Under the pieces are notes generated by a model, which was not told the DNA's origin, did not search any database, and saw only the letters and a program-made list of their open reading frames with translations. From contig CP118523.1 of the NCBI GenBank assembly GCA_029227815.1, positions 1,116,001 through 1,180,000 on the forward strand: a stretch of 64,000 nt of DNA. The letters are read 5' to 3'. The DNA is from Clostridiaceae bacterium M8S5. Its GTDB lineage: Bacteria > Bacillota > Clostridia > Tissierellales > MCWD3. The position numbers and the translations under genes were made by a program. This document shows positions 1-64,000 of the stretch, one piece after another. Each line of letters starts with the position of its first letter. Positions within the stretch are counted from its first letter, which is position 1.

Positions 1-145
1 CCCATTTGATATCTCCCATTCGGACAGTGTTTTCTATCACGTCTGCTATATCATAATTTGTTGCCCATTTATTGTACTCATCAGAGTTCAATAATTTATG
101 ATATTGACAATCTACTTTAAAATGTCTAATTAAGCCTACTTTCAT
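1..145 (-). CDS. Histidine phosphatase family protein (N-terminal part, cut by window edge)
   Basis: Reading the minus strand from the ATG at 145 gives 48 residues that begin MKVGLIRH, the strand plus Arg-His signature that opens the histidine phosphatase (phosphoglycerate mutase-like) superfamily; the His becomes phosphorylated in that family. A GGGG ribosome site lies about 9 bases upstream of the start. The gene runs off the left edge, so the second catalytic His and the substrate class cannot be seen. The family call rests on the short N-terminal motif only. Confidence 0.6.
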   Translation of the reverse strand, partial: MKVGLIRHFKVDCQYHKLLNSDEYNKWATNYDIADVIENTVRMGDIKW

Positions 146-331
146 ATATTCAACCCCATTTTAGATTTTGATCACAAAATTAAACTTATATTTGAATTAT
201 ATAATATTCACATGAAAAATCAAGCCTTATAACAATTATGTTGGTAATTAATAGCATATAGTTTATAATTATAATATAGATAGATAATAATACTATTATA
301 ATCATTTAATAAACGTATAGAGGAGAATATA

Positions 332-952
332 ATGCAGAACAGCAAATGGTTGAAGTGGGCAAAAGAATTACAGTTTCTAGCGCAGTGTGGGTTAGCATAC
401 TCAAAAGATAGATTTGATATAGAACGATTTGAGCGTATAAGAGATATAAGTGTTGAGATAGTCAGTGAGTATACAGAAATTGAGCATAAAAAAATCAAAA
501 ATTTATTTGCAAATGAATCTGGGTATCAAACTCCAAAAGTAGATGTAAGAGCAGCTATATTTAACGGTGATAAAATATTGATGGTAAAAGAAAAATCAGA
601 TGGCAAATGGACTATGCCCGGAGGATGGGCAGATACCTTATATAGTGTGTATGAAAATGTAAAGAAAGAGGCTATGGAAGAAGCAGGTGCGAACGTTGAA
701 ACTAAAAGGATCATAGCAGTCATGGATATGAATAAACACTTTAAGACAGAGTACCCTTATTCGATATACAAGATTTATGTTGAATGTGATTATATTGATG
801 GTGATTTTAAAGAGAATGCTGAAACAGAAGAAGCTACCTTTTTTAATATTGACAACATACCAGAACTGTCATTTGCAAAATGTACTAAAGAACATATAAA
901 AATGTGTTTTGAAGCTAGAAATAAAACTATACATCAAGCTATTTCAGAATAA
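332..952 (+). CDS. NUDIX hydrolase with N-terminal Nudix_N domain (YjhB-like)
   Basis: This 206-residue protein should hydrolyse a nucleoside diphosphate linked to another moiety, such as ADP-ribose. Residues 1-60 (WLKWAKELQFLAQCGLAYSKD) match the helical Nudix_N domain of YjhB-type enzymes; residues about 70-190 form the NUDIX fold. The NUDIX box begins at GGW (about residue 97) and ends KEAMEEAGA, so the metal-binding EExG core is kept, while the first Glu of the consensus is Tyr and the usual Arg is Lys. The start has a good GAGGAG site 8 bases upstream. It stands alone, with a divergent gene on its left. Substrate cannot be told from the sequence. Confidence 0.85.
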   Translation: MQNSKWLKWAKELQFLAQCGLAYSKDRFDIERFERIRDISVEIVSEYTEIEHKKIKNLFANESGYQTPKVDVRAAIFNGDKILMVKEKSDGKWTMPGGWADTLYSVYENVKKEAMEEAGANVETKRIIAVMDMNKHFKTEYPYSIYKIYVECDYIDGDFKENAETEEATFFNIDNIPELSFAKCTKEHIKMCFEARNKTIHQAISE

Positions 953-987
953 TTTACTTGGTTAAAATTAATGAGACTATTTAAATT

Positions 988-1047
988 AAAGACTATGAAG
1001 GTAAAGAAACACGTTTATCTAAAATAAGATTTGTTGGTAGTCTTTTT
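988..1047 (+). terminator. Possible terminator of the NUDIX gene
   Basis: An AAAGACTA arm at 988-995 can pair with TAGTCTTT at 1038-1045, followed by a T run to 1050. The loop of about 42 bases is long, so this is weak. Confidence 0.35.
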
Positions 1048-1070
1048 TTTGTGCAAAAAAATACAGGAAT

Positions 1071-1105
1071 ATGACATACATATGTCATATTGCATTTGCT
1101 ATAAT
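1071..1105 (+). promoter_or_regulatory. Palindromic operator plus promoter of Cys-peptide gene 1
   Basis: ATGACATACATATGTCAT (1071-1088) is a perfect 8-bp inverted repeat around CA. It is followed at exactly 29 bases from its first base by TATAAT (1100-1105) preceded by TTTGC, an extended -10 look. The palindrome covers the -35 position, so a dimeric regulator could either block or recruit polymerase here. The same arrangement with the same spacing recurs at 1653-1687. Confidence 0.65.
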
Positions 1106-1140
1106 TAGTACGAAGAACAAAATATTAGAATGTTAGGAAT

Positions 1141-1253
1141 AAATCTAAAAAAACAACATGTTAATGGATTCGCTTATGTGAATTTATTATATGTAGATTT
1201 ATCTGTTTTGGGGAGTTGGTTTATTATATACTTGGGGAGGTATATAATAAGCC
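1141..1253 (+). promoter_or_regulatory. Structured 5' leader of Cys-peptide gene 1
   Basis: Within the long untranslated leader there are three helices: AAATCTA (1141-1147) with TAGATTT (1194-1200), enclosing GGATTC/GAATTT (1166-1171/1180-1185) with the octamer loop GCTTATGT; and a 14-bp stem 1218-1231/1240-1253 with loop TTGGGGAG. No U run follows, so it is not a plain terminator. The GCTTATGT hairpin with a differently sequenced but still paired stem recurs in the second leader at 1714-1733, which suggests selection on RNA structure. Confidence 0.5.
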
Positions 1254-1325
1254 ATACAGGTAAACTATATCAAAACGTACTACTTAAACATCAAAATTCA
1301 TTGTAAAATGAAAGGGGGATAGCAC

Positions 1326-1499
1326 ATGAAAAAGTTATTTAAAAGAAATAATGTAGACTCTATTGAGTTTTGTACAACAGTATGGGTATGCAAATGTACT
1401 AAAACTACTGAACCTACTAAGCCAACCAAACCATCACTATCTATATCACCAGTGGAAGATGATTGGCTAGATAACAGAGTGAATTTCTTTGATCCTTAA
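1326..1499 (+). CDS. Short peptide with C-x5-C-x-C motif (copy 1, intact)
   Basis: This reading frame encodes 57 residues starting MKKLFKRNN, with the motif SIEFC-TTVWV-CKC at residues 12-24 and a Pro/Thr/Lys-rich stretch followed by an acidic tail ending DNRVNFFDP. AAAGGGGGA lies about 8 bases before the ATG. Three relatives in the first 4.5 kb share an N-terminal MK(K/N)L, the exact C-x5-C-x-C spacing and often a DNR..DP tail. There is no obvious signal peptide and no modification enzyme gene beside it. It could be a ribosomal peptide precursor, a metal-binding or regulatory peptide; I do not recognise the family. Confidence 0.6.
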   Translation: MKKLFKRNNVDSIEFCTTVWVCKCTKTTEPTKPTKPSLSISPVEDDWLDNRVNFFDP

Positions 1500-1574
1500 A
1501 ATGAAAAAATTATGAAGAACAACGCAAAAGGGATAGCAAATAAAAAATAACAAAAATTAAAATAGCGTACAATT

Positions 1575-1613
1575 AAAGAAGCTTTGGAGACGTCTGTTTC
1601 CAAAGCTTCTTTA
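1575..1613 (+). terminator. Strong intrinsic terminator after Cys-peptide gene 1
   Basis: A perfect 14-bp stem, AAAGAAGCTTTGGA (1575-1588) with TCCAAAGCTTCTTT (1599-1612), with a 10-base loop. The helix ends in its own T-rich arm. Confidence 0.8.
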
Positions 1614-1652
1614 CTAATAATAGCAGAGTGTTAATTTTCAATTTTATAAAAT

Positions 1653-1687
1653 AAGACATACATATGTCATAGTTCTTTTGCTATAAT
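1653..1687 (+). promoter_or_regulatory. Second copy of the palindromic operator/promoter
   Basis: AAGACATACATATGTCAT (1653-1670) keeps a 7-bp inverted repeat around CA, and TATAAT (1682-1687) again lies 29 bases from the first base of the palindrome, preceded by TTTTGC. Sequence between the two elements differs from the copy at 1071, so the palindrome and spacing seem to be what is kept. Confidence 0.6.
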
Positions 1688-1713
1688 AAGCATGAAAAAA
1701 ACATAGGTATGAT

Positions 1714-1760
1714 AAGTTCGCTTATGTGGACTTGTTATAAACTAGACGCATAGTTTATAA
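1714..1760 (+). promoter_or_regulatory. Structured leader of the decayed Cys-peptide copy
   Basis: AAGTTC (1714-1719) pairs with GGACTT (1728-1733) around the conserved loop GCTTATGT (1720-1727). A second perfect 10-bp stem follows, TTATAAACTA (1735-1744) with TAGTTTATAA (1751-1760). The order, hairpin with GCTTATGT and then a second stem, repeats that of the leader at 1141-1253 although the stem sequences differ. Confidence 0.5.
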
Positions 1761-1792
1761 ATTAATACTCAGAAGAGGAGAGGTGATAAAGA

Positions 1793-1930
1793 TTGGTCAA
1801 AAGAAATATTAGAGAATCAATAGAATATTGCACATAAGAATGGGTATGTAAATGCAGTAAACCAATAATAAAACAAAGACCATCACTAACAAAAGATGAT
1901 GGTTAGATAACTGAGTCAATCTATGAGTAA
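1793..1930 (+). pseudogene. Decayed copy of the C-x5-C-x-C peptide gene
   Basis: From a TTG at 1793, after a GAGGAGAGGTG ribosome site, translation gives VKRNIRESIEYCT, a stop, then EWVCKCSK; the Cys spacing equals that of copy 1 (ESIEYC-x5-CKC). A TAA at 1835 interrupts it. Further on, GATGATTGGCTAGATAAC of copy 1 reads GATGATGGTTAGATAAC here, a single-base loss that shifts the frame. Promoter, leader and ribosome site are still present. Sequencing error is possible but two independent lesions make decay more likely. Confidence 0.6.
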
Positions 1931-1980
1931 AAAATAAATTATGAAATAAATTATTTTAAAGAAATAACAGAAAATATAAA

Positions 1981-2017
1981 AAAGCTTTGAATAATTTTAG
2001 TAGTTTTTTCAAGGCTT
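1981..2017. terminator. Bidirectional hairpin downstream of the flavin reductase gene
   Basis: AAAGCTTTGAA (1981-1991) pairs with TTCAAGGCTTT (2008-2018) with one wobble. On the minus strand the stem is followed directly by a U-rich run, which suits it as terminator of the minus-strand gene ending at 2023; on the plus strand it also lies after the decayed peptide gene. Confidence 0.7.
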
Positions 2018-2022
2018 TAAGT

Positions 2023-2610
2023 CTATTTTTTGGTTTTTATTTTCTTTTTTTTCTTTGCAACAGAAAATCCGAAACGACCTAATTTTTTGCCAAGTCCAAA
2101 ATAATTACCATGTGAGTAACATATAGGATTAGCTTTATCTAAACAAAAAGTATCATTTTCATCCAAGTAAGTATCATCAATATTTACAGCTAAAACTTCT
2201 GCCATAAACATATCATGAGAACCAAGTTTTATGATATCTGTTACTTTACATTCAATATTAACTGGACTTTCTCCTATCATAGGGGAATTTACTTTAGTTG
2301 CCTTCTCTATAGAGAGGTTCATATCACTAAATTTATCAAAATCTCTTCCTGACTTAACTCCACAATAATCTGTAGATTTTACTAAAGCTTCAGTAGTTAG
2401 ATTTATAACGAATTCACCAGTTTCTTTGATTATGTCATACGAATACCTACTAGGTCTAATTGATATGTATGTCATTGGTGGATTAGTACATATAGTACCA
2501 GTCCAAGCTATAGTTATGATGTTGTAGTTTTCCTCGCAGTTGCCACAGGATACCATAACAGCAGGCAAAGGATATATCATATTACCAGCCTTCCAAGTTG
2601 TTTTTGCCAT
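2023..2610 (-). CDS. Flavin reductase family protein (FMN-binding split barrel)
   Basis: The 195-residue product starts WKAGNMIYPLPAVMVSCG and continues with NIITIAWTGTICTNPPMTYISIRPSRYS, the pattern of the flavin reductase-like FMN-binding domain (DIM6/NTAB group), where the barrel holds FMN. It would be cytosolic. The last 15 residues are almost all Lys, an unusual basic tail. AAAGGAG lies 8 bases before the ATG. It is a single-gene unit, ended by the hairpin at 1981-2017. Members of this family range from reductases to flavin-binding proteins of unknown activity, so a specific reaction is not claimed. Confidence 0.85.
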   Translation of the reverse strand: MAKTTWKAGNMIYPLPAVMVSCGNCEENYNIITIAWTGTICTNPPMTYISIRPSRYSYDIIKETGEFVINLTTEALVKSTDYCGVKSGRDFDKFSDMNLSIEKATKVNSPMIGESPVNIECKVTDIIKLGSHDMFMAEVLAVNIDDTYLDENDTFCLDKANPICYSHGNYFGLGKKLGRFGFSVAKKKKKIKTKK

Positions 2611-2664
2611 GATTGTTTCTCCTTTATATTAGTGTCCATAAAATATTAACATAGTTAGTATCGT

Positions 2665-2694
2665 TTTACAAGGACTATATTAGTATGGTAGAAT
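2665..2694 (+). promoter_or_regulatory. Probable promoter TTTACA-18-TAGAAT
   Basis: TTTACA at 2665-2670 and TAGAAT at 2689-2694 are separated by 18 bases, upstream of an AAGGAGTGATG ribosome site at 2730. It drives what is now only a gene remnant. Confidence 0.4.
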
Positions 2695-2744
2695 TTATGA
2701 TAGTTATAACAACAAATATAAAAAAAGATAAGGAGTGATGTATT

Positions 2745-2958
2745 ATGATGAATATAGAATATATAAAATCAAACAAAAGTTTCTCCAAAGGTAAGGTATA
2801 TAATTTATAATACTTCAATCTGAATTATTCATGGAACTTTAATGAATATACTGTAACTTTTTAGATTACAATATTTTAACCATTATGAAAGCATACTAGG
2901 TAGTACGTCAAGAATCGATGGAAGTGCTGTGATTAGAAGGATGTTGTACAGTCATTGA
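2745..2958 (+). pseudogene. Probable gene remnant, unassigned
   Basis: A well-placed AAGGAG site precedes ATG 2745, but the frame stops after 21 residues (MMNIEYIKSNKSFSKGKVYN then Leu and stop). Further down, another frame (about 2865-2958) is open for 30 codons and reads HYESILGSTSRIDGSAVIRR, which looks like real protein. The simplest reading is one gene broken by stops and frameshifts. I do not recognise the product. The rest of the 2611-3018 gap holds only the promoters and the ribosome site of the next gene. Confidence 0.3.
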
Positions 2959-3018
2959 TTTTTTGTACTCAATTTAGGGTTAACCTTTGGATATTTTATT
3001 ATTTGAAGGAGATGAATT

Positions 3019-3930
3019 ATGAAATACACTGAATTGTTAAACAAGACACTTAAAATCTATAAACAAAAAGGTAGTAAAGAAGCATATGAGTTTATAGAAA
3101 AAAATAAGAACAATATTATAGGATATAGAAATGAGGCACAAATATATAACTTTAGGTATGCATTAGCTGCATCATCTGGATTAAAGGCAGAAGCGCTTAA
3201 ATTAATAAAAGAAGCCATAGTGGATAAAGGATATTGGTACTCCTATGATTACTTAAAAAGCGATGAAGATTTAGAGTGCTTTAAAGATAACGAAGATTTC
3301 ATAAATATGATTAACCTTTGTAAAGAAAGAGAACAAAGCGCAAGGAATGAATCAAAGCCAATTATGAGAATAATTGATAATAAGAATGAGGAATCAAAGT
3401 TTGTAATGGCACTTCATGGTAACCAAGAGAATATTCAGATGATAAAAGAACAATGGGAAGTGGTTACAGAGCTAGGATACAAATTAGCTATGATTCAATC
3501 ATCACAAGTTCAAGTTACAGATGGATATGTTTGGAGTGATATAAATAAAGGATTTAAGGAGTTACTTGCTCATTATGAGTGCTTACAGAAAGATAAGTAT
3601 GATAACCTTGTAGTAGGAGGTTTTTCAGCTGGCGCAGGAGTTATAGTAGAAGTCATAATAAATCAGAAAATAAAAGCTGACAAGATAATATTAGTTGCAC
3701 CATGGTTTCCAAACTTAGATAAAATAAAAGAAAATATATATATAATTAAAGCTATAAAAACGAAAATATATATGATCATCGGAGATGAGGATGATGACTG
3801 TTTAGAATGTACTAGAGAGTTCAAAGCAATGTTAGATGATAATAATATTGAGCATGATTTTGAGTTTATAAAAGGATTAGACCATTCTTACCCAGATGAT
3901 TTTAACAAATATTTAAATAGAATATTATAG
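3019..3930 (+). CDS. Alpha/beta hydrolase with N-terminal helical region
   Basis: The 303-residue protein has a helical N-terminal third (about 1-110, resembling a short TPR-like segment) and an alpha/beta hydrolase domain from about 125. The nucleophile elbow is GGFSAG with Ser203; the acid is probably Asp256 in GDED and the base His289 in GLDHSYP, in the usual order. VMALHGNQEN near residue 130 resembles the oxyanion-hole strand. No signal peptide is seen, so it is likely a cytosolic esterase or peptidase. GAAGGAG precedes the ATG. Specific substrate unknown. Confidence 0.75.
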   Translation: MKYTELLNKTLKIYKQKGSKEAYEFIEKNKNNIIGYRNEAQIYNFRYALAASSGLKAEALKLIKEAIVDKGYWYSYDYLKSDEDLECFKDNEDFINMINLCKEREQSARNESKPIMRIIDNKNEESKFVMALHGNQENIQMIKEQWEVVTELGYKLAMIQSSQVQVTDGYVWSDINKGFKELLAHYECLQKDKYDNLVVGGFSAGAGVIVEVIINQKIKADKIILVAPWFPNLDKIKENIYIIKAIKTKIYMIIGDEDDDCLECTREFKAMLDDNNIEHDFEFIKGLDHSYPDDFNKYLNRIL

Positions 3931-3959
3931 ATAATATACTTATATAAAATGATATTTTT

Positions 3960-4008
3960 CCCCTATATAGATACGCTTATGTTTCATAGCTATTTATATG
4001 GGGGTTTT
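3960..4008 (+). terminator. Terminator after the hydrolase gene
   Basis: CCCCTATATA (3960-3969) pairs with TATATGGGG (3995-4003), followed by G-TTTTAT. The loop happens to contain GCTTATGT, the same octamer as in the two peptide leaders; chance is possible. Confidence 0.6.
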
Positions 4009-4035
4009 ATGATTTTATGATACGTTGACACTTTA

Positions 4036-4064
4036 TTGACTTAATGGGATAAAAATTATATTAT
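4036..4064 (+). promoter_or_regulatory. Promoter of Cys-peptide gene 3
   Basis: TTGACT (4036-4041), 17 bases, TATTAT (4059-4064), 40 bases before the ATG at 4105. It lacks the palindromic operator of the other two peptide promoters. Confidence 0.5.
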
Positions 4065-4104
4065 TATATTATAAATACATAAAAAATACAAAAGGAGGAA
4101 AAAA

Positions 4105-4254
4105 ATGAAAAAACTAATCAAAAATCAAAGAACAAGCTCTATAGAAGTATGTAAACCAATATGTTTATGTGCTTGCAGAATCTTACCCAATGGCGATGAT
4201 TTTGTGGAAAATAGAAGTATGTTGTATGAAACAGAGATAGATCCATTACCATAA
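4105..4254 (+). CDS. Short peptide with C-x5-C-x-C motif (copy 3, intact)
   Basis: The frame encodes 49 residues starting MKKLIKNQRTSSIEVC, with C-KPICL-CAC in the same C-x5-C-x-C spacing as the copies at 1326 and 1793 (and an extra Cys inside), and an acidic tail with ENR and ending DPLP. AAAGGAGGAA is 6-8 bases before the ATG, an excellent site for so short a gene. It is followed after 23 bases by a broken relative and then a terminator, so the two form one transcription unit. Product role unknown. Confidence 0.6.
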   Translation: MKKLIKNQRTSSIEVCKPICLCACRILPNGDDFVENRSMLYETEIDPLP

Positions 4255-4277
4255 TAGACATATAAGGAAGATAGGTT

Positions 4278-4427
4278 ATGGATTATGAAGAATTTATTAA
4301 AAAGTAAAATATTATTATTACTGAAGAGTGTAGGGCAAGAGGCACATGTCGTTGTATGATATTGCCTTACAGTGTAGAAACTGACTACTGGTTTGAAAGA
4401 AGAGAAAGAGCAAGTGCAATATTCTAG
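4278..4427 (+). pseudogene. Broken C-x5-C-x-C peptide gene (copy 4)
   Basis: From ATG 4278 the frame reads nine codons to a TAA, then stays open for TEECRARGTCRCMILPYSVE up to the stop at 4425, with the C-x5-C-x-C spacing intact. The alternative start at 4285 gives MKNLLKSK, the expected family N-terminus, but in another frame, so a single indel between about 4305 and 4325 separates head and motif. Either the gene is dead or a frameshift joins the parts; I prefer decay. Confidence 0.5.
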
Positions 4428-4435
4428 TGATAAAT

Positions 4436-4478
4436 AAGAAAAGGGGCTGTCTCATAAGATAGCTTCTTTTCTTATTTT
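4436..4478 (+). terminator. Terminator of the peptide gene pair
   Basis: AAGAAAAGGGGCTGTC pairs with GATAGCTTCTTTTCTT across the loop TCATAA with small bulges, followed by ATTTT. Confidence 0.65.
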
Positions 4479-4518
4479 ACATATCATAAAATCTTTCATT
4501 TGCTATAGTTTATTAATA

Positions 4519-4549
4519 TTTAAGGCAATCTTAAGAAATTTGTTATAAT
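4519..4549 (+). promoter_or_regulatory. Promoter with 11-bp-spaced TTTAAG/CTTAAG repeats
   Basis: TTTAAG (4519-4524) and CTTAAG (4530-4535) lie one helical turn apart, just upstream of TATAAT at 4544-4549. Direct repeats with this period are typical of OmpR-family regulator sites. The 26 bases from 4527 recur with one mismatch at 4933-4958, ahead of the response regulator gene. Confidence 0.5.
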
Positions 4550-4732
4550 TTTAGTAGATATTTTTTTAGAGCTATGTGTTAAGCTTATTTATGTAAGCTC
4601 TTAATAATTAAATAATAAAGAAAGTGGTGTATGAAATTTGATGTAGGCTAAAAACAAAGAGATAAAATTAAGTAATGGATGTTTTGAAACAATGTGGACT
4701 AAATAACAATTATATAAAAGGATGAATAATCA

Positions 4733-4861
4733 ATGGATAAAGAAACTAAGAAAATCAAGTCAAGAGACACATTATTAGCTTTATATGTTTTCGTTACTGT
4801 ATCATTATCAATAATAGTTTTAAGTTTTAGATTTATTAATAAAGGAATATTAAAAAAATGA
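4733..4861 (+). CDS. Small single-span membrane peptide
   Basis: Forty-two residues from ATG 4733: a basic head MDKETKKIKSRD, one hydrophobic span of about 20 residues (LLALYVFVTVSLSIIVLSF), and a basic tail. AAAGGATG lies 8 bases upstream. It sits between two nearly identical promoter segments and just before the two-component genes, so it may belong to the stress or antibiotic circuit they control. The family is not recognised. Confidence 0.5.
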   Translation: MDKETKKIKSRDTLLALYVFVTVSLSIIVLSFRFINKGILKK

Positions 4862-4929
4862 ATAGACTGATAGTAGAAGATGCTTGTTTGATAGATTGTA
4901 GTGATAAGAGAAGATTTATTATTGATTAG
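4858..4929 (+). CDS. Possible 23-residue peptide, coupled by ATGA overlap
   Basis: The ATG at 4858 overlaps the stop of the preceding small membrane peptide (ATGA), which would allow translational coupling. It reads MNRLIVEDACLIDCSDKRRF and three more residues, with two Cys. No ribosome site of its own. Such a short frame could be chance. Confidence 0.25.
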   Translation: MNRLIVEDACLIDCSDKRRFIID

Positions 4930-4932
4930 AGA

Positions 4933-4958
4933 AATCTTTAGAAATTTGTTATAATTTT
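4933..4958 (+). promoter_or_regulatory. Promoter of the two-component operon (repeat of 4527-4552)
   Basis: Twenty-five of 26 bases match the segment at 4527-4552, including TATAAT at 4950-4955. It lies 70 bases before the response regulator start. Shared upstream sequence suggests both promoters answer to the same regulator, plausibly the response regulator encoded next. Confidence 0.5.
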
Positions 4959-5025
4959 GGTAGCTATTTTTTTATAGTGGTATGTTATTATAGTTACAGA
5001 GATATCTCAAATTAGGAGTGAAGAA

Positions 5026-5721
5026 ATGAATAAGTATAATATTTTGGTTGTGGATGATGAAAAAGAAATAACCGACGCAATAGAAGTTTATTTAACTAAT
5101 CAAAACTACAATGTTTACAAAGCATATGATGGAAAAGAGGCTTTAGAAATATTTGAGAAGGAAAAAATACATCTAGTTATTATAGATGTAATGATGCCAA
5201 AGCTAGATGGGATAAGTGCTACTATAAAAATAAGGGAGATTAGCACAGTTCCAATTATTATACTATCGGCAAAATCAGAAGATGTTGATAAAATTTTAGG
5301 GCTTAATATTGGTGCAGATGACTATATCACAAAGCCTTTTAATCCTCTTGAAATGATTGCAAGAGTAAATTCGAACATGAGAAGATATACAAGTTATACT
5401 AAAAAAGAAAACCAAAAGAAAGCTAATATTATTAAAATAGGTGAAGTTGAGCTAAATGATGATAGTAAAGAGATCACTGTAGATGGTAAAGCTATCAAGA
5501 TTACTCCTATAGAGTATAAAATACTATACCTAATGATGAGTAATCCAAACAAGGTTTTTTCAATAGAAGAGATATACGAAAAAGTATGGAATGAACCTGC
5601 GTATAATCCAGATACAGTAACGGTCCATATTGGTAGGATTAGAAATAAAATTGAGATTAATCCTAAAATACCTAAATATTTAAAGGTGGTGTGGGGCATT
5701 GGATACAAATTCCAAAAATGA
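5026..5721 (+). CDS. OmpR/VanR-family response regulator
   Basis: The 231-residue protein has a receiver domain (1-120) with the acidic pocket DD at 10-11, the phosphoacceptor Asp54 in LVIIDVMMPK, Ser81 and the conserved Lys103 in ITKPF, followed by an OmpR-type winged helix (about 135-231) ending HIGRIRNKI...VWGIGYKFQK. Phosphorylated by the kinase encoded next, it would bind direct repeats in DNA. The kinase start overlaps its last seven codons, so both are translated together. AGGAGTGAAG precedes the ATG. Confidence 0.95.
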   Translation: MNKYNILVVDDEKEITDAIEVYLTNQNYNVYKAYDGKEALEIFEKEKIHLVIIDVMMPKLDGISATIKIREISTVPIIILSAKSEDVDKILGLNIGADDYITKPFNPLEMIARVNSNMRRYTSYTKKENQKKANIIKIGEVELNDDSKEITVDGKAIKITPIEYKILYLMMSNPNKVFSIEEIYEKVWNEPAYNPDTVTVHIGRIRNKIEINPKIPKYLKVVWGIGYKFQK

Positions 5722-7936
5722 AGTTGAAACAAATAATAGTACTGATATAAAAGAAAAGCCTGATTTGAGTAAGGATAATATAGTTGAAGTTGGTGAAGAA
5801 AAGGATGAACATAAAGTAAAAGAGGAAGATAATAATCAAATAGAACCTATAAAAAAAGAAGAGACTCAGAAACGTTTTAAAATTTTGAATAGTTCAATTG
5901 TACTTTTTTTATACATAGCATTGATTTCAACAGTAATAGCTTTTAGTTATGCACCTGTTAAAAAATGGTATGGCTACGAGAATATAGAACAGAAATATAT
6001 ACAATCTAGGTTATTTTCAAATAATATGTTTCGATATACTGAGTATTTGCTGAATAGTACCGATGAATACTATCCTAATATTAATTTAGAGGTACAACCA
6101 TATGCAGATGCAAAGAGTTTAAAATACTTAGTGCGTTTTGATGATGAAGTAAAAGTACTTTCTAATGACAAGCATGAATGGTTTAATTTAGAAAATGCAA
6201 ATACATTATACTATATAAGAATTCAATGTGATGATAAAGGTAAATTTACCATAGAAGAATTGAATGATAAAAAATTTGAAAGTAGCATCTTATTGTCAAG
6301 ACTAAATGAGTGGAATAAAAATAGAAAGCAAGGACCATTTAAGAATGTACGAGTTCAATATTTAATACCAAAAAATCTATCACAATACGACGATGAATTG
6401 GTTACAGAAATAAGTAGATATTCTGTAGAATATGCTTTAATATGGATTATAGCAATAATTTCAGTAATAGGTGCAATCATAGTTATATTATCAGCTTTGT
6501 TAGCAGATTATAAAAATCAAAAAGAGAGGAAAATACTAAGATTATACAACATAATGCCACTGGAGTTTAAAATAGCCATTGTTGTAGGTGTAGCAGCATT
6601 TTGTATAGCTTTTGGGAATAATATACTTTATAATCTTGAAGATCAAATTATAACTGCCATATGTTTAGCAAATGATAATTTTCACATAATCGGAATAACC
6701 GCATTGTTTATTATATACATGTGGATTTATAAAAACATTGTTTATGTCAAGTACATTTACCATAAAGGAATTGTAGAAGGTTTAATCAAGAATAGCATAG
6801 CTGGATTGATACTTTTAAGAGTTGGTAGAGTATTAATAAGAATATGCAAAGCTTTAGGTGTAATTTGCGGGAGAATGTTTGTAGCTTTACGTAATAAATT
6901 TAGAAAATTTTCAAACATGGAATTAAGTAAAAAATATTATATTCTTTTAGGTTTAATAATATTAATAAATATTATACTACTGATTTTCTGTGCTTCAGTA
7001 TACAAAAATGATTTAACATTATTAGTATTCGGGCTATATGAACTTTTAGTTGTTGTATTATTAACGGTAATATTTTTAAAAACAAAAAAACTAGAAACAG
7101 ATACAAATAGTCTTTCGCAAGGTAAATTTAATATAGAGTACAACAGTGAAAAAGGAATATACAGTTCTATATATAACAACTTAAACAATATAAATAAAGG
7201 ATTTAAAGTAGCAGTAGAAGATGCTACAAAAAGTCAGCAGATGAAAGCTGAACTTATAACAAATGTTTCACATGATCTTAAGACACCACTTACATCAATA
7301 ATCACATATGTTGACTTGCTTAAGAGTGATGAAGTGGATAGTAAATCTAAGAGAGAGTATATAGATATACTAGATAAAAAATCTAAAAGATTACAAATAT
7401 TAATAGAGGATTTATTTGAAGCTAGTAAAGCTAGCAGTGGAAGTGTAGAGATGTTCTTTGAAGATATAGATATAATAGCACTTTTTAGGCAGACAATAGG
7501 AGAGCTAGAAGAGAGAATTGAAAAAAGCTCATTAAACTTCAAAATAAATTTACCAAACGAAAAAATAATCTGTAGACTAGATGGGAAAAGAACGTATAGG
7601 ATATTTGAAAATATAATGAGTAATATTTTTAAATACTCTATGGAAAATTCAAGAGTATACATTGATCTCAAAGAAAGTTCAAGTGATGTAATGTTTATAT
7701 TTAGAAATATAGCTGCTTATGAAATGAACTTTGACGAACAGGAGATAATAGAAAGATTCACAAGAGGAGACAAGTCGAGAAATACAGAAGGTTCAGGTCT
7801 AGGGTTAGCGATAACAAAAAGTTTAATGAGTTTGCAAGATGGCCTAATGGACATAAAAATAGATGGCGATTTATTTAAACTGTCATTAATATTTAAAAAA
7901 TCAACAAAAATGGCAGTTGAAAATAATATAAATTAA
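5699..7936 (+). CDS. Multi-span sensor histidine kinase
   Basis: Start is the TTG at 5699, preceded by AAAGGTGGTG and overlapping the regulator gene by 23 bases. The 745-residue protein begins with about 60 charged residues, then a membrane span (about 65-85), an outside loop of about 150 residues, and further spans near 240, 290, 330, 415 and 445. The cytoplasmic kinase part has ITNVSHDLKTPLTS with His525, an N box NIMSNIFKYS near 637 and the ATP-lid GSGLGLAITKSL near 700. It should phosphorylate the regulator at Asp54. The outside loop has no family I know; related VanS-like kinases sense cell-wall stress or peptide antibiotics, but the signal here is unknown. The long hydrophilic head is unusual. 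Confidence 0.92.
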   Translation: MDTNSKNEVETNNSTDIKEKPDLSKDNIVEVGEEKDEHKVKEEDNNQIEPIKKEETQKRFKILNSSIVLFLYIALISTVIAFSYAPVKKWYGYENIEQKYIQSRLFSNNMFRYTEYLLNSTDEYYPNINLEVQPYADAKSLKYLVRFDDEVKVLSNDKHEWFNLENANTLYYIRIQCDDKGKFTIEELNDKKFESSILLSRLNEWNKNRKQGPFKNVRVQYLIPKNLSQYDDELVTEISRYSVEYALIWIIAIISVIGAIIVILSALLADYKNQKERKILRLYNIMPLEFKIAIVVGVAAFCIAFGNNILYNLEDQIITAICLANDNFHIIGITALFIIYMWIYKNIVYVKYIYHKGIVEGLIKNSIAGLILLRVGRVLIRICKALGVICGRMFVALRNKFRKFSNMELSKKYYILLGLIILINIILLIFCASVYKNDLTLLVFGLYELLVVVLLTVIFLKTKKLETDTNSLSQGKFNIEYNSEKGIYSSIYNNLNNINKGFKVAVEDATKSQQMKAELITNVSHDLKTPLTSIITYVDLLKSDEVDSKSKREYIDILDKKSKRLQILIEDLFEASKASSGSVEMFFEDIDIIALFRQTIGELEERIEKSSLNFKINLPNEKIICRLDGKRTYRIFENIMSNIFKYSMENSRVYIDLKESSSDVMFIFRNIAAYEMNFDEQEIIERFTRGDKSRNTEGSGLGLAITKSLMSLQDGLMDIKIDGDLFKLSLIFKKSTKMAVENNIN

Positions 7937-7965
7937 TAATTCCTAAACACTTATCCAATTTAAAA

Positions 7966-7995
7966 GAAGCTGTTAGAAATAACAGCTTCTTAGAT
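7966..7995 (+). terminator. Terminator-like hairpin, first copy
   Basis: GAAGCTGTTA (7966-7975) pairs with TAACAGCTTC across GAAA. The same 26 bases recur at 8142-8167. Here few T residues follow, so it terminates poorly. Confidence 0.6.
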
Positions 7996-8141
7996 TGATG
8001 ACAAAGTCATCAAGATAGCAGACTTTAGAAAAGTTCAATTTCAAGGCGTGTTAAAATTGAGTAGCAGAGCTTACTTAGAGGTAAGTGAGCAACGGAAATT
8101 TTAACAACAACGCAGAAATTGGGCTTTTGTCTACGGTCTGA
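7992..8141. repeat. 150-bp long-hairpin element between duplicated terminators
   Basis: The segment starts with a small perfect hairpin (GATGAC AAA GTCATC) and then folds over about 120 bases into one long imperfect hairpin: CAGAC with GTCTG, AAAAG with CTTTT, CAATTTC with GAAATTG, TTAAAATT with AATTTTAA, and CTTACTT with AAGTGAG near the tip. It is flanked on both sides by the 26-base GAAGCTGTTA hairpin, as if inserted into, or having duplicated, a terminator. It has no coding frame. Miniature mobile elements and dispersed intergenic repeats of clostridia look like this, but I see only one copy in the window. Confidence 0.5.
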
Positions 8142-8172
8142 GAAGCTGTTAGAAATAACAGCTTCTTTTTAG
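8142..8172 (+). terminator. Terminator of the two-component operon, second copy
   Basis: The same GAAGCTGTTA/TAACAGCTTC stem as at 7966, here followed by TTTTT, so this copy should be the working terminator. Confidence 0.7.
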
Positions 8173-8227
8173 TTTTCTATTAGACAAGCTAAAACAATAA
8201 CCAAACAACCAGCAAACTAATTAAGAT

Positions 8228-8471
8228 GCATATCCGTTTTTCTGGAGAAGCGACTTTAGAAGACTTGTTACTTCAATGCTTTTACATAATAAAAGGAACA
8301 GGACACCAATTAAAAAGAATTAGGATATGCTTCCACCAATAGGTAAAGAATCATCTAAAACTAATGCTTATAAACTTACAAAGCTTGACCGTAGTGATAA
8401 GATACCCAAAATCAACTTGATGCTTAACAAATAAAGTATTGAGTAACTACTAAGACCTGTAAAGATAAACT
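8228..8471 (+). ncRNA. Orphan copy of the type II structured RNA module
   Basis: GCATATCC (8228-8235) pairs perfectly with GGATATGC (8323-8330), enclosing CGTTTTTCTGGAGAAGCGAC and a GCTTTTA loop also found at 29271-29385 and 29648-29761 inside the tail locus. The inner stem sequence differs from those copies but still pairs in part (GACTTGTTACTT with AAGGAACAGGAC). The downstream part, about 8421-8471, matches the shared 3' box (AACAAATAAAGT..GAGTAAC..AAAGATAA). There is no coding frame. It lies between two convergent gene groups. Strand is inferred from the copies in the tail operon. Confidence 0.55.
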
Positions 8472-8567
8472 AAGATTTCACGTTACTAAAATAGAAGTAT
8501 ACGTAAAACAAAAAAATGACCATATAATTATTACAATGGTCATTTTTGATTAAATTCTAATATAAAA

Positions 8568-9773
8568 TTATGCGTTAAACATAGTATTTTCATTTTTAAA
8601 AGAGTAAGTTATAGCTTTAGTCAATACAAATGCAGTTAATAAAGACGAACCTATAGTGAATAAAAATGATTGCATATCTAAATTAAAATTAAGAATGGCT
8701 TTAATAGATGCTATGCTTCCATAGACTGGTATAGCATATTTATAACTGCTTATTTCGCTACTACCAAACATAGTAGAGAAAGATGCCAACATTACAATCA
8801 TAAATACAGGAGTAACATAAGTCGCAGCTTCCTTTACAGTTTTAGCCTTTACAGATATCAAACAAACTAAACCAACGTTTATTCCAACTAGAGTTATCAT
8901 GATAAGTAATAACTGAATGAATTGCATTATAGAAAACTGAGGTAGACCTCCACCAACAGGTATAATACTAGAAGCAAATGGTACTGATATAGCAACTCCT
9001 ATAAAAGAACAAAGTGCGCTTATAATAGCTATGATTCCAAGGCCAGCCATTTTACCATATGCGATACTGTTTCTGCTAATAGGGGCAAGTAATAGATTAG
9101 CCATAGTACCTCTTTCCTTTTCCCCTGCGATAGATTCCATTCCAACTCCCATAGTAGAAGAGAACAGTATTATACCAATAAGCATAGGTAATATCATGCT
9201 CAACATTTTACCCTTTTGCTTATTTTTATCAACTATAACACCTTCACTATTTGTAGCGTCAATAGAAAATGCTTTAGTGTAATTTATATTTTCAAATCTT
9301 TTAGTCAAAATATCAGTTTCATAAGGTTCTAATACGCTAGATAAAAACTGTTTTCTAGATTTATTAGAATAATCTTCAGATGGATTGTAGAAAGTCTTTA
9401 TTTCTGGCAATTTACTCTCAGATTTATAGCTAGCTATCTTATTATCAAAATCAACGTCAAATGATACTAGTAAATCAACAGTACCTTTCTTAATAGAATC
9501 TTTTATAGTAGATATGTCTTCACCATTAATATATTTGATTTTAATATTATTTTTTTCTATACTATTGTAATAGTTGTTAAAGCTTTCTGGACTATTTTGA
9601 ACATAAACTATAGGTATATGTTCATTTATATTACTCATCATGCTAGCTGATAACCTTCCTAGCAGAGCATAAGTAGCAAATAAACTTATAGCTGGCAATA
9701 TAAACAAAGAAATTATTAATCTTTTATCTGTAAAAACTCTTTTTAATTCTTTTTTAATAATAGCTAATATCAT
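8568..9773 (-). CDS. ABC-2 type exporter permease (NatB-like)
   Basis: This 401-residue membrane protein has one span near the N-terminus (VFTDKRLIISLFILPAISLFATYALLG), a soluble outside domain of about 150 residues, and five or six spans in the C-terminal half, the layout of NatB/YhaP-like ABC-2 permeases. ESIAGEKERGTMANLLLAP around residue 215 is the typical cytoplasmic coupling segment of the family. It starts 11 bases after the ATPase gene, with which it forms the transporter. Substrate may be sodium, a drug or a peptide; the sequence does not say. Confidence 0.85.
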   Translation of the reverse strand: MILAIIKKELKRVFTDKRLIISLFILPAISLFATYALLGRLSASMMSNINEHIPIVYVQNSPESFNNYYNSIEKNNIKIKYINGEDISTIKDSIKKGTVDLLVSFDVDFDNKIASYKSESKLPEIKTFYNPSEDYSNKSRKQFLSSVLEPYETDILTKRFENINYTKAFSIDATNSEGVIVDKNKQKGKMLSMILPMLIGIILFSSTMGVGMESIAGEKERGTMANLLLAPISRNSIAYGKMAGLGIIAIISALCSFIGVAISVPFASSIIPVGGGLPQFSIMQFIQLLLIMITLVGINVGLVCLISVKAKTVKEAATYVTPVFMIVMLASFSTMFGSSEISSYKYAIPVYGSIASIKAILNFNLDMQSFLFTIGSSLLTAFVLTKAITYSFKNENTMFNA

Positions 9774-9784
9774 ACTAGCACCTC

Positions 9785-10552
9785 CTAATTCATATTTTGC
9801 TTATAAAGTTTAAAAAATGCATCCTCTAAATCAGTTGTTCCTGTATTTTCGAGGATATCTTTTACAGTGCCATTAGCTACGATTTTTCCGTTTATTATTA
9901 TACCAAGATTATCGCATAGCTTATTAGCAAGAGTCATAATGTGAGTAGAAATAATAACAGTTTTACCTTTTTCTCTAAGTAGTTTTAAGTAGTCTAAAAC
10001 GGCTCTTGCAGTTATAATATCAAGTCCTATAGTAGGTTCATCAAAGATAACCACATCTGGGTCATGTATCAGACTAACAGCAATAGAGAGCTTTTGTTTC
10101 ATACCTGTTGATAAATCCTCAATTTTTTTATCAGCAAATGAGGTAATACCGAAATATTCAAATAGTTCATCCTTTCTTTTGTTAATAGTTTTTTTATCCA
10201 TTCCATGTAATCCACCAAAAAACTCAATAGTGTAATTGGGAGTAAAATGTTGGTCAAGTTTAAGTTCATTAGTCAAGAAACCTATCTTTTTTCTAACTTC
10301 TATAGAATCTTTCACACTATCATGACCGTCTACGTATATGTGACCTTCTGTTGGATTAAGTAAAGTAGCAATACATCTAAGAGTAGTAGTTTTACCAGCT
10401 CCGTTAGGGCCTAGTAAACCATATATCTTACCTCTTTCAGCAAAAAATGAAATATCATTTGCTGCTCTTTTAATATTGTCTTTTGTCTTTAACTTAGCCA
10501 TTTGTTTCTTGCTTAGTTTGTAGATTTTTGAAAAGTTTTTTACTTCAATCAT
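9785..10552 (-). CDS. ABC transporter ATPase (NatA-like)
   Basis: The 255-residue nucleotide-binding subunit has Walker A GPNGAGKTT (48-56), signature LSTGM (147-151), Walker B VVIFDEP (167-173) and the switch His204. It drives export through the permease encoded directly downstream. A 25-residue charged insertion before the first strand pair (KLSKKQMAKLKTKDNIKRA) is typical of clostridial NatA-like ATPases. It starts at an ATG with a GAGAGGCG-type site. The upstream gap carries a stem-loop at 10625-10662 that may be part of its control. Confidence 0.9.
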   Translation of the reverse strand: MIEVKNFSKIYKLSKKQMAKLKTKDNIKRAANDISFFAERGKIYGLLGPNGAGKTTTLRCIATLLNPTEGHIYVDGHDSVKDSIEVRKKIGFLTNELKLDQHFTPNYTIEFFGGLHGMDKKTINKRKDELFEYFGITSFADKKIEDLSTGMKQKLSIAVSLIHDPDVVIFDEPTIGLDIITARAVLDYLKLLREKGKTVIISTHIMTLANKLCDNLGIIINGKIVANGTVKDILENTGTTDLEDAFFKLYKQNMN

Positions 10553-10624
10553 TATTTATCGCCTCTCTTCCATTACCTTTTCTTATATTTATGAAGATAA
10601 TATGGGTAAAAATTATGTAATTTA

Positions 10625-10662
10625 CAAAGCTAAAACATACGTATTTTGTATAGTTAGCTTTG
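10625..10662. promoter_or_regulatory. Inverted repeat upstream of the ABC exporter operon
   Basis: CAAAGCTA (10625-10632) and TAGCTTTG (10655-10662) are exact inverted copies 22 bases apart. It lies 73 bases before the exporter start on the minus strand, near AT-rich promoter-like sequence. It may be an operator or a hairpin. Confidence 0.35.
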
Positions 10663-10717
10663 CATTTTAGTATAATTTACTTTTAATAGATTGTCAAGTA
10701 TATATTGTAATGAATCA

Positions 10718-10831
10718 ATGAAAGTTAAATATAGAACAAGAAAGGGTGTTGTAACATTTAGATTATTAAGAGCAGATTTTAAGTATTATTATTCAAAAGA
10801 TAAACTTTTAGAAGATGGTTTGGAGGAATAG
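10718..10831 (+). CDS. Possible 37-residue ORF or gene fragment
   Basis: The frame reads MKVKYRTRKGVVTFRLLRAD and continues to LEDGLEE. It has no clear ribosome site and no recognised family. It is the only coding-like stretch in the 10553-10913 gap and may be chance or a remnant. Confidence 0.2.
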   Translation: MKVKYRTRKGVVTFRLLRADFKYYYSKDKLLEDGLEE

Positions 10832-10877
10832 TAAGTATTTATTAAATGATGAACTTCTAACTGTAAGGGAATAAATA

Positions 10878-10910
10878 AAGAGTCAGCTTATTTCTTAAAA
10901 GCTGACTCTT
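10878..10910 (-). terminator. Terminator of ribU
   Basis: AAGAGTCAGCTT (10878-10889) pairs perfectly with AAGCTGACTCTT (10899-10910). It lies 3 bases beyond the ribU stop on the minus strand, followed there by a T-rich stretch. Confidence 0.75.
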
Positions 10911-10913
10911 ATA

Positions 10914-11483
10914 TTATTTGGCGGTAGAAACCTTATTTTGTTCTATTTCATGTTTAAAAACTTTGCTTACACTCTTATATAGCATAACAGTGAGGACAGA
11001 ATTAGCTGTTGCTTTAATTAAGTTAAACGGAACTATAGCTGGCAAGATCATAGCTTTGACAGCAGGCAAAGGAACACCTAAAAATTTAGTAGTAAAAAAC
11101 AGATTTAAAGGAATCATAATTAATGTCATGCATATAGATCCTACTGTTAAACCTAATATAGCGCCTTTAAGTGAATGGAATTTTCTATAGATTAGTCCGG
11201 CCATTATTACAAGAGTACCAGTTGCTATAATATGCATAATTGCGCCAATAATACCGCTGTCTGCATCCACTGTTAAAGCCTGTATAGTGGATATAATAAA
11301 TGTAACTATTAGCCCAGGGATTGGACCATATAAGAAAGTAGCAATCAGAGCTGGAATATCTCCTGGTTCATATTTCAAAAACGGAGCAGATGGTATTATA
11401 GGAAACCTTGCGTAAATCATTAACAACGTACCAATAGCTGCTAACATCGCTAATTTAACCATTTTGTTAACATTATTTTTCAT
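10914..11483 (-). CDS. ribU: Riboflavin ECF transporter S component
   Basis: This 189-residue protein has about six hydrophobic spans and the RibU features: an N-terminal basic MNKMVKLAMLAAIGTLLM segment, FPIIPSAPFLKYEPGDIPALI (the substrate-loop region of RibU proteins) and a Lys-rich tail. It captures riboflavin and works with the shared ECF module (EcfA, EcfA', EcfT), not encoded here. The assignment is firm because an FMN riboswitch lies directly upstream (11545-11660), with a hairpin that includes the ribosome site between the two. Confidence 0.93.
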   Translation of the reverse strand: MKNNVNKMVKLAMLAAIGTLLMIYARFPIIPSAPFLKYEPGDIPALIATFLYGPIPGLIVTFIISTIQALTVDADSGIIGAIMHIIATGTLVIMAGLIYRKFHSLKGAILGLTVGSICMTLIMIPLNLFFTTKFLGVPLPAVKAMILPAIVPFNLIKATANSVLTVMLYKSVSKVFKHEIEQNKVSTAK

Positions 11484-11484
11484 A

Positions 11485-11521
11485 TAAAAAACCTCCTGAC
11501 ATTATAAAATCTTCAGGAGTT
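11485..11521 (-). promoter_or_regulatory. Expression-platform hairpin containing the ribU ribosome site
   Basis: On the minus strand AACTCCTGA (11513-11521) pairs with TCAGGAGGT (11491-11499), followed by a run of T. The 3' arm carries the AGGAGG ribosome site. So one hairpin can act as intrinsic terminator and also hide the ribosome site, the usual off state for an FMN-bound riboswitch. Confidence 0.65.
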
Positions 11522-11544
11522 TCAATTCATTAAAAACTATCTAT

Positions 11545-11660
11545 CTTCTTCCATCCAGACTATACTGTCGGCTCTGGAATCTCACCAGATCAGCGTTAAG
11601 CTCGCGGGCTAACAGAAAAACTGTATTACCGCCGGTAGGGAATCTAACCCTGCCCTGAAG
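11545..11660 (-). ncRNA. FMN riboswitch (RFN element)
   Basis: Read on the minus strand, the segment contains the RFN boxes in order: CTTCAGGGCAGGG, TTCCCTACCGGCGGT, AGCCCGCGAGC, GATCTGGTGAGATTCCAGAG, GCCGACAGTATAGTCTGGAT and GGAAGAAG closing the basal stem. It binds flavin mononucleotide and lowers expression of the downstream riboflavin transporter. Confidence 0.97.
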
Positions 11661-12022
11661 ACTATATTATTGTAATTTAATTCTAACATGAATAAATGAA
11701 GAATACAAGACAAAATACATAGCCCATAAATTTACAAAAATGTAAAAAAATAATACCCTTAGGTACTTGTTCAGTATTTTATATTCTGTTTGTATTTCTA
11801 AATATAGTATATAACAAAAGTATGATTTGTGCAAGTATTTTTAAGAAAAAAAGAGTAAATAGAAGAAAAAATATAAAGAGGCAATAACGACCTATGAGAT
11901 AACCGGTAATTATAGTTTTAAAATCAGGCTGTATAGTATACAATATGAGTATTCTAATTTTATAATAAGTGTAGTTTTAAGGTAATAAATAAATCTTTGC
12001 AACCAGAAAGGAGTAAGCAGGC
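11661..12022. other. Intergenic stretch between the FMN riboswitch and helD
   Basis: Nothing coding is seen on either strand. It must hold the divergent promoters for ribU and helD; the AT content makes single -10 boxes uninformative. AAAGGAG at 12006-12012 is the helD ribosome site. Confidence 0.5.
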
Positions 12023-14251
12023 ATGCATAGAGATTTTAATATGGAGAAAGAACATCTTAAAAATACTTGCCTTACAATTGAGGAGCAAATAATAAAACTG
12101 GAGAAAGAAACAGCAGACTTACGGGTTAAAGTTGAAGAAAGCAAAAGGTCTTCAGGAGGAGCTTTTAGTAATGAGATAGTAACATATATAGAGTTATTAA
12201 ATTCAAAGACAAGAAAACTAAATATATTAAAACAGGCTATAAGTAAACCCTATTTTGGAAGAATTGATTTTAAACAATTAATGAATGACGAACCGGAGAT
12301 ATTTTATATAGGTAAAACCAATGTTGAAGATAAACATAAAATGATAGTTTTAGATTGGAGAGCACCTATTTCAGGACTTTACTATAGTGGTGAAATTGGC
12401 GAAGTTATGTATCAAGCTCCTGGAGGTGCATTTATAGGAGACTTAACACTTAAAAGACAATACGAAATAGAAGAAAGAAGTCTCATAAGTGTATTTGATA
12501 AGGGCTTGACGCCAATGGATGAATACCTATTTTCGGCCCTATCAGAGAAAAAAGACAATAGATTAAAAGATATAGTAACAACTATACAAGGAGAGCAAAA
12601 CGATATTATAAGAGCAGATAGATATAAGACTCTAATAGTTCAGGGGTCTGCTGGTAGTGGCAAAACTACTATAGTTCTTCACAGAATAGCATATTTACTA
12701 TATACTTACCAAGAGGTTTTGTCAGCTGAAAATATACTAGTAATAGTTCCAAATGCACTGTTCCTTAATTATATATCAGATGTTTTACCTGATTTAGGAG
12801 TCACAGATATAAACCAAACAACATATCAAAGACTTATAGAATCCATGATGAAAAAGAAATTTACTGTAGAAAAGAGCGAAACCAAACTTTTAAAGATGTT
12901 AGACCATCAAAAATATACAAAACAAGATAGAGAAAATTTACAGTTAGTATCAAAGTTCAAAGGTTCTCTAATAATGAAAACAATAATAGATGATTACGTA
13001 AATAGTATACTATCCGATTTTGTACCTGATGAAGACGTAACAATAAATGATCATATTGTCTATGAAAAAGACGAAATAAAAAAAATGTTTTACGATGAAC
13101 TTAGTTATTTGCCATTACTACCTAGAATAGATAAGATAACAAGCTATATGAAAAATACGCTGAAAAATAGAATGGAAAGCATTGAAAAAATCATAGATAG
13201 TAAATATATGGCAGAGATAAATGGTATCAAGAAAAGAAGTAATAAAGAAGATGATATAAAAGAAGAACTAATGAAAGTGTATGATGCCAGAGATGAAAAA
13301 ATAAATCAAATGAAAATCGCATCTAAAACTTGCATTGTGCAGTACTTTGATAAATGGAAAAAGATAGATGTTGAGAAAGTGTACAAAATGCTAGTTACAG
13401 ATGAAACAATATTAAAAAAATATACAAAAGATTATAGGGTTGTATCAGATTATTGCAAAGATGTTTTTGGTAATGATAAATATGAAATAGAGGATTTAAC
13501 ACCTATTATGTATCTTCATATGTTATTAATAAATTCAAATGTAAAGAAATATAAACACATAGTAATAGACGAAGCGCAAGATTACAGTCCATTTCAAATG
13601 TATATAATAAATAAATTGAACATCACAAGCTCATTTACTATAGTTGGTGACATTTCCCAAGGAATACATTCATTTAGAGGTATAGATAATTGGTCTGAGT
13701 TAATGAAGGATATATTTGAGGATAAATACTTAAAATACTTAACCTTAAAAAAATGTTATAGATCTACAATAGAGATAATGGATTTAGCAAATAGTGTTTT
13801 AGCCAAATTCCCTACTGAAGACATTATATTATCAGAGCCAGTAATAAGGCATGGTGATGAACCATCTACAATATCTTGTGATAACAAAGAAGAAATGATT
13901 AATAGTATAGAGGAAAATATAAAGACACTATCAGGAAAAGGGAATAAATCAGTTGCGGTAATATGCAAATCTTCAAAAGAAAGTGAAAAGGTTTATAACG
14001 AGTTAAAGAATAGAGGATTGGACGTAAAACTGTTAACAGACAAAGATGTAAACTACAGTGGAGGAATATTAGTAATGCCAGTTCATCTAGCAAAAGGGCT
14101 AGAATTTGACTGCGTATTGATATACAACTGCTCAAAAGACAATTACCCACTGGATAATATATGTATCAAATTACTGTATGTTGCAATAACAAGAGCACTT
14201 CATAATGTATTTATATATTATACAGGAGAAAAGTCACAGCTTATAATATAA
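12023..14251 (+). CDS. helD: HelD-type RNA polymerase recycling helicase
   Basis: The 742-residue protein has an N-terminal coiled-coil arm (about 5-80), a linker with VLDWRAPISGLYY typical of HelD, Walker A GSAGSGKTT (208-216, Lys214), a 1B insertion, the IDEAQD motif (Asp516) and C-terminal UvrD-like motifs (GDISQGIHSFRG, KCYRST, VAITRA). HelD proteins bind RNA polymerase and release it from DNA in an ATP-dependent way, some giving rifampicin tolerance. It starts 10 bases after AAAGGAG; an internal ATG six codons in is possible. It is a single gene with its own terminator. Confidence 0.92.
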   Translation: MHRDFNMEKEHLKNTCLTIEEQIIKLEKETADLRVKVEESKRSSGGAFSNEIVTYIELLNSKTRKLNILKQAISKPYFGRIDFKQLMNDEPEIFYIGKTNVEDKHKMIVLDWRAPISGLYYSGEIGEVMYQAPGGAFIGDLTLKRQYEIEERSLISVFDKGLTPMDEYLFSALSEKKDNRLKDIVTTIQGEQNDIIRADRYKTLIVQGSAGSGKTTIVLHRIAYLLYTYQEVLSAENILVIVPNALFLNYISDVLPDLGVTDINQTTYQRLIESMMKKKFTVEKSETKLLKMLDHQKYTKQDRENLQLVSKFKGSLIMKTIIDDYVNSILSDFVPDEDVTINDHIVYEKDEIKKMFYDELSYLPLLPRIDKITSYMKNTLKNRMESIEKIIDSKYMAEINGIKKRSNKEDDIKEELMKVYDARDEKINQMKIASKTCIVQYFDKWKKIDVEKVYKMLVTDETILKKYTKDYRVVSDYCKDVFGNDKYEIEDLTPIMYLHMLLINSNVKKYKHIVIDEAQDYSPFQMYIINKLNITSSFTIVGDISQGIHSFRGIDNWSELMKDIFEDKYLKYLTLKKCYRSTIEIMDLANSVLAKFPTEDIILSEPVIRHGDEPSTISCDNKEEMINSIEENIKTLSGKGNKSVAVICKSSKESEKVYNELKNRGLDVKLLTDKDVNYSGGILVMPVHLAKGLEFDCVLIYNCSKDNYPLDNICIKLLYVAITRALHNVFIYYTGEKSQLII

Positions 14252-14311
14252 GTTAAGCTAATAATTTTGGAAGGTTATATAGAGGAGTTATAATTTTTCA
14301 TTTATATTTTT

Positions 14312-14353
14312 GGATTGTTTAAATAGATTATACTATTTAGCAATCCTTTTTTT
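14312..14353 (+). terminator. Terminator of helD
   Basis: GGATTG (14313-14318) plus AAATAG pairs with CTATTT plus CAATCC (14341-14346), then TTTTTTT. It separates helD from the lysis genes. Confidence 0.8.
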
Positions 14354-14364
14354 ATTGTTACTGG

Positions 14365-14395
14365 TTTACATATTACATATAAAAACGCTTTTAAT
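14365..14395 (+). promoter_or_regulatory. Promoter of the holin/lysin genes, resembling TcdR/UviA-type promoters
   Basis: TTTACA (14365-14370), 17 bases, CTTTTAAT (14388-14395), 18 bases before the holin start. The two boxes resemble those read by the clostridial toxin/bacteriocin sigma factors TcdR, UviA and BotR (TTTACA and a CTTTT-type -10). No such sigma factor gene is in the window, so the call rests on the two boxes only. Confidence 0.4.
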
Positions 14396-14412
14396 AAATA
14401 GGGAGGTGTAAT

Positions 14413-14640
14413 ATGGAAGATTTAATAATAGAAATAGCATCTAGTCAGGGTATCTGGACAGTTTTAACAGTTTTTTTGTTTTTCTATATTTTTAAGAATC
14501 AAGAAAAAAGAGACCAAAAACAAGAAGAAAGAGAAAAAAAGTACCAAGAAATAATAGCAAATCTAACAGAAAAACTCAATACTGTATTAGATATAAAAGA
14601 AGATGTCAAAGAAATAAAGAAATTAGTACTTAAAAAATAG
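14413..14640 (+). CDS. BhlA/UviB-family holin-like protein
   Basis: A 75-residue protein with one N-terminal hydrophobic span (about 13-30, GIWTVLTVFLFFYIFKNQ) followed by a highly charged helix with a C-terminal KEDVKEIKKLV pattern, as in the BhlA and UviB bacteriocin holins. It would form membrane lesions to let lysin out and so release tail particles. GGGAGGTG lies 6 bases before the start. The lysin gene follows after 65 bases, and the tail cassette after that, so it is the lysis gene of the tailocin locus. Confidence 0.88.
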   Translation: MEDLIIEIASSQGIWTVLTVFLFFYIFKNQEKRDQKQEEREKKYQEIIANLTEKLNTVLDIKEDVKEIKKLVLKK

Positions 14641-14705
14641 GAAATTAGTCTATTAACAAAAATATAATAATAAAATTCAATATAAAGAATAATTGGAGGG
14701 AAGCT

Positions 14706-16289
14706 ATGAATAATATAAATCCTGCCAAGATAAGCTTATTTGACGAAAATATAAAGAAAATTAATACTAGTGCTAAAATATTAGATGAAAAAGTAAATGA
14801 AGATGGAGTAACAATAAAAAATGTATATGAGATAGAACATCGTATTACAAAAGTTGATGAATACAACTATTATAAAATAAAATTTAGAAAAAGTGGTAGA
14901 GCAAATTTTTATATAAAAACAAATAAAAACAATAGACCAAGTATATATCTATTTGATCGAGATGGATTAAAACTAGTAGATGTATCAATTGGGAAAACAG
15001 ACAAACAGTTACATCATAGTGTAGATGTAATAGAGGGAGAGGAATATATAATAGGAATAACATGTAATACTATTGATAATAGCTGTGAGTACAAGTTTAG
15101 AGCAAAAGTATATGACAGTGTCAATGAATATAATATTATGGTTAAACAACTTGGACTAAAAAATAAAATTTACAGCGATTATATCTTTACTCAATATGGG
15201 CATAGAACATTGAAAAAGAACAGGAGAGGAACAGATGTAGTGCATCTGAAAAGATTATTGATAAAATTAGGATATACAAATGATACTATAGGTGTTTTTA
15301 ATGATAAAACACAGCAAGAGGTTAAAAATTTTCAACGTGAAAATCATCTAAAAGTCGATGGTTTAGTAGGACCAAACACAAGAAAGACTATCGGATTTAA
15401 AATAAATGAAAAAAGAGATGTTTTGTCAGGACGAAAAACAAAATTTACAGTAGAGATTGTAAACTGCTACCTATTAAATAAGTATAAAATAAATCTTTAT
15501 GATGAGAAGGGAGAGTACATAGTTTCATCGGATGAAAATAGTCAAGTAGATATAAAACTAAGTAAAGAGACTGACAAAACATTAAAGCTACAAATAATAG
15601 ATAGTATAAACTCATCTACTTCTAATCCAAATAAATGGCAATATGATGGGTTTTGTTTAGATAAAATTATAGAAAACCAGAATTGGAGTAGCACAAAAAA
15701 GCATGCTTATCCTATTATACCTAGATATATTAACAAGGCAGATTCGAGATTAGGAGGGGTATATGATATAATAATAGATCAATTTAATGTTGAGATGAAT
15801 GAACGATACTTGCAAAATAATAATAAGTCATATTGTAATATATACGTTTGGGATGTTACTAAAGCTATGTCTGCTGAAATACCTCATTGGATATATAGAT
15901 CAAATGATAGTATATACAAATACAACACACAAATTAGTTATAGTGAAAATGCGAAAATAGCTCACGAGCTAAGTGCTAATAGTGTATACAAGTGGATGAA
16001 AAAACACCACAAAGAAATAGGATATAAAAGAGTCAACGCACTGAATGCACAGCAATCAGCAAATAAAGGGAATCCAACTATAACTATGTGGTATAGCAAA
16101 TTTGGAGGCTCTGGGCATATGCAAATAGTAAGACCACTTCCTTATAATGAAAGTTATAACCCATCAAAAGGCGTATATATATCACAAGCAGGTAGCAAAA
16201 ATTATAGAGCTATATACTTACGAAATGAGTATTCAAAGAAATATCAAAATGAATTAATTTATTATACACACAATAACGAGGATGTCTAG
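14706..16289 (+). CDS. Peptidoglycan hydrolase with PG-binding domain and Cys/His catalytic region
   Basis: The 527-residue protein has an N-terminal beta-rich domain (1-150, like bacterial pre-peptidase or sugar-binding modules), a PG_binding_1 domain at about 170-235 (GTDVVHLKRLLIKLGY, then DGLVGPNTRKTIG), a second beta domain, and a C-terminal catalytic region (about 355-505). There SYCNIYVWDVTKAMSAEIPHW supplies the Cys and GSGHMQIVRP the His, an arrangement like CHAP or related papain-type wall hydrolases. No signal peptide, so it needs the holin just upstream. TTGGAGGGAAG precedes the ATG. Amidase or endopeptidase specificity cannot be decided. Confidence 0.78.
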   Translation: MNNINPAKISLFDENIKKINTSAKILDEKVNEDGVTIKNVYEIEHRITKVDEYNYYKIKFRKSGRANFYIKTNKNNRPSIYLFDRDGLKLVDVSIGKTDKQLHHSVDVIEGEEYIIGITCNTIDNSCEYKFRAKVYDSVNEYNIMVKQLGLKNKIYSDYIFTQYGHRTLKKNRRGTDVVHLKRLLIKLGYTNDTIGVFNDKTQQEVKNFQRENHLKVDGLVGPNTRKTIGFKINEKRDVLSGRKTKFTVEIVNCYLLNKYKINLYDEKGEYIVSSDENSQVDIKLSKETDKTLKLQIIDSINSSTSNPNKWQYDGFCLDKIIENQNWSSTKKHAYPIIPRYINKADSRLGGVYDIIIDQFNVEMNERYLQNNNKSYCNIYVWDVTKAMSAEIPHWIYRSNDSIYKYNTQISYSENAKIAHELSANSVYKWMKKHHKEIGYKRVNALNAQQSANKGNPTITMWYSKFGGSGHMQIVRPLPYNESYNPSKGVYISQAGSKNYRAIYLRNEYSKKYQNELIYYTHNNEDV

Positions 16290-16306
16290 TTTGGCATCCT
16301 CGCTTT
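16277..16306 (+). terminator. Hairpin overlapping the lysin stop
   Basis: CGAGGATG (16277-16284) pairs with CATCCTCG (16295-16302), followed by CTTTAT. The T run is short. Confidence 0.6.
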
Positions 16307-16354
16307 ATCGTATAATGCTAATAATTAAAAAAGATGAAAAAAATTCAAATTAGT

Positions 16355-16391
16355 GGTTGTTTTTTTTCTTTCTCATCGACATATATATATG
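16355..16391 (+). promoter_or_regulatory. Unusual promoter of tail cassette 1
   Basis: GGTTG (16355-16359), 16 bases, TCGACATATATATATG (16376-16391), then GAAGGA. The identical layout, with the same 21-base offset and only one base changed in the second box, lies before cassette 2 at 30959-30995. The boxes do not look like a sigma-A promoter, so a special or phage-type sigma factor may read it; PBSX late genes similarly depend on a dedicated sigma-like factor. Confidence 0.55.
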
Positions 16392-16454
16392 GAAGGAGCT
16401 TTACAACTTACAATTTGAAATAAAGCTTACCGAAAGGAGGAAGGGGTGATGTGA

Positions 16455-16877
16455 ATGAAACTTATAGATATTAAAAAAGCTACATTAGATAAATTAACAG
16501 CTAGTTTTCCTGATTTTAATATACATGGAGAAGATAAAGTAACTGATATGAGTAAAACTACTTTAACAGTACAGCTTAATCCTATTTATATGGATATAAT
16601 GGACAAATATAATAGAAGACAGTACGTAAACTTAAGTGTTAGGATATATTCTACAGATAAAACAAACGATGCAAATATTGATATAGTGGACAAGTTGTAC
16701 AAAATATTTGACGCTACTATAGAAGTAAAAAACAGAAAACTCCACATAAAAACTATAAGAATAATGAAAGAAAATGATATCTTAAAGTGTTCATTTAACA
16801 TTAATTACGAAGATGAAGTGGAAACAACTGAGAATTACGTACTAATGAAAGAATTAAATATTAAGGAGGAATATTAA
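16455..16877 (+). CDS. Tail terminator-like protein, cassette 1
   Basis: The 140-residue protein corresponds by position to XkdJ-type genes before the sheath and resembles the phage tail terminator family (MKLIDIKKATLDKLTASFPDF, then INYEDEV near the end). Such proteins cap the tail tube and set its end. A near-duplicate lies at 31052 with about two-thirds identity. The start follows a long GAAAGGAGGAAGGGGTGATG ribosome region. Its stop overlaps the sheath start (TAATG). Confidence 0.7.
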   Translation: MKLIDIKKATLDKLTASFPDFNIHGEDKVTDMSKTTLTVQLNPIYMDIMDKYNRRQYVNLSVRIYSTDKTNDANIDIVDKLYKIFDATIEVKNRKLHIKTIRIMKENDILKCSFNINYEDEVETTENYVLMKELNIKEEY

Positions 16878-18001
16878 TGGGTTTACCAAAAATCGAGATC
16901 AATTTTAAAACACAGGGAGTAACAGCAATAGAAAGAAGTGCAAAAGGAATAGTTGCATTGATTTTAAAAAAGCAAGTTGGAGATAATATCAGCGAATTAT
17001 CATCATTTGAATATAAGTCTATCGACGAGTTAGGAACACATACTGTTGAAGGGAAAATAGTTGATAATTGGGGAGAGAAAAATAAAGATTTAATCAAGAA
17101 AACCTTCTTAGGTACACCTAGTAAGGTTATTGTTGAATATATCACAGTAGAAGAAAAACAAGAGACAATCACAGAATTTGAAGATCAATTAAATAAAGCA
17201 TTGAAGAGATTAAAAAGCAAAAAGTGGAATTACCTTGCAGTGCCTACTATTGAAGCTATAGGAAACATAGTAACATGGGTTAAAGGCAGAAGAGCTAATG
17301 ATAAAAAAACCTTTAAGGCAGTATTAGCAAATGCAACACTAGATGGAAATTGCGAAGGTATCATAAACTTCTGTGCTAATAATATAAAAACTAAAAATGA
17401 TGATACATTTGATGGTTCATGCTACACAGCAAGAATAGCAGGAATACTAGCAGGACTACCATTTACAAGAAGTGCTACTTACTATGAATTAGGAGAAGTA
17501 GTAAGTGTAGATGCATTTGATAATCCAGATAACGAAATAGATGCAGGGAAACTAATATTAATCAACGATGGTGAGAAAGTTAAAATAGCAAGAGGTGTAA
17601 ATGCTTATACACAAACTACAGTTACAAAAGGTGAATCATTCAAGAAAATCAAAATAGTAGATGCAGTTGATTTAATAACTGATGATATCAGAAATACATT
17701 CAATAACTACTATGTAGGTAAAATAACTAACTCATATGATCATAAAGTATTGCTCTTATCAGCTATAAATGCATACTTTGAATCATTAGAGAAACAAGAG
17801 ATATTAGACCCATCTTATGACAATAAAGCACAAATAGATATAGAAGCTCAAAAGATATATCTTCAAGGAAAAGGGCTAGATGTAAGTACAATGAAAGAGC
17901 AGCAAATAAAAGAATACAATACAGGAAGTCAGGTATTTATAAGTGCTAAAGTTAAATTGCTAGACGCAATGGAAGACTTAACAATGGAAATATCAATGTA
18001 G
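16877..18001 (+). CDS. xkdK: Contractile tail sheath protein, cassette 1
   Basis: The 374-residue protein has the sheath layout: an N-terminal handle (KIEINFKTQGVTAIERSAKGIVALILK), a variable middle, and a conserved C-terminal half with GILAGLPFTRSATYYELGEV and a basic linker-forming end (QVFISAKVKLLDAMEDLTMEISM). It matches the XkdK-type sheath of PBSX and diffocins. Sheath contraction drives the tube through the target envelope. The second sheath at 31474 is almost identical over the last about 190 residues but differs in the middle. It is followed after 12 bases by the tube gene. Confidence 0.92.
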   Translation: MGLPKIEINFKTQGVTAIERSAKGIVALILKKQVGDNISELSSFEYKSIDELGTHTVEGKIVDNWGEKNKDLIKKTFLGTPSKVIVEYITVEEKQETITEFEDQLNKALKRLKSKKWNYLAVPTIEAIGNIVTWVKGRRANDKKTFKAVLANATLDGNCEGIINFCANNIKTKNDDTFDGSCYTARIAGILAGLPFTRSATYYELGEVVSVDAFDNPDNEIDAGKLILINDGEKVKIARGVNAYTQTTVTKGESFKKIKIVDAVDLITDDIRNTFNNYYVGKITNSYDHKVLLLSAINAYFESLEKQEILDPSYDNKAQIDIEAQKIYLQGKGLDVSTMKEQQIKEYNTGSQVFISAKVKLLDAMEDLTMEISM

Positions 18002-18013
18002 GAGGTAGATTAG

Positions 18014-18457
18014 ATGAATAAATTGTCAGGAAATAGAGTGATAAACGGTACATGGGGAGAAATATGGTTAGAAGGTGAAAAAATAAGTGAATTAACAGGA
18101 TTAGATGCTAAAATCACACTTAAAAAAGAAGACGTAAGTATGTGTGGAGTATTAGCAAAAGAATCTAAGATAACAGGCTGGGAAGGAAAAGGAACACTAA
18201 AGCTACACAAAGTGAATTCAAGAATGGCTCAGTTATTAGGAGATAATATAAAGCAAGGAAAAGACGTAAGATTTACAATAGTTGCAAAGCTTGCGGACCC
18301 TGATACAATAGGAAATCAGTCAGAGAGAGTTGCACTAAAAGGAGTAAGCTTTGATGACCTTACAGTAATGAACTTTGAGATGAAGGCACTAGGAAAAGTA
18401 GAGTGTCCATTTACATTTACAGACTATGATTTTATGGATTTAATAAAACCAGAATAG
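18014..18457 (+). CDS. xkdM: Tail tube protein, cassette 1
   Basis: A 147-residue XkdM-family protein (GTWGEIWLEGEKISELTGLDAKI, ending FTDYDFMDLIKPE) that stacks as hexamers to form the tail tube inside the sheath. GGAGGTAG lies before the ATG. The copy at 32632 differs in a single residue near the C-terminus (Lys to Ser), with few silent DNA changes, which is far less divergence than the neighbouring genes show. Confidence 0.92.
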   Translation: MNKLSGNRVINGTWGEIWLEGEKISELTGLDAKITLKKEDVSMCGVLAKESKITGWEGKGTLKLHKVNSRMAQLLGDNIKQGKDVRFTIVAKLADPDTIGNQSERVALKGVSFDDLTVMNFEMKALGKVECPFTFTDYDFMDLIKPE

Positions 18458-18468
18458 GGGGGAGATAG

Positions 18469-18864
18469 ATGAGTACTTTAGATTTATTATTACAATTAGA
18501 CCAAAGCAAGCTTAAAAAGCCTAGCAAAGAAGTAGAAATGAAAAGATTATCAGAGCTATTGGGAGAAAAAATGATATTTAAGGTGGAAGCTTTAACACCT
18601 GAGAAAATGGATGAAATCCAGACAATGAGCACAGACGAAGAAAAAGAGACAATGAACATGGGTGAATTACAGCTATTAGCAGTAATGGAAGGTGTAAAAG
18701 AGCCAAATTTTAAGTCAAAAGAACTAATGGATAAGTTCGGAGTATATACCCCTAAAGATTTAATTAGAAAGATATTACTTCCAGGTGAGATAATCACTCT
18801 TTATGGAATAGTAGGCGATTTAAGTGGATTTGATGGTGGAGCAATAGAAGAAGTAAAAAACTAA
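18469..18864 (+). CDS. xkdN: Tail assembly chaperone, zero-frame product, cassette 1
   Basis: The 131-residue XkdN-like chaperone (MSTLDLLLQLDQSKLKKPSKE, LSELLGEKMIFKVEALTPEKM) coats the tape measure during tail assembly. It ends at codon EEVKN with the heptamer A AAA AAC immediately before the stop (18855-18861), the canonical site for -1 slippage. A conserved -1 frame continues to 19046, so two products are expected, as with gpG and gpGT of lambda. Near-identical to the gene at 33087. Confidence 0.9.
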   Translation: MSTLDLLLQLDQSKLKKPSKEVEMKRLSELLGEKMIFKVEALTPEKMDEIQTMSTDEEKETMNMGELQLLAVMEGVKEPNFKSKELMDKFGVYTPKDLIRKILLPGEIITLYGIVGDLSGFDGGAIEEVKN

Positions 18865-19046
18865 TAAATACAGATGGATTAACACAAATGATGTATTATT
18901 ATTGGAACACAAAAGGCATACGACCATCTGTACTGTATAACATGCCAAAAGGAGAGCTGTTAATGATAACAGCTTTTTACGAACAAGAACTAAAAGATTT
19001 AGAAGCTAGGGTAAAAGCTGAAGAAGAAGCAAATAGAAACAATTAA
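18861..19046 (+). CDS. -1 frameshift extension of the tail assembly chaperone, cassette 1
   Basis: After slippage at 18855-18861 translation continues LINTDGLTQMMYYYWNTKGI and on through FYEQELKDLEARVKAEEEA to the TAA at 19044-19046, about 61 residues. There is no start codon with a ribosome site for this frame, and the copy at 33479-33652 keeps both the heptamer and the extension sequence, so it should only be made as a fusion to the chaperone. The fusion part would bind the tape measure or tube. Confidence 0.85.
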   Translation, partial: LINTDGLTQMMYYYWNTKGIRPSVLYNMPKGELLMITAFYEQELKDLEARVKAEEEANRNN

Positions 19047-19049
19047 GAT

Positions 19050-19088
19050 AAAAAAGACTATCTCAATGCGATTGAGAAAGTCTTTTTT
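19050..19088 (+). terminator. Attenuator-like hairpin before the tape measure gene, cassette 1
   Basis: AAAAAAGACT (19050-19059) pairs with AGTCTTTTTT (19079-19088), with CTCAAT/ATTGAG inside. It is a complete intrinsic terminator within the operon, between abundant structural genes and the tape measure. Cassette 2 has an unrelated hairpin in the same place. Confidence 0.7.
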
Positions 19089-19125
19089 CATTCTGAAAAT
19101 TATAGTAAAGGTGGTGAATAGACAA

Positions 19126-20622
19126 ATGCCAATTGCACCGATGCTACCAGGATATAACAATTATGTACTTGGAGAAAATGCTATAAAAATTACTAAAGCC
19201 ATTATAAAAGCTACAAAAAATAGAGCTACAAAGGTAAATAAGGATTTTAATGATTTAGTAGAAAGAATAGATGAGCAGAACAAAGGTAAAATAGAAAGAC
19301 CAAGAAATAAAGCTGATGATTTAGTAGATATGTATACAAAAGTTGATAGATCAAAAAAAGTACCCAACATATTATTAAATACAGGACCTAGAAAAATTTT
19401 CAATGTAATTAAAAAATCAAAAATTTTAGCTAATAATGTGACTCCAAAAATTGCTAAATTATTAGAAAGTGGTATTAATCTAGCAGGCAAAATCAAAGGC
19501 AAGGATTTTTCAAAAAGCGCAGAGTGGGCTAGAAAAGCTTTAGAAATGAGGCATAAAAAAATTGCGGGGGTATCGATAAAATCTAAGACATGGAAAAAGT
19601 TTACTAAATTCAATAATCGAACAGATGCGGGACTAGCTAAATGGTATAAAAATTTAAGAAAGAAAATACCTAGCAAATGGAAAAACATAAAAAAAGCTCC
19701 TAAAACATTATTTGGAAAAGTTTTTAAAGGGAACAAATTTCGCAGAGGTTTCGGTAAGGCAAAGAATTTCCTAGGTAAGTTTAAAAAGTCTAATCTAATT
19801 AAAAAATTACCTAAAAAAGGTATGTTATCAAAGCTTGGCAAAGGATTTGCAAAAGCATTTTCTCCACTAGGGTTCGCTGCTAATGCTTATACAGCAGTAA
19901 ATGATAAAAGTAACTTCAAAAGAGCTCTAGCAGGTTTAGATATTGTGGGAGACTTAACAGCTGGTGTACCAGTAGTAGGAACAGCAATATCAGGTATAAC
20001 ATCTGCACTTAACTTTGGAGGTGCATTAGCATACGATTTATTAGGTACTACTGAATTTGGCAAAAAGATAAACAAAGTTTTAGACCATGGAGCAGGTTTT
20101 GTAGTAAAACCAGTTGCCAAAGCTTTTAGTTGGGCAGGCAAAGGAATAAAAAGTATGTTTAAAGGAGCTAATAGTATAAAGAATTCATTAAGCAAGAAAT
20201 TCTCTAGTGGAGTAGGGAAGGGAATAGATTATGCAAAACAGAAAATCGGCAAAGTGAAAGGTTTCTTCTCGGGTTTATTCTCTAGAAAAAAGAAATTAAA
20301 ACCTGTGAAACCTAGCTTTATTAATAAAATAATTAATATGACAAAATCACCATACAATAAAAACTGGATATTAAAAAACACAGCAAAAGGTAAAAAAAGA
20401 ATAATACCAAAAATATCTACTGAAAATATATCGGACTATATCAGTAGTATGAACGTTAGAGTTAAATCTCAGGCTAAAACAAATAACATCAGTAACCCAA
20501 GTCATTCAAGTAGCTCTAATAACAACAACTTCAATGTACACATTTCAGGCAATAATTTGTCAGTAAAAGAAATAGCAAACGAACTAGTATCAGAAATCAA
20601 AACTAGTATGGCAAATATATAA
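19126..20622 (+). CDS. Small tape measure protein, cassette 1
   Basis: The ATG at 19126 follows AAAGGTGGTG, so I start there (498 residues) rather than at the longer open frame. The protein is very rich in Lys, has a basic first half and a Gly/Ala/Val-rich hydrophobic part near 260-330 (LAGLDIVGDLTAGVPVVGTAISGI), and a C-terminal strand segment (NFNVHISGNNLSVKEIANELV) typical of tape measures. It sits in the XkdO position and would set tail length; at 0.15 nm per residue the tail would be short. The counterpart at 33735 is divergent overall but keeps the hydrophobic core (FKRALAGLD) and the C-terminal segment. Confidence 0.75.
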   Translation: MPIAPMLPGYNNYVLGENAIKITKAIIKATKNRATKVNKDFNDLVERIDEQNKGKIERPRNKADDLVDMYTKVDRSKKVPNILLNTGPRKIFNVIKKSKILANNVTPKIAKLLESGINLAGKIKGKDFSKSAEWARKALEMRHKKIAGVSIKSKTWKKFTKFNNRTDAGLAKWYKNLRKKIPSKWKNIKKAPKTLFGKVFKGNKFRRGFGKAKNFLGKFKKSNLIKKLPKKGMLSKLGKGFAKAFSPLGFAANAYTAVNDKSNFKRALAGLDIVGDLTAGVPVVGTAISGITSALNFGGALAYDLLGTTEFGKKINKVLDHGAGFVVKPVAKAFSWAGKGIKSMFKGANSIKNSLSKKFSSGVGKGIDYAKQKIGKVKGFFSGLFSRKKKLKPVKPSFINKIINMTKSPYNKNWILKNTAKGKKRIIPKISTENISDYISSMNVRVKSQAKTNNISNPSHSSSSNNNNFNVHISGNNLSVKEIANELVSEIKTSMANI

Positions 20623-20636
20623 GGGAGAGGTGAAAT

Positions 20637-21056
20637 ATGAACATATACTTATCAGTTAATAATAGAGAACAAGTGATTAAATTGCCAGTACTCCCTAACG
20701 AATTTATGGTTAATACAGGTATGAAAAATGAAAGCTACGACACTATAAGGCAAGGTGAAATAAAATTAATAGGACTTGAGAATCTTAAAACTATAAAAAT
20801 TCAATCCTTCTTTCCAAGTAAAAGATACAACTTTCTAAGGGATAATAAATATAAAGGTTGGAGATACGTAGAGATGATAGAAGGTTGGAAGAGTAGGAGA
20901 GTTCCTATCAGGCTAATAATCACCAATACTCCAATAAATATGCCATGCACAATAGAAGGGTTTGAATATGGTATAAAAGATGGTACTAACGATATATATT
21001 ACACATTGACATTAAGTGAATTTAAGTTTATCAAACTAAAGAAAAAGGGGGTATAG
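20637..21056 (+). CDS. XkdP-like baseplate/tail protein without LysM, cassette 1
   Basis: A 139-residue protein matching the N-terminal part of XkdP-type proteins (MNIYLSVNNREQVIKLPVLP, KTIKIQSFFPS, PINMPCTIEGFEYGI). PBSX XkdP has a LysM wall-binding domain after this; here it is missing, as in many clostridial tail loci. It lies between tape measure and hub genes and likely joins tube to baseplate. AGGGAGAGG precedes the ATG. The paralogue at 35370 is about 65 percent similar by eye. Confidence 0.75.
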   Translation: MNIYLSVNNREQVIKLPVLPNEFMVNTGMKNESYDTIRQGEIKLIGLENLKTIKIQSFFPSKRYNFLRDNKYKGWRYVEMIEGWKSRRVPIRLIITNTPINMPCTIEGFEYGIKDGTNDIYYTLTLSEFKFIKLKKKGV

Positions 21057-21060
21057 TATC

Positions 21061-22023
21061 ATGCATCAATTACACTGTATAACAGATGATGTGCAAACAG
21101 ATATGACACCTCTAGTTGGAAATGTGAGTTGGAGAAGCAATATCAATGAACTTGGTGATCAACTTAATTTTGATATAGCATTTAATGATGATAGATACTT
21201 TCCAGTGATACCTGTAAAAGTCGGGAGTGTAATCATACTAAAAAATGAACAGGAAATATTTAGAGGTATAGTAGTATCTAGCCAGAGAAGTGGTAGAGGT
21301 GCAATAAGCTATACTTGTTTTGATTATGCGTTTTATCTTAATAAAAGTAAAGAGATATATCAATTTAATAAAACACCTGCTAAAGATGCAATACAAAAAA
21401 TACTCAGTGACTTTAAGATACCTATAGGGAAAATTGCTCCAATCAGTACCGTGATAGATAAGATATACAACAATATGGCTATAAGTGAGATATTAAAAGA
21501 TGTTATAAAAATATCTGAAAAAGAAAAAGGCATCAAATATAGAATGGAAATGAGAGAAGGCAAAATATATATTGAAAATCAAGAAGAGCTAATGATAAAA
21601 GCATCATTTAGATTAGCTAGTAATCTCATGAGTCATGCAGCAATAACTTCTATATCAAATCCTAGTAGAAAAATATCAATGGAAGATATGAAAAACAGTA
21701 TAAAAGTAATAGTAAACAAAAAAACTGTTGAGGTAAAAAATCAGAAGTTAATAGACGAATATGGACTATTGCAAGAGGTACTAACAGAAGATAGCGATAA
21801 AGCAAAGGCAAAAAATATTGCAGAAAAGATGCTAAAAGATATAGGGAAATTAATGGAGGAAAACTCTATAGAAATGATAGGAGATGACAGTGCAAGATCA
21901 GGAAGATTGATAGAAATAGATGAGCCTATCACAGGGATGAAAGGCAAATATTTGATAAAAGACGTAAATCATACACTTAGAAATGGTATTCATCGAATGC
22001 AGGTAGGATTAGGGGTGAAATAA
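21061..22023 (+). CDS. xkdQ: XkdQ-like baseplate hub protein, cassette 1
   Basis: The 320-residue protein starts HQLHCITDDVQTDMTPLVGNVSW and contains the beta-barrel hub fold of gp27/XkdQ proteins (FRGIVVSSQRSGRGAISYTCFDYAFYLNKSKE), ending MKGKYLIKDVNHTLRNGIHRMQVGLGVK. It would form the trimeric hub that links the six-fold tube to the three-fold spike. Stop and next start overlap (TAATGG). AAAGGGGGTATAGTATC precedes the ATG. Confidence 0.85.
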   Translation: MHQLHCITDDVQTDMTPLVGNVSWRSNINELGDQLNFDIAFNDDRYFPVIPVKVGSVIILKNEQEIFRGIVVSSQRSGRGAISYTCFDYAFYLNKSKEIYQFNKTPAKDAIQKILSDFKIPIGKIAPISTVIDKIYNNMAISEILKDVIKISEKEKGIKYRMEMREGKIYIENQEELMIKASFRLASNLMSHAAITSISNPSRKISMEDMKNSIKVIVNKKTVEVKNQKLIDEYGLLQEVLTEDSDKAKAKNIAEKMLKDIGKLMEENSIEMIGDDSARSGRLIEIDEPITGMKGKYLIKDVNHTLRNGIHRMQVGLGVK

Positions 22024-22385
22024 TGGAAGGAATAAGCGAGTTTGCAAAACTATTTAAAGAAAGAGACAATAAACCTTATCTAGGTCCACAGTTAGGCACT
22101 GTACAAAGCAAATTTCCCGATATTAAGATATCATTAGGAGATAATGTATTATTGACTAAAAAGAACTTGTATTTTTCATCTCATATAACCAAACATTTTG
22201 AAAGAGAATTCGAAATAGAAGCTAAAGAAGTAAAATTCGAGCAAGAAATGCCTAGCATCACTAAATATCAAAGCAAAGGCAAAATAAAATACAAAGATGT
22301 ATTGAAAAAAGGAGATAAAGTCATACTCATACCTACAACAGATGAGCAAAAATACTATGTAATAGATAAGGTGGTGAAAGTATGA
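22023..22385 (+). CDS. XkdR-like DUF2577 protein, cassette 1
   Basis: A 120-residue protein starting MEGISEFAKLFKERDNKPYLGPQLG, the DUF2577/XkdR pattern. Proteins in this place are thought to contribute to the spike or central baseplate. Unlike its three paralogues in cassette 2, it lacks the central insert with the H-x-H motif. It overlaps both neighbours by a few bases, so it is translationally coupled. Confidence 0.75.
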   Translation: MEGISEFAKLFKERDNKPYLGPQLGTVQSKFPDIKISLGDNVLLTKKNLYFSSHITKHFEREFEIEAKEVKFEQEMPSITKYQSKGKIKYKDVLKKGDKVILIPTTDEQKYYVIDKVVKV

Positions 22386-22828
22386 TGCTACCTAAAATAA
22401 CACAACTTAAATTCAAAGAACAAAAAAGCAAGAACTTACTTAAAATGGGTAAGTCTTTTTTATTTGATTTTGATAAAGGTGATTTTGTCGTTAAAGATGG
22501 AAGACTAGTAGAAGCAAACGATGTAGAATCTCTAAAAGTTTGGATAGAAAAAATACTCAGAACCCAAAGAGAAAAATATCTGGTGTATAAAAGAAGTGAT
22601 GAAGAAGAATACGGTGTAATATTAGAGGATTTAATAATTGGAAATAATTATTCACATTCATTTATAGAATCTGAGATAAAACGAGAGATTAATTCAGCAC
22701 TTATGAGAAATACAATAATATCTTCTGTGTCAGATTTCAAAATAGAGAAAAACAATACAAAACTCAAAGTATATTTTAAAGTGAATTTGATAAATGGCAA
22801 GAGTTTTGACGAGGAGGTGACTGTGTGA
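22382..22828 (+). CDS. xkdS: XkdS-like baseplate wedge protein (DUF2634), cassette 1
   Basis: This 148-residue protein has the features of the DUF2634/gp25-like wedge family: FLFDFDKGDFVVKDGR near the start, LKVWIEKILRTQREKYLVY in the middle and EIKREINSALMRNTIISSVSDF, where the E-I-x-R-E-I pattern resembles the gp25 EPR-type contact. It should connect sheath to baseplate. The ATG overlaps the stop of the previous gene (ATGATG). Confidence 0.85.
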   Translation: MMLPKITQLKFKEQKSKNLLKMGKSFLFDFDKGDFVVKDGRLVEANDVESLKVWIEKILRTQREKYLVYKRSDEEEYGVILEDLIIGNNYSHSFIESEIKREINSALMRNTIISSVSDFKIEKNNTKLKVYFKVNLINGKSFDEEVTV

Positions 22829-23877
22829 CAAACAATGAAATAAAAGATCGAATGTTATCTAAAATAGATGATGAATATGATACATCAGAAGGAACTTTTT
22901 TTAACGACATAATAGGAGCATTAGCTATAGAGCTAGAATCTGCCTACGAAAATTTAGAAGAGATATTGGAACAAGGTTTTGTAGAATCAGCTGAGGGGAA
23001 ATATCTCGATAAAAAAGTCAAAGAAAAAGGTCTGCTTAGAAAGCCACCTATAAAAGCTAAAGCTACTATAGTTATTTCTGGAGTTGAAGGAGCTATGGTT
23101 GAACAAGGAATGAAAGTATCAAGTGATATTGTAAATTTTACAATTATGGAAAGTAAAAGAATAGATAGTAGCGGGAATGTCACAGTGTTAGCAGAATGTG
23201 ACCAAGAAGGCTCAGTAGGAAATCTTCATAAAGGAGCTATAAAATACTTTCCGATTACTATTCAAGGATTAGATAGCGTAACAAATCCAGAGAGTATCTC
23301 AAATGGATACGACGGGGAAGTAGATGATGAGCTAAGAAAGAGATACTATGATAAAGTAAGAATACCTGCAACATCAGGCAATAAAGCCCATTATAGCAAC
23401 TGGGCTATGGAAGTACCGGGTGTTGGAGATGTAAGAGTTATTCCACTATGGGATGGAAAAGGAACAGTGAAAGTAGTAATAATAGACTCAGAAAAAACTG
23501 GAGCAGAAGAAGCTTTAGTAAACATGGTGCATAAACATATAGAAAAAAACAGACCAATAGGAGCTACAGTTACTACAATATCTGCAACAGAGATTCCTGT
23601 AAATATAGGGGTTAGGCTAATAATTGATGAGCTTAATTTCACAAAAGAGCAGGTAAAAGAAACAATATCTGAAAATATACGATTACATTTAAAAGAAATC
23701 GCATTCAAAGATAATATAGTCAGCCATGCTAGATTGGGTAGTATAATTCTTCAATCTGGTGGTGTAAAAGACTATAAAAACCTACTTGTGAATGACAAAA
23801 ATGCAGGGTTAGAAAATCCTAACATAGATATTGGATATGAAGAGGTTGCAGTAGTAGGGGTGATTACAATTGAATAA
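22825..23877 (+). CDS. xkdT: Baseplate J-like wedge protein, cassette 1
   Basis: GTG start at 22825, after GAGGAGGTGAC and overlapping the XkdS stop. The 350-residue protein has the Baseplate_J core: EGTFFNDIIGALAIELESAYENLEEIL, LRKRYYDKVRIPATSGNKAHYSNWAMEVPGVGDVRVIPLWDG and GTVKVVIIDSE. It is the gp6/gpJ-like wedge component that forms the baseplate ring. The next gene overlaps its end by 8 bases. Confidence 0.92.
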   Translation: MTNNEIKDRMLSKIDDEYDTSEGTFFNDIIGALAIELESAYENLEEILEQGFVESAEGKYLDKKVKEKGLLRKPPIKAKATIVISGVEGAMVEQGMKVSSDIVNFTIMESKRIDSSGNVTVLAECDQEGSVGNLHKGAIKYFPITIQGLDSVTNPESISNGYDGEVDDELRKRYYDKVRIPATSGNKAHYSNWAMEVPGVGDVRVIPLWDGKGTVKVVIIDSEKTGAEEALVNMVHKHIEKNRPIGATVTTISATEIPVNIGVRLIIDELNFTKEQVKETISENIRLHLKEIAFKDNIVSHARLGSIILQSGGVKDYKNLLVNDKNAGLENPNIDIGYEEVAVVGVITIE

Positions 23878-25066
23878 GCTACTACAATATTTGCCTAGCT
23901 ACTACAAAACAAGCAAAGTTGCAACAAGTTTGACAGATTCACAATACGAAGAAATAAAAGAACTCAGTTATAGAATACGCAAAGCATTAGAGCAGTTAGC
24001 AATAGACACAGCTGATTATACACTTGATAGATGGGAAAAAGAATATGGCTTGACAATAAATAAATACAAGACAGTAGAGCAAAGAAGAAGCGCTATAAAA
24101 GGAAAGCTCATAGGACAAGGAACATTTACAAAAACAAAAGCATTAGAACTAGCTAATGCTTATAGCAAAGATGGACTAGCTGAGTATGTAAATACAGAAC
24201 ATGAGTATGAATTCAAGACTAGACATAGCGTAGATGATCTTACAAGTCTTAAAAATATGATAGCTTCATTTGAAGAATTCAAACCAGCACACATAAAGCA
24301 TATAGTAGGTTTGTTTGTAGAAAAAGAGATAGGGCCAAAAGTTGATGAATTACTACTAACAGTACAGTTTGAAGTAGATATGACAAAAGAAGACGACCAT
24401 AAATTCATATATCATCTAGCAGGCACAATGCTAGGTTATAGTGAGTTCAATCCAGATACTATAGCAGAGAGATATACAAGCGGTGCTGGATTAATGAATG
24501 GTACTAAAACTTTAGATGGTGAAAACAAAGATGGAATGTACTACTATATACCACATGCAAATGTCATAGAAGATACAGCAATGCAAAAATATGATATCAA
24601 GTCAAAGCTTCATTATAAAAAAGAGACAAATATGAGATACAATTTTTCATATGACATAGGGCTTAACTATGAAGTAGCCGATGATATCAATTATAGATAT
24701 GATGTAAAAGAATTTGCAGAAAGAAACCAAATGTATAAAGTTATAAAGCAAATTCATTTTACAGATATCATCCTTGAGCATGAAAAATCAGAAAAACTCA
24801 GATATACAAAACCACAAAATATGAATATAATACACGATAAAAACGAAGAATTGAATGTGAACTTAGAGGTGTTAGGTATATCGGAATTTAGTCCTGATAA
24901 GATATCAATAGATTATACAGATGGTGCATTAAATCTAGAGGGACTAAAAACACTAAATGGGAAAAATCCTCAAGAAGCAGATTACTATGCTAGAAATTCG
25001 GAAGAGCTTAGTATTAAAAAATATGTAGATAAAAAATTAAAAGAGATAGATATTATAAGGAGGTAA
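23870..25066 (+). CDS. XkdU-like baseplate protein with long repeat extension, cassette 1
   Basis: TTG start at 23870 with GTAGGGGTG upstream. Residues 1-180 match the XkdU/YmfQ family (LPSYYKTSKVATSL, ELAIDTADYTLDRWEKEYGL, IASFEEFKPAHIKHI), which is normally about 180-200 residues; the cassette 2 copy is 176. Here about 220 more residues follow, with an internal repeat: GYSEFNPDTIAERYTSGAG and GISEFSPDKISIDYTDGAL, each followed by KTL(D/N)G(E/K)N. The extension may anchor the fibres encoded next, which have no N-terminal module in common with the cassette 2 fibres. Confidence 0.8.
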   Translation: MNKLLQYLPSYYKTSKVATSLTDSQYEEIKELSYRIRKALEQLAIDTADYTLDRWEKEYGLTINKYKTVEQRRSAIKGKLIGQGTFTKTKALELANAYSKDGLAEYVNTEHEYEFKTRHSVDDLTSLKNMIASFEEFKPAHIKHIVGLFVEKEIGPKVDELLLTVQFEVDMTKEDDHKFIYHLAGTMLGYSEFNPDTIAERYTSGAGLMNGTKTLDGENKDGMYYYIPHANVIEDTAMQKYDIKSKLHYKKETNMRYNFSYDIGLNYEVADDINYRYDVKEFAERNQMYKVIKQIHFTDIILEHEKSEKLRYTKPQNMNIIHDKNEELNVNLEVLGISEFSPDKISIDYTDGALNLEGLKTLNGKNPQEADYYARNSEELSIKKYVDKKLKEIDIIRR

Positions 25067-25072
25067 CATACA

Positions 25073-25462
25073 ATGGCAAGTATTAAAACAAATATAGGAA
25101 GAGAGAAATTAGCAAAGGCACACTCAGGAACGAAAGCATTACCAGAAATCACACACATAGCATTTGGAAAAGGTGGAACATTCCTTACAGAAGAAAGACA
25201 TGCACCAAAAGAATTGACAGGAGCTGAGACGACTCTATTTGATGAAGTGATAAGAAAAGAACCAGTAAAAAGTTTTCCAGATAGCTATACAGCAAGATAC
25301 ACAGCAACAATAGATGCAGATGTGGACAAGCTAGTAGGAGTAGATTTAAACGAAGCATGTTTAATAGATACAGAAGGTGACATGGTAGCAATCAAGACAT
25401 TTACAAACAAAGGCTTAGAAGAAAAAACAGTAATCACATTTGACTATGATGCTAAGTTTTAA
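25073..25462 (+). CDS. Tail-collar fibre-type protein
   Basis: A 129-residue protein with the N-terminal pattern of phage tail-collar fibre proteins (ITHIAFGKGG, then RYTATIDADVDKLVGVDLNEACLIDTEGDMVAIKTF). In other tails this domain is the attachment head of a long fibre; here it stands alone as a small protein, so it may be an adaptor. AAGGAGGTAAC precedes the ATG. No copy exists in cassette 2. Confidence 0.75.
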   Translation: MASIKTNIGREKLAKAHSGTKALPEITHIAFGKGGTFLTEERHAPKELTGAETTLFDEVIRKEPVKSFPDSYTARYTATIDADVDKLVGVDLNEACLIDTEGDMVAIKTFTNKGLEEKTVITFDYDAKF

Positions 25463-25476
25463 GTGGAGGTGAAAAC

Positions 25477-25824
25477 ATGATAATAGATTCATTAAAATTG
25501 AAGCCCTTAAAAGGGCTTCAGTATAAAGATATAAAAAGGATAGTACAAGGTTTTAAGACAACCACACCAGACCATGCAAACTATTTCAATCAAGCACTAC
25601 AGCTCTTAATAGACAATGACGTGACACTAGACAATCTTACAAACGAAGCAGTAAGAGAGTTGAAGTTAAACCAGATGGATATAGCAATAGAGCTAGAGAC
25701 ATTAAAAGGAGCATTGTTAACAGGAGTAGATTCAAATATCATGGTTCAGACATTTGAAGAGCTAGAGGGTGATTTGAGATTTGGTGTTTATAATAAGCCA
25801 GAAAAAACACTGGATATTATTTAG
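25477..25824 (+). CDS. Small helical tail-locus protein of unknown function
   Basis: The 115-residue product (LKLKPLKGLQYKDIKRIVQGF, then NYFNQALQLLIDNDVTLDNL) looks helical and acidic. It is not recognised. It lies between two fibre-type genes with an AGTGGAGGTG ribosome site, so it may be a fibre assembly chaperone or adaptor. Codons 9-14 contain a perfect hairpin in the mRNA (25500-25519). Confidence 0.5.
   Translation: MIIDSLKLKPLKGLQYKDIKRIVQGFKTTTPDHANYFNQALQLLIDNDVTLDNLTNEAVRELKLNQMDIAIELETLKGALLTGVDSNIMVQTFEELEGDLRFGVYNKPEKTLDII
25500..25519 (+). promoter_or_regulatory. Strong hairpin inside the start of a coding region
   Basis: GAAGCCCTT (25500-25508) pairs perfectly with AAGGGCTTC (25511-25519) across a two-base gap, 24 bases after the start codon of the 115-residue gene. 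It could slow translation or act as an mRNA processing site; it could also be codon chance. Confidence 0.4.
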
Positions 25825-25840
25825 AAAGGAAGTGAAGTAA

Positions 25841-28066
25841 ATGGCGATAAGTAATCAATATAGGGATACTATAATTAATGTTTTTACGAAAAATTATAGT
25901 AATTATAAACAATCATATGGTGCAGATGATTTAGATTATGGAGTATATTCTGATGGTAGGGAGATTTTTAGTGGTGAACGTACATTAAAAATAAATAGTA
26001 ATGGTTCTAGAAATAATAACTGGACAAGTGGATTTAATGTGACAGGAGTAGCTAACGCTCCATACTTAGCAATGGGAAGTGTATATAAAGACAATGTAAC
26101 AGTATTTTTATCTCATCCAAGCAATGGATACAATTATGGATATATAAAAGATACATTTTTATCTTCGCCTACAACTATTTCTCCTGTGACTACAATTGAT
26201 TACAGAAGTAAATTTGGAAACAATATATTAGCAAATCAAAACAATTTTTGGATAGGACATGGGTTAGAAGATGGCCTTTGGATTATGGAATATGTAAGTG
26301 GAGGTAGTAGAGGTACTGTCGCATATAATGGATACACATATACTCAAAAATTAACAGGTACTTGTAGAGTTAAGCTAAAAAAATACGATTACAAAAATCT
26401 TAATTTGTTAAATGAAATTACTGTAAATTTGCCAAATCTTTATTTTCAAACAGGTGAAGATTCAGTAATAGGAGGATTTGAGTTAGCGGGTGTTTTTGTC
26501 ATTAATTTGACAGGAAACCAATTTGCAATTATTTGTTTAGATGATGGCAGTATTGCAGGGACATTCAACCTACCGATTAGCAGTTTAAGTGGTAATCAAC
26601 CGCTTACATTTTCATACCTACATGGTGTAATAGCAGGAGATGGTGGGGATAACGATGGTGATAGTTTTATAATGATTAAACTAAACGATTTCCACAACCA
26701 CCCAGAACTAATAAGAACAAACGAAATACCTAAAGTACCTAGTAGCTTAAGCCCAACAGGATTTACAAATAGCCCAGAAACAATATCGACTCTTACACCT
26801 ACACTAAGCTGGGTATTTGCTGATGATGACGAGGGAGATGTCCAAGGTAAATTACAAGTGCAAATATTTAAAGCATTAGACAATTCCTTAGCACATGATA
26901 CAGGAGCATTAGTGAATGGAAGTGCTAGCTATACAGTACCACAAGGAACTCTTGAACCAGATACAAAGTATTACTGGAAAGTTAGAGTTTGGGATAACAA
27001 TGATGATGTTAGTGAATACACTACAAACAGATACTTTGTAACAACAAAAGCACCTAGCATCAATGTAGTGTCACCAATTGGATCAGATTCAGTACCAGTG
27101 AAAGGTATATCAGTAATTCCAAGATTAGAATGGACATATTCAGATGATGAAAATCATGGACAAACACATATACAGGTTGTAATCAAAGATAGTGATGCTT
27201 ATATAGTACATGACACTGGCAAGATAGCGTGTACAGATAAATATTACAATGTACCTGCTGGTGTGTTATATCAGAGTGAAAAATATAGCTGGGCAGTAAC
27301 TGTATGGGATAGTACAGATATGAAAAATACTCCTATGAATCCACAATATTTTATCACAAACTATACACCACAGAAACCAACAGCACCAATGCCTATAGAT
27401 AACTATAGAGTGCCACTTAGACCTACTTTTGAGTTTACAGCTCCTATAGATGTTGAAGATGATAAACTCCACTTTAAGCTCAACTTATCTCTAAGTGATA
27501 CTTTTGAAAGTACCATGATAAAAGACAGTGGATTAGACACTACAGGTTGGGAATATCAAGATGGTGATTCATGGGTAGCTATTCCAGCAGAAGGATTAGC
27601 ATCAGAGTTCTATGGACGTAGAGTTAGGTATACATTTACTGAGGATTTAACAGAGAAGAAGACATATTACTGGAGAGTAACAGGATATAACAGAGGATTA
27701 GGTAGTCCAAAACAGTATGTATACAGTGATACAAAACGTATAAGAGTAGGAGATAGGATAGTATATCAAGAAACACCTTATACTACAACAGACAGAGCAG
27801 AGAGAATACTAGCAAAGATATTCATGAATACAGAAGCTGATGGAGTTAAACCAGTATCATATACAATAGAAGTATGTAACAATGCACTAGATGAAAATCC
27901 AACATGGGAAGATATGACACAGTCAGTAAAACAAAAGAAGTATCATGTGTTTGCAAACCAATCCAAAACAGCAACAGACTGGGCAGTATCATACAAACTG
28001 ACAGTGATGGCTAATGATACGATGGGGAAAATTAGTGTAGAATCTGTGAGTATATGCTTTGATTAG
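25841..28066 (+). CDS. Receptor-binding fibre/adhesin with fibronectin-like domains, cassette 1
   Basis: The 741-residue protein has a unique N-terminal part of about 300 residues rich in Asn, Gly, Ser and Tyr, then three fibronectin type III-like domains at about 303-400, 404-508 and 510-640, each with a TPTLSW or PRLEW opening and a YYWKVRVWD, YSWAVTVWD or YYWRVTGYN strand, and a C-terminal domain. It is the last structural gene of cassette 1 and the best candidate for its target-recognition protein. The N-terminal part gives no family match by eye. AGAAAGGAAGTG precedes the ATG. Confidence 0.7.
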   Translation: MAISNQYRDTIINVFTKNYSNYKQSYGADDLDYGVYSDGREIFSGERTLKINSNGSRNNNWTSGFNVTGVANAPYLAMGSVYKDNVTVFLSHPSNGYNYGYIKDTFLSSPTTISPVTTIDYRSKFGNNILANQNNFWIGHGLEDGLWIMEYVSGGSRGTVAYNGYTYTQKLTGTCRVKLKKYDYKNLNLLNEITVNLPNLYFQTGEDSVIGGFELAGVFVINLTGNQFAIICLDDGSIAGTFNLPISSLSGNQPLTFSYLHGVIAGDGGDNDGDSFIMIKLNDFHNHPELIRTNEIPKVPSSLSPTGFTNSPETISTLTPTLSWVFADDDEGDVQGKLQVQIFKALDNSLAHDTGALVNGSASYTVPQGTLEPDTKYYWKVRVWDNNDDVSEYTTNRYFVTTKAPSINVVSPIGSDSVPVKGISVIPRLEWTYSDDENHGQTHIQVVIKDSDAYIVHDTGKIACTDKYYNVPAGVLYQSEKYSWAVTVWDSTDMKNTPMNPQYFITNYTPQKPTAPMPIDNYRVPLRPTFEFTAPIDVEDDKLHFKLNLSLSDTFESTMIKDSGLDTTGWEYQDGDSWVAIPAEGLASEFYGRRVRYTFTEDLTEKKTYYWRVTGYNRGLGSPKQYVYSDTKRIRVGDRIVYQETPYTTTDRAERILAKIFMNTEADGVKPVSYTIEVCNNALDENPTWEDMTQSVKQKKYHVFANQSKTATDWAVSYKLTVMANDTMGKISVESVSICFD

Positions 28067-28204
28067 GTAGGGGGATACTTCTTTCCTAACAATAAAAAAC
28101 ATTAAAAACAAACAGAATAAAGAAAGAGAAGATAAAACAACTATAATAAAAACTAAAACTATCTAAAGCATATTTATAAAAGAGTATTAAAAGGAATAAA
28201 CTAT

Positions 28205-28707
28205 GGTCATACTTCTGAGTGTGGCTCTCTATTTTTTGTAAGGAAGCGTTAAAAAACATCATTCTAACTCGGAGAAGCATCTGTTTTTTTGATTGAATAA
28301 ATGATAAAACAGCTACTTCAATGTCGTTTACGAATGATGTTCTTTAGCTTCTAATAGGTTTATTGATTATTCTATTTTAGGGTAAATCTTCGGAGAGAGT
28401 AGGAAAAACTCATTGATTATAATAATTCATTGGAGAAGGGGAATCAAAGATAATCTTTGCGGTGCAGTAGAGAAGCTGTTTCTAACTATTTTAAGTAGAA
28501 GCGTTGAATAAACAGCTCCTCAAATTTACCTACAAGAAACATCTTTTAATTCCCCTAGTGATATTGTTGGTTGTTATTTTTAGGGTAGTTTATTGGGTCA
28601 TAAATTTAAACTCTAAAATCACATATTAAACACAAAAAGTCAATTTAATGGAGCAAAAGCTGAACAAATAAAGTTATGAGTAACCACAAGAACCACAAAG
28701 ATAATCT
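28205..28707 (+). ncRNA. Structured RNA module type I, copy A
   Basis: No coding frame. Helices include AACATCATTC (28255-28264) with GAATGATGTT (28332-28341); an inner stem GAAGCATCTGTTTT/AAAACAGCTACTTC; GAGAAGCTGTTT (about 28470) with AAACAGCTCCTC (about 28510); a CAAAGA/TCTTTG hairpin at 28445-28459; and GGTAAAT with ATTTACC. The first two have changed sequence but kept pairing in copy B. Single-stranded parts such as CTAACTCGGAGA and TCAATGTCGTTTACG are unchanged. It ends with a box (28656-28707, AAGCTGAACAAATAAAGT..ACCACAAG..CACAAAGATAATCT) shared by all modules. Strand is taken from the tail operon. Confidence 0.65.
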
Positions 28708-28749
28708 AAAAAATATATGAGTAATCAACAAAATAACAAAGAAGAATTA

Positions 28750-29233
28750 GGGTCATGCTTTGGAGTGTGGCTATTTACTTTTTGTGTGGAAGCGTTAAAT
28801 AACATTTGCCTAACTCGGAGAGAGCAGTGTTTCTTTAATTATATTAGTGATGATGAAACACTACTCTCAATGTCGTTTACGGCAAATATTATTTAGCATC
28901 TAGTAGGTTTGTTGGTCGTTCATTCTGTAGGGTAAAGCTTTGGAGTGAGGAAAGATACTCATTGTAAATAGTGATTCATTGGTGAAGGGGAATCAAAGAT
29001 AATCTTTGAGGTGCAGTAGAGAAGCTGTTTCTAACTATTTTAGTAGAAGCGTTGAAGAAACAGCTCCTCAAATTTACCTGCAAGAAATATCTTTTGATTC
29101 CCTAAGGCTTTATTGGTTAGATATTTAGGGCAATAAATTAGGGTAAAACAATTAAAGTTTTACCTGAGCAAGAAAACAAAAAAAGCTGAACCGATAAAGC
29201 TATGAGTTACCACAAGACCCACAAGGGTAATCT
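28750..29233 (+). ncRNA. Structured RNA module type I, copy B
   Basis: A second module of about 480 bases, parallel to copy A over its whole length with a period near 545. The main stem here is AACATTTGCC (28801-28810) with GGCAAATATT (28881-28890) and the inner stem GAGAGCAGTGTTTC with GAAACACTACTCTC; both differ from copy A at several paired positions at once, which is compensatory change. GGGAATCAAAGAT with ATCTTTTGATTCCC, and the AAGCTGTTT/AAACAGCT stem, are also kept. The 3' box is 29182-29233. Confidence 0.65.
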
Positions 29234-29270
29234 TTAATAATTGACATTAATAACCAATAAGCAACTAAAG

Positions 29271-29611
29271 AAGCATATCCCGTTTTTCTGGAGAAGCGAC
29301 TTTAGAGTGCTTATTTCTACAACGCTTTTATACAATCATTAGAAATAAGTGCTATATGGAGTCCGTAAGAAATTAGGATATGCTTACACCAATGAGTAAG
29401 GAGTCGCCTAGAACTATCCTACCAAAGAATTACCCTAAAAATAAGATATCAAAAACAACTTGAAGCTGAGATTGTTTTTCGACCGCGACATTGGAAGTTG
29501 TAATTTAACATTAAGTGGGTCGAAAAATTACAGCTTACTCCGAGCAAGAAAAACAATCGAAAAGCTGAACAAATAAAGTAACGAGTGACCACAGACCCAC
29601 AAAGATAATCT
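29271..29611 (+). ncRNA. Structured RNA module type II, copy 1, with extra hairpin
   Basis: AAGCATATCC (29271-29280) pairs with GGATATGCTT (29376-29385), enclosing TTTTTCTGGAGAAGCGACTT and a perfect 13-bp stem, AGTGCTTATTTCT (29306-29318) with AGAAATAAGTGCT (29341-29353), whose loop has CGCTTTTATA. Between this and the 3' box (29560-29611) sits another hairpin closed by GATTGTTTTTC (29470-29480) and GAAAAACAATC (29548-29558). The first part matches 8228-8330 and 29648-29761. Confidence 0.65.
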
Positions 29612-29647
29612 AAAGTAGACAATATAAATACCAACAAACTAACAAAG

Positions 29648-29806
29648 AAGCATATCGGTTTTTCTGGAGAAGCGACTTTAGAGTGCTTATTTCTGAAACG
29701 CTTTTATATGATTATTAGAAATAAGTGCTATACGGAGTCCGTAAGAAATTAGGATATACTTTAACCTATAGGTGATGAATAACCATAAGACTCACAAAGA
29801 TAATCT
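29648..29806 (+). ncRNA. Structured RNA module type II, copy 2
   Basis: AAGCATATC (29648-29656) pairs with GATATACTT with one mismatch; the 13-bp stem AGTGCTTATTTCT (29682-29694) with AGAAATAAGTGCT (29717-29729) is perfect, while its loop differs from copy 1. A shortened 3' box (CATAAGACTCACAAAGATAATCT) ends at 29806, 40 bases before the next gene. Confidence 0.65.
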
Positions 29807-29845
29807 GAAAAAACCATAACGTATAGTCTTTAAAAGGAGGAAAAC

Positions 29846-30010
29846 ATGAAAATATTAAAGCTAACAGATTTATTTGATAAAAGAAAAAAAGATAACGAAC
29901 AGAAACTGAAAATCAAAGAGCTAGAAAAGCAAAATGTAGAGCTTTTATTAGCAGTAGCAGAATTATACGAAAAACAAGTACAAATGCAAGATAAACTAAA
30001 CAAAGAATAG
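29846..30010 (+). CDS. Small coiled-coil protein (54 residues)
   Basis: MKILKLTDLFDKRKKDNEQK followed by a long charged helix with heptad Leu/Val spacing (ELEKQNVELLLAVAELYEK). AAAAGGAGG lies 6 bases before the ATG. It is the first gene after the RNA array and pairs with the CD1375-like gene 14 bases on, a placing like XkdW/XhlA-type small genes in PBSX. Family not recognised; it may link to membrane or tail fibres. Confidence 0.6.
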   Translation: MKILKLTDLFDKRKKDNEQKLKIKELEKQNVELLLAVAELYEKQVQMQDKLNKE

Positions 30011-30024
30011 AAAGGATGATTCAA

Positions 30025-30120
30025 ATGATAAGCATCTATGCTAGATTGATTGATCTAGGACTAAAAACAATAGAACAAGTACCAGAAATAATCAGAGAAG
30101 AAGTAAGAGCAATACTGTAG
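30025..30120 (+). CDS. CD1375/XkdX-like small tail-locus protein
   Basis: Thirty-one residues, ISIYARLIDLGLKTIEQVP followed by EIIREEVRAIL. The pattern of a short strand-helix with LIxxGxKTIExVPxxxREEVxxLL is that of the CD1375/XkdX small proteins found next to phage tail and lysis genes. Role unknown. AAAGGATG precedes the ATG. Confidence 0.75.
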   Translation: MISIYARLIDLGLKTIEQVPEIIREEVRAIL

Positions 30121-30155
30121 TACATTTAATCTAATCAGGGGCAGGGGGAGTACAA

Positions 30156-30764
30156 ATGAAAATTATTGAGGATTTCATAGATAAAAGGTACAATAAAATG
30201 CAGGCAAAATACATCACTATACATGAAACAGGAAGTTATAACATAGGAGCAGATGCTAAAGCACATAATAGATATCTACATAGAACAGATACAGACAATA
30301 AGTGCTGGCATTTTACAGTGGACGATAAGAGTATCTATCAACATATTCCTGTAGATTACAACGGATGGCATGCAGGTGATGGTCTTAGGGGAATAGGCAA
30401 TAGAGAAAGTATAGGAATAGAACTATGCGTAAATGAAAACGGAGATTTTAATAGGACGTTAGAAAATGCTGTGTGGCTTTGTAAGAAGCTATTAAAAGAA
30501 AATCCATTAATAAAAGAAGTGGTTCAACATAACTATTGGAAAAGTAATAAGTATCCCAAAGGGAAAGATTGTCCACGTACCCTTAGACGAACAAATAGAT
30601 GGAATGAATTTTTAGATAATATATATAAAGAAAGAAAGCATTGGGCAGAGGTTCATTATGACAACCTCAAAGCAAAAGGCATAAAAATAGATGAAAAAAG
30701 ATTCGATGATTATATGACTAGAGGAGAAGTACTTGCTTTAATAGATAAATTAACAGACAAATAA
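30156..30764 (+). CDS. N-acetylmuramoyl-L-alanine amidase (Amidase_2 type)
   Basis: The 202-residue enzyme cuts the amide bond between MurNAc and L-Ala in peptidoglycan. Zinc ligands are His23 (YITIHETG), His125 (VVQHNYW) and Cys139 (GKDCPRTLR), in T7-lysozyme/XlyA order, with GNRESIGIEL in between. No signal peptide, so holin-dependent. The C-terminal 45 residues form a short helical segment ending TRGEVLALIDKLTDK, like a degenerate wall-binding repeat. It is the second wall hydrolase of the locus, after that at 14706. GGGGCAGGGGGAG lies before the start. Confidence 0.92.
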   Translation: MKIIEDFIDKRYNKMQAKYITIHETGSYNIGADAKAHNRYLHRTDTDNKCWHFTVDDKSIYQHIPVDYNGWHAGDGLRGIGNRESIGIELCVNENGDFNRTLENAVWLCKKLLKENPLIKEVVQHNYWKSNKYPKGKDCPRTLRRTNRWNEFLDNIYKERKHWAEVHYDNLKAKGIKIDEKRFDDYMTRGEVLALIDKLTDK

Positions 30765-30777
30765 TAATTAAAGTTTC

Positions 30778-30820
30778 AGGCTTAAAATAGTAAAATGCTA
30801 TTTTAAGCCTATTTTTTTAT
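30778..30820 (+). terminator. Terminator of tail cassette 1 / amidase
   Basis: AGGCTTAAAATAG (30778-30790) pairs perfectly with CTATTTTAAGCCT (30798-30810), followed by ATTTTTTT. Confidence 0.9.
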
Positions 30821-30958
30821 TTTAAATATTCAATCAAATAGCCTATAAATCCAGAACCTATTAGTATAAATACTTTGCTATATTAGGGTTTAAAGAAGTA
30901 ACTTATAACTTAGTTAAATAATTAATTCTTTAGAAAATTAAAAAAATTAGATAAATTA

Positions 30959-31034
30959 GGTTGTTTTTTGACCTAGTTGTCGGCATATATATATGAAAGG
31001 ACCTTTCATATATAACACAAATTTTAACCGAAAG
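30959..31034 (+). promoter_or_regulatory. Promoter and leader of tail cassette 2
   Basis: GGTTG (30959-30963), 16 bases, TCGGCATATATATATG (30980-30995), the same as before cassette 1. Directly after, TATATATGAAAGG pairs with CCTTTCATATATA as a 13-bp hairpin at 30985-31013, and TAACCGAAAGGAGG forms the ribosome site. The hairpin overlaps the promoter's second box and is not conserved in cassette 1. Confidence 0.55.
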
Positions 31035-31051
31035 GAGGAAGGGGTGACATA

Positions 31052-31474
31052 ATGAAACTAAAAGATATAAAAAAAGCTGTAATAGATAAACTAACAGCTA
31101 GTTTTCCTGAGTTTGATGTATTTGGAGAAAATAAGAGTAGTGAAGCAAATAAATCAAAATTTATCGTAGAACTTAATCCTATATATATGGGGGTTGAAAG
31201 TAGTTATCATAGGCGACAATACGTGAATATAACTATTAGAATCCACACTCAAAATAAAACAAATGATGAGTATATAGATGTAGTGGACAAGCTATATAAG
31301 ATTATTGATGCAACAATCAAGGTTAATGATAGAGAACTTTATATAAATAAAATAAGGATGATAAAGGAAAACGATATCTTAAAGTGTTCATTCAATATTA
31401 ATTATGAGGATGAAATAGAAAGAAATGAAAATTATGAGTTGATGAAAGAATTAAATTTTAAGGAGGAATATTAA
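31052..31474 (+). CDS. Tail terminator-like protein, cassette 2
   Basis: A 140-residue paralogue of the gene at 16455: same length, LKDIKKAVIDKLTASFPEF at the start and INYEDEIERNENYELMKELN at the end. By position it caps the tube below the sheath gene. It follows the same GAAAGGAGGAAGGGGTGA ribosome region, and its stop overlaps the sheath start. Confidence 0.7.
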   Translation: MKLKDIKKAVIDKLTASFPEFDVFGENKSSEANKSKFIVELNPIYMGVESSYHRRQYVNITIRIHTQNKTNDEYIDVVDKLYKIIDATIKVNDRELYINKIRMIKENDILKCSFNINYEDEIERNENYELMKELNFKEEY

Positions 31475-32619
31475 TGGGGTTAGGATTACCAAAAATCGAA
31501 ATCAATTTTAAAACACAAGGAGTTACAGCAATAGAAAGAAGTGCGAAAGGAATAGTTGCGTTAATTTTAAAACATCATGTTGATGTTAAAAAGGAAAATA
31601 GTGAAGAAATCAAAGTAAAAGGAGATCATATTACAGGTACATCTTTTGAATATAAATCAATAGATGAAATAGGTACTTACTTAGTAAAAGACTCAACAGA
31701 TAAAGCTGATGATTGGGGAGTTCAGAACTTAAAATATATCAAACAAGCATTTTTAGGAACTCCTAGTAAGGTAATTGTTGAATATCTCACTACATCAGAG
31801 AGTATAAATGATGGACTAGGTAGATTAAAAACAAAAAAATGGAATTATTTAGCTATACCAGAAATCATGAGAGAAGAATCAACAGTAGCTTCATGGGTTA
31901 GTGGTGAAAGAACTAATAACAAGAAGACATTTAAAGTAGTTTTACCAAACGAAGGACTTGGTGGAAACTGTGAAGGTATCATAAATTTCTGTGCTAGTAA
32001 TATAAAAACTAAAGACTCAGATGTGTTTAGTGGAGCAGAGTATGCACCTAGAATAGCTGGTATTTTAGCAGGACTACCATTTACAAGAAGTGCTACTTAC
32101 TATGATTTAGGAGAAGTAGTAAGTGTGGACGCATTTGATGATTCAAATAAAGAAATCAACGAAGGCAAGCTAATATTAATCAACGACGGTGAAAAAGTCA
32201 AAATAGCAAGAGGTGTGAATGCTTATACACAAACTACAGTTACAAAAGGTGAATCATTCAAAAAGATAAAGATAGTAGATGCAGTTGATTTAATGACAGA
32301 TGATATAAGAGATACATTCAATAACTACTATGTAGGTAAGATAACTAACTCATATGATCACAAAGTATTATTCTTATCAGCTATAAATGCATACTTTAAA
32401 GCATTAGAGAAACAAGAAATTTTAGATCCATCATATGATAATAAAGCACAAATAGATATCGAAGCACAAAAGTTATATCTTCAAGGAAAAGGTCTAGACG
32501 TGAGTACAATGAAAGAGCAACAAATAAAAGAGTACAATACAGGAAGTCAGGTATTTATAAGTGCTAAAGTTAAATTGCTAGACGCAATGGAAGACTTAAT
32601 GATGGAAATATCAATGTAG
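31474..32619 (+). CDS. xkdK: Contractile tail sheath protein, cassette 2
   Basis: A 381-residue sheath protein with the same N-terminal handle as the cassette 1 sheath, a longer and different segment at about 33-75, and an almost identical C-terminal half from GILAGLPFTRSATYYDLGEV on. The polymer-forming ends are thus the same in both sheaths while the exposed middle differs. It should form the contractile sheath of a second particle, or mixed sheaths with the first. Confidence 0.92.
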   Translation: MGLGLPKIEINFKTQGVTAIERSAKGIVALILKHHVDVKKENSEEIKVKGDHITGTSFEYKSIDEIGTYLVKDSTDKADDWGVQNLKYIKQAFLGTPSKVIVEYLTTSESINDGLGRLKTKKWNYLAIPEIMREESTVASWVSGERTNNKKTFKVVLPNEGLGGNCEGIINFCASNIKTKDSDVFSGAEYAPRIAGILAGLPFTRSATYYDLGEVVSVDAFDDSNKEINEGKLILINDGEKVKIARGVNAYTQTTVTKGESFKKIKIVDAVDLMTDDIRDTFNNYYVGKITNSYDHKVLFLSAINAYFKALEKQEILDPSYDNKAQIDIEAQKLYLQGKGLDVSTMKEQQIKEYNTGSQVFISAKVKLLDAMEDLMMEISM

Positions 32620-32631
32620 GAGGTAGATTAG

Positions 32632-33075
32632 ATGAATAAATTATCAGGAAATAGAGTGATAAACGGTACATGGGGAGAAATATGGTTAGAAGGCGAAAAA
32701 ATAAGTGAATTAACAGGATTAGATGCTAAAATCACACTTAAAAAAGAAGACGTAAGTATGTGTGGAGTATTAGCAAAAGAATCTAAGATAACAGGCTGGG
32801 AAGGAAAAGGAACACTAAAGCTACACAAGGTGAATTCAAGAATGGCTCAGTTATTAGGAGATAACATAAAGCAAGGAAAAGACGTAAGATTTACAATAGT
32901 TGCAAAGCTTGCGGACCCTGATACAATAGGAAATCAATCAGAGAGAGTTGCACTAAAAGGAGTAAGCTTTGATGACCTTACAGTAATGAACTTTGAGATG
33001 AAGGCACTAGGAAAAGTAGAGTGTCCATTTACATTTACAGACTATGATTTCATGGATTTAATAAGTCCAGAATAG
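32632..33075 (+). CDS. xkdM: Tail tube protein, cassette 2
   Basis: A 147-residue XkdM-type tube protein, identical to the cassette 1 copy except Ser for Lys three residues from the end. The DNA, including the spacer GGAGGTAGATTAG before the start, is nearly the same too. Such identity next to clearly diverged genes suggests gene conversion or a recent exchange. Confidence 0.92.
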   Translation: MNKLSGNRVINGTWGEIWLEGEKISELTGLDAKITLKKEDVSMCGVLAKESKITGWEGKGTLKLHKVNSRMAQLLGDNIKQGKDVRFTIVAKLADPDTIGNQSERVALKGVSFDDLTVMNFEMKALGKVECPFTFTDYDFMDLISPE

Positions 33076-33086
33076 GGGGAAGATAG

Positions 33087-33482
33087 ATGAGTACTTTAGA
33101 TTTATTGTTACAATTAGACGAAAGCAAACTTAAAAAGCCTAGCAAAGAAGTAGAGATGAAAAGATTATCAGAGCTATTGGGAGAAAAAATAATATTTAAG
33201 GTGGAAGCTCTAACACCTAAAAAAATGGATGAAATTCAAACAATGAGCACAGACGAAGAAAAAGAGACAATGAACATGGGTGAATTACAGCTATTAGCAG
33301 TAATGGAAGGTGTAAAAGAGCCAAACTTTAAATCAAAAGAACTAATGGATAAATTTGGAGTATATACCCCTAAAGATTTAATTAGAAAGATATTACTTCC
33401 AGGTGAGATAATCACTCTTTATGGTATCGTAGGCGATTTAAGTGGATTTGATGGTGGAGCAATAGAAGAAGTAAAAAACTAA
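33087..33482 (+). CDS. xkdN: Tail assembly chaperone, zero-frame product, cassette 2
   Basis: A 131-residue XkdN-like protein with only a few substitutions from the gene at 18469 (for example Glu for Gln at 12, Ile for Met at 35). The slippery heptamer A AAA AAC is at 33473-33479 just before the stop, as in cassette 1. Confidence 0.9.
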   Translation: MSTLDLLLQLDESKLKKPSKEVEMKRLSELLGEKIIFKVEALTPKKMDEIQTMSTDEEKETMNMGELQLLAVMEGVKEPNFKSKELMDKFGVYTPKDLIRKILLPGEIITLYGIVGDLSGFDGGAIEEVKN

Positions 33483-33652
33483 TAAATACAGATGGATTAA
33501 CACAGATGATGTATTACTATTGGAATACAAAGGGTATAAGACCATCTGTACTTTACAACATGCCAAAAGGAGAGTTGTTAGTGGTAACAGCTTTTTATGA
33601 ACAAGAACTAAAAGACAAAGAAGAACTTTTAAAAGCAAGAGGGATAGAATAA
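33479..33652 (+). CDS. -1 frameshift extension of the chaperone, cassette 2
   Basis: In the -1 frame after 33473-33479 the sequence reads LINTDGLTQMMYYYWNTKGI and continues to KDKEELLKARGIE with TAA at 33650-33652. The first about 45 residues match the cassette 1 extension, then the tails differ. Conservation of a frame without its own start supports programmed frameshifting. Confidence 0.85.
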   Translation, partial: LINTDGLTQMMYYYWNTKGIRPSVLYNMPKGELLVVTAFYEQELKDKEELLKARGIE

Positions 33653-33667
33653 ACTACATCATATATT

Positions 33668-33709
33668 AGGGGTTGTTATAAATGTATAATACATTTAAGC
33701 AACCCCTTT
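33668..33709 (+). terminator. Attenuator-like hairpin before the tape measure gene, cassette 2
   Basis: AGGGGTTG (33668-33675) pairs with CAACCCCT (33700-33707), with AAATGTA/TACATTT inside, then TT and AAAATT. The sequence is unrelated to the cassette 1 hairpin but the position is the same. Confidence 0.65.
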
Positions 33710-33734
33710 AAAATTGTATAAAGGTGGTGAAAAT

Positions 33735-35357
33735 ATGAGTAGTGAAGTAGAAAAAAAATTAAAAGCTCGTAGTGATACTATAAATGAGCAAAGCATAGCT
33801 GGTAAGAATAGTATAGCAGAACAGCCAAGATATTTTAAAGATGGAGTTGATGACTTTGTAAATTTATATACTCAAAATGCTAGATTTAAGTATTTTTTTA
33901 GAGAAGTTCACAGTGCTCCTAAATCTGTTTACAACATGAATGCTGAAGTATATACACATAAGATAAATAATCAAATTGAAAAAAGAAGAAAATTACTTTC
34001 AGAGAAGGCAAGAATAGATAATAAAATAAAAAACGCTAATAGTTATGCTGAAGAAAAATTATTAAAGAAAGATTTAGAAAATATACAGCAAAAAATAAGA
34101 AGTAATAAATCGATGACTAGAGAACTTTCAAGTAATAAGGTGAAAGGGAAACCTGTTAATAGTTTCTATAAAAAAATGATGAACAGAGCACGCAAATTTA
34201 ATAGCAAGTTGTGGAAAAATTATAACATATATAAAGCATGGGCTATAACAGGAGTCGAAAATTTTGTAGATAAATCAATAAAAAAAATACCTTATATTGG
34301 TGAAAAAATACTGTCAGGAGGAAAGTATCTAGGCAAGAACTTACAAAAGATATTACCCGGCGTAGATATAGGAGTGAATAGTTATGTACTTGCAACTGAT
34401 CCAAGCAATTTTAAAAGGTCGTTAGCGGGATTAGATATGCTAGGATATGCGGGATTTTTAGCAGGTCCAGAAGTAGGGGTACCAGTTAAAGCTATAACAG
34501 GATATTTAAACTTTTTCGGAGCATTAGGTTACGATATCGCAAGTTCTTTTGATTCAACAAGGTTTATTGCAGAATGGTTAGATGATAATTCACCAGATAT
34601 TAAAAGTGTTACGGATAAATACATTACACCTGAAAATATTATAGGGATATCTGCAGCCGCTAATATGGCTATGCCGGGTGCTTTGGATGCAGGAATATGG
34701 ATAGCTAAGCAGATGGAGAATAACGGATTAGATTCTCAAGCTATGAAAAAGAATATAGCGAAAACTGATAGTATACCTGAAATAATAAATCAAAGCAAAA
34801 CAACACCAAAATTAAAAACGCCAAAAAAAACAACAATAAAAAATAGTAAAGCTACGATAAATCCATCAAATATAACTGAATTCAATGGCAAGTATTATTA
34901 TCATGAAAAACCACTACCTAAGATTGATTTATCAAATATATCTCCAAAACAAGATTCGATTGATTTTAGGGGAATAAATATACCAAAATTACCACCAAAA
35001 GAATTAAAAGAAATACCTATAAAGCAACCTATACCAAGATTAAAAAGGAGATACGATAGGTTAGAGCCTTTAAAAATGACACCTATAAAGCTAAATAATA
35101 ATTTGAAACCATATATTATGCCGTATGATAGCTCAAACATCAATATCTATAATAAAAAAGATGGCAAAGGAAGACCTGGATTTTTAAAGAGGTTGTTTGG
35201 TACATCAAACAAAAACAAATCTACAAACAACACAAGTAATAATAACAGCAATAGAAACAGTATCATCTTAAACGTGAATGGTGCTAATTTATCTACTGAT
35301 CAAATAGTAAATGAAATCGTCACCAATTTAAATATTGCAATGGGGAATACTGCGTAA
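33735..35357 (+). CDS. Small tape measure protein, cassette 2
   Basis: Start chosen at ATG 33735 after AAAGGTGGTG (540 residues). It begins with a coiled-coil part (MSSEVEKKLKARSDTINEQ, then IEKRRKLLSEKARIDNKI), has a hydrophobic segment near 230-270 (FKRSLAGLDMLGYAGFLAGP), a Pro/Lys-rich part at about 360-470, and the tape measure-type end SIILNVNGANLSTDQIVNEIV. It is about 40 residues longer than the cassette 1 protein, so its tail may be slightly longer. Overall similarity to that protein is limited to the core and the end. Confidence 0.75.
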   Translation: MSSEVEKKLKARSDTINEQSIAGKNSIAEQPRYFKDGVDDFVNLYTQNARFKYFFREVHSAPKSVYNMNAEVYTHKINNQIEKRRKLLSEKARIDNKIKNANSYAEEKLLKKDLENIQQKIRSNKSMTRELSSNKVKGKPVNSFYKKMMNRARKFNSKLWKNYNIYKAWAITGVENFVDKSIKKIPYIGEKILSGGKYLGKNLQKILPGVDIGVNSYVLATDPSNFKRSLAGLDMLGYAGFLAGPEVGVPVKAITGYLNFFGALGYDIASSFDSTRFIAEWLDDNSPDIKSVTDKYITPENIIGISAAANMAMPGALDAGIWIAKQMENNGLDSQAMKKNIAKTDSIPEIINQSKTTPKLKTPKKTTIKNSKATINPSNITEFNGKYYYHEKPLPKIDLSNISPKQDSIDFRGINIPKLPPKELKEIPIKQPIPRLKRRYDRLEPLKMTPIKLNNNLKPYIMPYDSSNINIYNKKDGKGRPGFLKRLFGTSNKNKSTNNTSNNNSNRNSIILNVNGANLSTDQIVNEIVTNLNIAMGNTA

Positions 35358-35369
35358 AGGAGGGGGATA

Positions 35370-35789
35370 ATGGATATATTTTTGTCAATTAACAACAGAG
35401 AAGAAGTAATAAAATTGCCAGTTCTTCCAACTGAGTTCAAAACTAATTCATCAATGAAAAACCAAAGCTATGAAACTATCTCACAGGGAGAAATAAAGCT
35501 AATTGGAACAGAGTCGTTAAAAACTATTTCCATACAATCATTCTTTCCTAATAAAGAGTATGAATTTGCAAGAGATGACAAATATAAAGGTTGGGAATAT
35601 GTAGAGTTAATTGAAGATTGGAAGAAAAAAAGGATACCAATAAGACTGACTATAACAAATTCACTAATTAATATGCCATGTACAATAGAAAGTTTTGAGT
35701 ATGGATTGCAAGATGGCAGTGGAGATATATACTATACACTTTCTTTAAGTGAGTTTAAGTATATAGACCTCGATCAAAAGGAGGTATAG
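35370..35789 (+). CDS. XkdP-like baseplate/tail protein, cassette 2
   Basis: A 139-residue paralogue of the gene at 20637, same length, with FLSINNREEVIKLPVLPTEF and INMPCTIESFEYGL. It lacks a LysM domain too. AAAGGAGGGGG precedes the ATG. Confidence 0.75.
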   Translation: MDIFLSINNREEVIKLPVLPTEFKTNSSMKNQSYETISQGEIKLIGTESLKTISIQSFFPNKEYEFARDDKYKGWEYVELIEDWKKKRIPIRLTITNSLINMPCTIESFEYGLQDGSGDIYYTLSLSEFKYIDLDQKEV

Positions 35790-35792
35790 TAT

Positions 35793-36761
35793 ATGCATCA
35801 ATTATATTGTATAACAGATAATGTCCAGACTAATATTACGCCTTTAGTAGGAAATATAAGTTGGAGTAGTGATGTAAGTCAATTAGGAGATAGACTAAAT
35901 TTTAGTATAGCATTTAATGATAGCAGATTTTTCCCAGAGATTCCAGTGGAGGTTGGAAGTAGTATAGTTCTAAAAAACAAGGATGAAATATTTAGAGGAA
36001 TAGTAGTGACAAGTTCACAAAATGGTAGAGGTTCAATAAGCTATACTTGTCTAGACTACGCATTTTATCTTAACAAATCCAAAGAAATATATCAGTTTAA
36101 CAAAATATCAGCAAAAAGTGCACTAGAAACGATATTTGGTGATTTTGGTATTTCTATAGGGAGAGTAGCATCAATAGATACAGTGATTAATAAGATATAC
36201 AACAACAAAGTTATAGCTCAAATAATAAAAGATATACTAACAACAGCAGAAAATGAGAGTGGCATAAAGTACACAATGGAGATGAGACAAAATAAAATAT
36301 ATATAGAAAAGCAAGAAGACTTAGTAATAAAGGCTACATTTAAGCTGTCAAAAGATGCACAAGAGATGGATGTATCTAAATCAATATCAAATCCCGTAAG
36401 AAATATCACTATAGAGAATATGAAGAACAGTGTCAAGATACTAATAGATGAAAACAAACAAATTGAGAAGAAAGATTCAAAGCTAATAGGAAAATATGGA
36501 CTACTACAAGAAGTCATAGTAGCAAAAAATGAAGAAGATTCAAAAGCAAAGAATATAGCCGAAAAAGTACTCAAAGACCTAGGAAAAGTCATGGAAGATA
36601 ATACACTTTCAATGATAGGTAATGATGCTGTAAGAGCTGGTAGGTTAATGGAGATACAAGAGCCAGTAACAGGTATGAGTGGCAAATATCTAATAAAAAA
36701 CGTCAAACATACACTGAAAAACGGTATACATCTAATGCAACTAGGATTAGGGGTGAAGTAA
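35793..36761 (+). CDS. xkdQ: XkdQ-like baseplate hub protein, cassette 2
   Basis: A 322-residue paralogue of the gene at 21061 (HQLYCITDNVQTNITPLVGN, IFRGIVVTSSQNGRGSISYT, MSGKYLIKNVKHTLKNGIH). It should form the baseplate hub of the second particle. It is followed with no gap by the first of three spike-type genes. Confidence 0.85.
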   Translation: MHQLYCITDNVQTNITPLVGNISWSSDVSQLGDRLNFSIAFNDSRFFPEIPVEVGSSIVLKNKDEIFRGIVVTSSQNGRGSISYTCLDYAFYLNKSKEIYQFNKISAKSALETIFGDFGISIGRVASIDTVINKIYNNKVIAQIIKDILTTAENESGIKYTMEMRQNKIYIEKQEDLVIKATFKLSKDAQEMDVSKSISNPVRNITIENMKNSVKILIDENKQIEKKDSKLIGKYGLLQEVIVAKNEEDSKAKNIAEKVLKDLGKVMEDNTLSMIGNDAVRAGRLMEIQEPVTGMSGKYLIKNVKHTLKNGIHLMQLGLGVK

Positions 36762-37214
36762 ATGCAGGGAATAAACGAGTTAGCCAAGTTGTTTAAAGAA
36801 AGAGACAATAACCCTTATATAGGTCCTTTAATAGGAGTAGTTGTAGAGCCATTACCAGATATACAAATTGCTTTAGGAGAAAAGATATTGCTTACTAAAG
36901 AGAATCTAGTTGTAGATTTGATGTTTAAAGAGCATGAGAGAAGCTTTGAGATATCTGGGGATATAAAATTAACTCAGGATGAACCTTGCGAAACAGAAGA
37001 GGGAACTTTTACTGAAAAAACTACAAACCCAAATGCACCGACACCGCATCCACATCATCATAAAGTACCAGAGATAACATTAGACACACAATATGAAGGT
37101 AAAGGGGTCATAAAATTTAGTGATATGAAGCTTGAAAAAGAAGACCTAGTTTTATTGGTTCCAAGTAGTGATGAACAAACTTATTATCTTATAGATAAGG
37201 TAAAGCAGTTGTAA
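36762..37214 (+). CDS. XkdR-like DUF2577 protein 1 with His-rich tip motif, cassette 2
   Basis: The 150-residue protein keeps the family start (MQGINELAKLFKERDNNPYIGP) and end (DLVLLVPSSDEQTYYLIDKV). An insert around residues 75-105 contains TPHPHHHK (His96, 98, 99, 100). H-x-H motifs of this kind bind iron at the tip of P2-type tail spikes, so this may be a membrane-piercing tip. First of three tandem paralogues. Confidence 0.75.
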   Translation: MQGINELAKLFKERDNNPYIGPLIGVVVEPLPDIQIALGEKILLTKENLVVDLMFKEHERSFEISGDIKLTQDEPCETEEGTFTEKTTNPNAPTPHPHHHKVPEITLDTQYEGKGVIKFSDMKLEKEDLVLLVPSSDEQTYYLIDKVKQL

Positions 37215-37242
37215 TATAAGAAAGTGAAATGAGGGAAGAAAA

Positions 37243-37704
37243 GTGAATGGGATTAATATACTAGCTAAACTTTTTAGAGAAAGAGACAATATCGAATACA
37301 TGGGACCACTAATAGGTGAAGTGACTAATGCTCCACCAGAAATAAAGATAACAATAGGAGATAAAATAGTACTAACTAAAGAAAATCTCTTTTTCTCATC
37401 ACATATACTTGATGACTATGAAAGAGAATTTGAAATAGAAGATAGTGATGACAACACTATCAAGTTAGAACAAAAAGATGCAGGAACAACAGATGAAGGA
37501 GTAGTACCTGAGTCAGATACAACATATAGCACATATAGTCACAAACACGATATAAAAAAAATAAATGTAGCAACAAGTTTTACAAGTAATGGGGTAATAA
37601 AATTTACTAATACGATTGCAGATGGAGACAAAGTTATATTAATACCTACAGCCAATGAAATGGTATATTATGTAGTTGATAAAGCTGTTTCATTGAACTC
37701 ATAG
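37243..37704 (+). CDS. XkdR-like DUF2577 protein 2 with H-x-H motif, cassette 2
   Basis: GTG start at 37243 after GAGGGAAG. The 153-residue protein begins MNGINILAKLFRERDNIEYMGP and has SHKHDI with His100 and His102 in the same insert. It diverges from its neighbours at about half of the residues outside the ends, so the triplication is not recent. Confidence 0.75.
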   Translation: MNGINILAKLFRERDNIEYMGPLIGEVTNAPPEIKITIGDKIVLTKENLFFSSHILDDYEREFEIEDSDDNTIKLEQKDAGTTDEGVVPESDTTYSTYSHKHDIKKINVATSFTSNGVIKFTNTIADGDKVILIPTANEMVYYVVDKAVSLNS

Positions 37705-37719
37705 TTAGGGGTGATAATC

Positions 37720-38160
37720 GTGGAAGGCATGAGCAGTTTAGCAAAACTATTTAAGGAAAGAGAAAATATATCATATTTAGGACCACAAATTGGGGAGATA
37801 ATAATGCCACCAAATGATATAAAAATAGCTCTTGGAGATAAAATAGTTCTAGAAAAAGAAAACCTTATATTCTCATCATATATACTAAATAGTTATTCTA
37901 GACAATTTGAAATAAAAAGTGATGAAAACAATATAACATTTGAACAAGATAATCCGGGAGAAGCATTTAACAAAGAAGTTTCAGGTGCTACTCCACCAAT
38001 ACATTTGCATAAAATTAGTAAAATGAACATTTCCACAAACTATGAAAGTACAGGAACAATAACGTTCACAGATACACTAAAAAAAGGTGATTTAGTGCTA
38101 TTGATTCCAACTACTGATGAACAAAAATACTACGTTATAGATAAGGTGGTGAAAGAATAA
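37720..38160 (+). CDS. XkdR-like DUF2577 protein 3 with H-x-H motif, cassette 2
   Basis: I place the start at GTG 37720, giving VEGMSSLAKLFKERENISYL with AGGGGTG 7 bases upstream; the GTG at 37711 is possible but would add three residues and lie within that site. The 146-residue protein has PPIHLHKIS with His95 and His97 in the insert, and ends like the cassette 1 protein (LIPTTDEQKYYVIDKVVKE). Third of the tandem set; followed directly by XkdS. Confidence 0.75.
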   Translation: MEGMSSLAKLFKERENISYLGPQIGEIIMPPNDIKIALGDKIVLEKENLIFSSYILNSYSRQFEIKSDENNITFEQDNPGEAFNKEVSGATPPIHLHKISKMNISTNYESTGTITFTDTLKKGDLVLLIPTTDEQKYYVIDKVVKE

Positions 38161-38604
38161 ATGCTACCCAAAATTGCAGAGCTAAAATTTAAAACAAATG
38201 AACAAAAAGAGATGGATATGAGAGGCAGATCATTTTTATTTGATTTTGAAAAAGGAGAATTTGTATTAAGAAATGGAAACACAGTACTTGCAGATGAGAT
38301 AGAAAGTATACAAATATGGATAGAGAAAGTACTTTTGACCGAGAAGTATAAATACAACATCTACAAAAGAGATGATGGCAAAGAATATGGAGTAATGCTG
38401 CAAGATTTAATAATAGGCACAAATTACCCAAGAGCTTTCGTAGAGGCTGAAATACGAAGAGAGATAAAAAATGAACTCACAAAACATCCTAGAATATTAT
38501 CTATATCAAATTTTAGTATAGATAAAAGAAATCCTGAGCTATATGTTTCATTTAAAGTAAACTTAGTTAGTGGTAATAATTTTGATAAAAAGATGATTAT
38601 ATAA
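38161..38604 (+). CDS. xkdS: XkdS-like baseplate wedge protein (DUF2634), cassette 2
   Basis: A 147-residue paralogue of the gene at 22382: FLFDFEKGEFVLRNGN, IQIWIEKVLLTEKYKYNIY, EIRREIKNELTKHPRILSIS. It starts at the base after the preceding stop. Confidence 0.85.
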   Translation: MLPKIAELKFKTNEQKEMDMRGRSFLFDFEKGEFVLRNGNTVLADEIESIQIWIEKVLLTEKYKYNIYKRDDGKEYGVMLQDLIIGTNYPRAFVEAEIRREIKNELTKHPRILSISNFSIDKRNPELYVSFKVNLVSGNNFDKKMII

Positions 38605-38624
38605 ACCTAGGGAGGTGAAGTAAT

Positions 38625-39779
38625 ATGAACAAAGAAGAATTACAAAAACGAATGTTAAATAATGTAGACAAGAAATTTGATAGGAGCGAGGGCTCTTTTT
38701 TTTATGATGCATTAAAGCCAGTGGCAATAGAGCTAGAAGGCGCTTATAACATGAAAGATGAGATACTAAATAACGGTTTTGCATTGACAGCGAAAGGAGA
38801 TTACCTAGATAAAAAAGTTGCAGAACAAGGATTGCAAAGAAGACAGGCTACAAAAGCAACGACATATGTTGAGATTAGAGGTAAAGAAGGAACAAAGATT
38901 CCAAAGGGATGCATAGTTGCAAGTGATACAGCTACTTACAAAGTGATAGAAATGAAAGATATACCTAAAGTAATAAATAACAATAATTTAAATCCCTATT
39001 TTGGTGAAAATGTTCTAAAGATGGATGCAATAAAAGCTGTTGATAGTATAGCAGTTGATAATGTATCTGTATCAACAGTTATAGAAAGTGGAAAAGCAAA
39101 TGTACTCGTTGAATGTGAGCAGTCAGGGAAAATAGGTAATGCACCAGTTGGAGCAATAAAACATTTTCCAGTTACTATTGCAGGACTAAAGTCAGTAACA
39201 AACAAAAAAGATGTAATAAATGGGTACAATGAAGAAACTGACGAAGAATTGAGAGAGAGATACTTTGAAAAAGTCAGAACACCAGCAACTAGTGGAAATA
39301 GATATCATTATAAAAATTGGGCTAAAGAAGTACCTGGAGTAGGTGATGCTAAGGTTAAGCCAACTTGGAACGGGGCAGGAACTGTTAAAGTTGTAATAAT
39401 CAATAGTAATAAGACAGTAGCAGATGAAACACTGATTAATGCAGTAAAGGCCCATATAGAGGAAAACAGACCAATAGGAGTAGATGTTACACTAGCAAGT
39501 GCAGGTAGTAAAGTTATAAATATAAAAATAACTGTTGAAGCAAGTATCAATACAGATGAAAAAGAGGAGCTAAAAAGCAATATAGAAGATATAGTTAAGC
39601 TGTACTTAAAGAAGATAGCATTCGTAGAGAATCGAGTAAGTTATGCAATGATAGTTAGCCTAATAATGGATTGTAAAGGTGCTGATAAAATTACAAATAT
39701 AACATTAAATGACAATAAAGAAAATATAACAGTTGGAGAGCTTGATGTTGCTGTATTGGGGGCGGTAACTATTGAATAA
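38625..39779 (+). CDS. xkdT: Baseplate J-like wedge protein, cassette 2
   Basis: This 384-residue protein has the Baseplate_J core (EGSFFYDALKPVAIELEGAYNM, VRTPATSGNRYHYKNWAKEV, GTVKVVIINSN). It is 34 residues longer than the cassette 1 copy owing to an insert near residues 110-140. AGGGAGGTG precedes the ATG. The next gene overlaps its end by 8 bases, as in cassette 1. Confidence 0.92.
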   Translation: MNKEELQKRMLNNVDKKFDRSEGSFFYDALKPVAIELEGAYNMKDEILNNGFALTAKGDYLDKKVAEQGLQRRQATKATTYVEIRGKEGTKIPKGCIVASDTATYKVIEMKDIPKVINNNNLNPYFGENVLKMDAIKAVDSIAVDNVSVSTVIESGKANVLVECEQSGKIGNAPVGAIKHFPVTIAGLKSVTNKKDVINGYNEETDEELRERYFEKVRTPATSGNRYHYKNWAKEVPGVGDAKVKPTWNGAGTVKVVIINSNKTVADETLINAVKAHIEENRPIGVDVTLASAGSKVINIKITVEASINTDEKEELKSNIEDIVKLYLKKIAFVENRVSYAMIVSLIMDCKGADKITNITLNDNKENITVGELDVAVLGAVTIE

Positions 39780-40302
39780 TTTATTAATGAAGCATTTACC
39801 AGACTATTACAGAGTCTCAGGGGTGATGACTAATATAACTGGTACTCAAAACTCAGAACTCATAGAATTCAAAGAAAAATTAGAGAAAGTGGCAAATCAG
39901 TTTTTTGTAGACACTTCAGATTATGGACTAGATAGATGGGAAAAAGATTTGGGGATAATATCTGAAACTAACAAACCCAATGAACTAAGAAAGCAAGTGA
40001 TACTTTCAAAATTAAAGGGTGTAGGGTCTATAACTGTCAAATTATTAGAAGAAGTAGCACAGACATATGATAGAAAAATAGAAGTAATAGAAGAAAGCAA
40101 TAAATATCATTTCAAAATAAAATTTGTAGATATAAAGGGTGTTCCTCCAAATGAAAATGATTTAAGAAAGGTGATAGAAGATATTAAGCCAGCACACCTT
40201 TCATTTGAGTTTGAATATGTATACAACACATGGAAGAGAGCTTCTGTAGAAACATGGCAAAGTGCTTCACAGTATACTTGGGAAAATATAAGGACAATAT
40301 AG
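39772..40302 (+). CDS. XkdU-like baseplate protein, cassette 2
   Basis: TTG start, as in cassette 1. At 176 residues it has the normal family length (LMKHLPDYYRVSGVMTNITG, VDTSDYGLDRWEKDLGI, IEDIKPAHLSFEFEYVYNTW), so the repeat extension of the cassette 1 protein is an addition there. It completes the baseplate and links to the fibres that follow. Confidence 0.85.
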   Translation: MNNLLMKHLPDYYRVSGVMTNITGTQNSELIEFKEKLEKVANQFFVDTSDYGLDRWEKDLGIISETNKPNELRKQVILSKLKGVGSITVKLLEEVAQTYDRKIEVIEESNKYHFKIKFVDIKGVPPNENDLRKVIEDIKPAHLSFEFEYVYNTWKRASVETWQSASQYTWENIRTI

Positions 40303-40312
40303 GGGGGAGAAT

Positions 40313-41737
40313 ATGAAAGAGACAAGCTATTATAAGCTTCAAAAGCCAGATTATAGTGACCTAGTAGAAGTTAGTGTTATCAATAAAAATATGGATGTTC
40401 TAGATGGTGAAATAAAGAGGTTACAGAGAGACATTGGAAGATATCAAGTTGAATATGGATTTAGTTACTCAGAGTATAATAAAATTAATTATGATATGAC
40501 AACTAATAAAATTAGCGTAGAAGATGACGAAGATGAAGGTTATATGATAAGAAAAATCAAGACAGGGCATTTAGAAAAAATAAATAACATAAAAATAACA
40601 GGACATAATATACAAACAAATTCGCGAGCTAGAGTAGAAGTGAACAAAGTAGTAAAAAGAGGTACATGGAAAAGTATTATCTATAATGGAGATCCAAATA
40701 TCACTAATGGCAATTTATATACGATAGATAAGTATCCAGTTGTGTTAGGTGATAAGATATATGTGCTAGATAATGATGATTCATCTCCTAGCTATATGCA
40801 TATATTTGATTTTAAAACAGGAACAGGAAAAGGTAGTGGTCCGCTAAATTCAAAATATAAAAAATGGAAAAGCCCTGTGGTTGTAGGCAAGTATATTATA
40901 GGGCAAAGCATAAATGTTGGTAATGACTTGATGATATATGACATAGATACTGGTAATTGGAGTTACAAAAGCTGCGATATGGGTCCATCGCTTTTATCTG
41001 AATGCTGGGATTATGCCGTAGCTATTGGAAGTAAGATATATGCTATGTACGGTAAAGGAATATGGGAGTATGATGTAAATAATAATAGTTCAAAGAAGAT
41101 AACTTCAAGAAAAGAAAGTATGAGTTATCCTATAGCTGTTGGCAAAAAAATATATGTTGCAGTAACGGAAACAGGGAAATTTAACAGCAAGGTATTGGTA
41201 TATGATACTGATAAAGGGACATGGGGAACAACTTCATTAGTTTTGGGCATATATACAAGTTGGGGTATAAAGGTATCTGTTGGAAGCAAGATACACATAA
41301 GATACAAACAAAATGAAATTCTTACCTATGATACATTAACAGATAAAGTTGAATCAAACACTCTCAGAGGTTGTGGACTTGACAGGATGTCGTTTATATA
41401 TAATTATAATGATGGCAACAAATTCACAAATGACAATAATATTTATGCTATTGGTAAAATGGGTGGTAGTACTGTTTTAAAGTCTTGCGATATTACAGAT
41501 GAAAGTGTAAATGTAAAGAGTGAGTATCTGAGCAATGGAGTAAATTATGTAGAATTGCATGATATAGACTTGAGTGATTGTAACAAAATAGAAACCAAAT
41601 TTTCATTATCAGGAAATGCAGAACTTAGTAATGCATCATGGACATGGATGGGAGAAAAATTAGTTACAGAGATTAGAAAGGATATGTTACATGTTGCCGA
41701 AGAAATGCATGAGCATGTTGTAGAAGTAAGTCTATAA
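40313..41737 (+). CDS. Kelch-like beta-propeller tail fibre, cassette 2
   Basis: The 474-residue protein has an N-terminal attachment motif (YYKLQKPDYSDLVEVSVINKN) shared with the next fibre, a spacer to about 120, then about six repeats with the pattern hxxGxKIYhhx..hhhYDhxTGxW (for example VVLGDKIYVLDNDD, VVVGKYIIGQS, VAIGSKIYAMYGKG, IAVGKKIYVAVTETG, VSVGSKIHIRYK), fitting a six-bladed Kelch-type propeller (about 135-410), and a short C-terminal domain. Likely a receptor-binding fibre. AGGGGGGAG lies before the ATG. A terminator follows. Confidence 0.7.
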   Translation: MKETSYYKLQKPDYSDLVEVSVINKNMDVLDGEIKRLQRDIGRYQVEYGFSYSEYNKINYDMTTNKISVEDDEDEGYMIRKIKTGHLEKINNIKITGHNIQTNSRARVEVNKVVKRGTWKSIIYNGDPNITNGNLYTIDKYPVVLGDKIYVLDNDDSSPSYMHIFDFKTGTGKGSGPLNSKYKKWKSPVVVGKYIIGQSINVGNDLMIYDIDTGNWSYKSCDMGPSLLSECWDYAVAIGSKIYAMYGKGIWEYDVNNNSSKKITSRKESMSYPIAVGKKIYVAVTETGKFNSKVLVYDTDKGTWGTTSLVLGIYTSWGIKVSVGSKIHIRYKQNEILTYDTLTDKVESNTLRGCGLDRMSFIYNYNDGNKFTNDNNIYAIGKMGGSTVLKSCDITDESVNVKSEYLSNGVNYVELHDIDLSDCNKIETKFSLSGNAELSNASWTWMGEKLVTEIRKDMLHVAEEMHEHVVEVSL

Positions 41738-41749
41738 AGTTTTAAGTAG

Positions 41750-41783
41750 TAGGGAGTGTCTTAAATGATACCCCTATTTTTTT
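41750..41783 (+). terminator. Hairpin with T run between the two fibres of cassette 2
   Basis: TAGGG..TGTC (from 41750) pairs with GATACCCCTA (to about 41776) with one bulge, followed by TTTTTTT. It would reduce read-through into the giant fibre gene. Confidence 0.6.
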
Positions 41784-41820
41784 AGTAGATAAATGAAACA
41801 AGCATATTAGGAGGTGTTTT

Positions 41821-44800
41821 ATGCATAGGACAATTAATTATAATTTGAAACAACCAGACTATGATGATTATATAGATATAAATGTGTTAAATGGTAACAT
41901 GAGTATAATAGATGCAAAACTAAAGGAAGTTGCTGATAAAGCTGGAGTAAATGATCAATTAATAAAAACAAATACTAATACAGTAGCTATAAATACATTA
42001 AAGATAAAGAACAATTTTGATAAATCGGAAGAATTAACAGGAAAAATCTCTCAAAATACGAGTTTAATTACAGAAAGAGAAAAAGAAATAAGAAAAGAAA
42101 TCACAACAAATGCAATTGCGATAGGAACAAAAGTAAGTACAGATCAGTTAACAACAAAGGTAGGAGAATTAACAAGTAAGATAGATACTAAAGCAAGTAT
42201 AACAGCACTAAATGAGAAAGCAAGCAAAATGGAGTTGAGTACAGAAGTAGAAAACATAACAGGAAAAGTAACAGCAAATACAGATTTGATATCAGCAAGA
42301 GAAGAAGAAATAAGAAAAGATATTACAGCAAATGAGGTAGCAATAGGAACAAAAGTAAACACAAGTGATTTAACAACAAAAGTAGGAGAATTAACAGACA
42401 AGATAGATGCAAAAGCAAGTAAAACAGAGCTAGCAACGAAAGTAAGTAAGACGGATTATGAAAAAGAGAAAAAAGAACTAGAAAATGATATCACAGCAAA
42501 TACAACAGAAATAGGAACAAAAGCAAGTACGAGTCAGCTAACAAGCAAAGTACAAGAATTAACAGGTAAAATAAATGCCAAGGCAAGTATAACAGAGTTA
42601 AATAAAAAAGCTAGCCAAACATATGTAGATGGAGAAGTAGAAGACTTAGCAGGAAAGATAAAAACAAAGGCAAGTACAAGTCAACTAACAACAAAAGTAC
42701 AAGAGTTGACAGGTGAGATAGATGCAAAAGCAAGTAAAACAGAGCTAGCAACCAAGGTAAGTAAGACAGATTATGAAAAAGAGAAAAAAGAGATAAAGGA
42801 TGACATCACAGCAAATACAACAGCGATAGGAACAAAAGCAAGTACAAGTTTGCTAACAACAAAAGTTGGCGAATTGACGAGTAAGATAAATACAAAGGCA
42901 AGTAAAACAGATCTAGCAACAAAAGTAAGTAATACAGATTATGAAAAAGAGAAAAAAGAGATAGAAGATGACATCACAGCAAATACAACAGCGATAGGAA
43001 CAAAGGTAAGTACAAGTTTGCTAACAACAAAAGTACAAGAGTTGACTGGTAAGATAGATGCAAAAGCAAGTAAAACAGAGCTAGCAACCAAGGTAAGTAA
43101 GACAGATTACGAAAAAGAGAAAAAAGAGATAAAAGATGACATCACAGCAAATACAACAGTGTTAGGAACAAAGGCAAGTACAAGTTTGCTAACAACAAAA
43201 GTGGGGGAATTGACGAGTAAGATAAATACAAAGGCAAGTAAAACAGATCTAGCAACAAAAGTAAGCAAGACAGATTACGAAAAAGAGAAAAAAGAGCTAA
43301 AAGATGACATTACAGCTAATACAACAGCAATAGGAACAAAAGCAAGCACGAGTCAGCTAACAGGCAAAGTACAAGAATTAACAGGTAAAATAAATGCCAA
43401 GGCAAGTACAAGTCAATTAACAACAAAAGTACAAGAGTTGACAGGTGAGATAGATGCAAAAGCAAGTAAAACAGATCTAGCAACCAAGGTAAGTAAGACA
43501 GATTATGAAAAAGAGAAAAAAGAGATAAAAGATGACATCACAGTAAATACAACAGCGATAGGAACAAAAGCAAGTACAAGTTTGCTAACAACAAAAGTTG
43601 GCGAATTGACGAGTAAGATAAATACAAAGGCAAGTAAAACAGAGCTAGCAACCAAGGTAAGTAAGACAGATTACGAAAAAGAGAAAAAAGAGATAAAAGA
43701 TGACATCACAGCAAATACAACAGTGTTAGGAACAAAGGCAAGTACAAGTTTGCTAACAACAAAAGTGGGGGAATTGACGAGTAAGATAAATACAAAGGCA
43801 AGTAAAACAGATCTAGCAACAAAAGTAAGCAAGACAGATTACGAAAAAGAGAAAAAAGAGCTAAAAGATGACATTACAGCTAATACAACAGCAATAGGAA
43901 CAAAAGCAAGCACGAGTCAGCTAACAGGCAAAGTACAAGAATTAACAGGTAAAATAAATGCCAAGGCAAGTACAAGTCAATTAACAACAAAAGTACAAGA
44001 GTTGACAGGTGAGATAGATGCAAAAGCAAGTAAAACAGATCTAGCAACCAAGGTAAGTAAGACAGATTATGAAAAAGAGAAAAAAGAGATAAAAGATGAC
44101 ATCACAGTAAATACAACAGCGATAGGAACAAAAGCAAGTACAAGTTTGCTAACAACAAAAGTTGGCGAATTGACGAGTAAGATAAATACAAAGGCAAGTA
44201 AAACAGATCTAGCAACAAAAGTAAGTAAGACGGATTACGAAAAAGAGAAAAAAGAGATAAAAGATGACATCACAGCAAATACAACAGCGATAGGAACAAA
44301 GGCAAGTACAAGTTTGCTAACAACGAAAGTGGGGGAATTGACAAGTAAGATAAATACAAAGGCAAGTAAAACCGACCTAGCAACAAAAGTAAGTAAGACG
44401 GATTATGAAAAAGAGAAAAAAGAGATAAAAGATGACGTCACAGCAAATACAACAGCAATAGGAACAAAAGTAAGCACGAGTCAGCTAACAAGCAAAGTAC
44501 AAGAATTAACAGGTAAAATAAATGCCAAGGCAAGTACAAGTCAATTAACAACAAAAGTACAAGAGTTGACTGGTAAGATAGATGCAAAAGCAAGTAAAAC
44601 AGAGCTAGCAACAAAAGTAAGCAAGACAGATTACGAAAAAGAGAAAAAAGAGATAAAAGATGACATTACAGCTAATACAACAGCAATAGGAACAAAAGCA
44701 AGCACGAGTCAGCTAACAGGCAAAGTGCAAGAATTAACAGGTAAAATAAATGCCAAGGCAAGCATAACAGAGTTAAATAAAAAAGCTAGCCAAACATATG

Positions 44801-45846
44801 TAGATGGAGAAGTGGAAGACTTAGCAGGAAAGATAAAAACAAATGAAAATACTATAAAAACAAAGGCAAGTACAAGTCAATTAACAACAAAAGTACAAGA
44901 GTTGACAGGTGAGATAGATGCAAAAGCAAGTAAAACAGAGCTAGCAACAAAAGTAAGCAAGACAGATTACGAAAAAGAGAAAAAAGAGATAAAAGATGAC
45001 ATCACAGCCAATACAACAGCGATAGTAACAAAGGCAAGTACAAGTTTGCTAACAACAAAAGTACAAGAGTTGACAGGTAAGATAGATGCAAAAGCAAGTA
45101 AAACAGAGCTAGCAACAAAAGTAAGCAAGACAGATTACGAAAAAGAGAAAAAAGAGATAAAAGATGACATCACAGCCAATACAACAGCGATAGGAACAAA
45201 AGCAAGTACAAGTTTGCTAACAACAAAAGTGGGGGAATTGACAAGTAAGATAAATACAAAGGCAAGTAAAACCGACCTAGCAACAAAAGTAAGTAAGACG
45301 GATTACGAAAAAGAGAAAAAAGAGATAAAAGATGACATCACAGCCAATACAACAGCAATAGGAACAAAAGTAAGTGCAAGCATACTAACAACAAAAGTTA
45401 GGGAGTTAACAAACAAGATAAATACAAAAGCAAGTAAAACGGAGTTAGCAACAAAAGTTAGTAAAACAGATTTTACAAAAGCAAAAGAAGAGTTGAGAAA
45501 AGAAATAAGTTCAAATGAGGCAGCGATAGGTGTAAATGCAAGAGAACTAGCGTCAAAAGTAGAGGAATTAACAAGCCAGATAAGTGCAAATGAAGCAGCG
45601 ATAAGTAATGCAAGTGCACAACTTGTTACCCATAGCAATATGTTAAGTTCTTACGGTGGTAGATTAAAGACAAATGAAGAGGCTTTAGAAGAAAAAATAA
45701 CAGAATTAGCAGGTAAGACAACTACTATAAATAATACAAGTGAAACATTAAAAGAAAGAGTGGAAGTTTTGGCGGATGATATAAAGCAATCTAAAAATCT
45801 AACAAATTTAACTGCCGAAAAATACGTCTTATCAAATATATTTTAA
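41821..45846 (+). CDS. Giant repeat fibre (1341 residues), cassette 2
   Basis: After the attachment motif YNLKQPDYDDYIDINVLNGN shared with the Kelch fibre, nearly the whole protein consists of a repeat of 56 residues (eight heptads) around KASKTELATKVSKTDYEKEK, DDITANTTAIGTKASTS and LTTKVGELTSKINT, in about 18 partly shortened copies. Thr, Lys, Ala and Ser dominate and the spacing of Leu/Val/Ile suggests a long trimeric coiled coil. The last about 120 residues lose the repeat. Repeats are near-identical in DNA, so length can change by recombination. The tip is probably formed by the next genes. AGGAGGTG precedes the ATG. Confidence 0.8.
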   Translation: MHRTINYNLKQPDYDDYIDINVLNGNMSIIDAKLKEVADKAGVNDQLIKTNTNTVAINTLKIKNNFDKSEELTGKISQNTSLITEREKEIRKEITTNAIAIGTKVSTDQLTTKVGELTSKIDTKASITALNEKASKMELSTEVENITGKVTANTDLISAREEEIRKDITANEVAIGTKVNTSDLTTKVGELTDKIDAKASKTELATKVSKTDYEKEKKELENDITANTTEIGTKASTSQLTSKVQELTGKINAKASITELNKKASQTYVDGEVEDLAGKIKTKASTSQLTTKVQELTGEIDAKASKTELATKVSKTDYEKEKKEIKDDITANTTAIGTKASTSLLTTKVGELTSKINTKASKTDLATKVSNTDYEKEKKEIEDDITANTTAIGTKVSTSLLTTKVQELTGKIDAKASKTELATKVSKTDYEKEKKEIKDDITANTTVLGTKASTSLLTTKVGELTSKINTKASKTDLATKVSKTDYEKEKKELKDDITANTTAIGTKASTSQLTGKVQELTGKINAKASTSQLTTKVQELTGEIDAKASKTDLATKVSKTDYEKEKKEIKDDITVNTTAIGTKASTSLLTTKVGELTSKINTKASKTELATKVSKTDYEKEKKEIKDDITANTTVLGTKASTSLLTTKVGELTSKINTKASKTDLATKVSKTDYEKEKKELKDDITANTTAIGTKASTSQLTGKVQELTGKINAKASTSQLTTKVQELTGEIDAKASKTDLATKVSKTDYEKEKKEIKDDITVNTTAIGTKASTSLLTTKVGELTSKINTKASKTDLATKVSKTDYEKEKKEIKDDITANTTAIGTKASTSLLTTKVGELTSKINTKASKTDLATKVSKTDYEKEKKEIKDDVTANTTAIGTKVSTSQLTSKVQELTGKINAKASTSQLTTKVQELTGKIDAKASKTELATKVSKTDYEKEKKEIKDDITANTTAIGTKASTSQLTGKVQELTGKINAKASITELNKKASQTYVDGEVEDLAGKIKTNENTIKTKASTSQLTTKVQELTGEIDAKASKTELATKVSKTDYEKEKKEIKDDITANTTAIVTKASTSLLTTKVQELTGKIDAKASKTELATKVSKTDYEKEKKEIKDDITANTTAIGTKASTSLLTTKVGELTSKINTKASKTDLATKVSKTDYEKEKKEIKDDITANTTAIGTKVSASILTTKVRELTNKINTKASKTELATKVSKTDFTKAKEELRKEISSNEAAIGVNARELASKVEELTSQISANEAAISNASAQLVTHSNMLSSYGGRLKTNEEALEEKITELAGKTTTINNTSETLKERVEVLADDIKQSKNLTNLTAEKYVLSNIF
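43082..44209 (+). repeat. 564-bp tandem duplication inside the giant fibre gene
   Basis: The segment around 43141 (GACATCACAGCAAATACAAC then AGTGTTAGGAACAAAGGCAA) recurs 564 bases later at 43705 with the same rare variant TTVLG and the same following order of shortened repeats. Exact ends are approximate. The unit is 188 codons, not a multiple of 56, because it includes an extra 20-residue half repeat. It is best explained by a recent unequal crossover. Confidence 0.7.
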
Positions 45847-45857
45847 GGAGTGATTTT

Positions 45858-46265
45858 ATGGCAATGACAAGTAAATCATATACAGTCAAGAATCGATCAA
45901 TCTCAAATTTTACAATACTACAGGTAAGAGGAAAGGGAGTTTTAGAATCGTTAAGTATAATTTTGGAACAAAGTAATCTAGTTAGTCCTAGAGAGGGAGT
46001 AGCAGCTATTGGCACACCATATCCAAGTACTTTGAGATCTGGTACTATAATTATTGAAATAGATAATGCAGTGTTTTTTAGAGGTTCGGTTGCTGAACTT
46101 AGCAAGATTTTTTATGGAGAAAGTAATTTTGCGCCGAATTCATCAAGTAGTTACAAGGTAGGATGGCATAAAATGGGGAAAATATTTAATAGCAAGCTTT
46201 ACATTAGAATACAGGATAAAATGAACATTGACTATATGGGAATAAGTTATCTTTTGGAGGTGTAA
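45858..46265 (+). CDS. Fibre-associated protein of unknown family
   Basis: The 135-residue protein (MAMTSKSYTVKNRSISNFTI, VSPREGVAAIGTPYPSTLRS, YMGISYLLEV at the end) is predicted beta-rich with many aromatic and Ser residues near the C-terminus. It follows the giant fibre by 11 bases with AAGGAGTG. Since that fibre ends without a clear receptor-binding domain, this may be a separate tip protein or a fibre chaperone. Confidence 0.5.
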   Translation: MAMTSKSYTVKNRSISNFTILQVRGKGVLESLSIILEQSNLVSPREGVAAIGTPYPSTLRSGTIIIEIDNAVFFRGSVAELSKIFYGESNFAPNSSSSYKVGWHKMGKIFNSKLYIRIQDKMNIDYMGISYLLEV

Positions 46266-46266
46266 G

Positions 46267-46629
46267 ATGAACGAAAAAATATTAGTGGAAAATGGTATCG
46301 TTTATAAAAATGATAAAACAGAAGTATATGAAGTAAAAGAGTTTATTGATTATGAAAATAGTTTAAAATTTGATGTAATCATTAACAAAATCAGCGACAC
46401 AACTGTAGGCGTAAAAGGGACAATCTATAAGGAGAACTATGAAGGTAATATAGTTGAGATAAAGAATCCAGTGACTATTAAATTAAGTGGTTATTGTAAT
46501 AATACTATTTTAAGTCCTAATAATGGGATGGTAGATTTAGATATTGAACTACCTAATGATATTGAATCTATAAATGTAACGGAAACAAATGTAGAAAAAG
46601 TTTTTGGAACTAGGAGGGTTAATATATGA
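46267..46629 (+). CDS. Small beta-rich protein after the giant fibre
   Basis: A 120-residue protein (MNEKILVENGIVYKNDKTEV, then KFDVIINKISDTTVGVKGTI) with an alternating strand pattern. It starts one base after the previous gene ends, with TTGGAGGTG upstream, and its end overlaps the next start by 4 bases, so the three are coupled. No family recognised. Confidence 0.5.
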   Translation: MNEKILVENGIVYKNDKTEVYEVKEFIDYENSLKFDVIINKISDTTVGVKGTIYKENYEGNIVEIKNPVTIKLSGYCNNTILSPNNGMVDLDIELPNDIESINVTETNVEKVFGTRRVNI

Positions 46630-46739
46630 GTTTTGAAGAAAGAAGAGAATTGTTAATAAAGAAACTAAAAGAAAAAGAAGAAAAGAGAGAATTAATAATA
46701 GAAAAGAAAGGAAACAAAATTATAGTATCTAAAAAATAG
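46626..46739 (+). CDS. Small charged helical peptide (37 residues)
   Basis: MSFEERRELLIKKLKEKEEK then RELIIEKKGNKIIVSKK. The ATG overlaps the previous stop (ATATGAG) and GGAGGG lies 8 bases upstream. Half of the residues are Lys, Glu or Arg. It is the last gene of cassette 2. Confidence 0.55.
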   Translation: MSFEERRELLIKKLKEKEEKRELIIEKKGNKIIVSKK

Positions 46740-46740
46740 T

Positions 46741-47179
46741 AGATAAACTAGCAAACAAATACCTTTTAATACTTCAATGCCTGATTCAACAGTTCAAACG
46801 TCTTATTCAGCAATCGACATTACAAAAATGGATATGTCTAAAAAATTATGGAATATAAATAAACTGCCTACGAAATAAAAAACTTTTTAATATTTAAACA
46901 AATTAAAAAATACTGATGAACTATACAAAAATAACTCAATAAAGAATACAAATGACACAAATATAATGAAAAAATTACGTGACAACCCAATAAAAAATAT
47001 CTAAAAAAATCAGAAATTTTCTCGCCAATTGAAGGTATACTTTTAGTATCCGATATAATCTATAATAGTAACAATCAAAACGATATAATAATAAATATCA
47101 ATTGTCTAAAATAACAGCAGAACAAGTTATAAAGCAAATGACTACAGAGCTGAATATATTAATTAGAGATACTGCCTAA
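46741..47179 (+). pseudogene. Remnant of a third tape measure gene (C-terminal part)
   Basis: Several frames show tape measure-like pieces: AFNTSMPDSTVQTSYSAID-type text near 46765-46860, DMSKKLWNINKLPTK, NTDELYKNNSIKNTNDTNIM, and at the end IININ (47090-47103) followed, after a frame change, by ITAEQVIKQMTTELNILIRDTA and a stop at 47177. The last part aligns with the ends of both tape measures (NLSVKEIANELVSEIKTSM and NLSTDQIVNEIVTNLNIAM). Many stops and indels show it is decayed. It indicates a former third tail cassette. Confidence 0.55.
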
Positions 47180-47182
47180 AAT

Positions 47183-47230
47183 AAAAGAGAAAAGGTTATA
47201 AAATCATTAATATCACCCCTTTTTTCTTTT
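47183..47230 (+). terminator. Terminator at the end of the tail locus
   Basis: AAAAGAGAAAAGG (47183-47195) pairs with CCTTTTTTCTTTT (about 47218-47230), T-rich at its end. Confidence 0.6.
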
Positions 47231-47351
47231 ATATAATTTTAAAGGTTAATAGTCGTTAAAATGATAAATGGATAACGAATTGTAATATAAGCATACTAAA
47301 TTATAATACATAATATATAAATACAATACTAAATTAGCAGGAGGATACCGT

Positions 47352-49700
47352 ATGTTTATAAGGAGGAAAAAAATTCTTATTTGTTTAAGTGTCATAGTTA
47401 TATTGATAGGCGCAGTTTTTATGCAAGGCAATTTTAAAAAAGTTGACGCAGATAATCTTACACCACTAAGAACATGGATGGAAGACAGTTGGAGTTTACT
47501 TGGAGATAAACGATATTGCGATATCATCATTCCAGGAACTCATGATTCGGGAACTTATAGTCTAAGCTATAAAAGATTTGATGCAGAACAAGTGTCTTCC
47601 AAATTTCCTGGTGAATTAGATGATGACTGGATTCCGAGCGATATACGACATAAGATCGCAGATATCATCAAAAAGAAATCAGTATGTCAAAATGTAGATA
47701 TATACACTCAATTAACACAAGGTATTAGATTTTTAGACATTCGATTCAAGCGATTTTCAGGAGATAAAAAATTACGAATATTTCATGGAGTCTTTGGAGA
47801 GGAAATAGAGCCAATACTCAATCAAGTAAAAAAATACATGGATGAAACGACAAATGAGATAGTGTTTATCAATCTTAATCGCTACGGTGAGATGAATACA
47901 TTAACATCTGAAGATAAAAAAGAGATTGGAAAGATCACCAGACAAATATTGGGTCAATATATTGTTCCAGCTGATCAATTTAGATGGACTATGACTTTAG
48001 ATGATATCGTGAAAACGGGTAAAAGGTTAGTTATAAATACAGAATTTGAGGAGATAGCAACTGAGTTGAAGCCAAGTCTACCTACAAATTATTCAGTTCC
48101 TCAGGCCCAAAAAGGTTCATATAACTATAGCACAGTTATAGAAGCAATCAAAGAGCAATATGCAAACAAGTACCAGCATAAAACAGATAAAGGAACATTA
48201 GATCAGTGGTTTCAAATCAAACTTCAACTAGGATGGCAACCAGAGGAAGAACTTGATCCTATATTAGATAAATTAAAAAAATTAGATTTTATAGGAGCAG
48301 GAAAAGCAATTGACAAGTTGCTTAGTAGTAGTATAGAAAGTCAAACAAATCACAATCGTAGTCAAGCATTAAACTTGATTAAAACATTATCAGCTGGGGC
48401 TGATGACAATGAGCCTAATGTATGGATGAGAGATTTTTACACTCAAGAAGAGCTATATTTCATAATAATGAAAAATTTCGGTAAAACAGCATATGAACAT
48501 TTGAAATTACTAGATGGAGTGTTAAATGACATAAAAAATAATAGTCCATCAGAAGACAAAATTGCCCTTTATGAGATTTTACGTGTTTGTGTGGATTACG
48601 AAGGATATTATGATTACTTGCCTTCAAATTACCTAAATCCAGACGAGAACACACGATATATTTTACCAACAGATGATACTTATGTAGATGTGCGGAATAG
48701 TAAAGCAAATTTGGGAGGTAATCTTGAGATGTTAGTCAAAAAAACTAGTAGTGGGCATTATACAAGATATGCTATGTTGAAATTTAATATAAAAGATGTA
48801 GTTACACAAGGTAAAGAAATAGAAAAAGCCACATTAAAACTAACTACTCACCCAGATTCTACAGGTTCAGCATTTGATACACAAATATGGGGAGGCAATA
48901 ATGATGGCTGGCAGGAAAATACTATAAACTGGTCTAATGGAGCAGTATATTATAATGATAAACAGTTTATAAGTAATGTTACATTTCCACCAAAGCCATC
49001 AACGCAAGAAATTGATATCTCCATGTTTGTAAAACAAAAAGCATTAGAAGATAATATAGTAACTATTATTGTTACAGGAAGGTACAACTCTGATAAAGTA
49101 TTTATGTTGCTTCAAAAAAGGGCCATATACAATAAACCAATACTAACACTAAAACTAAAAGATACCACTAGCCCAAGTGTAAAATATATCTTGCCAACAG
49201 ATGATACTTATGTAGATGTTAGAAACAGTAATGCTGATTTGGGAAGTAGCCCTGAACTTTTAGTGAAAAAAACTAGTAGTGGTCATTACACAAGGGATGC
49301 ATTGTATAAATTTGATTTGACTGATGCGATACCTAGCGGAAAGCAAATTGTTAAGGCAAGTTTGAAACTGTCTACAGCACCAGATTCAACCCAAAGATCA
49401 TTCAATAGTAATATATGGGGCGGAATCAATACAGATTGGACTGAACATAGCATTACTTATTCCAATGGAGCTAAATATTTTAATAATGACAATAGGTTAT
49501 TAATTATATCGCACAATTTTCCGCCAAGACCTACAACGCAGTTTATTGATATAACGGGATATATACTTAAAAAATTAGATGAGGATGACAAAATAATATC
49601 AATAATAGTTTCTGGAAAAGATAATTTAGATAGAGTTTTTAGACTAACATCCAAAGAAGCCACATCTAATAAGCCTTATTTAGTATTAGAATTTAAATAA
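47352..49700 (+). CDS. Secreted PI-PLC-type phosphodiesterase with two DNRLRE/CBM-like domains
   Basis: The 782-residue protein has an N-terminal signal or anchor (KKILICLSVIVILIGAVFM, about 6-24). Residues 40-440 are a PI-PLC X-type barrel with the two catalytic His: His64 in IPGTHDSGTYSL and His145 in IFHGVFGE, with LTQGIRFLDIRF between. It would cleave phosphatidylinositol or a related glycolipid outside the cell. Residues about 440-610 and 615-782 are two similar domains opening ILPTDDTYVDVRNS, each with an IWGG..W..I..SNGA motif, of the DNRLRE/CBM96-like beta type, likely for surface or glycan binding. CAGGAGGATA precedes the ATG. It stands alone, just downstream of the tail locus. Confidence 0.85.
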   Translation: MFIRRKKILICLSVIVILIGAVFMQGNFKKVDADNLTPLRTWMEDSWSLLGDKRYCDIIIPGTHDSGTYSLSYKRFDAEQVSSKFPGELDDDWIPSDIRHKIADIIKKKSVCQNVDIYTQLTQGIRFLDIRFKRFSGDKKLRIFHGVFGEEIEPILNQVKKYMDETTNEIVFINLNRYGEMNTLTSEDKKEIGKITRQILGQYIVPADQFRWTMTLDDIVKTGKRLVINTEFEEIATELKPSLPTNYSVPQAQKGSYNYSTVIEAIKEQYANKYQHKTDKGTLDQWFQIKLQLGWQPEEELDPILDKLKKLDFIGAGKAIDKLLSSSIESQTNHNRSQALNLIKTLSAGADDNEPNVWMRDFYTQEELYFIIMKNFGKTAYEHLKLLDGVLNDIKNNSPSEDKIALYEILRVCVDYEGYYDYLPSNYLNPDENTRYILPTDDTYVDVRNSKANLGGNLEMLVKKTSSGHYTRYAMLKFNIKDVVTQGKEIEKATLKLTTHPDSTGSAFDTQIWGGNNDGWQENTINWSNGAVYYNDKQFISNVTFPPKPSTQEIDISMFVKQKALEDNIVTIIVTGRYNSDKVFMLLQKRAIYNKPILTLKLKDTTSPSVKYILPTDDTYVDVRNSNADLGSSPELLVKKTSSGHYTRDALYKFDLTDAIPSGKQIVKASLKLSTAPDSTQRSFNSNIWGGINTDWTEHSITYSNGAKYFNNDNRLLIISHNFPPRPTTQFIDITGYILKKLDEDDKIISIIVSGKDNLDRVFRLTSKEATSNKPYLVLEFK

Positions 49701-49747
49701 TATAATAAAAGTATTGCTATCAAAATTATATAGTTAATTAAAAAATG

Positions 49748-49776
49748 TCTTAAAGAATTTTCTTAAGATATTTTTT
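49748..49776 (+). terminator. Terminator of the PI-PLC gene
   Basis: TCTTAA (49748-49753) pairs with TTAAGA (49763-49768), followed by TATTTTTT. Confidence 0.6.
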
Positions 49777-49898
49777 GTAAGTAATGTCAATCTATAATAA
49801 GGTTAAAAGTGAAGATTAATTTAGACAATATTTTACTTGAGTTACTAGATGCTATAATGTTATACTAATCAAGTAATTCCAAATATAAGGAGAATATA

Positions 49899-50720
49899 AT
49901 GTCTAGAAAACTTTTTTGTCAGCTTTGTAATTTTACATATAGACTTTCTGTAAACAAAGAAATATTACTAAGAAAAAAGAACTGGTTATTTGACAAAAAC
50001 AAATATGCCAATGACTATAAAACTGATAAATTTCCAATTAAAATATATAAACATAAATCTTTAATTAGAAGGAAGCTTGGAAACGTTGATATGATACTAC
50101 AAAATAATAAAGCTCAAAATTTAGAGTTAGCTGCTCCGAAAGTAAACGGAATACTTATAAAACCTTACGAAGTTTTTTCTTTTTGGAAATTAGTTGGAAA
50201 TTGCACAAGACGAAAAGGATATAAAGAAGGTTTAATTATAAAAACAGGAGATGTTAGTAAAGGTATAGGTGGAGGAATGTGTCAGTTCACTAATCTGATA
50301 CATTGGATGGTATTGCATAGTCCGTTGACAATAATTGAGCATCATCACCACAATAACATAGATATGTTCCCTGATTATGGTAGGCAAGTTCCATTTGGAA
50401 CAGGTACATCTATAATGTATAACTACCTAGATTATCAATTTAAAAATAACACAAAGCAAACATTTCAGTTAATCATATATACTACAGATGAATATTTGTG
50501 TGGAGAACTCAGAAGTGATAGTGACATTATTTATTCCTACCATATCATTGAGAAAAACAACCATTTTACAAAAGAAGGAGATGGTTACTATAGGAATAAT
50601 GAAATATATAGAAAAACAGTGGATAAAACTACTGGAAATACATTAGATAATAAGCTAATAATGACTAATCATGCTAAGGTAATGTATGATGAGAAATATA
50701 TAACAGAATGTTATAAGTAA
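49899..50720 (+). CDS. VanW family protein
   Basis: The 273-residue protein shows the VanW core: LAAPKVNGILIKPYEVFSFW, then GGGMCQFTNLIHWMVLHSPL and IIEHHHHN near residue 145, and PFGTGTSIMYNYLDY. VanW was named from a vancomycin-resistance cluster but its biochemical role is not settled. No signal peptide is seen, unlike the exported VanW/YoaR types. AAGGAGAATA precedes the ATG. It ends at a bidirectional terminator shared with the convergent gene. Confidence 0.88.
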   Translation: MSRKLFCQLCNFTYRLSVNKEILLRKKNWLFDKNKYANDYKTDKFPIKIYKHKSLIRRKLGNVDMILQNNKAQNLELAAPKVNGILIKPYEVFSFWKLVGNCTRRKGYKEGLIIKTGDVSKGIGGGMCQFTNLIHWMVLHSPLTIIEHHHHNNIDMFPDYGRQVPFGTGTSIMYNYLDYQFKNNTKQTFQLIIYTTDEYLCGELRSDSDIIYSYHIIEKNNHFTKEGDGYYRNNEIYRKTVDKTTGNTLDNKLIMTNHAKVMYDEKYITECYK

Positions 50721-50733
50721 AGTAGAAAAAGCT

Positions 50734-50756
50734 GGGTTGTTTTAATTAAACAACCC
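50734..50756. terminator. Bidirectional terminator between convergent genes
   Basis: GGGTTGTTT (50734-50742) pairs perfectly with AAACAACCC (50748-50756), between genes that end at 50720 and 50775. Confidence 0.8.
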
Positions 50757-50774
50757 ACTATATTAGGCTTAATA

Positions 50775-51338
50775 TTAATTGTTTTTTAGTTCTATAACCT
50801 CAATATATTTTATCACATCATCTGCTACTGGATAGAATTCTATAAGACTGATTTTTTCTATAGTGGCGGTAAAAGGAGTAAACAACACAGTTAAAAGTTC
50901 CAAACTTTTTAATAATTTCTGTCTATTAATATTATAAGTTAATGTACAATGTGGAATCCAGTTCTTTGGCTTATAGTATTCATTAAACCACCTATCATAT
51001 CCGTTTTCTAATAACACTTCATAGAAATTTTCATGCAAATTGAGTAACTGCTTTGTTACTTTTGGAGCAATAAAAGATATACCAAAATTAGTAGGAAATA
51101 TACCGATATTAGTAAGCATTAGTTCAAATCTTTGCGTAGTTTTAAAAAAATCTACTATAACTTTTCTTAAATATTCGATATTTTGGGTATTATCATCAAA
51201 TACAGCTAAGCAAATATGAGGCTCTCCACCATTGTTAATCAAATAAGAGCTTAAATGATTTGTATGTAGTTGTTCCCATAAATGCTTAATTTTTAATTTG
51301 CTTTTTTCATCAAAACATAATTCAACAGCATAGCCCAT
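50775..51338 (-). CDS. 2H phosphoesterase (2'-5' RNA ligase family)
   Basis: The 187-residue protein carries the two H-x-(S/T/C)-h motifs of the 2H superfamily: His41 in HICLAV and His130 in HCTLTY. Such enzymes act on cyclic or 2'-5' phosphodiester bonds, for instance in tRNA or nucleotide processing. No partner gene is near. GGAGGTATATAT precedes the ATG. Confidence 0.85.
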   Translation of the reverse strand: MGYAVELCFDEKSKLKIKHLWEQLHTNHLSSYLINNGGEPHICLAVFDDNTQNIEYLRKVIVDFFKTTQRFELMLTNIGIFPTNFGISFIAPKVTKQLLNLHENFYEVLLENGYDRWFNEYYKPKNWIPHCTLTYNINRQKLLKSLELLTVLFTPFTATIEKISLIEFYPVADDVIKYIEVIELKNN

Positions 51339-51472
51339 ATATATACCTCCAATTTAAGTTTAATATATTATAACATTGTAATAATATTTAGTAAACATAC
51401 ACCATACAATATAAATTAAACGACAAATTTTATGAACAATACCATATAAATTACAAAAATATAACACAATAG

Positions 51473-51501
51473 TTACATTATTTTATTATTTATGGTATAA
51501 T
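51473..51501 (+). promoter_or_regulatory. Promoter of the NRPS operon
   Basis: TTACAT (51473-51478), 17 bases, TATAAT (51496-51501), 75 bases before the GTG start. No operator or leader structure is evident. Confidence 0.55.
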
Positions 51502-51575
51502 TTTTATAAAATATTTAATAATAACAAAATTGCAAATACATTATAAATATGCTTGAAAAAAGGAGGTAAAATCTA

Positions 51576-54500
51576 GTGACATTCATTAATAAAGAGAATA
51601 TAGAAGACATACTAAAACTAACACCACTGCAAGAAGGACTGTTATTTCATAATAATATACAAGACGAAAATTCAGATGAATATTTTGTACAGTTATGCCT
51701 AACGATAAAAGGCAGCATAGATACTGAAAATTTTGAGGATGCGTGGAATAAAGTAATAAAGCAAAATGAAATGTTGAGAACAGTATATAAATGGGAGAAG
51801 CTACACAGACCTGTACAAATCGTATTAAAGGAAAATCCCGTTAATATTATAAAATATGATATCACAGACGAAATTGACAAGAGTGGAAAATTAGAAGAAA
51901 TAAAGAAAATAGATAAGCTAAAAGGATTTGATATTACAAATGTGCCTTTTAGAATAACCTTAGTAAAAGAAGACGAGAACAAATATAATATAATTATAAG
52001 TAATCATCACATTATATATGATGGATGGAGTACAGGTATAATACTAAATGAATTTTTATATTTTTACAATAATCATGATGATATTTTAGCTCCAAAAAGG
52101 AAAAGTAAATTTAAGCAGTACTTAAAACATTTAAATGAAAGTGACACAACAGATCACAAACAATTTTGGCAACATTACCTAGACAATTTTAATAATCCTA
52201 CATACATATCTAACATTACTAATAGCATCACAGAGTATAAGCCTAATAATTTCAATTATAAAATTCCTGAGAAGTTTAGTGAAGAAATAAAACTATTTAT
52301 AAATGAAAATAAAATAACATTGTCTTCATTGCTATATACAGCTTGGGGTGTCTTACTTAGCAGATATAGTAATAGTGATGATGTTGTTTTTGGAGGTACA
52401 GTATCAGGCAGAAACGTGCCAATAGATGATATAGACAATACAGTGGGGTTATTTATAAATACTCTGCCAATAAGAGTAAAAACAGATACCTTGTCTATAA
52501 GAGAATTACTTAAAAGTGTAAACAATCATATGCAAGAAAGAGAAAAATATGAAATAACTTCACTTGTTGATATAAAGAAGTATAGCGGGGTAGATACAAG
52601 CCTATTTGATTCAGTGGTTGTCATAGAAAACTATCCTCTAGACAATATACTAAAAAATGATGCTAGCGAGTTACAGATAGAAAACTACACAATATTTGAA
52701 AGAACAAACTATAATCTAACAGTAGGAATAGAAACGTTTGAAGGGATAACAATAAATTTGCTGTACAATAAAATGGTATTTGCTAAAGAATTTATAAATA
52801 ATCTGTTACTAAATTACATACAAACTATTAAAAATATCATGAATCACGCAGATAAGAAATCTTGTGACATAGACATTGTTAATGAAAAAGAAGCAAATAA
52901 TCTATTAACTATGTACAATAAATGTTCTTATCATCAGTACGAAGAAAATATAACATTACATGAACTGTTTGAAAAACAAGTATCGTGTAGTGAAGAACGA
53001 GTTGCGTTAAAAATCGATAGGAAGACAATTACATATAAAAATCTCAACATTAAAGCAAACCAACTAGCAAGACAGCTTAGAAAAAATGGAGTAAAACAAA
53101 ATATAGTGGTTGCGTTACTCATAGAGAGATCAATAGATATGATTATAGCAATCTTGGCTGTATTGAAAGCGGGCGGTGCTTATTTACCAATAGATACACA
53201 AAATCCATCAGATAGAGTGGACTATATCATAGAAGATTCTAGTGCAAGCTTATTACTAAAAACGTCTAACATAGATTATACACATGATAAAATTAACACT
53301 GTATTAGTTGATGCTGAGCAATACTATAAAAACATACCAGAAGAAAATCTAACTAAAATAAATTCAAAAGACGATTTGGCATACATAATATATACGTCTG
53401 GTTCTACAGGAATGCCAAAAGGTGTAATGATACAGCATAAAAGTATTACGAGTTCTATAACGTGGAGAATAGATGAATATGAACATAGCAAAGAAGATAC
53501 GGTACTGCAAATCTTTTCTTATGTTTTCGATGGATTTTTGACTAGCTTTTTTACGCCACTTTTAAGTGGAGTAAAGATAGTTCTTTTAAATGAGAGTGAT
53601 GCGAAAAATCCAGTGGCTATAAAAAAATCTATAAGAAAAAATAGTATAACGCATTTTATAGCAGTACCCACATTATATACAGCTATATTAGAGCAAAGCA
53701 ATAAAGAGGATTTAAAATCATTAAAATCAGTTACTTTAGCAGGGGAAGCTATAAAAAAACAGTTAGTAAAAAAGAGCAAAACAATAAATAAAAATATAGA
53801 GTTAATAAATGAATACGGGCCTACAGAAGCAAGTGTAGTTGCTACTATAGCCAGAGAAATAGATACCCACAATATAACAATAGGAAAACCAATAGCAAAT
53901 AAAAAAATTTACATACTAAATCAAAATTCAAAACTCCAACCAACAAACGTATATGGCGAGATATGTATTGGTGGAGCTGGCCTTGCAAAAGGTTATGTGA
54001 GTAGACCACAGCTTACAAGTGACAAATTCATAAAAAATCCATATATACAAAGCGAAACAATATATAAAACAGGTGATATAGGTAAAATCATGATAGATGG
54101 GAATATAATGATTGGTGGAAGAATAGATCATCAAGTTAAAATCAGAGGCTATAGAATAGAATTAGAGGCTATAGAAAGTAGATTGCTAGAAATAGATCAC
54201 ATAAATAAAGCAGTTGTATTGGTGAAAGAAAAAGATAAGGATAAATTTCTATGTGCGTATTTATCAACATATAAAAATTTGAAAAAGCAAGATATAAGAT
54301 ATCACTTAAAAGATAAATTGCCTAAATATATGATTCCCACAGGATATGTATTTGTAGATAAAATGCCTACTTTAAGTAGCGGAAAAATAAATACCAAGGT
54401 GTTATCTGATATGAATGTTGAGATACAAACCATAAATGATTACAAACCTCCAATAAATGAAATACAAATGAAATTAACTAATATATATAACGAAATATTA

Positions 54501-57500
54501 GGAACTGACAATAAAATTGGAATAAATGATGATTTTTTTGAGATAGGTGGACATTCATTGAATGCTACATATCTAATATCAAAGATACACAAAGATTTTA
54601 ATACAAAATTACACATAAAAGAACTATATAAAAATGCAACAATAGAAAAGCTATCGAAGTTGGTACATAATAGTGAAGTAAAAGAATATAAAAAAATAGA
54701 AGAAGCAGAAAAAAATAATTTTTATCCATTATCATCATTACAAAAGAGGCTTTTTATATTAAATCAATTAAACAGTAATAGCACATTTTATAATATGAGT
54801 ACAGCACTAAATCTCAAAGGTGAATTAGATATCAAAAAATTTAAAAATGTATTTAAAAAGTTAATTTCAAGACATGAGAGTCTTAGAACTAGTTTCAAGG
54901 TAATTGATGATTCGGTAGTTCAGATAATACATGATGATATTAAGTTCGATTTAGACTATATAGAAAGTAGAAAAGATATAAATAATGTTGTAAAGAAAAG
55001 TATAAAACCATTTGATCTAAGTAAAGCGCCACTAATAAATGTAACACTAATCAAAGTCACGGATGAGGAGCATGTACTAACAATAAATATGCATCATATA
55101 ATATCAGATGGTGGATCAACAGAAATTCTAATATCAGAATTTTTAAGGCTATATAGTGGACAAGAACTAGAAGATATGACAATCCAATACAAAGACTACT
55201 CAGTATGGCAACAACGTATGTTGCTTGACGGTGAAATAACTAAGCAAGAAGAATATTGGCTAAAACAGCTAAAAAATTTTACTCTTTTAGATATAAAAAC
55301 TGACTATCAAAGATCCACAGTACAAAGCTACGAAGGTGATAGCTTAGAATTTAAAATAAAAGGAAGGTTGACAAAAGCTCTTAAAGAATACACAAAAGAA
55401 AATAAACTTACAATGTATATGGTACTATTAGGAGCATTCAACATTTTATTATCCAAATATTCAAGGCAAGATGACATAGTTGTAGGTACACCAATTTCAA
55501 TAAGACAAAGTGAAGACTTAAAAAATGTAATAGGTATGTTTGCAAATACATTGGTTATGAGAAATAAACCATCAAGAGGTAAAACCATAAAAGAATTCAT
55601 GGCAGAGGTAAAAGAGAACAGTTTAAATGCATATGCTAACAGAGACTATCAGTTTGATGACTTAGTCGAAAAACTTGGAATTATTAGAGAGGCTAGTAGA
55701 AATCCAATATTTGACGTTATGTTTTCAATGCCAAATGTTGATATAGAGACTGTAAATATTGATGGTATAAGTGTTACTCCATACACTTTAGATAATAAAA
55801 TATCGAAATTTGATATTTTATTGACAATAGTTGAAACAATAAGTGAATTAAAATGCAGTATAGAGTACAGATTGTATAGAAAAGAAACAATAGAGTTATT
55901 AGCCAATCATTATATTAACATACTTCAGTGTATAGTTTACAATCAATCAAAAACAATAGATGAAATAAATATGCTTTCAGAATCTGAAAAGCACAAAATT
56001 ATTGATGTGTTTAACAAAACAAATAATTATTATCCAAAAAGCATGACAATAAAAAAGATGTTTGAAGAACAGGTTGCAGATTCTCCAGATAGTATTGCAG
56101 TAGTATATAAAGAAGAAAAAATCACATATAGAGAGTTAAATGAAAAAGCAAATAGGCTTGCTAGATATTTAAGAGAGCTTACGGAAGAAAAAAATCAGCT
56201 TATAGGATTGATGGCAGAAAAGTCTTTAGAAAAGATTATAGCACTAATAGCTATTTCAAAAGCTGGATGTGCATTTGTAGGGATAGCGCCTGAGTTTCCA
56301 AAGGATAGAATAAAGTACATGCTAGAGAATAGTAATGTTGATATAGTACTAACACATTTCTATCTATTTAATAAGATAAGCTTTGATAACAAAAAAGTAC
56401 TATGTTTAGAGGATGAAACGATATATAGCAAAGCATCTCATAATCTAAAGAGTATAAGTGGTCAAAATGACTTGATGTATGTAATTTACACATCAGGATC
56501 AACAGGTAAACCTAAAGGAATAATGATTGAGCAAAGAACTATAATTAACCTGTTATTTTGGGAGAAAAATCGCACTAATATAGACTTTACAAAGAAAATA
56601 TTGCAGTTTGCAAATATAAGTTTTGATATCTGTTTTCAGGAGGTGTATTCTACACTATTAAATGGCGGAGAATTGCATGTGATAACCAATGATATAAAAA
56701 AAGATGCACATAGATTACTTAGATATATAAAACAAAATAAACTTAGCACTATATTTTTGCCTACATCTTATCTCAAGTATATTATGAGTGAAGAAGCTTT
56801 AGTAAAGAAGTTATCAGCAGAGCTTGATAATATCATAGTTGCAGGAGAACAACTAATAATAAATGAGAGATTCAAGAATTTCCTAATAGAAAATAAAATC
56901 ACATTGCACAATCACTATGGACCTTCAGAAGCACATGTAGTGACAGCCAAAGTTATTAATCCTATAGATAAAATAAAAACTAAGCCATCTATAGGAATGC
57001 CTGTTAGCAATACAAAAATCTATATCTTAGATGAAAATGATAACTTATCACCTATAGGTGTAAGGGGAGAGCTATGTATAGCAGGAGATGGCGTTGCAAG
57101 GGGATATTTAAATAATGAAGAGTTAACAAAACAAAAATTTATCATGAACCCTTTTGACAAAGAGACGGTGCTATATAGAACAGGGGATTTAGCAGCATGG
57201 TTACCAGATGGAAATATAGAATTTATCGGCCGAATAGATAAACAAGTAAAAATAAGAGGGTATAGAGTAGAACTATCAGAGATAGAAACTATAATAAAGA
57301 AAAATGATAGAGTCAAAGACGCAATAGTAATAGCAAAAGATCATCAGGATATGTTCAAATACCTGTGTGCATATATAGTAATAGAGCAAGATATATCAAT
57401 AAGCGAAATTAAAGAATATTTACTAACAAGTATTCCAGAATACATGGTGCCTTCATATTTTATAAGAATAGATGCTATTCCATTGAATGCTAATGGTAAA

Positions 57501-60500
57501 GTAGATGAGAAAAAATTACCTGAGCCTAAAGGAAATGTAGAGATAAATGAGTATGAAGCACCAAGAAATGAAACAGAAAATCAGTTAGTAGACATAATAA
57601 AAGAAATACTTAACATTGAGCAGAATATCGGCATAAATGACAAATTTTTTGATATAGGAGGGAATTCATTAACAGCAGTTTCTTATGTGTCAAAAATACA
57701 TCAAAAGCTTAATAAAACCATAGAACTAAATGATATATTTAAAAGACAAACAGTGAAAGAACTAGCAGTAGCAATCAGCAAAGTTGATGTGGGTTTATAT
57801 AGAGAGATAGATAAAGTAGAAGAAAGAGAGTATTATCCACTTTCATCTCCGCAAATGAGGATGTATATATTAAATCAATATAATGATAAAAGTATAAATT
57901 ATAACATGCCATCAGTATTAAAACTAAAAGGTAGATTAGATAAGGAAAAACTAGAAAATGTATTTAAAATATTAACAAAAAGGCACGAAAGCTTAAGAAC
58001 AAGTTTTAAAATTATAGATAAAGAACCTGTATTTATTATTAACGATAGAGTTAGTTTTACAATAGAGTATTTTGAGAATATAGAAGATATAGATAGCGTT
58101 ATAAATAAGTTTATAAGACCGTTTGATTTATCAAATGAGTCATTAATAAGAGTTGGATTAATCTGTATAGATGAAACTACTAATATACTAATATTGGATA
58201 TGCACCACATAATATCAGATGGTGTATCAGCTGGCATACTAGTAGATGAATTCATAAAACTTTACAATAACGAAGAATTGATACCATTAAAACTTCGGTA
58301 CAAAGACTATGCAGTATATCAAAGAAGATTAAAAAATAATGAATATATGTTAAGACAAGAAAAATATTGGCTAGAGAAATTTTCTGACGGAGTACCAACT
58401 TTAGACTTAATAACAGATTATAAACGCCCTAAGCTTCAAAGTCTAAAAGGAGATTATATATTATTTGATACGGGGATAAAGCTAGCTGAGGATATAACAA
58501 GATTAGCAAAAAGAGAGAATGTTACATTGTACATGATTTTATTAACAGCTTATAATACACTTTTATACAGATATACAAATAATGAAGATATAGTTGTAGG
58601 AATGCCAATAGCAGGAAGATCACATGCAGATTTAAAGTCAGTGGTAGGTATGTTTGTAAACACATTAGCTCTTAGAAACCAACCAAAAGGTAGTAAGAGT
58701 TTTATAGACTTCTTAACAGAGGTAAAAGAAAATATTATAGACGCTATAAAAAATCAAGATTTTCAATTTGAAGAGCTAGTGGATAAGTTGAGATTAGATA
58801 AAGATTTAAGTAGAGCTACGTTATTTGATACAGTACTGTCACTTCAGAATATGAGTATAGATCTAAGGGGTATAGAAGATTTAGAAATTATACAATACGA
58901 GTTTGAAAACAAGACATCCAAATTTGATATTAGCATAGATGTAGTGGAGAAAGAAGATAATATCAAATTTAGATTGCAATACTGCACAGATTTATTTAAG
59001 CAAGATACAATTATACGCTTGAGTAAGCATTTTATAAATATACTAAATGAGGTGTGTAGCAATCCAGAAATAAAGCTGAAAGATATAGATTTAATATCAG
59101 AAGACGAAAAGAAAAATATATTAGCACTACTAGATAATAAAAGAGTTAGCTACCCTAAAAAGATAACAATACATGAACTATTTGAAAAGCAAGCACAAAA
59201 ACATCCTCGGAAAATCGCAGTTGTATGTGGAATAGATACATTAACATACAATGAGCTTAACAAGAAATCAAATAGACTAGCTAGACTAATTAAGACTAGG
59301 ATATCTAAAAAAGATGCTATAGTTGGCATAATGCTTGAAAGATCTACAGATATGATAGTAGCAATATTAGCAGTTTTAAAATCAGGAGGCGGATATTTAC
59401 CTATAGACACAAGTTTTCCCAATAGTAGGATAGAATTTATGCTAGAAGACAGTAATGCAGAACTTTTAGTAACAGCTAAATCAGTAGACGTGAATAATCT
59501 AAAAAAATTAATAGAGACTTTATATATAAAGGAAGCAAATAATCAAGAAATAGATTGCAGTAATCTAAATGAACAAATAAGACAAAGTAACTTAGCATAT
59601 ATAATCTATACATCAGGAACGACAGGAAGACCAAAAGGCGTCATGATAGAGCATAAAAATGTAGTAAGATTATTATTTAACGACAGAAATTTATATGATT
59701 TTAATGATAAAGACGTATGGACTATGTTTCATTCATATTGCTTTGATTTCTCAGTATGGGAAATGTATGGAGCATTACTTTATGGAGGTAAACTCATAAT
59801 AGTACCAAAAGAAACTGCAGTTGATCCAAACTACTTTTTAGAGTTATTACAAACACATAAAGTGACAGTGCTAAACCAAACACCATCAGCGTTTTATAAC
59901 CTAATAGATACAGATGAAAAACAACCTACAAAAGATTTAGTTTTAAGGTATGTGATATTTGGAGGAGAAGTTTTAAATCCTAGCAAATTAGATACATTTA
60001 ATAAGAGATACAGTGAAGTACAACTTATAAATATGTATGGTATAACAGAAACTACAGTGCATGTGACATATAAAGAAATTACTAGAGAGGATATAGAAAA
60101 AGGAATAAGCAACATAGGTAAACCTATACCAACGTTAAGTTCATATGTCATGGATGAACATATGAATCTTCAGCCTATAGGAGCCAGTGGAGAACTATGC
60201 GTTGGAGGAGAAGGAGTAGCAAGAGGTTATATTAATAGAAAAGAGTTAAATGCTAGTAAATTTATAGATAATCCATATATGATTAATACCAAGATGTACA
60301 AATCAGGTGATTTAGTTAGATTACTCGATAGTGGAGATTTAGAGTATCTAGGAAGAATAGATAAACAAATCAAGATACGAGGCTACAGAATAGAACTTGC
60401 AGAGATTCAAAGCATTCTCTTAAAACATAAAGATATAAAGACAGCTATAATAATTACCAAGGAAATAAAATCAGAAACTAGTATATGTGCATATCTTCAA

Positions 60501-62279
60501 TTTAAAAAATCAATGACAATCAATAATATTAAAGAGTACCTTTTAAAATATTTACCAGAGTATATGATGCCAACATACTATGTAGAGTTAGAAAAAATAC
60601 CACTAACAAACAACGGGAAAATAGATTATGGCAAATTACCAGAGTCATCAATAACAATTGGTACAGGCTCATTGTATGAGAAGGCTAGAAATCAAACAGA
60701 TAGAGAGTTAATAAGTTTATACAAAGCTGTATTAGGTGGGAAAGCGGATATAAACATAAATGATAGTTTCTTTGATTTAGGTGGACATTCATTAAAAGCG
60801 ACTACGTTGATAGCTTATATAAATAAACAGCTTAACGTAAATGTGCCTCTAAAGCAAATATTTATTACACCTACAATAAAAGGATTATCTGATTATATTC
60901 AAAACAGTAATAAAAGTAGATATAGAAATATAAAAAAAGCAACACTTAATAATTACTATCCAATATCTTCACCGCAGAAGAGAATGTATTTATTTAACCA
61001 AATGAATAGTAGTCAGACTAATTATAATATGCCATGTGTATTAGAGTTAAAAGGAAAAATAGATTTAGAAAATCTATCAAAAGCATTTAAAGTACTCGTA
61101 AACAGACATGAATCACTTAGGACAAGCTTCTTACAAGTAGGAGGAGAAATAGTTCAAAAAACACATGATAATGTAGAGTTTGAAGTAGTTTTTAACGAAG
61201 TAAAAGATTTAGATAAGGCCATAAAAACATTTATTAGACCTTTTAATTTGAGTATAGCTCCATTGATTAGAGCGTCAGTGATTAAAACAAAACAAGATAA
61301 ATACTATTTGCTTACAGATATGCACCACATAATATCAGATGGAGTATCTACAGTAATATTAATAAGAGATTTTGCTAGTATATACAATGGTGATGAATTA
61401 CAAATTCCAGTACTGACATATAAGGATTATGCTATTTGGCAAAATGAATTTACACGTACTATCCAGTTCAGGAGGCAAAAAGAGTATTGGCTAAAGCAAT
61501 TAAGTGGAGAGTTACCTATATTAGACCTTATGACAGACTATGAAAGACCTGAGGTACAGAACTTTTTGGGCGATAGTATTGATTTTACCATAGATAAAGA
61601 CAGGCTGAAAAAACTTTATGATATAGCAGAGAGTAGCACAAGTACATTGTTCATGGTGATTATGGCAGTATATAATACGCTGCTATACAAATATACAGGA
61701 CAAGATGACATAATAGTAGCATCTCCGATAGCAGGTAGAGCACATGCGGATTTACAGGATATAATAGGCATATTTCTAAATACATTGATATTCAGAAATA
61801 AACCAGCAGGAGATAAGACATTTAGAGTTTTCTTAAATGATGTAAAAAAGACTTGTTTAGATGCATACGAGAATCAAGATTATCAACTAGAGGACTTAAT
61901 AGAAGATTTGAAAATAAAAAGGGATAGAAGTAGGAACCCATTATTTGATACGATGTTCAATCTGAGAAATATGGGAGAGTTAAATATAAAGTTAGATGAT
62001 TTAGAGATATCCACTTATAAAATCAAAGCAGAGACAACAAAACTAGATATAGAACTAGCAGGCTTTGAGCAAAATGATGAACTAATATTCACACTAGAAT
62101 ACCGACAAGACCTATTTAAAACAGAAACAATGCAAAGGCTAGTAAATGATTTTATAAAAATCATAGATATAGTTACTAACGATATTGATATAAAATTAGC
62201 TGATATTGAGGTTGTATCATATAAGCAAAAACAAGATATTATAGAAGATTTTAACGATGATTTAGATGACTTATTCTAG
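51576..62279 (+). CDS. Non-ribosomal peptide synthetase, C-A-T-C-A-T-C-A-T-C
   Basis: GTG start with AAAAAAGGAGG upstream; 3567 residues. Domains by motif: C1 (about 10-450, HH at 144-145), A1 (460-935), T1 (Ser994), C2 (1049-1480, HH at 1173), A2 (1492-1975), T2 (Ser2031), C3 (2086-2520, HH at 2210), A3 (2531-3015), T3 (Ser3072), C4 (3127-3567, HH at 3250). All four C domains keep HHxxxDG and all T domains keep the phosphopantetheine Ser. My reading of the pocket residues gives D-G-T-I-T-A-E-V-V for A1 (Tyr-like), D-I-Q-I-I-A-H-V-V for A2 (Pro-like) and D-F-W-N-I-G-M-V-H for A3 (Thr). No epimerisation, methylation or thioesterase domain. A starting C domain suggests an acylated first residue or an upstream partner elsewhere. 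Confidence 0.95.
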   Translation: MTFINKENIEDILKLTPLQEGLLFHNNIQDENSDEYFVQLCLTIKGSIDTENFEDAWNKVIKQNEMLRTVYKWEKLHRPVQIVLKENPVNIIKYDITDEIDKSGKLEEIKKIDKLKGFDITNVPFRITLVKEDENKYNIIISNHHIIYDGWSTGIILNEFLYFYNNHDDILAPKRKSKFKQYLKHLNESDTTDHKQFWQHYLDNFNNPTYISNITNSITEYKPNNFNYKIPEKFSEEIKLFINENKITLSSLLYTAWGVLLSRYSNSDDVVFGGTVSGRNVPIDDIDNTVGLFINTLPIRVKTDTLSIRELLKSVNNHMQEREKYEITSLVDIKKYSGVDTSLFDSVVVIENYPLDNILKNDASELQIENYTIFERTNYNLTVGIETFEGITINLLYNKMVFAKEFINNLLLNYIQTIKNIMNHADKKSCDIDIVNEKEANNLLTMYNKCSYHQYEENITLHELFEKQVSCSEERVALKIDRKTITYKNLNIKANQLARQLRKNGVKQNIVVALLIERSIDMIIAILAVLKAGGAYLPIDTQNPSDRVDYIIEDSSASLLLKTSNIDYTHDKINTVLVDAEQYYKNIPEENLTKINSKDDLAYIIYTSGSTGMPKGVMIQHKSITSSITWRIDEYEHSKEDTVLQIFSYVFDGFLTSFFTPLLSGVKIVLLNESDAKNPVAIKKSIRKNSITHFIAVPTLYTAILEQSNKEDLKSLKSVTLAGEAIKKQLVKKSKTINKNIELINEYGPTEASVVATIAREIDTHNITIGKPIANKKIYILNQNSKLQPTNVYGEICIGGAGLAKGYVSRPQLTSDKFIKNPYIQSETIYKTGDIGKIMIDGNIMIGGRIDHQVKIRGYRIELEAIESRLLEIDHINKAVVLVKEKDKDKFLCAYLSTYKNLKKQDIRYHLKDKLPKYMIPTGYVFVDKMPTLSSGKINTKVLSDMNVEIQTINDYKPPINEIQMKLTNIYNEILGTDNKIGINDDFFEIGGHSLNATYLISKIHKDFNTKLHIKELYKNATIEKLSKLVHNSEVKEYKKIEEAEKNNFYPLSSLQKRLFILNQLNSNSTFYNMSTALNLKGELDIKKFKNVFKKLISRHESLRTSFKVIDDSVVQIIHDDIKFDLDYIESRKDINNVVKKSIKPFDLSKAPLINVTLIKVTDEEHVLTINMHHIISDGGSTEILISEFLRLYSGQELEDMTIQYKDYSVWQQRMLLDGEITKQEEYWLKQLKNFTLLDIKTDYQRSTVQSYEGDSLEFKIKGRLTKALKEYTKENKLTMYMVLLGAFNILLSKYSRQDDIVVGTPISIRQSEDLKNVIGMFANTLVMRNKPSRGKTIKEFMAEVKENSLNAYANRDYQFDDLVEKLGIIREASRNPIFDVMFSMPNVDIETVNIDGISVTPYTLDNKISKFDILLTIVETISELKCSIEYRLYRKETIELLANHYINILQCIVYNQSKTIDEINMLSESEKHKIIDVFNKTNNYYPKSMTIKKMFEEQVADSPDSIAVVYKEEKITYRELNEKANRLARYLRELTEEKNQLIGLMAEKSLEKIIALIAISKAGCAFVGIAPEFPKDRIKYMLENSNVDIVLTHFYLFNKISFDNKKVLCLEDETIYSKASHNLKSISGQNDLMYVIYTSGSTGKPKGIMIEQRTIINLLFWEKNRTNIDFTKKILQFANISFDICFQEVYSTLLNGGELHVITNDIKKDAHRLLRYIKQNKLSTIFLPTSYLKYIMSEEALVKKLSAELDNIIVAGEQLIINERFKNFLIENKITLHNHYGPSEAHVVTAKVINPIDKIKTKPSIGMPVSNTKIYILDENDNLSPIGVRGELCIAGDGVARGYLNNEELTKQKFIMNPFDKETVLYRTGDLAAWLPDGNIEFIGRIDKQVKIRGYRVELSEIETIIKKNDRVKDAIVIAKDHQDMFKYLCAYIVIEQDISISEIKEYLLTSIPEYMVPSYFIRIDAIPLNANGKVDEKKLPEPKGNVEINEYEAPRNETENQLVDIIKEILNIEQNIGINDKFFDIGGNSLTAVSYVSKIHQKLNKTIELNDIFKRQTVKELAVAISKVDVGLYREIDKVEEREYYPLSSPQMRMYILNQYNDKSINYNMPSVLKLKGRLDKEKLENVFKILTKRHESLRTSFKIIDKEPVFIINDRVSFTIEYFENIEDIDSVINKFIRPFDLSNESLIRVGLICIDETTNILILDMHHIISDGVSAGILVDEFIKLYNNEELIPLKLRYKDYAVYQRRLKNNEYMLRQEKYWLEKFSDGVPTLDLITDYKRPKLQSLKGDYILFDTGIKLAEDITRLAKRENVTLYMILLTAYNTLLYRYTNNEDIVVGMPIAGRSHADLKSVVGMFVNTLALRNQPKGSKSFIDFLTEVKENIIDAIKNQDFQFEELVDKLRLDKDLSRATLFDTVLSLQNMSIDLRGIEDLEIIQYEFENKTSKFDISIDVVEKEDNIKFRLQYCTDLFKQDTIIRLSKHFINILNEVCSNPEIKLKDIDLISEDEKKNILALLDNKRVSYPKKITIHELFEKQAQKHPRKIAVVCGIDTLTYNELNKKSNRLARLIKTRISKKDAIVGIMLERSTDMIVAILAVLKSGGGYLPIDTSFPNSRIEFMLEDSNAELLVTAKSVDVNNLKKLIETLYIKEANNQEIDCSNLNEQIRQSNLAYIIYTSGTTGRPKGVMIEHKNVVRLLFNDRNLYDFNDKDVWTMFHSYCFDFSVWEMYGALLYGGKLIIVPKETAVDPNYFLELLQTHKVTVLNQTPSAFYNLIDTDEKQPTKDLVLRYVIFGGEVLNPSKLDTFNKRYSEVQLINMYGITETTVHVTYKEITREDIEKGISNIGKPIPTLSSYVMDEHMNLQPIGASGELCVGGEGVARGYINRKELNASKFIDNPYMINTKMYKSGDLVRLLDSGDLEYLGRIDKQIKIRGYRIELAEIQSILLKHKDIKTAIIITKEIKSETSICAYLQFKKSMTINNIKEYLLKYLPEYMMPTYYVELEKIPLTNNGKIDYGKLPESSITIGTGSLYEKARNQTDRELISLYKAVLGGKADININDSFFDLGGHSLKATTLIAYINKQLNVNVPLKQIFITPTIKGLSDYIQNSNKSRYRNIKKATLNNYYPISSPQKRMYLFNQMNSSQTNYNMPCVLELKGKIDLENLSKAFKVLVNRHESLRTSFLQVGGEIVQKTHDNVEFEVVFNEVKDLDKAIKTFIRPFNLSIAPLIRASVIKTKQDKYYLLTDMHHIISDGVSTVILIRDFASIYNGDELQIPVLTYKDYAIWQNEFTRTIQFRRQKEYWLKQLSGELPILDLMTDYERPEVQNFLGDSIDFTIDKDRLKKLYDIAESSTSTLFMVIMAVYNTLLYKYTGQDDIIVASPIAGRAHADLQDIIGIFLNTLIFRNKPAGDKTFRVFLNDVKKTCLDAYENQDYQLEDLIEDLKIKRDRSRNPLFDTMFNLRNMGELNIKLDDLEISTYKIKAETTKLDIELAGFEQNDELIFTLEYRQDLFKTETMQRLVNDFIKIIDIVTNDIDIKLADIEVVSYKQKQDIIEDFNDDLDDLF

Positions 62280-62294
62280 GTAAGGGGTGTAGTA

Positions 62295-64000
62295 GTGGAT
62301 AATAAGACAATACAATATGAATTGATAAATTCGCTCAAGGAGCATAGTAATAAAGTGGCAATCGAGTATAAAGGAAAACACATCACATATAAAGAGTTAG
62401 ACGATAAATCAAATATAGTAGCAAGCTTTATTAAAAACCAAAAAATAAATAAAGGTAGCTTTATAGGTGTAATGATCCAAGATAAAGTTGATATGATAAC
62501 AACAATACTAGGAATAATAAAAGCAAGATGTGTATTTGTGCCACTAGATAGTTCATACCCTAGTGAGAGATCAGATAGTATGCTAAAGACTTCACAGTTA
62601 GAATCAGTTTTTGTATGTGAGGGAAATATGAATAGAATCAATGTAAAGAATACGTTTAATATTTGTAGTGTATTAAACGGAGATGATGTATTTGATTATA
62701 CTCAGTTCTTTTATAAGCCAGAAGATAAAATATACATATACTTTACTTCTGGTACTACAGGTGAGCCAAAATGCATTTTAGGAAAAAATATAAGCTTACT
62801 ACACTTCATAAAATGGGAAATAAGAGAGTTTGAGTTAACAAAGGACTTTGTATTTAGTCAACTTACATCACAATGTCACGATCCATTTATGAGAGATGTA
62901 TTTGTTCCTTTATGTATTGGAGCTAAAATATGCATACCTAAAGATAGAAGTTTAATATTAGATTCAGATAGTCTAACAAATTGGATAAATGATAAGCAAA
63001 TAAGTTTAATACATTGTACACCAAGTCTGTTTAAGATATTCAATCATGATGATATAAAAGAAACTGACTATGAAAGTCTTAAATACATACTACTAGCAGG
63101 AGAGAGAGTACAGTCATGTGATATAGACAAGTGGTATGGTGTATTTGATAATAGAATAAACCTTATCAATTTATATGGTCCTACTGAGACAACACTAGCA
63201 AAGCTTTTTTATAGGATAAAAAAAGAAGATAGCAAAAGAGAAAATATACCTATAGGAAAGCCAATAAGTGGCGCTAAAGCAATAATCCTTGATAAAAATA
63301 TGAAAATTTGTACTGAAGGGAAAACAGGTCAAATCTATATCAGAACACCATATAGAAGCTTTGGATATTTTAAAGACGAAGAAAAGACAAAAGAGAGATT
63401 CATTGTCAATCCATTTAACAATAATGATGAAGACTTAATATACAAAACTGGAGATTTAGGGAGATTGGACGCAAATGGTGATATATTGTTTGAAGGTAGA
63501 GTTGATAGGCAGATAAAAATCAGAGGTTTTAGAGTAGAGCTAAGAGGTATAGAAAACACATTGATGAATCATGAGCATATACAAAACGCAGTAGTGGTAT
63601 ATAAAAGTGTTCATAGCATAGAAAAATATATTTGTGTTTATATAGTAAAGTATAAAGACAGCAAAGCTACAGTGCAGAATGTGAAAGATTATCTGAAAAC
63701 AAAGCTACCTAGCTATATGATACCATCTTATATTATGTTTTTAGATAAAATACCTATAAATAACAATGGTAAAGTTGATTATAGAAATCTACCAGATTTT
63801 ATAGCAGAAGACAAGAGATACATGAGAGCACAAACACCATTAGAGAGGAAGCTACAGGAAATTTTTGAGCATGTGCTAGAAGTAAAGCAAATAAGCGTTG
63901 ATATGGGATTTTTAGATATAGGGGGACATTCTCTAAATGCAATGAAAGTTATATCAAAAATTTACAGTGAGTTAGGTGTAAATATAAGCTTAAAAGAGAT
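62295..64000 (+). CDS. Second NRPS subunit, A-T..., cut by the window end
   Basis: GTG start 15 bases after the first synthetase, with TAAGGGGTG upstream. It opens with an A domain: YKELDDKSNIVASFI, FTSGTTGEPK near 155, NLYGPTETT near 298, YKTGDLGRLD and GKVDYRNLP near 490, then a T domain with Ser546 in IGGHSL. It takes the aminoacyl group that the terminal C4 of the first protein will condense. The pocket reading D-P-R-H-L-A-L-L-A matches no code I can name. Later domains lie beyond the window. Confidence 0.93.
   Translation, partial: MDNKTIQYELINSLKEHSNKVAIEYKGKHITYKELDDKSNIVASFIKNQKINKGSFIGVMIQDKVDMITTILGIIKARCVFVPLDSSYPSERSDSMLKTSQLESVFVCEGNMNRINVKNTFNICSVLNGDDVFDYTQFFYKPEDKIYIYFTSGTTGEPKCILGKNISLLHFIKWEIREFELTKDFVFSQLTSQCHDPFMRDVFVPLCIGAKICIPKDRSLILDSDSLTNWINDKQISLIHCTPSLFKIFNHDDIKETDYESLKYILLAGERVQSCDIDKWYGVFDNRINLINLYGPTETTLAKLFYRIKKEDSKRENIPIGKPISGAKAIILDKNMKICTEGKTGQIYIRTPYRSFGYFKDEEKTKERFIVNPFNNNDEDLIYKTGDLGRLDANGDILFEGRVDRQIKIRGFRVELRGIENTLMNHEHIQNAVVVYKSVHSIEKYICVYIVKYKDSKATVQNVKDYLKTKLPSYMIPSYIMFLDKIPINNNGKVDYRNLPDFIAEDKRYMRAQTPLERKLQEIFEHVLEVKQISVDMGFLDIGGHSLNAMKVISKIYSELGVNISLKE

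What the first reader, a model, noticed from the sequence alone, without database searches (positions are those of the whole stretch)
1326..4427. Family of short genes encoding a C-x5-C-x-C peptide
Four genes in 3 kb (1326, 1793, 4105, 4278) keep MK(K/N)L, exact C-x5-C-x-C spacing and an acidic tail often ending in DP, though otherwise divergent. Two are intact and two are broken, a birth-and-death pattern usual for secreted or signalling peptides and bacteriocin-like products. No modification or export gene stands directly beside them, but an ABC exporter lies at 8.5-10.5 kb and a peptide-sensing type kinase at 5.7 kb.
Basis: partly seen in the sequence, partly recalled or inferred. Interest (0 to 1): 0.72.

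Follow-up and report, generated by a model that had tools for sequence, protein, structure and literature searches.

The report
Scattered precursor genes for radical-SAM peptides
Two of these four tiny genes are intact, and all four belong to a family of about 59 short cysteine-rich peptide genes scattered over 27 places in this bacterium's chromosome; they most likely encode raw peptides that one or more distant radical-SAM (CcpM) enzymes convert into crosslinked antimicrobial or signalling peptides.

Summary
In detail: two intact and two broken short genes share MK(K/N)L..C-x5-C-x-C. They belong to a much larger family. I counted about 59 copies in 27 loci of this 4.68-Mb genome and found at least 30 in the one other genome of its genus. 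C-x5-C-x-C is only a subtype (13 of 56); the common core is MKKLxKK..C-x-C-x-C. The genome carries three operons of the known CcpM radical-SAM peptide-maturation system (TIGR04068 plus TIGR04066), and two have family members directly beside the maturase. A profile built only from CcpM-adjacent precursors ranks the two intact window genes first and second of 1,052 window segments. Fifty of the 59 copies, including all in the window, lie more than 15 kb from any CcpM, so they are orphan precursors, probably matured in trans as in prochlorosins. About 17 copies share an ECF-type promoter (GGAAC-N18-ATC), also found at one CcpM operon and in the sister genome; the window copies lack it. The nearby exporter and kinase keep their order in the sister genome without these peptides, so they are not specific partners. 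In a published Paenibacillus cluster of this type the peptide is antibacterial. Modification, export and activity are not shown here.

The parts
1326..1499 (+). Intact orphan precursor gene, 57 aa, MKKLFKRNNVDSIEFCTTVWVCKC...
1793..1930 (+). Broken precursor copy (TTG start, in-frame TAA and TAG stops); apparent tandem duplicate of 1326, including its upstream region
4105..4254 (+). Intact orphan precursor gene, 49 aa, MKKLIKNQRTSSIEVCKPICLCACRILPNGDDF...
4285..4427 (+). Broken precursor copy (frameshift after MKNLLK...); C-x5-C-x-C and ILP tail kept in another frame
1072..1087 (.). TGACATACATATGTCA near-palindrome upstream of 1326 (candidate operator)
1654..1669 (.). Same near-palindrome upstream of 1793 (1 mismatch); found in no other fetched locus
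1163..1188 (+). Predicted 5'-leader RNA hairpin with CGC-TTAT-GTG tip, upstream of 1326
1712..1735 (+). Same predicted hairpin upstream of 1793, with paired changes in the stem
4036..4064 (+). Sigma-A-like promoter (TTGACT-17-TATTAT) upstream of 4105; the ECF-type promoter of sister copies is absent here
   Evidence: consensus match only

Best explanation
The four window genes are orphan members (two alive, two decayed) of a lineage-expanded family of RiPP precursors of the CLI_3235/CcpM kind. Each precursor has a basic leader (MKKLxKK...) and a Cys core (C-x-C-x-C or C-x5-C-x-C) followed by a variable tail with acidic residues about 5-10 positions after the last Cys. Shown by sequence: the family, its copy number and dispersal, its co-occurrence with CcpM, purifying selection in recent paralogues, and an ECF-type promoter shared by some orphans and one CcpM operon. 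Inferred: CcpM made at a distant operon recognises the leader and installs thioether links, perhaps Cys to Asp/Glu as in QhpD and PapB ranthipeptides; a subtilase removes the leader; an exporter releases the peptide, which acts against neighbouring bacteria or as a signal. The window copies are expressed, if at all, from their own promoters.
For: About 59 copies in 27 loci, 50 of them more than 15 kb from any CcpM. Three CcpM (TIGR04068, 544-615 bits against a cut-off of 500) with TIGR04066 beside each; operon 1 also has TIGR04069 and a QhpE-like subtilase, operon 2 a TIGR04069-like protein, operon 3 a subtilase. Family members lie beside CcpM in operons 1 and 2; in distant families the best hits outside the genus lie beside CcpM (G454, G157, G415, G293). 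A profile from CcpM-adjacent precursors alone finds the window genes. GGAAC-N18-ATC lies upstream of 17 of 58 copies (0.5 expected), genome-wide 23 strict sites against 1 in the backwards control, and recurs in the sister genome, including 5 of 8 freshly fetched precursors at 65-80 nt. dN below dS in paralogues. In the SacP23 cluster of Paenibacillus a CLI_3235 precursor, ECF sigma, exporter, TIGR04068, TIGR04066, TIGR04069 and subtilase sit together and the product is antibacterial (PMC10731318). Acidic residue at +5 to +9 after the last Cys in 62 of 75 tails (shuffle mean 45, maximum 57).
Against: The window copies score nothing against TIGR04065, have no maturase nearby and lack the shared promoter. 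Two of four are dead. 1326 has Trp where most members have the first Cys of C-x-C-x-C. Which maturase, if any, acts on them cannot be read from sequence. The +5 to +9 window for acidic residues was chosen after looking. Copy counts come partly from a profile that includes those copies.
Confidence: 0.76

Rival explanations
1. The peptides are unmodified small metal- or thiol-binding proteins that only resemble CcpM precursors through a Lys-rich start and C-x-C.
For: C-x-C and C-x-C-x-C are common metal ligands; most copies lie far from any maturase.
Against: Members lie beside CcpM in both genomes of the genus and beside CcpM in distant families; a promoter is shared with a CcpM operon; none of 56 CcpM-negative class genomes tested had a strong hit; no Pfam metal-binding family is recovered.
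Confidence: 0.1
2. The precursors were once CcpM substrates but the orphan copies are mostly relics spread by duplication, and only those beside CcpM still work.
For: Two of four window copies are broken; the block lacks them in the sister species; the window copies lack the shared promoter.
Against: Most orphan copies are intact with good ribosome-binding sites and many keep a conserved promoter in both species; paralogue dN is below dS; 4105 keeps a tail motif (ILPxGDDF) seen in a sister-species copy.
Confidence: 0.15
3. The window peptides are secreted signals sensed by the adjacent two-component system and exported by the ABC transporter at 8.5-10.5 kb.
For: Proximity in the window; the kinase has membrane-spanning stretches.
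Against: The same regulator, kinase and ABC-2 genes stand in the same order in the sister genome with no peptide genes in the block; the transporter is an ABC-2 type with no peptidase domain.
Confidence: 0.05
4. A variant on the chemistry within the best explanation: sactipeptide rather than ranthipeptide links, with Cys sulphur joined to alpha-carbons in the core and not to Asp/Glu side chains.
For: The SacP23 authors call their product a sactipeptide (PMC10731318), although its links are not mapped.
Against: Among the best NCBIfam scores of a CcpM here are both a sactipeptide maturase (RumMC) and PapB/QhpD-type ranthipeptide maturases; the neighbouring subtilase is QhpE-like (below its cut-off); acidic residues are placed non-randomly after the Cys core.
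Confidence: 0.35

Closest known systems
CLI_3235 bacteriocin precursors with CcpM maturase (TIGR04065, TIGR04066, TIGR04068, TIGR04069), for example SacP23 of Paenibacillus polymyxa
   Same: Leader MKKLxKK and Cys-rich core; complete maturation operons of this kind in the same genome with family members beside two of the maturases
   Different: Window copies fall below the TIGR04065 model, are shorter with fewer Cys, and lie far from any maturase; about 50 orphan copies in one genome
Prochlorosins / synechococsins (ProcM, SyncM lanthipeptides)
   Same: Many precursor genes scattered over a genome with few maturases; fast-diverging cores behind a conserved leader
   Different: Radical-SAM/SPASM enzyme rather than LanM; short basic leader rather than a Nif11 leader; an ECF-type promoter shared by many copies
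Ranthipeptides (PapB freyrasin, SCIFF) and QhpD/QhpE
   Same: Related SPASM maturases, a QhpE-like subtilase, acidic residues after the Cys
   Different: No C-x3-D repeat (PapB), not six Cys in 45 residues (SCIFF), no QhpC subunit seen
Clo7bot Cys-rich peptides (TIGR04333/TIGR04334)
   Same: Short clostridial Cys peptides in multiple copies with a radical-SAM maturase
   Different: The model does not match

Membership tests
TIGR04065 CLI_3235 bacteriocin precursor | Score above the curated cut-off of 26 bits | tested here: not met
   No match for either intact window copy at E up to 10; only the copy at 3420950 passes (33-34 bits)
TIGR04065 CLI_3235 bacteriocin precursor | Leader and Cys core shared with CcpM-adjacent precursors | tested here: met
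   Profile of 24 CcpM-adjacent precursors: E 4.5e-8 and 1e-5 for the window copies
CcpM peptide-maturation system | Maturase TIGR04068 in the same genome | tested here: met
   Three over cut-off
CcpM peptide-maturation system | Maturase next to the precursor | tested here: not met
   Nearest CcpM 386 kb from the window genes
CcpM peptide-maturation system | Radical-SAM modification of the peptide | not testable with these tools
   Needs co-expression and mass spectrometry
Prochlorosin-like dispersed precursor system | Many precursors scattered far from few maturases | tested here: met
   59 copies, 27 loci, 50 more than 15 kb from any CcpM
Prochlorosin-like dispersed precursor system | LanM synthetase | not tested
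   LanM was not searched for; the maturase linked here is a radical-SAM enzyme
Clo7bot (TIGR04333) | Match to the 34-position model | tested here: not met
   Only a chance-level hit elsewhere, 12.5 bits against a cut-off of 31
ECF-type promoter regulon of the sister copies | GGAAC-N18-ATC upstream | tested here: not met
   Absent upstream of the window copies, present for 17 of 58 family copies

The most novel reading that the evidence does not exclude
A clostridial genome runs a prochlorosin-like combinatorial peptide system on radical-SAM chemistry: about 50 scattered orphan precursors are matured in trans by one to three CcpM enzymes, many switched on together with a CcpM operon by one alternative (ECF-type) sigma factor, while the precursor repertoire is replaced almost completely between sister species.
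Probability: 0.5. Interest if true: 0.78.

Novelty: new variant of a known kind. Interest (0 to 1): 0.6.

Why it matters
CcpM/CLI_3235 systems are annotated as small clusters with one or a few precursors beside the maturase. Here precursor genes outnumber maturases about twenty to one, are scattered over the chromosome, and many share a promoter with a maturase operon, which cluster-based genome mining would miss. It offers a natural substrate library for a radical-SAM enzyme, a testable case of one enzyme with many substrates outside lanthipeptides, and a promoter signature that finds further precursors: it pointed to one at 1556761 that had not been in the list, and to other Cys-rich peptide genes.

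Tried and rejected
NCBIfam and Pfam scans of the two window peptides: nothing meaningful. Clo7bot model: no match. Rfam over the first 12 kb: only an FMN riboswitch. Kinase or exporter as partner: rejected on synteny. Search for an ECF sigma gene with its own copy of the promoter: none of the 23 Sigma70_r4_2 loci carries a convincing site, and none resembles a sigma gene in the CcpM loci, so the sigma factor is not identified. Upstream hairpin and palindrome of 1326/1793 as a family-wide element: they are confined to the window copies.

Full report
What is there. The window holds two intact short genes (1326-1499, 57 aa; 4105-4254, 49 aa) and two broken copies (1793, with two in-frame stops; 4285-4427, frameshifted). 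All four have C-x5-C-x-C. The broken copies are recognisably paralogues of the intact ones: 1793 follows 1326 through SIE-x-C-T, and the fourth copy keeps the CxC-x-ILP stretch of 4105.

The family. A three-row profile (two window genes and one distant copy) searched in the whole genome and its relatives (100 genomes) gave many hits in this genome and in the one other genome of its genus, and essentially noise elsewhere. Reading the fetched loci showed a uniform kind of gene: 39-57 aa (median 43), a ribosome-binding site, MK(K/N/R/S)LxKK, then C-x-C-x-C and a variable tail. A 51-row profile gave 50 places at E below 0.01 in this genome and 30 matches in the sister genome. My curated count here is 59 copies in 27 loci, including the two broken window copies and one at 1556761 that was noticed only because the shared promoter lies in front of it. 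C-x5-C-x-C occurs in 13 of 56 intact copies, C-x-C-x-C in 40. Recent paralogue pairs have dN 0.22-0.45 and dS mostly 0.6-1.2 where defined, which points to translation and constraint.

Link to a known maturation system. The genome has three CcpM radical-SAM maturases over the curated cut-off. Beside each lies TIGR04066; operon 1 also has the acyl-carrier-related protein TIGR04069 and a QhpE-like subtilase, operon 2 a TIGR04069-like protein just under the cut-off, operon 3 a subtilase. Four family precursors stand in front of CcpM in operon 1, and four downstream of it in operon 2, one of which is a true TIGR04065 member. In 14 other class genomes with CcpM, the best family hits lie within about 3 kb of CcpM in four of them, while 56 CcpM-negative class genomes gave only weak, mostly partial hits. 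The cleanest test is: a profile made only from 24 CcpM-adjacent precursors of six genomes, with no orphan and no window sequence, ranks 4105 and 1326 first and second among 1,052 segments of the window (E 4.5e-8, 1e-5; next 0.07). The family is therefore CcpM-linked although the window genes themselves lie 386 kb from the nearest CcpM.

A shared promoter. Upstream regions of the copies are enriched in TTGGAACAAA. The full element is GGAAC-N18-ATC(W)TA, the look of an ECF-type -35/-10 pair, mostly 55-110 nt before the start codon. It precedes 17 of 58 copies against 0.5 expected. Genome-wide the strict form has 23 sites against 1 for the pattern read backwards; by my reading of the downstream genes 16 precede family precursors and two more precede other small Cys-rich genes, one of them in front of a different radical-SAM gene. 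Two of the sites lie in CcpM operon 1 (729937, 730329). In the sister genome 8 of 10 sites in the first loci and 5 of 6 in freshly fetched loci precede precursors. A published cluster of this type, SacP23, encodes an ECF sigma factor next to its CLI_3235 precursor (PMC10731318), which fits, but I could not identify the sigma factor here. The window copies do not have this element: 1326 and 1793 share a different upstream block (near-palindrome TGACATACATATGTCA, TATAAT, a predicted hairpin), and 4105 has a sigma-A-like promoter.

Birth and death. In the sister genome the flavin reductase, hydrolase, response regulator, kinase, ABC-2 exporter and further genes stand in the same order, with 167 bp between hydrolase and regulator ORFs and no peptide gene in the block. 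The exporter and kinase are therefore not specific partners. CcpM operon 1 is syntenic in both genomes: CcpM is 78% identical, the subtilase 53%, yet the best precursor match between the two is 41-48%, mostly leader. Precursors turn over much faster than their enzyme.

How it probably works. Leader recognition by CcpM, thioether formation on the Cys core, leader removal by the subtilase and export are inferred from the family (SacP23; sactipeptide and ranthipeptide enzymes, PMC8172795). Acidic residues are concentrated 5-10 positions after the last Cys: 62 of 75 tails have one at +5 to +9 against a shuffled mean of 45 and maximum of 57. In QhpD substrates Cys is linked to Glu or Asp 6-9 residues away (Cys7-Glu16, Cys27-Asp33, Cys41-Asp49) and in PapB four away. 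Among the closest other NCBIfam models of CcpM are a sactipeptide maturase (RumMC) and PapB/QhpD-type enzymes, so Cys-Asp/Glu links are a reasonable but unproved guess. The product is most likely an antibacterial or signalling peptide; only SacP23, a distant relative, has been shown to inhibit Gram-positive bacteria.

What is new. The chemistry and the operon type are known. The dispersal of about 50 orphan precursors and the shared promoter are, as far as the held literature shows, not described for this system; the nearest parallel is the prochlorosin/synechococsin system (79 putative precursors for SyncM, scattered over the genome; PMC10783134). The window copies are new members of the wider family, not of TIGR04065 as defined by its cut-off.

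Limits.

Noticed in passing
window 11539-11666 (-), gene 10914-11483 (-): FMN riboswitch (118 bits) in front of a membrane protein resembling a riboflavin ECF-transporter S component (my reading of its sequence).
   Followed up: no
L148 4968-9827 (G000:C1:4660967 onward): Another RiPP-like locus: small peptide MNTLSFGIIKANNPVGALGNNCNGCNGCLSEPTLR, two radical-SAM-like genes and an ABC transporter, with the same GGAACA-N17-ATCATA promoter in front.
   Followed up: partly
L147 4581 and 8835-9352 (G000:C1:3282.5-3287.4 kb): A second peptide family (MSLxKFxxY...Cys...) in several copies, one copy with the same promoter element.
   Followed up: partly
L083 4495-10109 (G000:C1:3686-3692 kb): Four radical-SAM-like genes in a row with a small Cys-rich ORF (MKAIKPLNDNFISPIGGLCPLDCGSDDYCGKCEGICKPWCR).
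   Followed up: no
window 1072-1087, 1654-1669, 1163-1188, 1712-1735: 1326 and 1793 share a near-palindrome over the -35 region and a predicted 5'-leader hairpin with paired changes; seen nowhere else in the fetched loci.
   Followed up: partly
window 3974-3982: A third CGCTTATGT lies inside the terminator-like hairpin after the hydrolase gene; probably coincidence.
   Followed up: partly
window 18757-18782 and 33375-33400 (-): Identical 26-mers (GGAAGTAATATCTTTCTAATTAAATC) 14.6 kb apart, perhaps a repeated element.
   Followed up: no
G000:C1:2531396 (-): The ECF-type site also precedes a 311-aa apparently secreted protein (MKKSIFTLMLIFTIVFSMTL...), a possible non-peptide regulon member.
   Followed up: no

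What the first reader, a model, noticed from the sequence alone, without database searches (positions are those of the whole stretch)
14413..46739. Dual headless-tail (tailocin) locus
Two full sets of sheath, tube, chaperone, tape measure, hub, spike and wedge genes with separate fibres stand in tandem with one holin and two wall hydrolases, and no capsid, portal, terminase or integrase gene. This suggests one strain that makes two R-type particles with different target ranges, or hybrid particles. Tail bacteriocins with one set are well known; tandem doubled sets, except the R/F arrangement of Pseudomonas, are uncommon.
Basis: partly seen in the sequence, partly recalled or inferred. Interest (0 to 1): 0.75.

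Follow-up and report, generated by a model that had tools for sequence, protein, structure and literature searches.

The report
Twin headless-tail weapons, one shared switch
This anaerobic bacterium carries two complete sets of genes for needle-like, headless phage tails side by side, and both sets begin with a control sequence that also stands in front of its other tail-particle genes elsewhere in the genome, so one damage-triggered switch of phage origin probably fires the whole arsenal.

Summary
Window 14413-46739 carries two intact sets of R-type (diffocin/PBSX-like) contractile-tail genes, a holin and two wall hydrolases, with no head, packaging or integrase gene in the window or 28 kb of flank. 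The sets are not simple copies. Tube, chaperone and the sheath C-terminal half are 90-99% identical, by recent gene conversion; tape measure, baseplate and fibres have diverged, and set 2 has three spike genes. Each set starts with a promoter-like motif, GGTTGT-N15-TC[G/A]RC-N-TATA. It occurs exactly ten times in the genome (about 0.004 expected): before both sets, a third headless contractile locus, a headless F-type locus, two orphan fibre genes, a wall hydrolase, and one unexplained epimerase. It recurs before tail genes in the sister species and is not enriched elsewhere in the order. Beside the F-type locus, in both species, lies a phage-type sigma-factor gene preceded by a sigma-A promoter with an exact LexA (SOS) box. 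Best reading: DNA damage induces the sigma factor, which co-expresses several tailocins. Binding, induction and killing are inferred. Tandem dual R-tailocins are already known in Pseudomonas; the sigma-type regulon is the new variant.

The parts
14413..14640 (+). holin, BhlA family (75 aa)
   Evidence: PF10960 E 2.4e-30
14706..16289 (+). wall hydrolase with peptidoglycan-binding domain (527 aa)
   Evidence: PF01471 E 1e-13, PHROG endolysins
16355..16397 (+). promoter-like motif of set 1, GGTTGT-N15-TCGACATATATATATGGAAGGA
   Evidence: exact match, one of ten in the genome
16455..16877 (+). set 1 tail terminator
   Evidence: PF20765
16877..18001 (+). set 1 sheath; C-terminal half homogenised with set 2
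   Evidence: PF17482; dS profile
18014..18457 (+). set 1 tube
   Evidence: PF09393 E 9e-48; 99.3% identical to set 2
18469..18864 (+). set 1 tail assembly chaperone (XkdN), slip site AAAAAAC at 18855
   Evidence: PF08890
18888..19046 (+). set 1 second chaperone frame (frameshift product, 52 aa ORF)
   Evidence: open in -1 frame from 18834
19066..20622 (+). set 1 tape measure (518 aa)
   Evidence: position and profile; 32% identical to set 2
20637..21056 (+). set 1 XkdP-type tube-tail protein
   Evidence: profile, synteny with diffocin CD1367
21061..22023 (+). set 1 hub (320 aa, no hydrolase domain)
   Evidence: PF24032 over 22-317
22023..22385 (+). set 1 spike (DUF2577, 120 aa, no HxH tip)
   Evidence: PF10844
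22382..22828 (+). set 1 sheath initiator
   Evidence: PF10934
22825..23877 (+). set 1 baseplate J (wedge)
   Evidence: PF04865
23870..25066 (+). set 1 Gp48-type wedge protein (398 aa)
   Evidence: PF10076
25073..25462 (+). set 1 tail-collar fibre N-terminal protein
   Evidence: PF12571 weak, phrog_1780 E 3e-10
25477..25824 (+). set 1 small fibre-region protein
   Evidence: position only
25841..28066 (+). set 1 fibre-like protein with Ig-like domains (741 aa)
   Evidence: PF25788, phrog_5287 minor tail protein
29846..30010 (+). small coiled-coil protein
   Evidence: position
30027..30122 (+). XkdX-like 31 aa ORF
   Evidence: phrog_1382 E 2e-11; XkdX name from own knowledge
30156..30764 (+). N-acetylmuramoyl-L-alanine amidase, end of set 1
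   Evidence: PF01510 E 7e-22; amidase ends the single tail set in G001
30783..30826 (+). terminator-like hairpin between the sets
   Evidence: sequence read directly
30959..31001 (+). promoter-like motif of set 2, GGTTGT-N15-TCGGCATATATATATGAAAGGA
   Evidence: exact match
31052..31474 (+). set 2 tail terminator
   Evidence: PF20765
31474..32619 (+). set 2 sheath
   Evidence: PF17482; diffocin sheath CD1363 E 1e-71
32632..33075 (+). set 2 tube
   Evidence: tube profile E 1e-73
33087..33482 (+). set 2 chaperone, slip site AAAAAAC at 33473
33506..33652 (+). set 2 second chaperone frame
33714..35357 (+). set 2 tape measure (547 aa)
35370..35789 (+). set 2 XkdP-type tube-tail protein
35793..36761 (+). 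set 2 hub
   Evidence: PF24032
36762..37214 (+). set 2 spike A (tip HPHHH)
   Evidence: PF10844
37243..37704 (+). set 2 spike B (tip HKH)
   Evidence: PF10844
37711..38160 (+). set 2 spike C (tip HLH)
   Evidence: PF10844
38161..38604 (+). set 2 sheath initiator
   Evidence: PF10934
38625..39779 (+). set 2 baseplate J
   Evidence: PF04865
39772..40302 (+). set 2 Gp48-type wedge protein
   Evidence: PF10076
40313..41737 (+). set 2 fibre with kelch-like repeats; N-terminal 42 aa shared with next gene
41821..45846 (+). set 2 long repeat fibre (1341 aa)
45858..46265 (+). set 2 fibre-associated protein
   Evidence: position
46267..46629 (+). set 2 fibre-associated protein
   Evidence: position
46627..46740 (+). 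37 aa ORF at the end of set 2
   Evidence: sequence read directly

Best explanation
The window holds two tandem R-type (diffocin-like) tailocins that are expressed together. Shown from sequence: two complete headless contractile tails; near-identical trunk parts kept alike by recent gene conversion; different tape measures, baseplates and fibres; and one promoter-like motif before each set that also stands before every other tail locus found in the genome. Inferred: a phage-type sigma factor encoded beside the F-type tail locus is made when LexA is cleaved after DNA damage, recognises the motif (GGTTGT as -35, TCGACATA as -10) and switches on both R-type sets, a third contractile tailocin, an F-type tailocin, orphan fibres and a wall hydrolase at once. 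Holins and hydrolases lyse the cell. The two R-type particles differ in fibres and spike and so should hit different strains; hybrid trunks are possible because tube, chaperone and inner sheath are interchangeable.
For: Two full gene sets without head genes. Relationship to diffocin: sheath CD1363 E 1e-71, same gene order. Trunk homogenised: dS 0.07 (tube) and 0.19 (chaperone) against about 1.2 to saturation for terminator, tape measure and all baseplate genes, and about 1.1 between the tube and the sister species' tube. Motif: 10 exact matches in this genome with 0.004 expected, 5 exact plus 4 with one mismatch in the sister species, reversed-pattern control 0 in both at up to 1 mismatch, 0-2 in each of 247 other genomes of the order. 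Nine of the ten sites precede tail, fibre or hydrolase genes. Sigma protein: Sigma70 region 2 E 3e-11, PHROG sigma factors, PDB hits only sigma factors, SigW over both regions. Conserved beside the F-type locus in both species; close homologues only in the three genomes with the motif. Exact SOS box CGAACRNRYGTTCG after TAGAC[AT]-N17-TATAAT ahead of that sigma operon in both species, the only one in 264 kb read from this genome.
Against: No expression, binding, particle or killing data. The association rests on two sister species and one MAG. The holin and 527-aa hydrolase lie upstream of set 1's motif and need another promoter. A sigma-region-4-like 112-aa protein and its 105-aa neighbour beside the F-type locus are alternative regulators. 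One exact site precedes a sugar epimerase and some sites in G001 do not precede tail genes. The SOS-box consensus is from my own knowledge of B. subtilis. The AlphaFold model of the sigma protein is poor (mean pLDDT 60).
Confidence: 0.7

Rival explanations
1. One hybrid particle system: the two sets feed a common pool, so baseplates of either kind sit on mixed trunks, and set 2 serves mainly to add a second wedge, fibre and spike choice to one particle type.
For: Tube 99.3% and chaperone 97.7% identical, inner sheath homogenised. Relatives carry one trunk plus a spare J-Gp48 cassette: Geosporobacter, Anaerovirgula and Anaerosolibacter upstream, Marinisporobacter and the PL23a MAG downstream. 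Locus B of the same genome has one trunk and two J-Gp48-fibre cassettes.
Against: Each set keeps its own terminator, tape measure, hub and initiator, diverged together, which is not needed if one trunk serves both.
Confidence: 0.2
2. Same twin tailocins, but the shared motif is read by another factor (the 112-aa sigma-region-4-like protein with its 105-aa partner, or an activator acting with housekeeping sigma), not by the 204-aa sigma protein.
For: The 112-aa protein matches phrog_5767 sigma factor (E 1e-13) and is conserved beside the F-type locus in G000, G001 and the related full phage of G249.
Against: The 204-aa protein carries region 2 and a weaker region 4, has the SOS-box promoter, and follows the same distribution.
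Confidence: 0.25
3. Two decaying prophage remnants without function.
For: No head genes; 1.8 kb of noncoding repeats inside set 1; degenerate DNA after set 2.
Against: All tail genes intact in both sets, frameshift sites kept, promoter motif kept, single-set version intact in the sister species.
Confidence: 0.07
4. An effector-delivering extracellular contractile injection system rather than a bacteriocin.
For: Contractile tail without head.
Against: No AAA+ ATPase and no obvious toxin gene among the predicted genes; holin and hydrolases present; relatives are phage tails and diffocin.
Confidence: 0.03

Closest known systems
Diffocin (R-type bacteriocin of Clostridioides difficile, CD1363-CD1372)
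   Same: Same gene order sheath, tube, tube tail, hub, spike, initiator, Tri2 (J), Tri1 (Gp48); sheath E 1e-71 to CD1363; spike class with HxH tip in set 2; SOS-induced in C. difficile (PMC6088184)
   Different: Doubled; hubs of 320/322 aa lack the hydrolase part of the 581-aa CD1368 (PMC11329794); set 1 spike lacks HxH; set 2 has three spike genes; the literature read here does not describe a sigma-type regulon for diffocin
Dual R-tailocins of Pseudomonas protegens CHA0 and mutS-cinA clusters of pseudomonads
   Same: Two distinct R-type sets in one locus; both particles seen by TEM (PMC7815802); 1-4 particles per cluster (PMC8319346)
   Different: Gram-negative, Pseudomonas insertion hotspot, PrtR-type regulator; here the trunk is gene-converted and the promoter is shared with distant loci
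R/F pyocins with PrtN and the P-box (Pseudomonas aeruginosa)
   Same: One SOS-gated factor acting through a conserved box for tail bacteriocins (PMC8609362)
   Different: PrtN is an activator released by RecA-PrtR; here the candidate is a sigma factor behind a LexA box, and R, F, orphan-fibre and hydrolase loci are scattered over the chromosome
Listeria monocin with MpaR
   Same: A tail-bacteriocin locus whose regulator coordinates other phage elements of the genome under SOS (PMC6872733)
   Different: MpaR is an anti-repressor protease; no shared promoter of several tail loci
PBSX-type tails (XkdK, XkdM, XkdN, XkdP, XkdQ, XkdT)
   Same: Same protein families
   Different: PBSX keeps head genes (own knowledge); none here

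Membership tests
R-type tailocin (diffocin-like) | sheath, tube, chaperone, tape measure, hub, spike, initiator, wedge and fibre genes in order | tested here: met
R-type tailocin (diffocin-like) | no capsid, portal, terminase or integrase linked | tested here: met
   window ORFs; flanks by ORF inspection
R-type tailocin (diffocin-like) | lysis genes linked | tested here: met
   holin and two hydrolases
R-type tailocin (diffocin-like) | SOS-inducible | not testable with these tools
   only an indirect link: SOS box before the candidate sigma operon
R-type tailocin (diffocin-like) | particles kill related bacteria | not testable with these tools
   needs experiment
Diffocin in the strict sense | hub fused to a peptidoglycan hydrolase | tested here: not met
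   YQBQ domain covers 22-317 of 320 aa; no further domain
Diffocin in the strict sense | spike hairpin with HxH iron site | tested here: inconclusive
   present in the three set 2 spikes, absent in set 1
Complete prophage | packaging and head genes | tested here: not met
   none found
Extracellular contractile injection system (Afp/PVC type) | AAA+ ATPase and cargo genes in the cluster | tested here: not met
   none among Pfam hits
Sigma-factor-driven regulon | conserved two-block promoter motif with fixed spacing before functionally related genes | tested here: met
   spacing 15 in all sites; 10 exact against 0.004 expected
Sigma-factor-driven regulon | cognate sigma factor co-occurs with the motif | tested here: met
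   close homologues only in G000, G001 and G249 among 256 genomes; just three related genomes
Sigma-factor-driven regulon | sigma protein transcribes from the motif | not testable with these tools
   needs in vitro transcription

The most novel reading that the evidence does not exclude
A phage late-gene sigma factor and its promoter, gated by LexA, have been captured as the master switch of a bacterial arsenal: two tandem R-type tailocins, a third contractile tailocin with two wedge-fibre cassettes, an F-type tailocin made by loss of the head module of a siphophage, orphan fibre genes that share a docking end with the third tailocin, and a wall hydrolase.
Probability: 0.55. Interest if true: 0.78.

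Novelty: new variant of a known kind. Interest (0 to 1): 0.64.

Why it matters
If true, it shows how a bacterium can turn several phage remains into one coordinated weapon system by spreading a single phage promoter, so that lysis of one cell releases several particle types at once. It gives a testable case of co-opted phage transcription in Gram-positive bacteria, explains why lysis genes need not sit in every tail locus, and provides a DNA signature for finding all members of such an arsenal, including orphan fibres that could widen its range.

Tried and rejected
Sheath query in genome contigs: no relative confirmed; the tube query worked. Rfam search of the intergenic region: nothing convincing. 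Viral-contig searches for the sigma protein and F-type tube, and a motif scan of viral contigs: nothing. Phage search with the intergenic repeat: none. AlphaFold of the sigma protein: low confidence, not used. SOS boxes before sets 1 and 2 directly: none in the window. Origin of set 2 by simple tandem duplication: not supported, because the sister species' single set is nearer set 1 in hub and spike but nearer set 2 in J and Gp48. An assembly overlap joining the two G001 contig ends around its locus B: none found.
Full report
WHAT IS THERE. The window is bases 1116001-1180000 of a 4.68 Mb single-contig, low-G+C genome. Two sister genomes form its genus here; the named genomes with the closest tube genes are anaerobic clostridial relatives (Anaerophilus, Maledivibacter, Marinisporobacter, Geosporobacter and others). 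From 14413 to 46740 all genes lie on the plus strand and form two complete contractile-tail sets with no head gene. Set 1: holin, wall hydrolase, terminator, sheath, tube, chaperone, tape measure, XkdP, hub, spike, initiator, J, Gp48, three fibre-region proteins, then after 1.8 kb of noncoding repeats a small coil protein, an XkdX-like ORF and an amidase. A strong hairpin with a T-run follows. Set 2 repeats the order from the terminator on and ends with a kelch-like fibre, a 1341-aa repeat fibre and two or three small proteins. The rest of the window is ordinary: two-component system, ABC transporter, FMN-riboswitch-linked ECF transporter, helicase, PI-PLC-like protein, VanW, NRPS.

NOT A PLAIN DUPLICATION. 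Tube proteins are 99.3% and chaperones 97.7% identical, whereas hub, spike, initiator, J and Gp48 are 63, 52-59, 51, 49 and 30% identical. Synonymous distance is 0.07 in the tube, 0.19 in the chaperone, falls along the sheath from pS 0.59 to 0, and is about 1.2 or saturated elsewhere; the tube is not under unusual synonymous constraint, since its dS to the sister species is about 1.1. So a tract of roughly 17430-18950 has been overwritten recently between the sets. The likely reason is that trunk parts are interchangeable, while wedge, spike and fibre are kept different. Both chaperone genes carry the same AAAAAAC slip site, and so does the sister species.

SPIKES. Set 2 has three DUF2577 genes of 149-153 aa, each with a histidine pair in the insertion where diffocin's spike holds iron (His72, His74; PMC11329794); set 1 has one of 120 aa without it. 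A heterotrimeric spike is possible but untested. Both hubs are hub domain only; the hydrolase part of diffocin's hub is missing.

MODULAR WEDGES IN RELATIVES. Geosporobacter, Anaerovirgula and Anaerosolibacter carry an extra J-Gp48-fibre cassette upstream of a single trunk; Marinisporobacter and the PL23a MAG carry an extra J and Gp48 downstream. The sister species G001 has one set whose hub and spike resemble set 1 and whose J, Gp48 and fibre resemble set 2. Wedge plus fibre thus behaves as an exchangeable unit.

THE SHARED PROMOTER-LIKE MOTIF. The DNA before the two terminator genes is alike in one block: GGTTGT-N15-TCGRCATATATATATGRAAGGA. The 22-base core occurs nine times in the genome at up to three mismatches, against none for the reversed pattern. 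The two-block form GGTTGTWWWW-N11-TCRRCNTATA has ten exact matches here, none with one mismatch, and then background; a first-order model predicts 0.004. In 249 genomes of the order at up to one mismatch, this genome has 10 and its sister 9; the others have 0-2. Spacing is 15 in every site. The ten sites stand before: set 1; set 2; locus B (two in tandem, 1558233 and 1558303); the F-type locus (terminator at 1043564, fibre genes at 1036968); orphan fibre genes at 715792 and 2049198; a 551-aa peptidoglycan hydrolase at 2043634 (PG_binding_1, Peptidase_M74); and a sugar epimerase at 13563, which I cannot explain. All three sheath genes and all baseplate J genes detected in this genome lie in loci headed by the motif.

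THE OTHER LOCI. Locus B (1558584-1573248) is a headless contractile tail with one trunk and two J-Gp48-fibre cassettes, between a helicase gene and protease-like genes. The orphan fibres begin with the same docking sequence as B's second fibre (55% over 49 aa and related matches), so they probably equip that particle. The F-type locus (about 1029-1044 kb) has terminator, tube, chaperone, 1431-aa tape measure, distal tail proteins, fibres and holins but no head genes. Its tube is 64% identical to that of a complete phage in the PL23a MAG, which has terminase and portal genes between the same small regulator genes and the tail and carries the motif before its fibre genes. I infer that the F-type locus arose by loss of the head module and that the motif is that phage group's late promoter; in the MAG only one exact site is seen, so this last step is weak.

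THE CANDIDATE SWITCH. Beside the F-type locus in both species lies a 164-204-aa protein with Sigma70 region 2 (E 3e-11) and weaker region 4, matching only sigma factors in the PDB. Good homologues exist only in the two species and the PL23a MAG, the three genomes with the motif; hits elsewhere are weak. Upstream of its operon, both species have TAGAC[AT]-N17-TATAAT followed directly by CGAACACATGTTCG or CGAACACACGTTCG. This fits the Bacillus SOS consensus CGAACRNRYGTTCG (own knowledge); it is the only such box in 264 kb read from this genome, with 0.001 expected. A sigma-region-4-like 112-aa protein and a 105-aa neighbour are alternative or additional factors.

MODEL. DNA damage, LexA cleavage, sigma factor made, all tail loci transcribed together, particles assembled, lysis by the holins and hydrolases. 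Shown: genes, motif, distribution, SOS box. Inferred: sigma binding, SOS response, joint production, killing, different target ranges. My estimates: headless tail locus 0.95; co-regulation by the motif 0.85; SOS control 0.7; the 204-aa protein as reader of the motif 0.6.

KNOWN OR NEW. Tandem dual R-tailocins and SOS-gated shared control boxes are known in Pseudomonas (PMC7815802, PMC8319346, PMC8609362), and cross-talk between a tail bacteriocin and prophages in Listeria (PMC6872733). I found no description of a sigma-type promoter shared by R-type, F-type and orphan-fibre loci in the open papers searched; subscription papers were not searched. I therefore call it a new variant of a known kind.

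Noticed in passing
window 28180-29840: Noncoding, structured repeat family dispersed over the genome (55 matches, about ten of 350 bases or more); a consensus fold of 8 copies has 85 pairs, 21 with compensatory changes; no Rfam match. Weaker copies occur in the sister species.
   Followed up: partly
G000:C1:1558233-1573248 (L163): Third headless contractile tail locus with two tandem promoter motifs, one trunk and two J-Gp48-fibre cassettes.
   Followed up: partly
G000:C1:1028000-1047000 (L078, L119, L164): Headless F-type tail locus between nth and an integrase-like gene, with sigma-like genes; the homologous locus in the PL23a MAG (L159, L118) is a complete phage.
   Followed up: partly
L077 6338-6745 and L079 6104-7153: Orphan fibre genes with the tail promoter motif, sharing a docking N-terminus with locus B's second fibre.
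   Followed up: partly
window 36762-38160: Three consecutive DUF2577 spike genes with histidine tips; other sets examined have one. A heterotrimeric spike is conceivable.
   Followed up: partly
G000:C1:13563 (L081): Exact tail-promoter motif before a UDP-sugar epimerase-like gene; possible surface-polysaccharide link or chance.
   Followed up: no
window 41821-45846: 1341-aa fibre built of many near-identical coil repeats; likely to vary in length by recombination.
   Followed up: no
L049-L058 (Geosporobacter, Marinisporobacter, PL23a, Anaerovirgula, Anaerosolibacter): Single-trunk tail loci with a spare J-Gp48 wedge cassette, up- or downstream.
   Followed up: partly
window 51576-62279: Large NRPS gene (4 condensation, 3 adenylation domains); further NRPS-like genes follow beyond the window.
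   Followed up: no

Follow-up and report, generated by a model that had tools for sequence, protein, structure and literature searches.

A genus-restricted family of dispersed two-hairpin repeats, probably of MITE/BIME kind, in Clostridiaceae bacterium M8S5

Described folded repeats and the present family

REP palindromes carry a GTAG/CGTC tag, and the large RNAs GOLLD and ROOL are tied to prophages or phages. MITEs, BIMEs and the BOX of pneumococcus are dispersed folded repeats (PMC3049150, PMC2817692, PMC10969869). The palindromes of REP/BIME show compensatory change (PMC2817692), and REP palindromes typically measure 20-40 bp (PMC3733652). BOX, RUP and SPRITE of Streptococcus pneumoniae are interspersed repeats of modular build; RNA folds are predicted for them, and they have proliferated in one lineage (PMC3049150).

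The family described here is built from two hairpins, which we term P1 and P2. Like MITEs, it is AT-rich, non-coding, intergenic, many-copy, non-autonomous and strongly folded, and a P2-only subfamily in the sister species, the only other species of the genus and family that was examined, has TIRs and 10-12-bp target duplications; unlike in MITEs, no TIR or TSD was found for its P2-P1 arrays, and one strand folds into covarying hairpins that have conserved internal loops rather than into a palindrome of ends. With REP/BIME, and with REPINs and RAYT, it shares dispersed extragenic hairpins, mosaic arrays, both orientations and compensatory change, whereas its hairpins are 110-137 nt in size with internal loops and are not short palindromes, and its RAYT-like genes are not flanked by copies. 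It is modular, interspersed, folded and proliferated in one lineage, as are BOX, RUP and SPRITE, from which it differs (compared by description, not by sequence) in the alternation of two large hairpins whose internal loops are conserved and in belonging to another host group. The 195-nt period also separates it from these, and this period, the single folded strand and the mostly outward-facing mixed arrays set it apart from MITEs, BIMEs and BOX together. With GOLLD and ROOL it has in common that a long, folded sequence without coding capacity is found close to phage genes, but there is no covariance-model match, and the family is highly dispersed, not present in few phage-tied copies.

The array in the window and the anatomy of its unit

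The window, to which the positions below refer, is the whole stretch analysed, 64,000 nt of Clostridiaceae bacterium M8S5 (GCA_029227815.1, CP118523.1 1,116,001-1,180,000). The initial annotation had described two modules repeated over their whole length without a reading frame, and this was confirmed: modules A and B, which start near 28202 and 28748, are direct repeats that align end to end with about 76% identity, and the open reading frame list has no ORF of at least 80 aa between 28066 and 30156. The paired arms and unchanged loops quoted there are present in the sequence as well. Two extra related copies, modules C (29262-29612) and D (29639-29806), lie in the orientation opposite to A and B. 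Iterative profiles, covering 33 stretches of the M8S5 genome and the window, showed that C and D share the core of about 300 bp of A and B in inverted form, and that a 50-nt tail linker is on the plus strand in all four; therefore, the array reaches about 29812 and is mosaic. Its seven hairpins (28203-29812) occupy the interval that separates a tail-fibre-like gene (25841-28066) from an amidase gene (30156-30764); A and B fold on the minus strand, C and D on the plus strand. The description of tandem modules within a tail operon thus stands for the repetition of A and B at this place, but the array also includes C and D and the family is genome-wide.

Read on one strand, a linker leads into the P2 hairpin, an A/C-rich linker joins P2 to the P1 hairpin, and the tail linker follows P1. 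In P1, an asymmetric internal loop, with GTAAACGACATTG facing CTCCGAG or the variant GCAGGG, separates the outer helix from the inner one; P2 has three helices (outer, short middle and inner), and its terminal loop, CAACGCTTTTA, is conserved. The internal loops are conserved, and the stems change freely yet stay paired. Covariance models were built for the two hairpins, R1 for P1 and R2 for P2. The P1 model matches P2 copies and the P2 model matches P1 copies, so the two hairpins look related.

The hairpins of A and B are on the minus strand. Module A has its P1 hairpin, with two helices around the conserved internal loop GTAAACGACATTG/CTCCGAG, at 28240-28353 (120.4 bits with R1 in cmsearch) and its P2 hairpin at 28426-28561 (112.6 bits with R2), both being training rows of their models and both showing covariation; in module B, P1 is at 28786-28902 (116.6 bits) and P2 at 28975-29108 (119.5 bits). 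All other parts are on the plus strand. An orphan C-type tail linker of 50 nt lies between A and B (28657-28708, nhmmer), and another C-type tail linker (29182-29233, nhmmer) follows what is left of a P1 3' half, recognised in the sequence, and this marks an inversion junction. Module C contains P2 at 29262-29396 (116.3 bits with R2; the P1 model also matches, E 4.9e-6), P1 at 29460-29571 (87.7 bits with R1) and its tail linker at 29562-29612 (nhmmer), while the truncated unit of module D has P2 at 29639-29772 (107.6 bits with R2) and ends in a tail linker at 29764-29806 (nhmmer). At the outer edge of A, antisense to the fold, there is a terminator-like hairpin with a T-rich tract (28205-28226), the equivalent of which in B is at 28751-28772. 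The window holds a second copy, decayed and comprising P2 and tail, between convergent genes at 8217-8471 (78.1 bits with R2; tail by nhmmer).

In both species, neighbours on the same strand alternate as P2-P1-P2-P1 at a median distance of about 195 nt. The order P2 before P1 was counted 16 and 25 times in the two species, against 7 and 4 times for P1 before P2; the alternation has one exception, a single P1-P1 case. Many copies are fragments. Some P2 matches of the sister are about 199 nt long instead of 137 (genome G001, C80:40128, C69:61756, C49:41959 and others), and in the long P2 on contig C80 an additional folded stretch of roughly 60-80 nt is inserted around the terminal loop.

Compensatory change and the folded strand

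The base-pairing of P1 and P2 is maintained by compensatory change. In 33 P1 hairpins of the two species, standard pairs make up 93.1% of the cells, compared with 75.1% in shuffled and 44-54% in slid controls, and both-sided changes occur in 20 of the 31 pairs. The corresponding figures for 35 P2 hairpins of the two species are 96.7%, 73.3% and 44-50%, with both-sided changes in 16 of 19 pairs. The hairpins were aligned by MAFFT without structure; each structure was taken from one sequence of its alignment, and for P2 poorly paired columns were then dropped, which favours the structures over the controls, but by less than the excess seen. Since the members are related, the covariation counts are not independent events. 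The selected pairing proposed in the initial annotation is thus borne out in both hairpins, far above shuffled and slid controls. Compensatory change as clear as this is unusual for a bacterial interspersed repeat.

When a G-C or A-U pair mutates, it gives G·U on the folded strand and A·C if it is the opposite strand that folds. For P1, the ratio of G·T to A·C was 33:10 in the two core helices (alignment A2, columns 13-22 and 35-48) and 46:18 over all columns with per-pair counts; for P2, it was 52:6 in well-paired columns and 73:12 in a set of 73 sequences. P2 is more stable on the G·T-rich strand in 67 of these 73 sequences (p 8e-13), and the difference in fold energy between the strands of P1 was not significant. 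With G·U far above A·C, the fold of C and D is assigned to the plus strand and that of A and B to the minus strand, which for A and B is opposite to the strand that the initial annotation implied. Such a fold fits RNA, or single-stranded DNA tolerating G·T, and a double-strand cruciform does not fit. This asymmetry tells which strand folds, a point rarely shown for repeats of this type.

Distribution and movement in two species

In the M8S5 genome (4.68 Mb), 56 places match pieces of 28200-29850 by blastn; the repeat loci number about 30-40, nearly all of them between ordinary genes. The same blastn sensitivity gave 25 further places in the sister. R1 yielded 28 matches in M8S5 and 86 rows in the sister, and R2 yielded 39 and 75, some of the sister rows in both searches being the two strands of one place. 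Neither model matched in about 290 other genomes of the class, searched with the stricter filters for a large set, and R2 did not match in 39 other genomes of the order. A blastn-level search of 58 other genomes of the order returned just scraps of 33-40 bases, in two of them, and distant blastn gave no match in the phage (50,697 records) or plasmid collections. A strict form of the P1 loop pattern was absent from the viral collection; in the genome collection, which leaves out records close to the M8S5 genome, its lone match was in a Balneolaceae record, and this was rejected, being at about the chance rate by estimate and having no R1 match. The array region is unmatched in Rfam release 15 at gathering score, and at E<=5 cmscan returned for it solely one microRNA model, far below its cut-off; the initial annotation, which could recognise no known class, was right in this respect. 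A partial coverage of the literature produced no report of such a family in this group. The repeat family appears to be undescribed and, among the genomes searched, is confined to one bacterial genus. In the sister, the SpoIIGA and SigE genes adjoin ftsZ, and thus the host is a spore-forming bacterium of the Firmicute type.

In a tree of 48 units, the A/B type of M8S5, the C type of M8S5 and the sister types form separate, well-supported clades. Copies occur at no fewer than one orthologous position in both species (L035 in M8S5, contig C80 in the sister). The L055 gap measures 349 bp in M8S5, where it contains a copy, and 76 bp in the sister, where it contains none; the sister orthologues of L041 and L058 likewise lack the repeat. 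The genes that bracket the L032 region are separated by about 440 bp in the sister, and no element is listed between them. Junctions within hairpins are seen at L055, where half a P1 hairpin is fused to half a P2 hairpin, and in the window, where the junction at 29182 falls within a P1 hairpin. On the sister stretch L116:3914-5440, two repeat fragments flank a transposase-like gene of 508 aa, as if an insertion sequence had landed in the array.

The sister also contains elements of 300-370 bp bounded by inverted 16-bp ends, TAGKTARTTRCARAAC. This sequence gave 66 matches there with at most one mismatch, compared with 3 for a control pattern. About 20 forward/reverse pairs of ends, paired by eye, lie within 420 bp of each other, and about 15 of them enclose an R2 match to P2; exact direct repeats of 10-12 bp abut the ends in 5 of 8 end pairs on the contigs examined. 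The P2-only subfamily of the sister is a true MITE with the P2 hairpin as its interior. These insertions bring a related hairpin together with exact target duplications, so that a mobile context can be seen directly.

The TIRs were not seen to enclose an autonomous element, and no TIR pairs 1-2 kb apart were listed in the draft assembly of the sister at up to one mismatch. Small repeat-bearing contigs of the sister were considered as an autonomous element and rejected, as they carry ordinary genes. M8S5 has four Y1 transposase genes, and no match to P1, P2 or the unit (nhmmer, R1) was found within 1.5 kb of them; a Y1/RAYT transposase as partner was rejected because no copy is near. Three M8S5 loci (L074, L075 and L076) hold two intact RAYT-like Y1 genes and one apparently frame-broken relative.

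We consider it likely that the sequences are non-coding, non-autonomous repeats, dispersed in the genome and restricted to one genus, and that they form a family of the MITE/BIME kind, of which the array in the window is one locus. The P2-P1 units would have spread by transposition, and the window array may have arisen from insertion followed by local duplication and inversion of such units. Several results stand against this. For the P2-P1 arrays, that of the window included, no inverted ends were found and the flanks are no more complementary than the control; no target duplication was found either, and the excess of direct repeats stems largely from the P2-only MITEs and from linker sequence. 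No transposase is tied to the family, and the strong selected pairing exceeds what transposition alone needs. The M8S5 copies are old, being at most 86% alike, and do not attest recent movement, while separate loci of the sister are up to 92% alike.

Gene context and the possible role of the fold

The fold most likely has no job specific to a phage tail. It probably acts in single-stranded form, most likely as a transcript or as an intermediate of replication or transposition, and would do so through the conserved internal loops. With its clear compensatory change, its assignable folded strand and the visible insertions in the sister, the family lends itself to the question of why small mobile repeats retain a fold.

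It is possible, although we are inclined to doubt it, that the repeats are a true non-coding RNA family, in which the P2-P1 unit would be transcribed and its internal loops would bind a protein or RNA partner, its many copies being due to its nature as a selfish or regulatory RNA gene. The one-strand fold that tolerates G·U, and the conservation of internal loops between freely varying paired stems, agree with such an RNA; moreover, at loci with both orientations the folded strands point outwards in 11 of 12. Against it, the copies occur in both orientations relative to genes, with a bias that is opposite in the two species; a rule of orientation relative to adjacent genes was for this reason rejected. 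Promoter-like sites in the array region are no more frequent than in shuffles, many copies are incomplete, and Rfam offers no relative. A bolder proposal, which we regard as rather unlikely, would join this RNA to mobility: P2-P1 would be a structured RNA specific to the genus, with conserved internal loops that a dedicated partner recognises and that drive the element's spread or a genome-wide regulation, in effect an RNA-based mobile repeat of a kind undescribed in bacteria, with P2 captured also as MITE cargo.

The position of the copies relative to genes bears on a different function, that of a 3' element serving the host as a bidirectional terminator, an mRNA stabiliser or a chromosome-organising site like the BIMEs of enterobacteria. 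Among 38 clusters of M8S5, the gaps were 21 convergent, 17 same-direction and none divergent, as classed from greedy ORF calls. The filtered hairpin loci of the sister were 14 tandem, 1 convergent and 1 divergent, with 2 at contig edges, and gaps of at least 100 bp on sister contigs chosen without regard to the repeat were 379 tandem, 92 divergent and 53 convergent. The copies are thus mostly 3' of genes and avoid divergent gaps. This near confinement to the 3' sides of genes speaks for a host-serving element, as does the terminator-like hairpin with T tract that A/B-type edges turn towards incoming transcription. However, avoidance of promoters by itself explains the position bias, and some orthologous gaps lack a copy. 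The terminator-like motif is present in just 8 of 24 M8S5 copies and in none of 45 sister copies, and is thus a subfamily trait at most; a terminator role for the array edges was dropped, the motif being confined to M8S5. We consider a host function of this kind improbable. At one locus (L036:4120-4820), a single unit lies between AAAGGGGCTGTCGGAAA and TTTCCGACAACCCTTTG, which look like the two arms of a split terminator stem with T's after it. Insertion of arrays into split terminator stems as a rule, suggested by this locus, was not upheld, as the flanks are no more complementary than mismatched controls.

A large phage RNA of the GOLLD/ROOL type acting in assembly of the tail particle, for which the place of the array in a contractile-tail gene region speaks, is hardly credible: the copies are chromosome-wide and away from phage genes, which contradicts it, the same interval between tail genes and amidase gene in the syntenic contractile-tail locus of the sister has no hairpin, and neither the 50,697 phage records nor Rfam at E<=5 gave a match. 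The initial annotation had raised both this kinship and a special RNA of a headless-tail locus serving assembly or packaging, and neither is supported, with about 30-40 loci nearly all between ordinary genes. We take this as a warning that covariation inside one window is not enough by itself to infer that the local operon has a functional RNA gene.

Beyond the amidase gene, the sister has four repeat loci with no counterpart in the window. None of ten proteins tested from the tail region was a capsid, portal or terminase. The region comprises two successive contractile-tail operons (14706-28066 and 31052-46629), the sheath proteins of which belong to one family (phrog_1480 in both), and the homologous region on sister contig C71 has a single set of contractile-tail genes in the stretch examined. 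The sole Rfam match in the window is an FMN riboswitch on the minus strand at 11539-11666 (RF00050, 118 bits). Adjoining the tail locus on the plus strand, one open reading frame of 3567 aa (51576-62279) is about 57% conserved in the sister.

Follow-up and report, generated by a model that had tools for sequence, protein, structure and literature searches.

A modular two-hairpin intergenic repeat with covarying stems in two related bacteria

REP/BIME elements are palindromic units that occur in inverted pairs at the 3' ends of genes, with RAYT transposases. The BOX repeats of Streptococcus pneumoniae are modular with a variable number of modules, form extensive hairpins, are intergenic with an enrichment between convergent genes, and are found in one lineage (PMC3049150). 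In the Bacillus cereus group, the repeats bcr1-bcr18 are group-specific and intergenic; some are MITE-like, and some form conserved RNA structures and are expressed as part of UTRs (PMC3446304 and references therein). The two-hairpin repeat described here, with about 350 bases per unit and scattered between genes in two related bacteria, is a family previously unlisted. It is equally modular, hairpin-rich, intergenic, convergent-biased, and lineage-limited as BOX (PMC3049150), a likeness of kind only, no sequence relation being implied; unlike BOX, it has two large hairpins per arm, conserved internal loops, and head-to-head arms, and its stems are replaced compensatorily between subfamilies and species. 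Like the bcr repeats it is group-specific and intergenic. In length and architecture it presumably differs from them. With REP/BIME it shares inverted palindromic pairs at gene 3' ends, and RAYT-like Y1 genes are present in both genomes, but its units exceed theirs several-fold in length, and none was found next to a RAYT gene. Being lineage-restricted, intergenic, modular, and convergent-biased, with no long open reading frame inside its units, it is best read as a new family of the BOX/bcr/REP kind, homology not being claimed. The most probable interpretation (roughly 0.7) is that it is a genus-specific, non-autonomous interspersed repeat, that is, a miniature mobile element, with two large hairpins per arm.

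The window analyzed is a stretch of 64,000 nucleotides, positions 1116001-1180000 of a host genome of 4.68 Mb in one contig (G000); the sister species (G001) is the only other member of the genus in the comparison set. The original prediction of two near-identical hairpin modules and a third some 20 kb away was correct (Table 1), but its copy number of three is far exceeded. The hairpin at 29271 (HP1 of arm II) has 26 blastn matches in the host genome, about 20 of them strong, the adjacent HP2 with its box has 30, and the neighboring "type I" unit has 41. Around 40 intergenic places in this genome carry the repeat, which thus occurs as many dispersed intergenic copies within one lineage.

An arm opens with HP1, a hairpin of about 120 nt whose terminal loop is CAACGCTTYTA. 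A linker of some 60-80 nt, which includes ..CACAAAGCATTACCCTAAA, connects it to HP2, a hairpin of about 115 nt in which the internal loop CGACATTG lies opposite CTCCGAG or, in a minority, CGCAGGG. The three arm-II HP1 modules of the window have the feet GCATATCC/GGATATGC, together with CTGGAGAAGCGACTTTAGAG and a CAACGCTTTTA loop. Two arms often stand head to head (HP2'-HP1' then HP1-HP2), spacer box S2 joins successive arms in chains, and the number of modules varies per locus from a lone HP1 up to chains like HP2'HP1'HP2HP1HP2HP1. Numerous copies are broken, either truncated or without HP2. The order in the window is HP2'HP1' (I), HP2'HP1' (I), HP1-HP2-HP1 (II). Type I had been described as a distinct kind of module; its minus-strand reading, however, gives HP1, linker, and HP2, as type II does, and the two types are one design on opposite strands. 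When one is inverted, the outer tails of the two arms look similar by eye. The shared box containing AACAAATAAAGT..AAAGATAA does recur, near 28658, 29184, 29565, 29775, and 8430, but, with type I running on the opposite strand, it does not lie 3' of that type.

Table 1. Parts of the two-hairpin repeat in the window (window coordinates unless a contig position is given).
Feature	Position	Strand	Evidence
HP1, arm II (type II), first copy	29264..29401	+	nhmmer 130.7 bits; blastn query; fold
HP2, arm II, internal loop CGACATTG / CTCCGAG	29453..29583	+	nhmmer; covariance model 1145458-1145572; covariation
HP1, arm II, second copy	29637..29777	+	nhmmer
HP1, arm I (type I), copy b	28973..29107	-	nhmmer
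HP2, arm I, copy b	28775..28914	-	nhmmer; covariance model 1144785-1144904
HP1, arm I, copy a	28424..28562	-	nhmmer
HP2, arm I, copy a	28228..28365	-	nhmmer; covariance model 1144239-1144355, genome's best
Spacer box S2 (AACAAATAAAGTTATGAGTAACCACAAGAACCACAAAGATAATC)	28658..28709	+	contig 1144658-1144709
Spacer box S2	29184..29233	+	contig 1145184-1145233
Spacer box S2 after HP2	29565..29614	+	repeats D4, D9
Partial spacer box S2 behind last HP1	29775..29809	+	repeat D9
HP1, arm II, distant copy, variant subtype	8216..8348	+	nhmmer 107.5 bits
Scar of deleted HP2, then spacer box S2	8417..8475	+	sequence (row 1124217+)

At 8.2 kb an arm-II HP1 stands alone; its HP2 has been lost, with the scar CTTGATGCTTAACAAATAAAG remaining near 8417-8436. 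The inner stem of this HP1 differs in sequence, as had been noted, but pairs only imperfectly, the inner 3' strand being that of another subtype (GGAACAGGACACC). On contig 71 of the sister species G001 (L117), the terminal loops of both arm-II HP1 copies, at about 915-990 and 3826-3905, have an insert of about 70-80 bp. A different repeat, about 150 bp long and unrelated to the first, occupies window positions 7990-8140 (G000 1123961-1124170). It has at least 24 matches at 91-100% identity in the host, some of them tandem (for example around 643.4-643.9 kb and 991 kb), and none in the sister species or in 39 further relatives. In the window an identical 27-nt palindrome, AGAAGCTGTTAGAAATAACAGCTTCTT, stands on each side of it, which looks like the outcome of a terminator-hairpin duplication.

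The predicted fold of the two-hairpin repeat is clearly under selection. Intact copies fold better than shuffled sequences, with z about -7.2 for two other copies in the host genome and -3.8 at 29.3 kb in the window, while the 8.2 kb copy reaches only -2.4. In an HP2 set of 30 sequences from both species, 96.7% of the cells in 29 pairs are standard pairs, compensatory changes on both sides are seen in 21 of the 29, and the covariation score is 0.572, versus 0.220 for shuffled alignments and at most 0.11 with one strand slid; because the sequences share ancestry, the counts do not represent independent events. The stem columns of HP2 average 73% identity versus about 97% in the 5' internal loop, and the inner stem of HP1 exists in many sequence versions able to pair. 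Stems that change in step and keep pairing fit a small mobile repeat that must fold better than they fit a single special RNA gene. Contiguous helices contain 69 G.U cells versus 16 A.C cells, an excess that points to the HP1-to-HP2 strand as the folding strand. This is likely, but not proven, to be the sense strand; strand specificity is not firm because a wider tally over per-subfamily structures is near parity (110 G.T versus 87 A.C).

A genome-wide family with variable yet pairing stems and common flanking boxes had been proposed and is borne out, but the shared 3' tail and the discrete small RNAs that went with it are not. Strong covariation together with conserved unpaired bases would be expected of a family of structured small RNAs acting in trans; however, tens of copies lie in unrelated contexts, numerous copies are broken, and there is neither promoter evidence nor an Rfam relative, which makes such a family very improbable and leaves a discrete or trans-acting small RNA unsupported. 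Rfam 15 covariance models, run at gathering and permissive thresholds, gave no match to the repeat near a gathering score. The only Rfam match in the window is an FMN riboswitch at 11539-11666 on the minus strand (RF00050, 118 bits).

The two-hairpin repeat is restricted to one genus. The covariance-model search that had been recommended for the whole genome and its relatives found about 45 HP2 matches in the sister species, which is richer in repeats than the host, and none convincing outside the genus. By blastn, arm I occurs at least 11 times in the sister species, many of whose contigs end in repeat copies; across the two species, each type of hairpin is represented by some 65-70 longer copies. 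No match stood out in about 640 other genomes (249 of the order and 391 sampled from the class), and phage and plasmid records gave none. Two lone marginal matches outside the genus (E 0.003 and 0.001) are unconvincing, and apparent matches in other genomes (L088, L104-L107) look like chance, mostly lying within protein genes. An exact-pattern scan gave 5 unrelated matches in genome contigs, about the number expected by chance, and 0 in viral contigs. In trees, arm I of both species groups together, as does arm II, so the two-arm design predates the species. The inner clusters are largely species-specific, with copies grouping by species and not by site; since the species split, copies have multiplied or been homogenized within each species.

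Both species carry the repeat at about five of the same intergenic sites, versus about one expected by chance on a rough estimate, and the proteins flanking these sites are only about 60-84% identical. Five G000/G001 locus pairs share flanking genes, two of them with both flanks conserved, and the site downstream of leuB has the same arm order in both species. That the same sites are filled in two species with such diverged flanks hints that copies have been retained and may therefore have a function instead of being purely parasitic.

Gene context was assessed for 32 loci with clear neighbors, using approximate ORF-based gene calls and a length-weighted background from 400 kb of the host genome. 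Convergent gaps account for 19 of the 32 loci versus 17% expected (p about 1e-7), divergent gaps for one versus 27% expected (p 0.001), and gaps between tandem genes for 12; copies are nearly absent upstream of genes. Type II is co-directional with the upstream gene in six of seven tandem loci, while the orientation of type I relative to genes is mixed. For some REP/BIME and BOX copies a role at gene 3' ends has been proposed. If the present repeats were domesticated in this way, selection would keep the hairpins to block convergent read-through or to protect mRNA 3' ends, as the convergent bias, the depletion upstream of genes, the direction of type II in tandem loci, and the sites common to both species, such as that downstream of leuB, could suggest. 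Such domestication is nevertheless improbable: on the sense strand the hairpins are not followed by a run of T, type I is not consistently oriented, numerous copies are truncated or without HP2, and a parasitic repeat would also show such a context (PMC3049150).

Outer arm-I tails of the sister species often abut the intrinsic-terminator hairpin of the opposing gene; a strong hairpin is present in 10 of 42 arm-I tails versus 2.3% in shuffles, and by eye in most complete tails. This suggests that insertion prefers intrinsic terminators as a target, yet convergent 3' regions hold terminators anyway. A tie to tail loci is not supported, since only one such locus has the repeat and most loci adjoin unrelated genes, commonly at convergent 3' ends. 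The window has two paralogous contractile-tail operons (sheath, baseplate J), at 16455-28066 and 31052-46629. An amidase lies beside the window repeats; the sister species also has a nearby copy, on the amidase's other side, and at least one contractile-tail set near the same amidase (G001 contig 71). A TPR-like protein family adjoins several repeats (G000 1595598-1596300 and 512436-512931; G001 contig 74 88879-90752), but as a partner of the repeat it was rejected, being near three loci and missing from most.

The suggestion that the modules are mobile is sustained in part: dispersal implies past movement, but no empty site or target-site duplication could be shown for the repeats, and neither a linked mobilizing enzyme nor a matching autonomous element was found. 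One specific version of the mobile-element interpretation is that the units are very large REP/BIME-like elements that a Y1 transposase of the IS200/RAYT type mobilizes in the form of folded single-stranded DNA. The hairpin composites are head to head, as in BIMEs, both species encode RAYT-like Y1 proteins, and, judged by GC skew, 16 of 19 loci have type II on the leading strand, although this bias may merely follow gene direction. A Y1 link is unlikely, as no repeat copy lies within 1.5 kb of the Y1 genes found in either genome, so that copies flank a RAYT gene in neither, and the hairpins, at about 110-140 nt, are far longer than REP.

If the repeat is a miniature mobile element, copies may have spread by transposition or by recombination between copies. 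The HP1-to-HP2 single strand would fold, and a putative transposase or host RNA- or DNA-binding protein would read the conserved loops while the pairing stems drift freely; in read-through transcripts from neighboring genes, the hairpins would land in 3' UTRs. A fuller proposal, tentative and less likely than not, is that the arm is a functional, structured, genus-limited motif with a dedicated binding partner for its conserved internal and terminal loops. This protein would be either a transposase that works on folded single strands or one that binds RNA, with insertion aimed at intrinsic terminators, occupied sites that persist in both species, and stems that co-evolve.

The two-hairpin repeat is an unusually well-documented addition to the interspersed structured repeats of bacteria, with two species, some 65-70 longer copies per hairpin type, and strong covariation. 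The sites occupied in both species permit a test of whether copies are retained for a purpose. Since the stems vary freely and the loops do not, it can be asked directly what reads such repeats.
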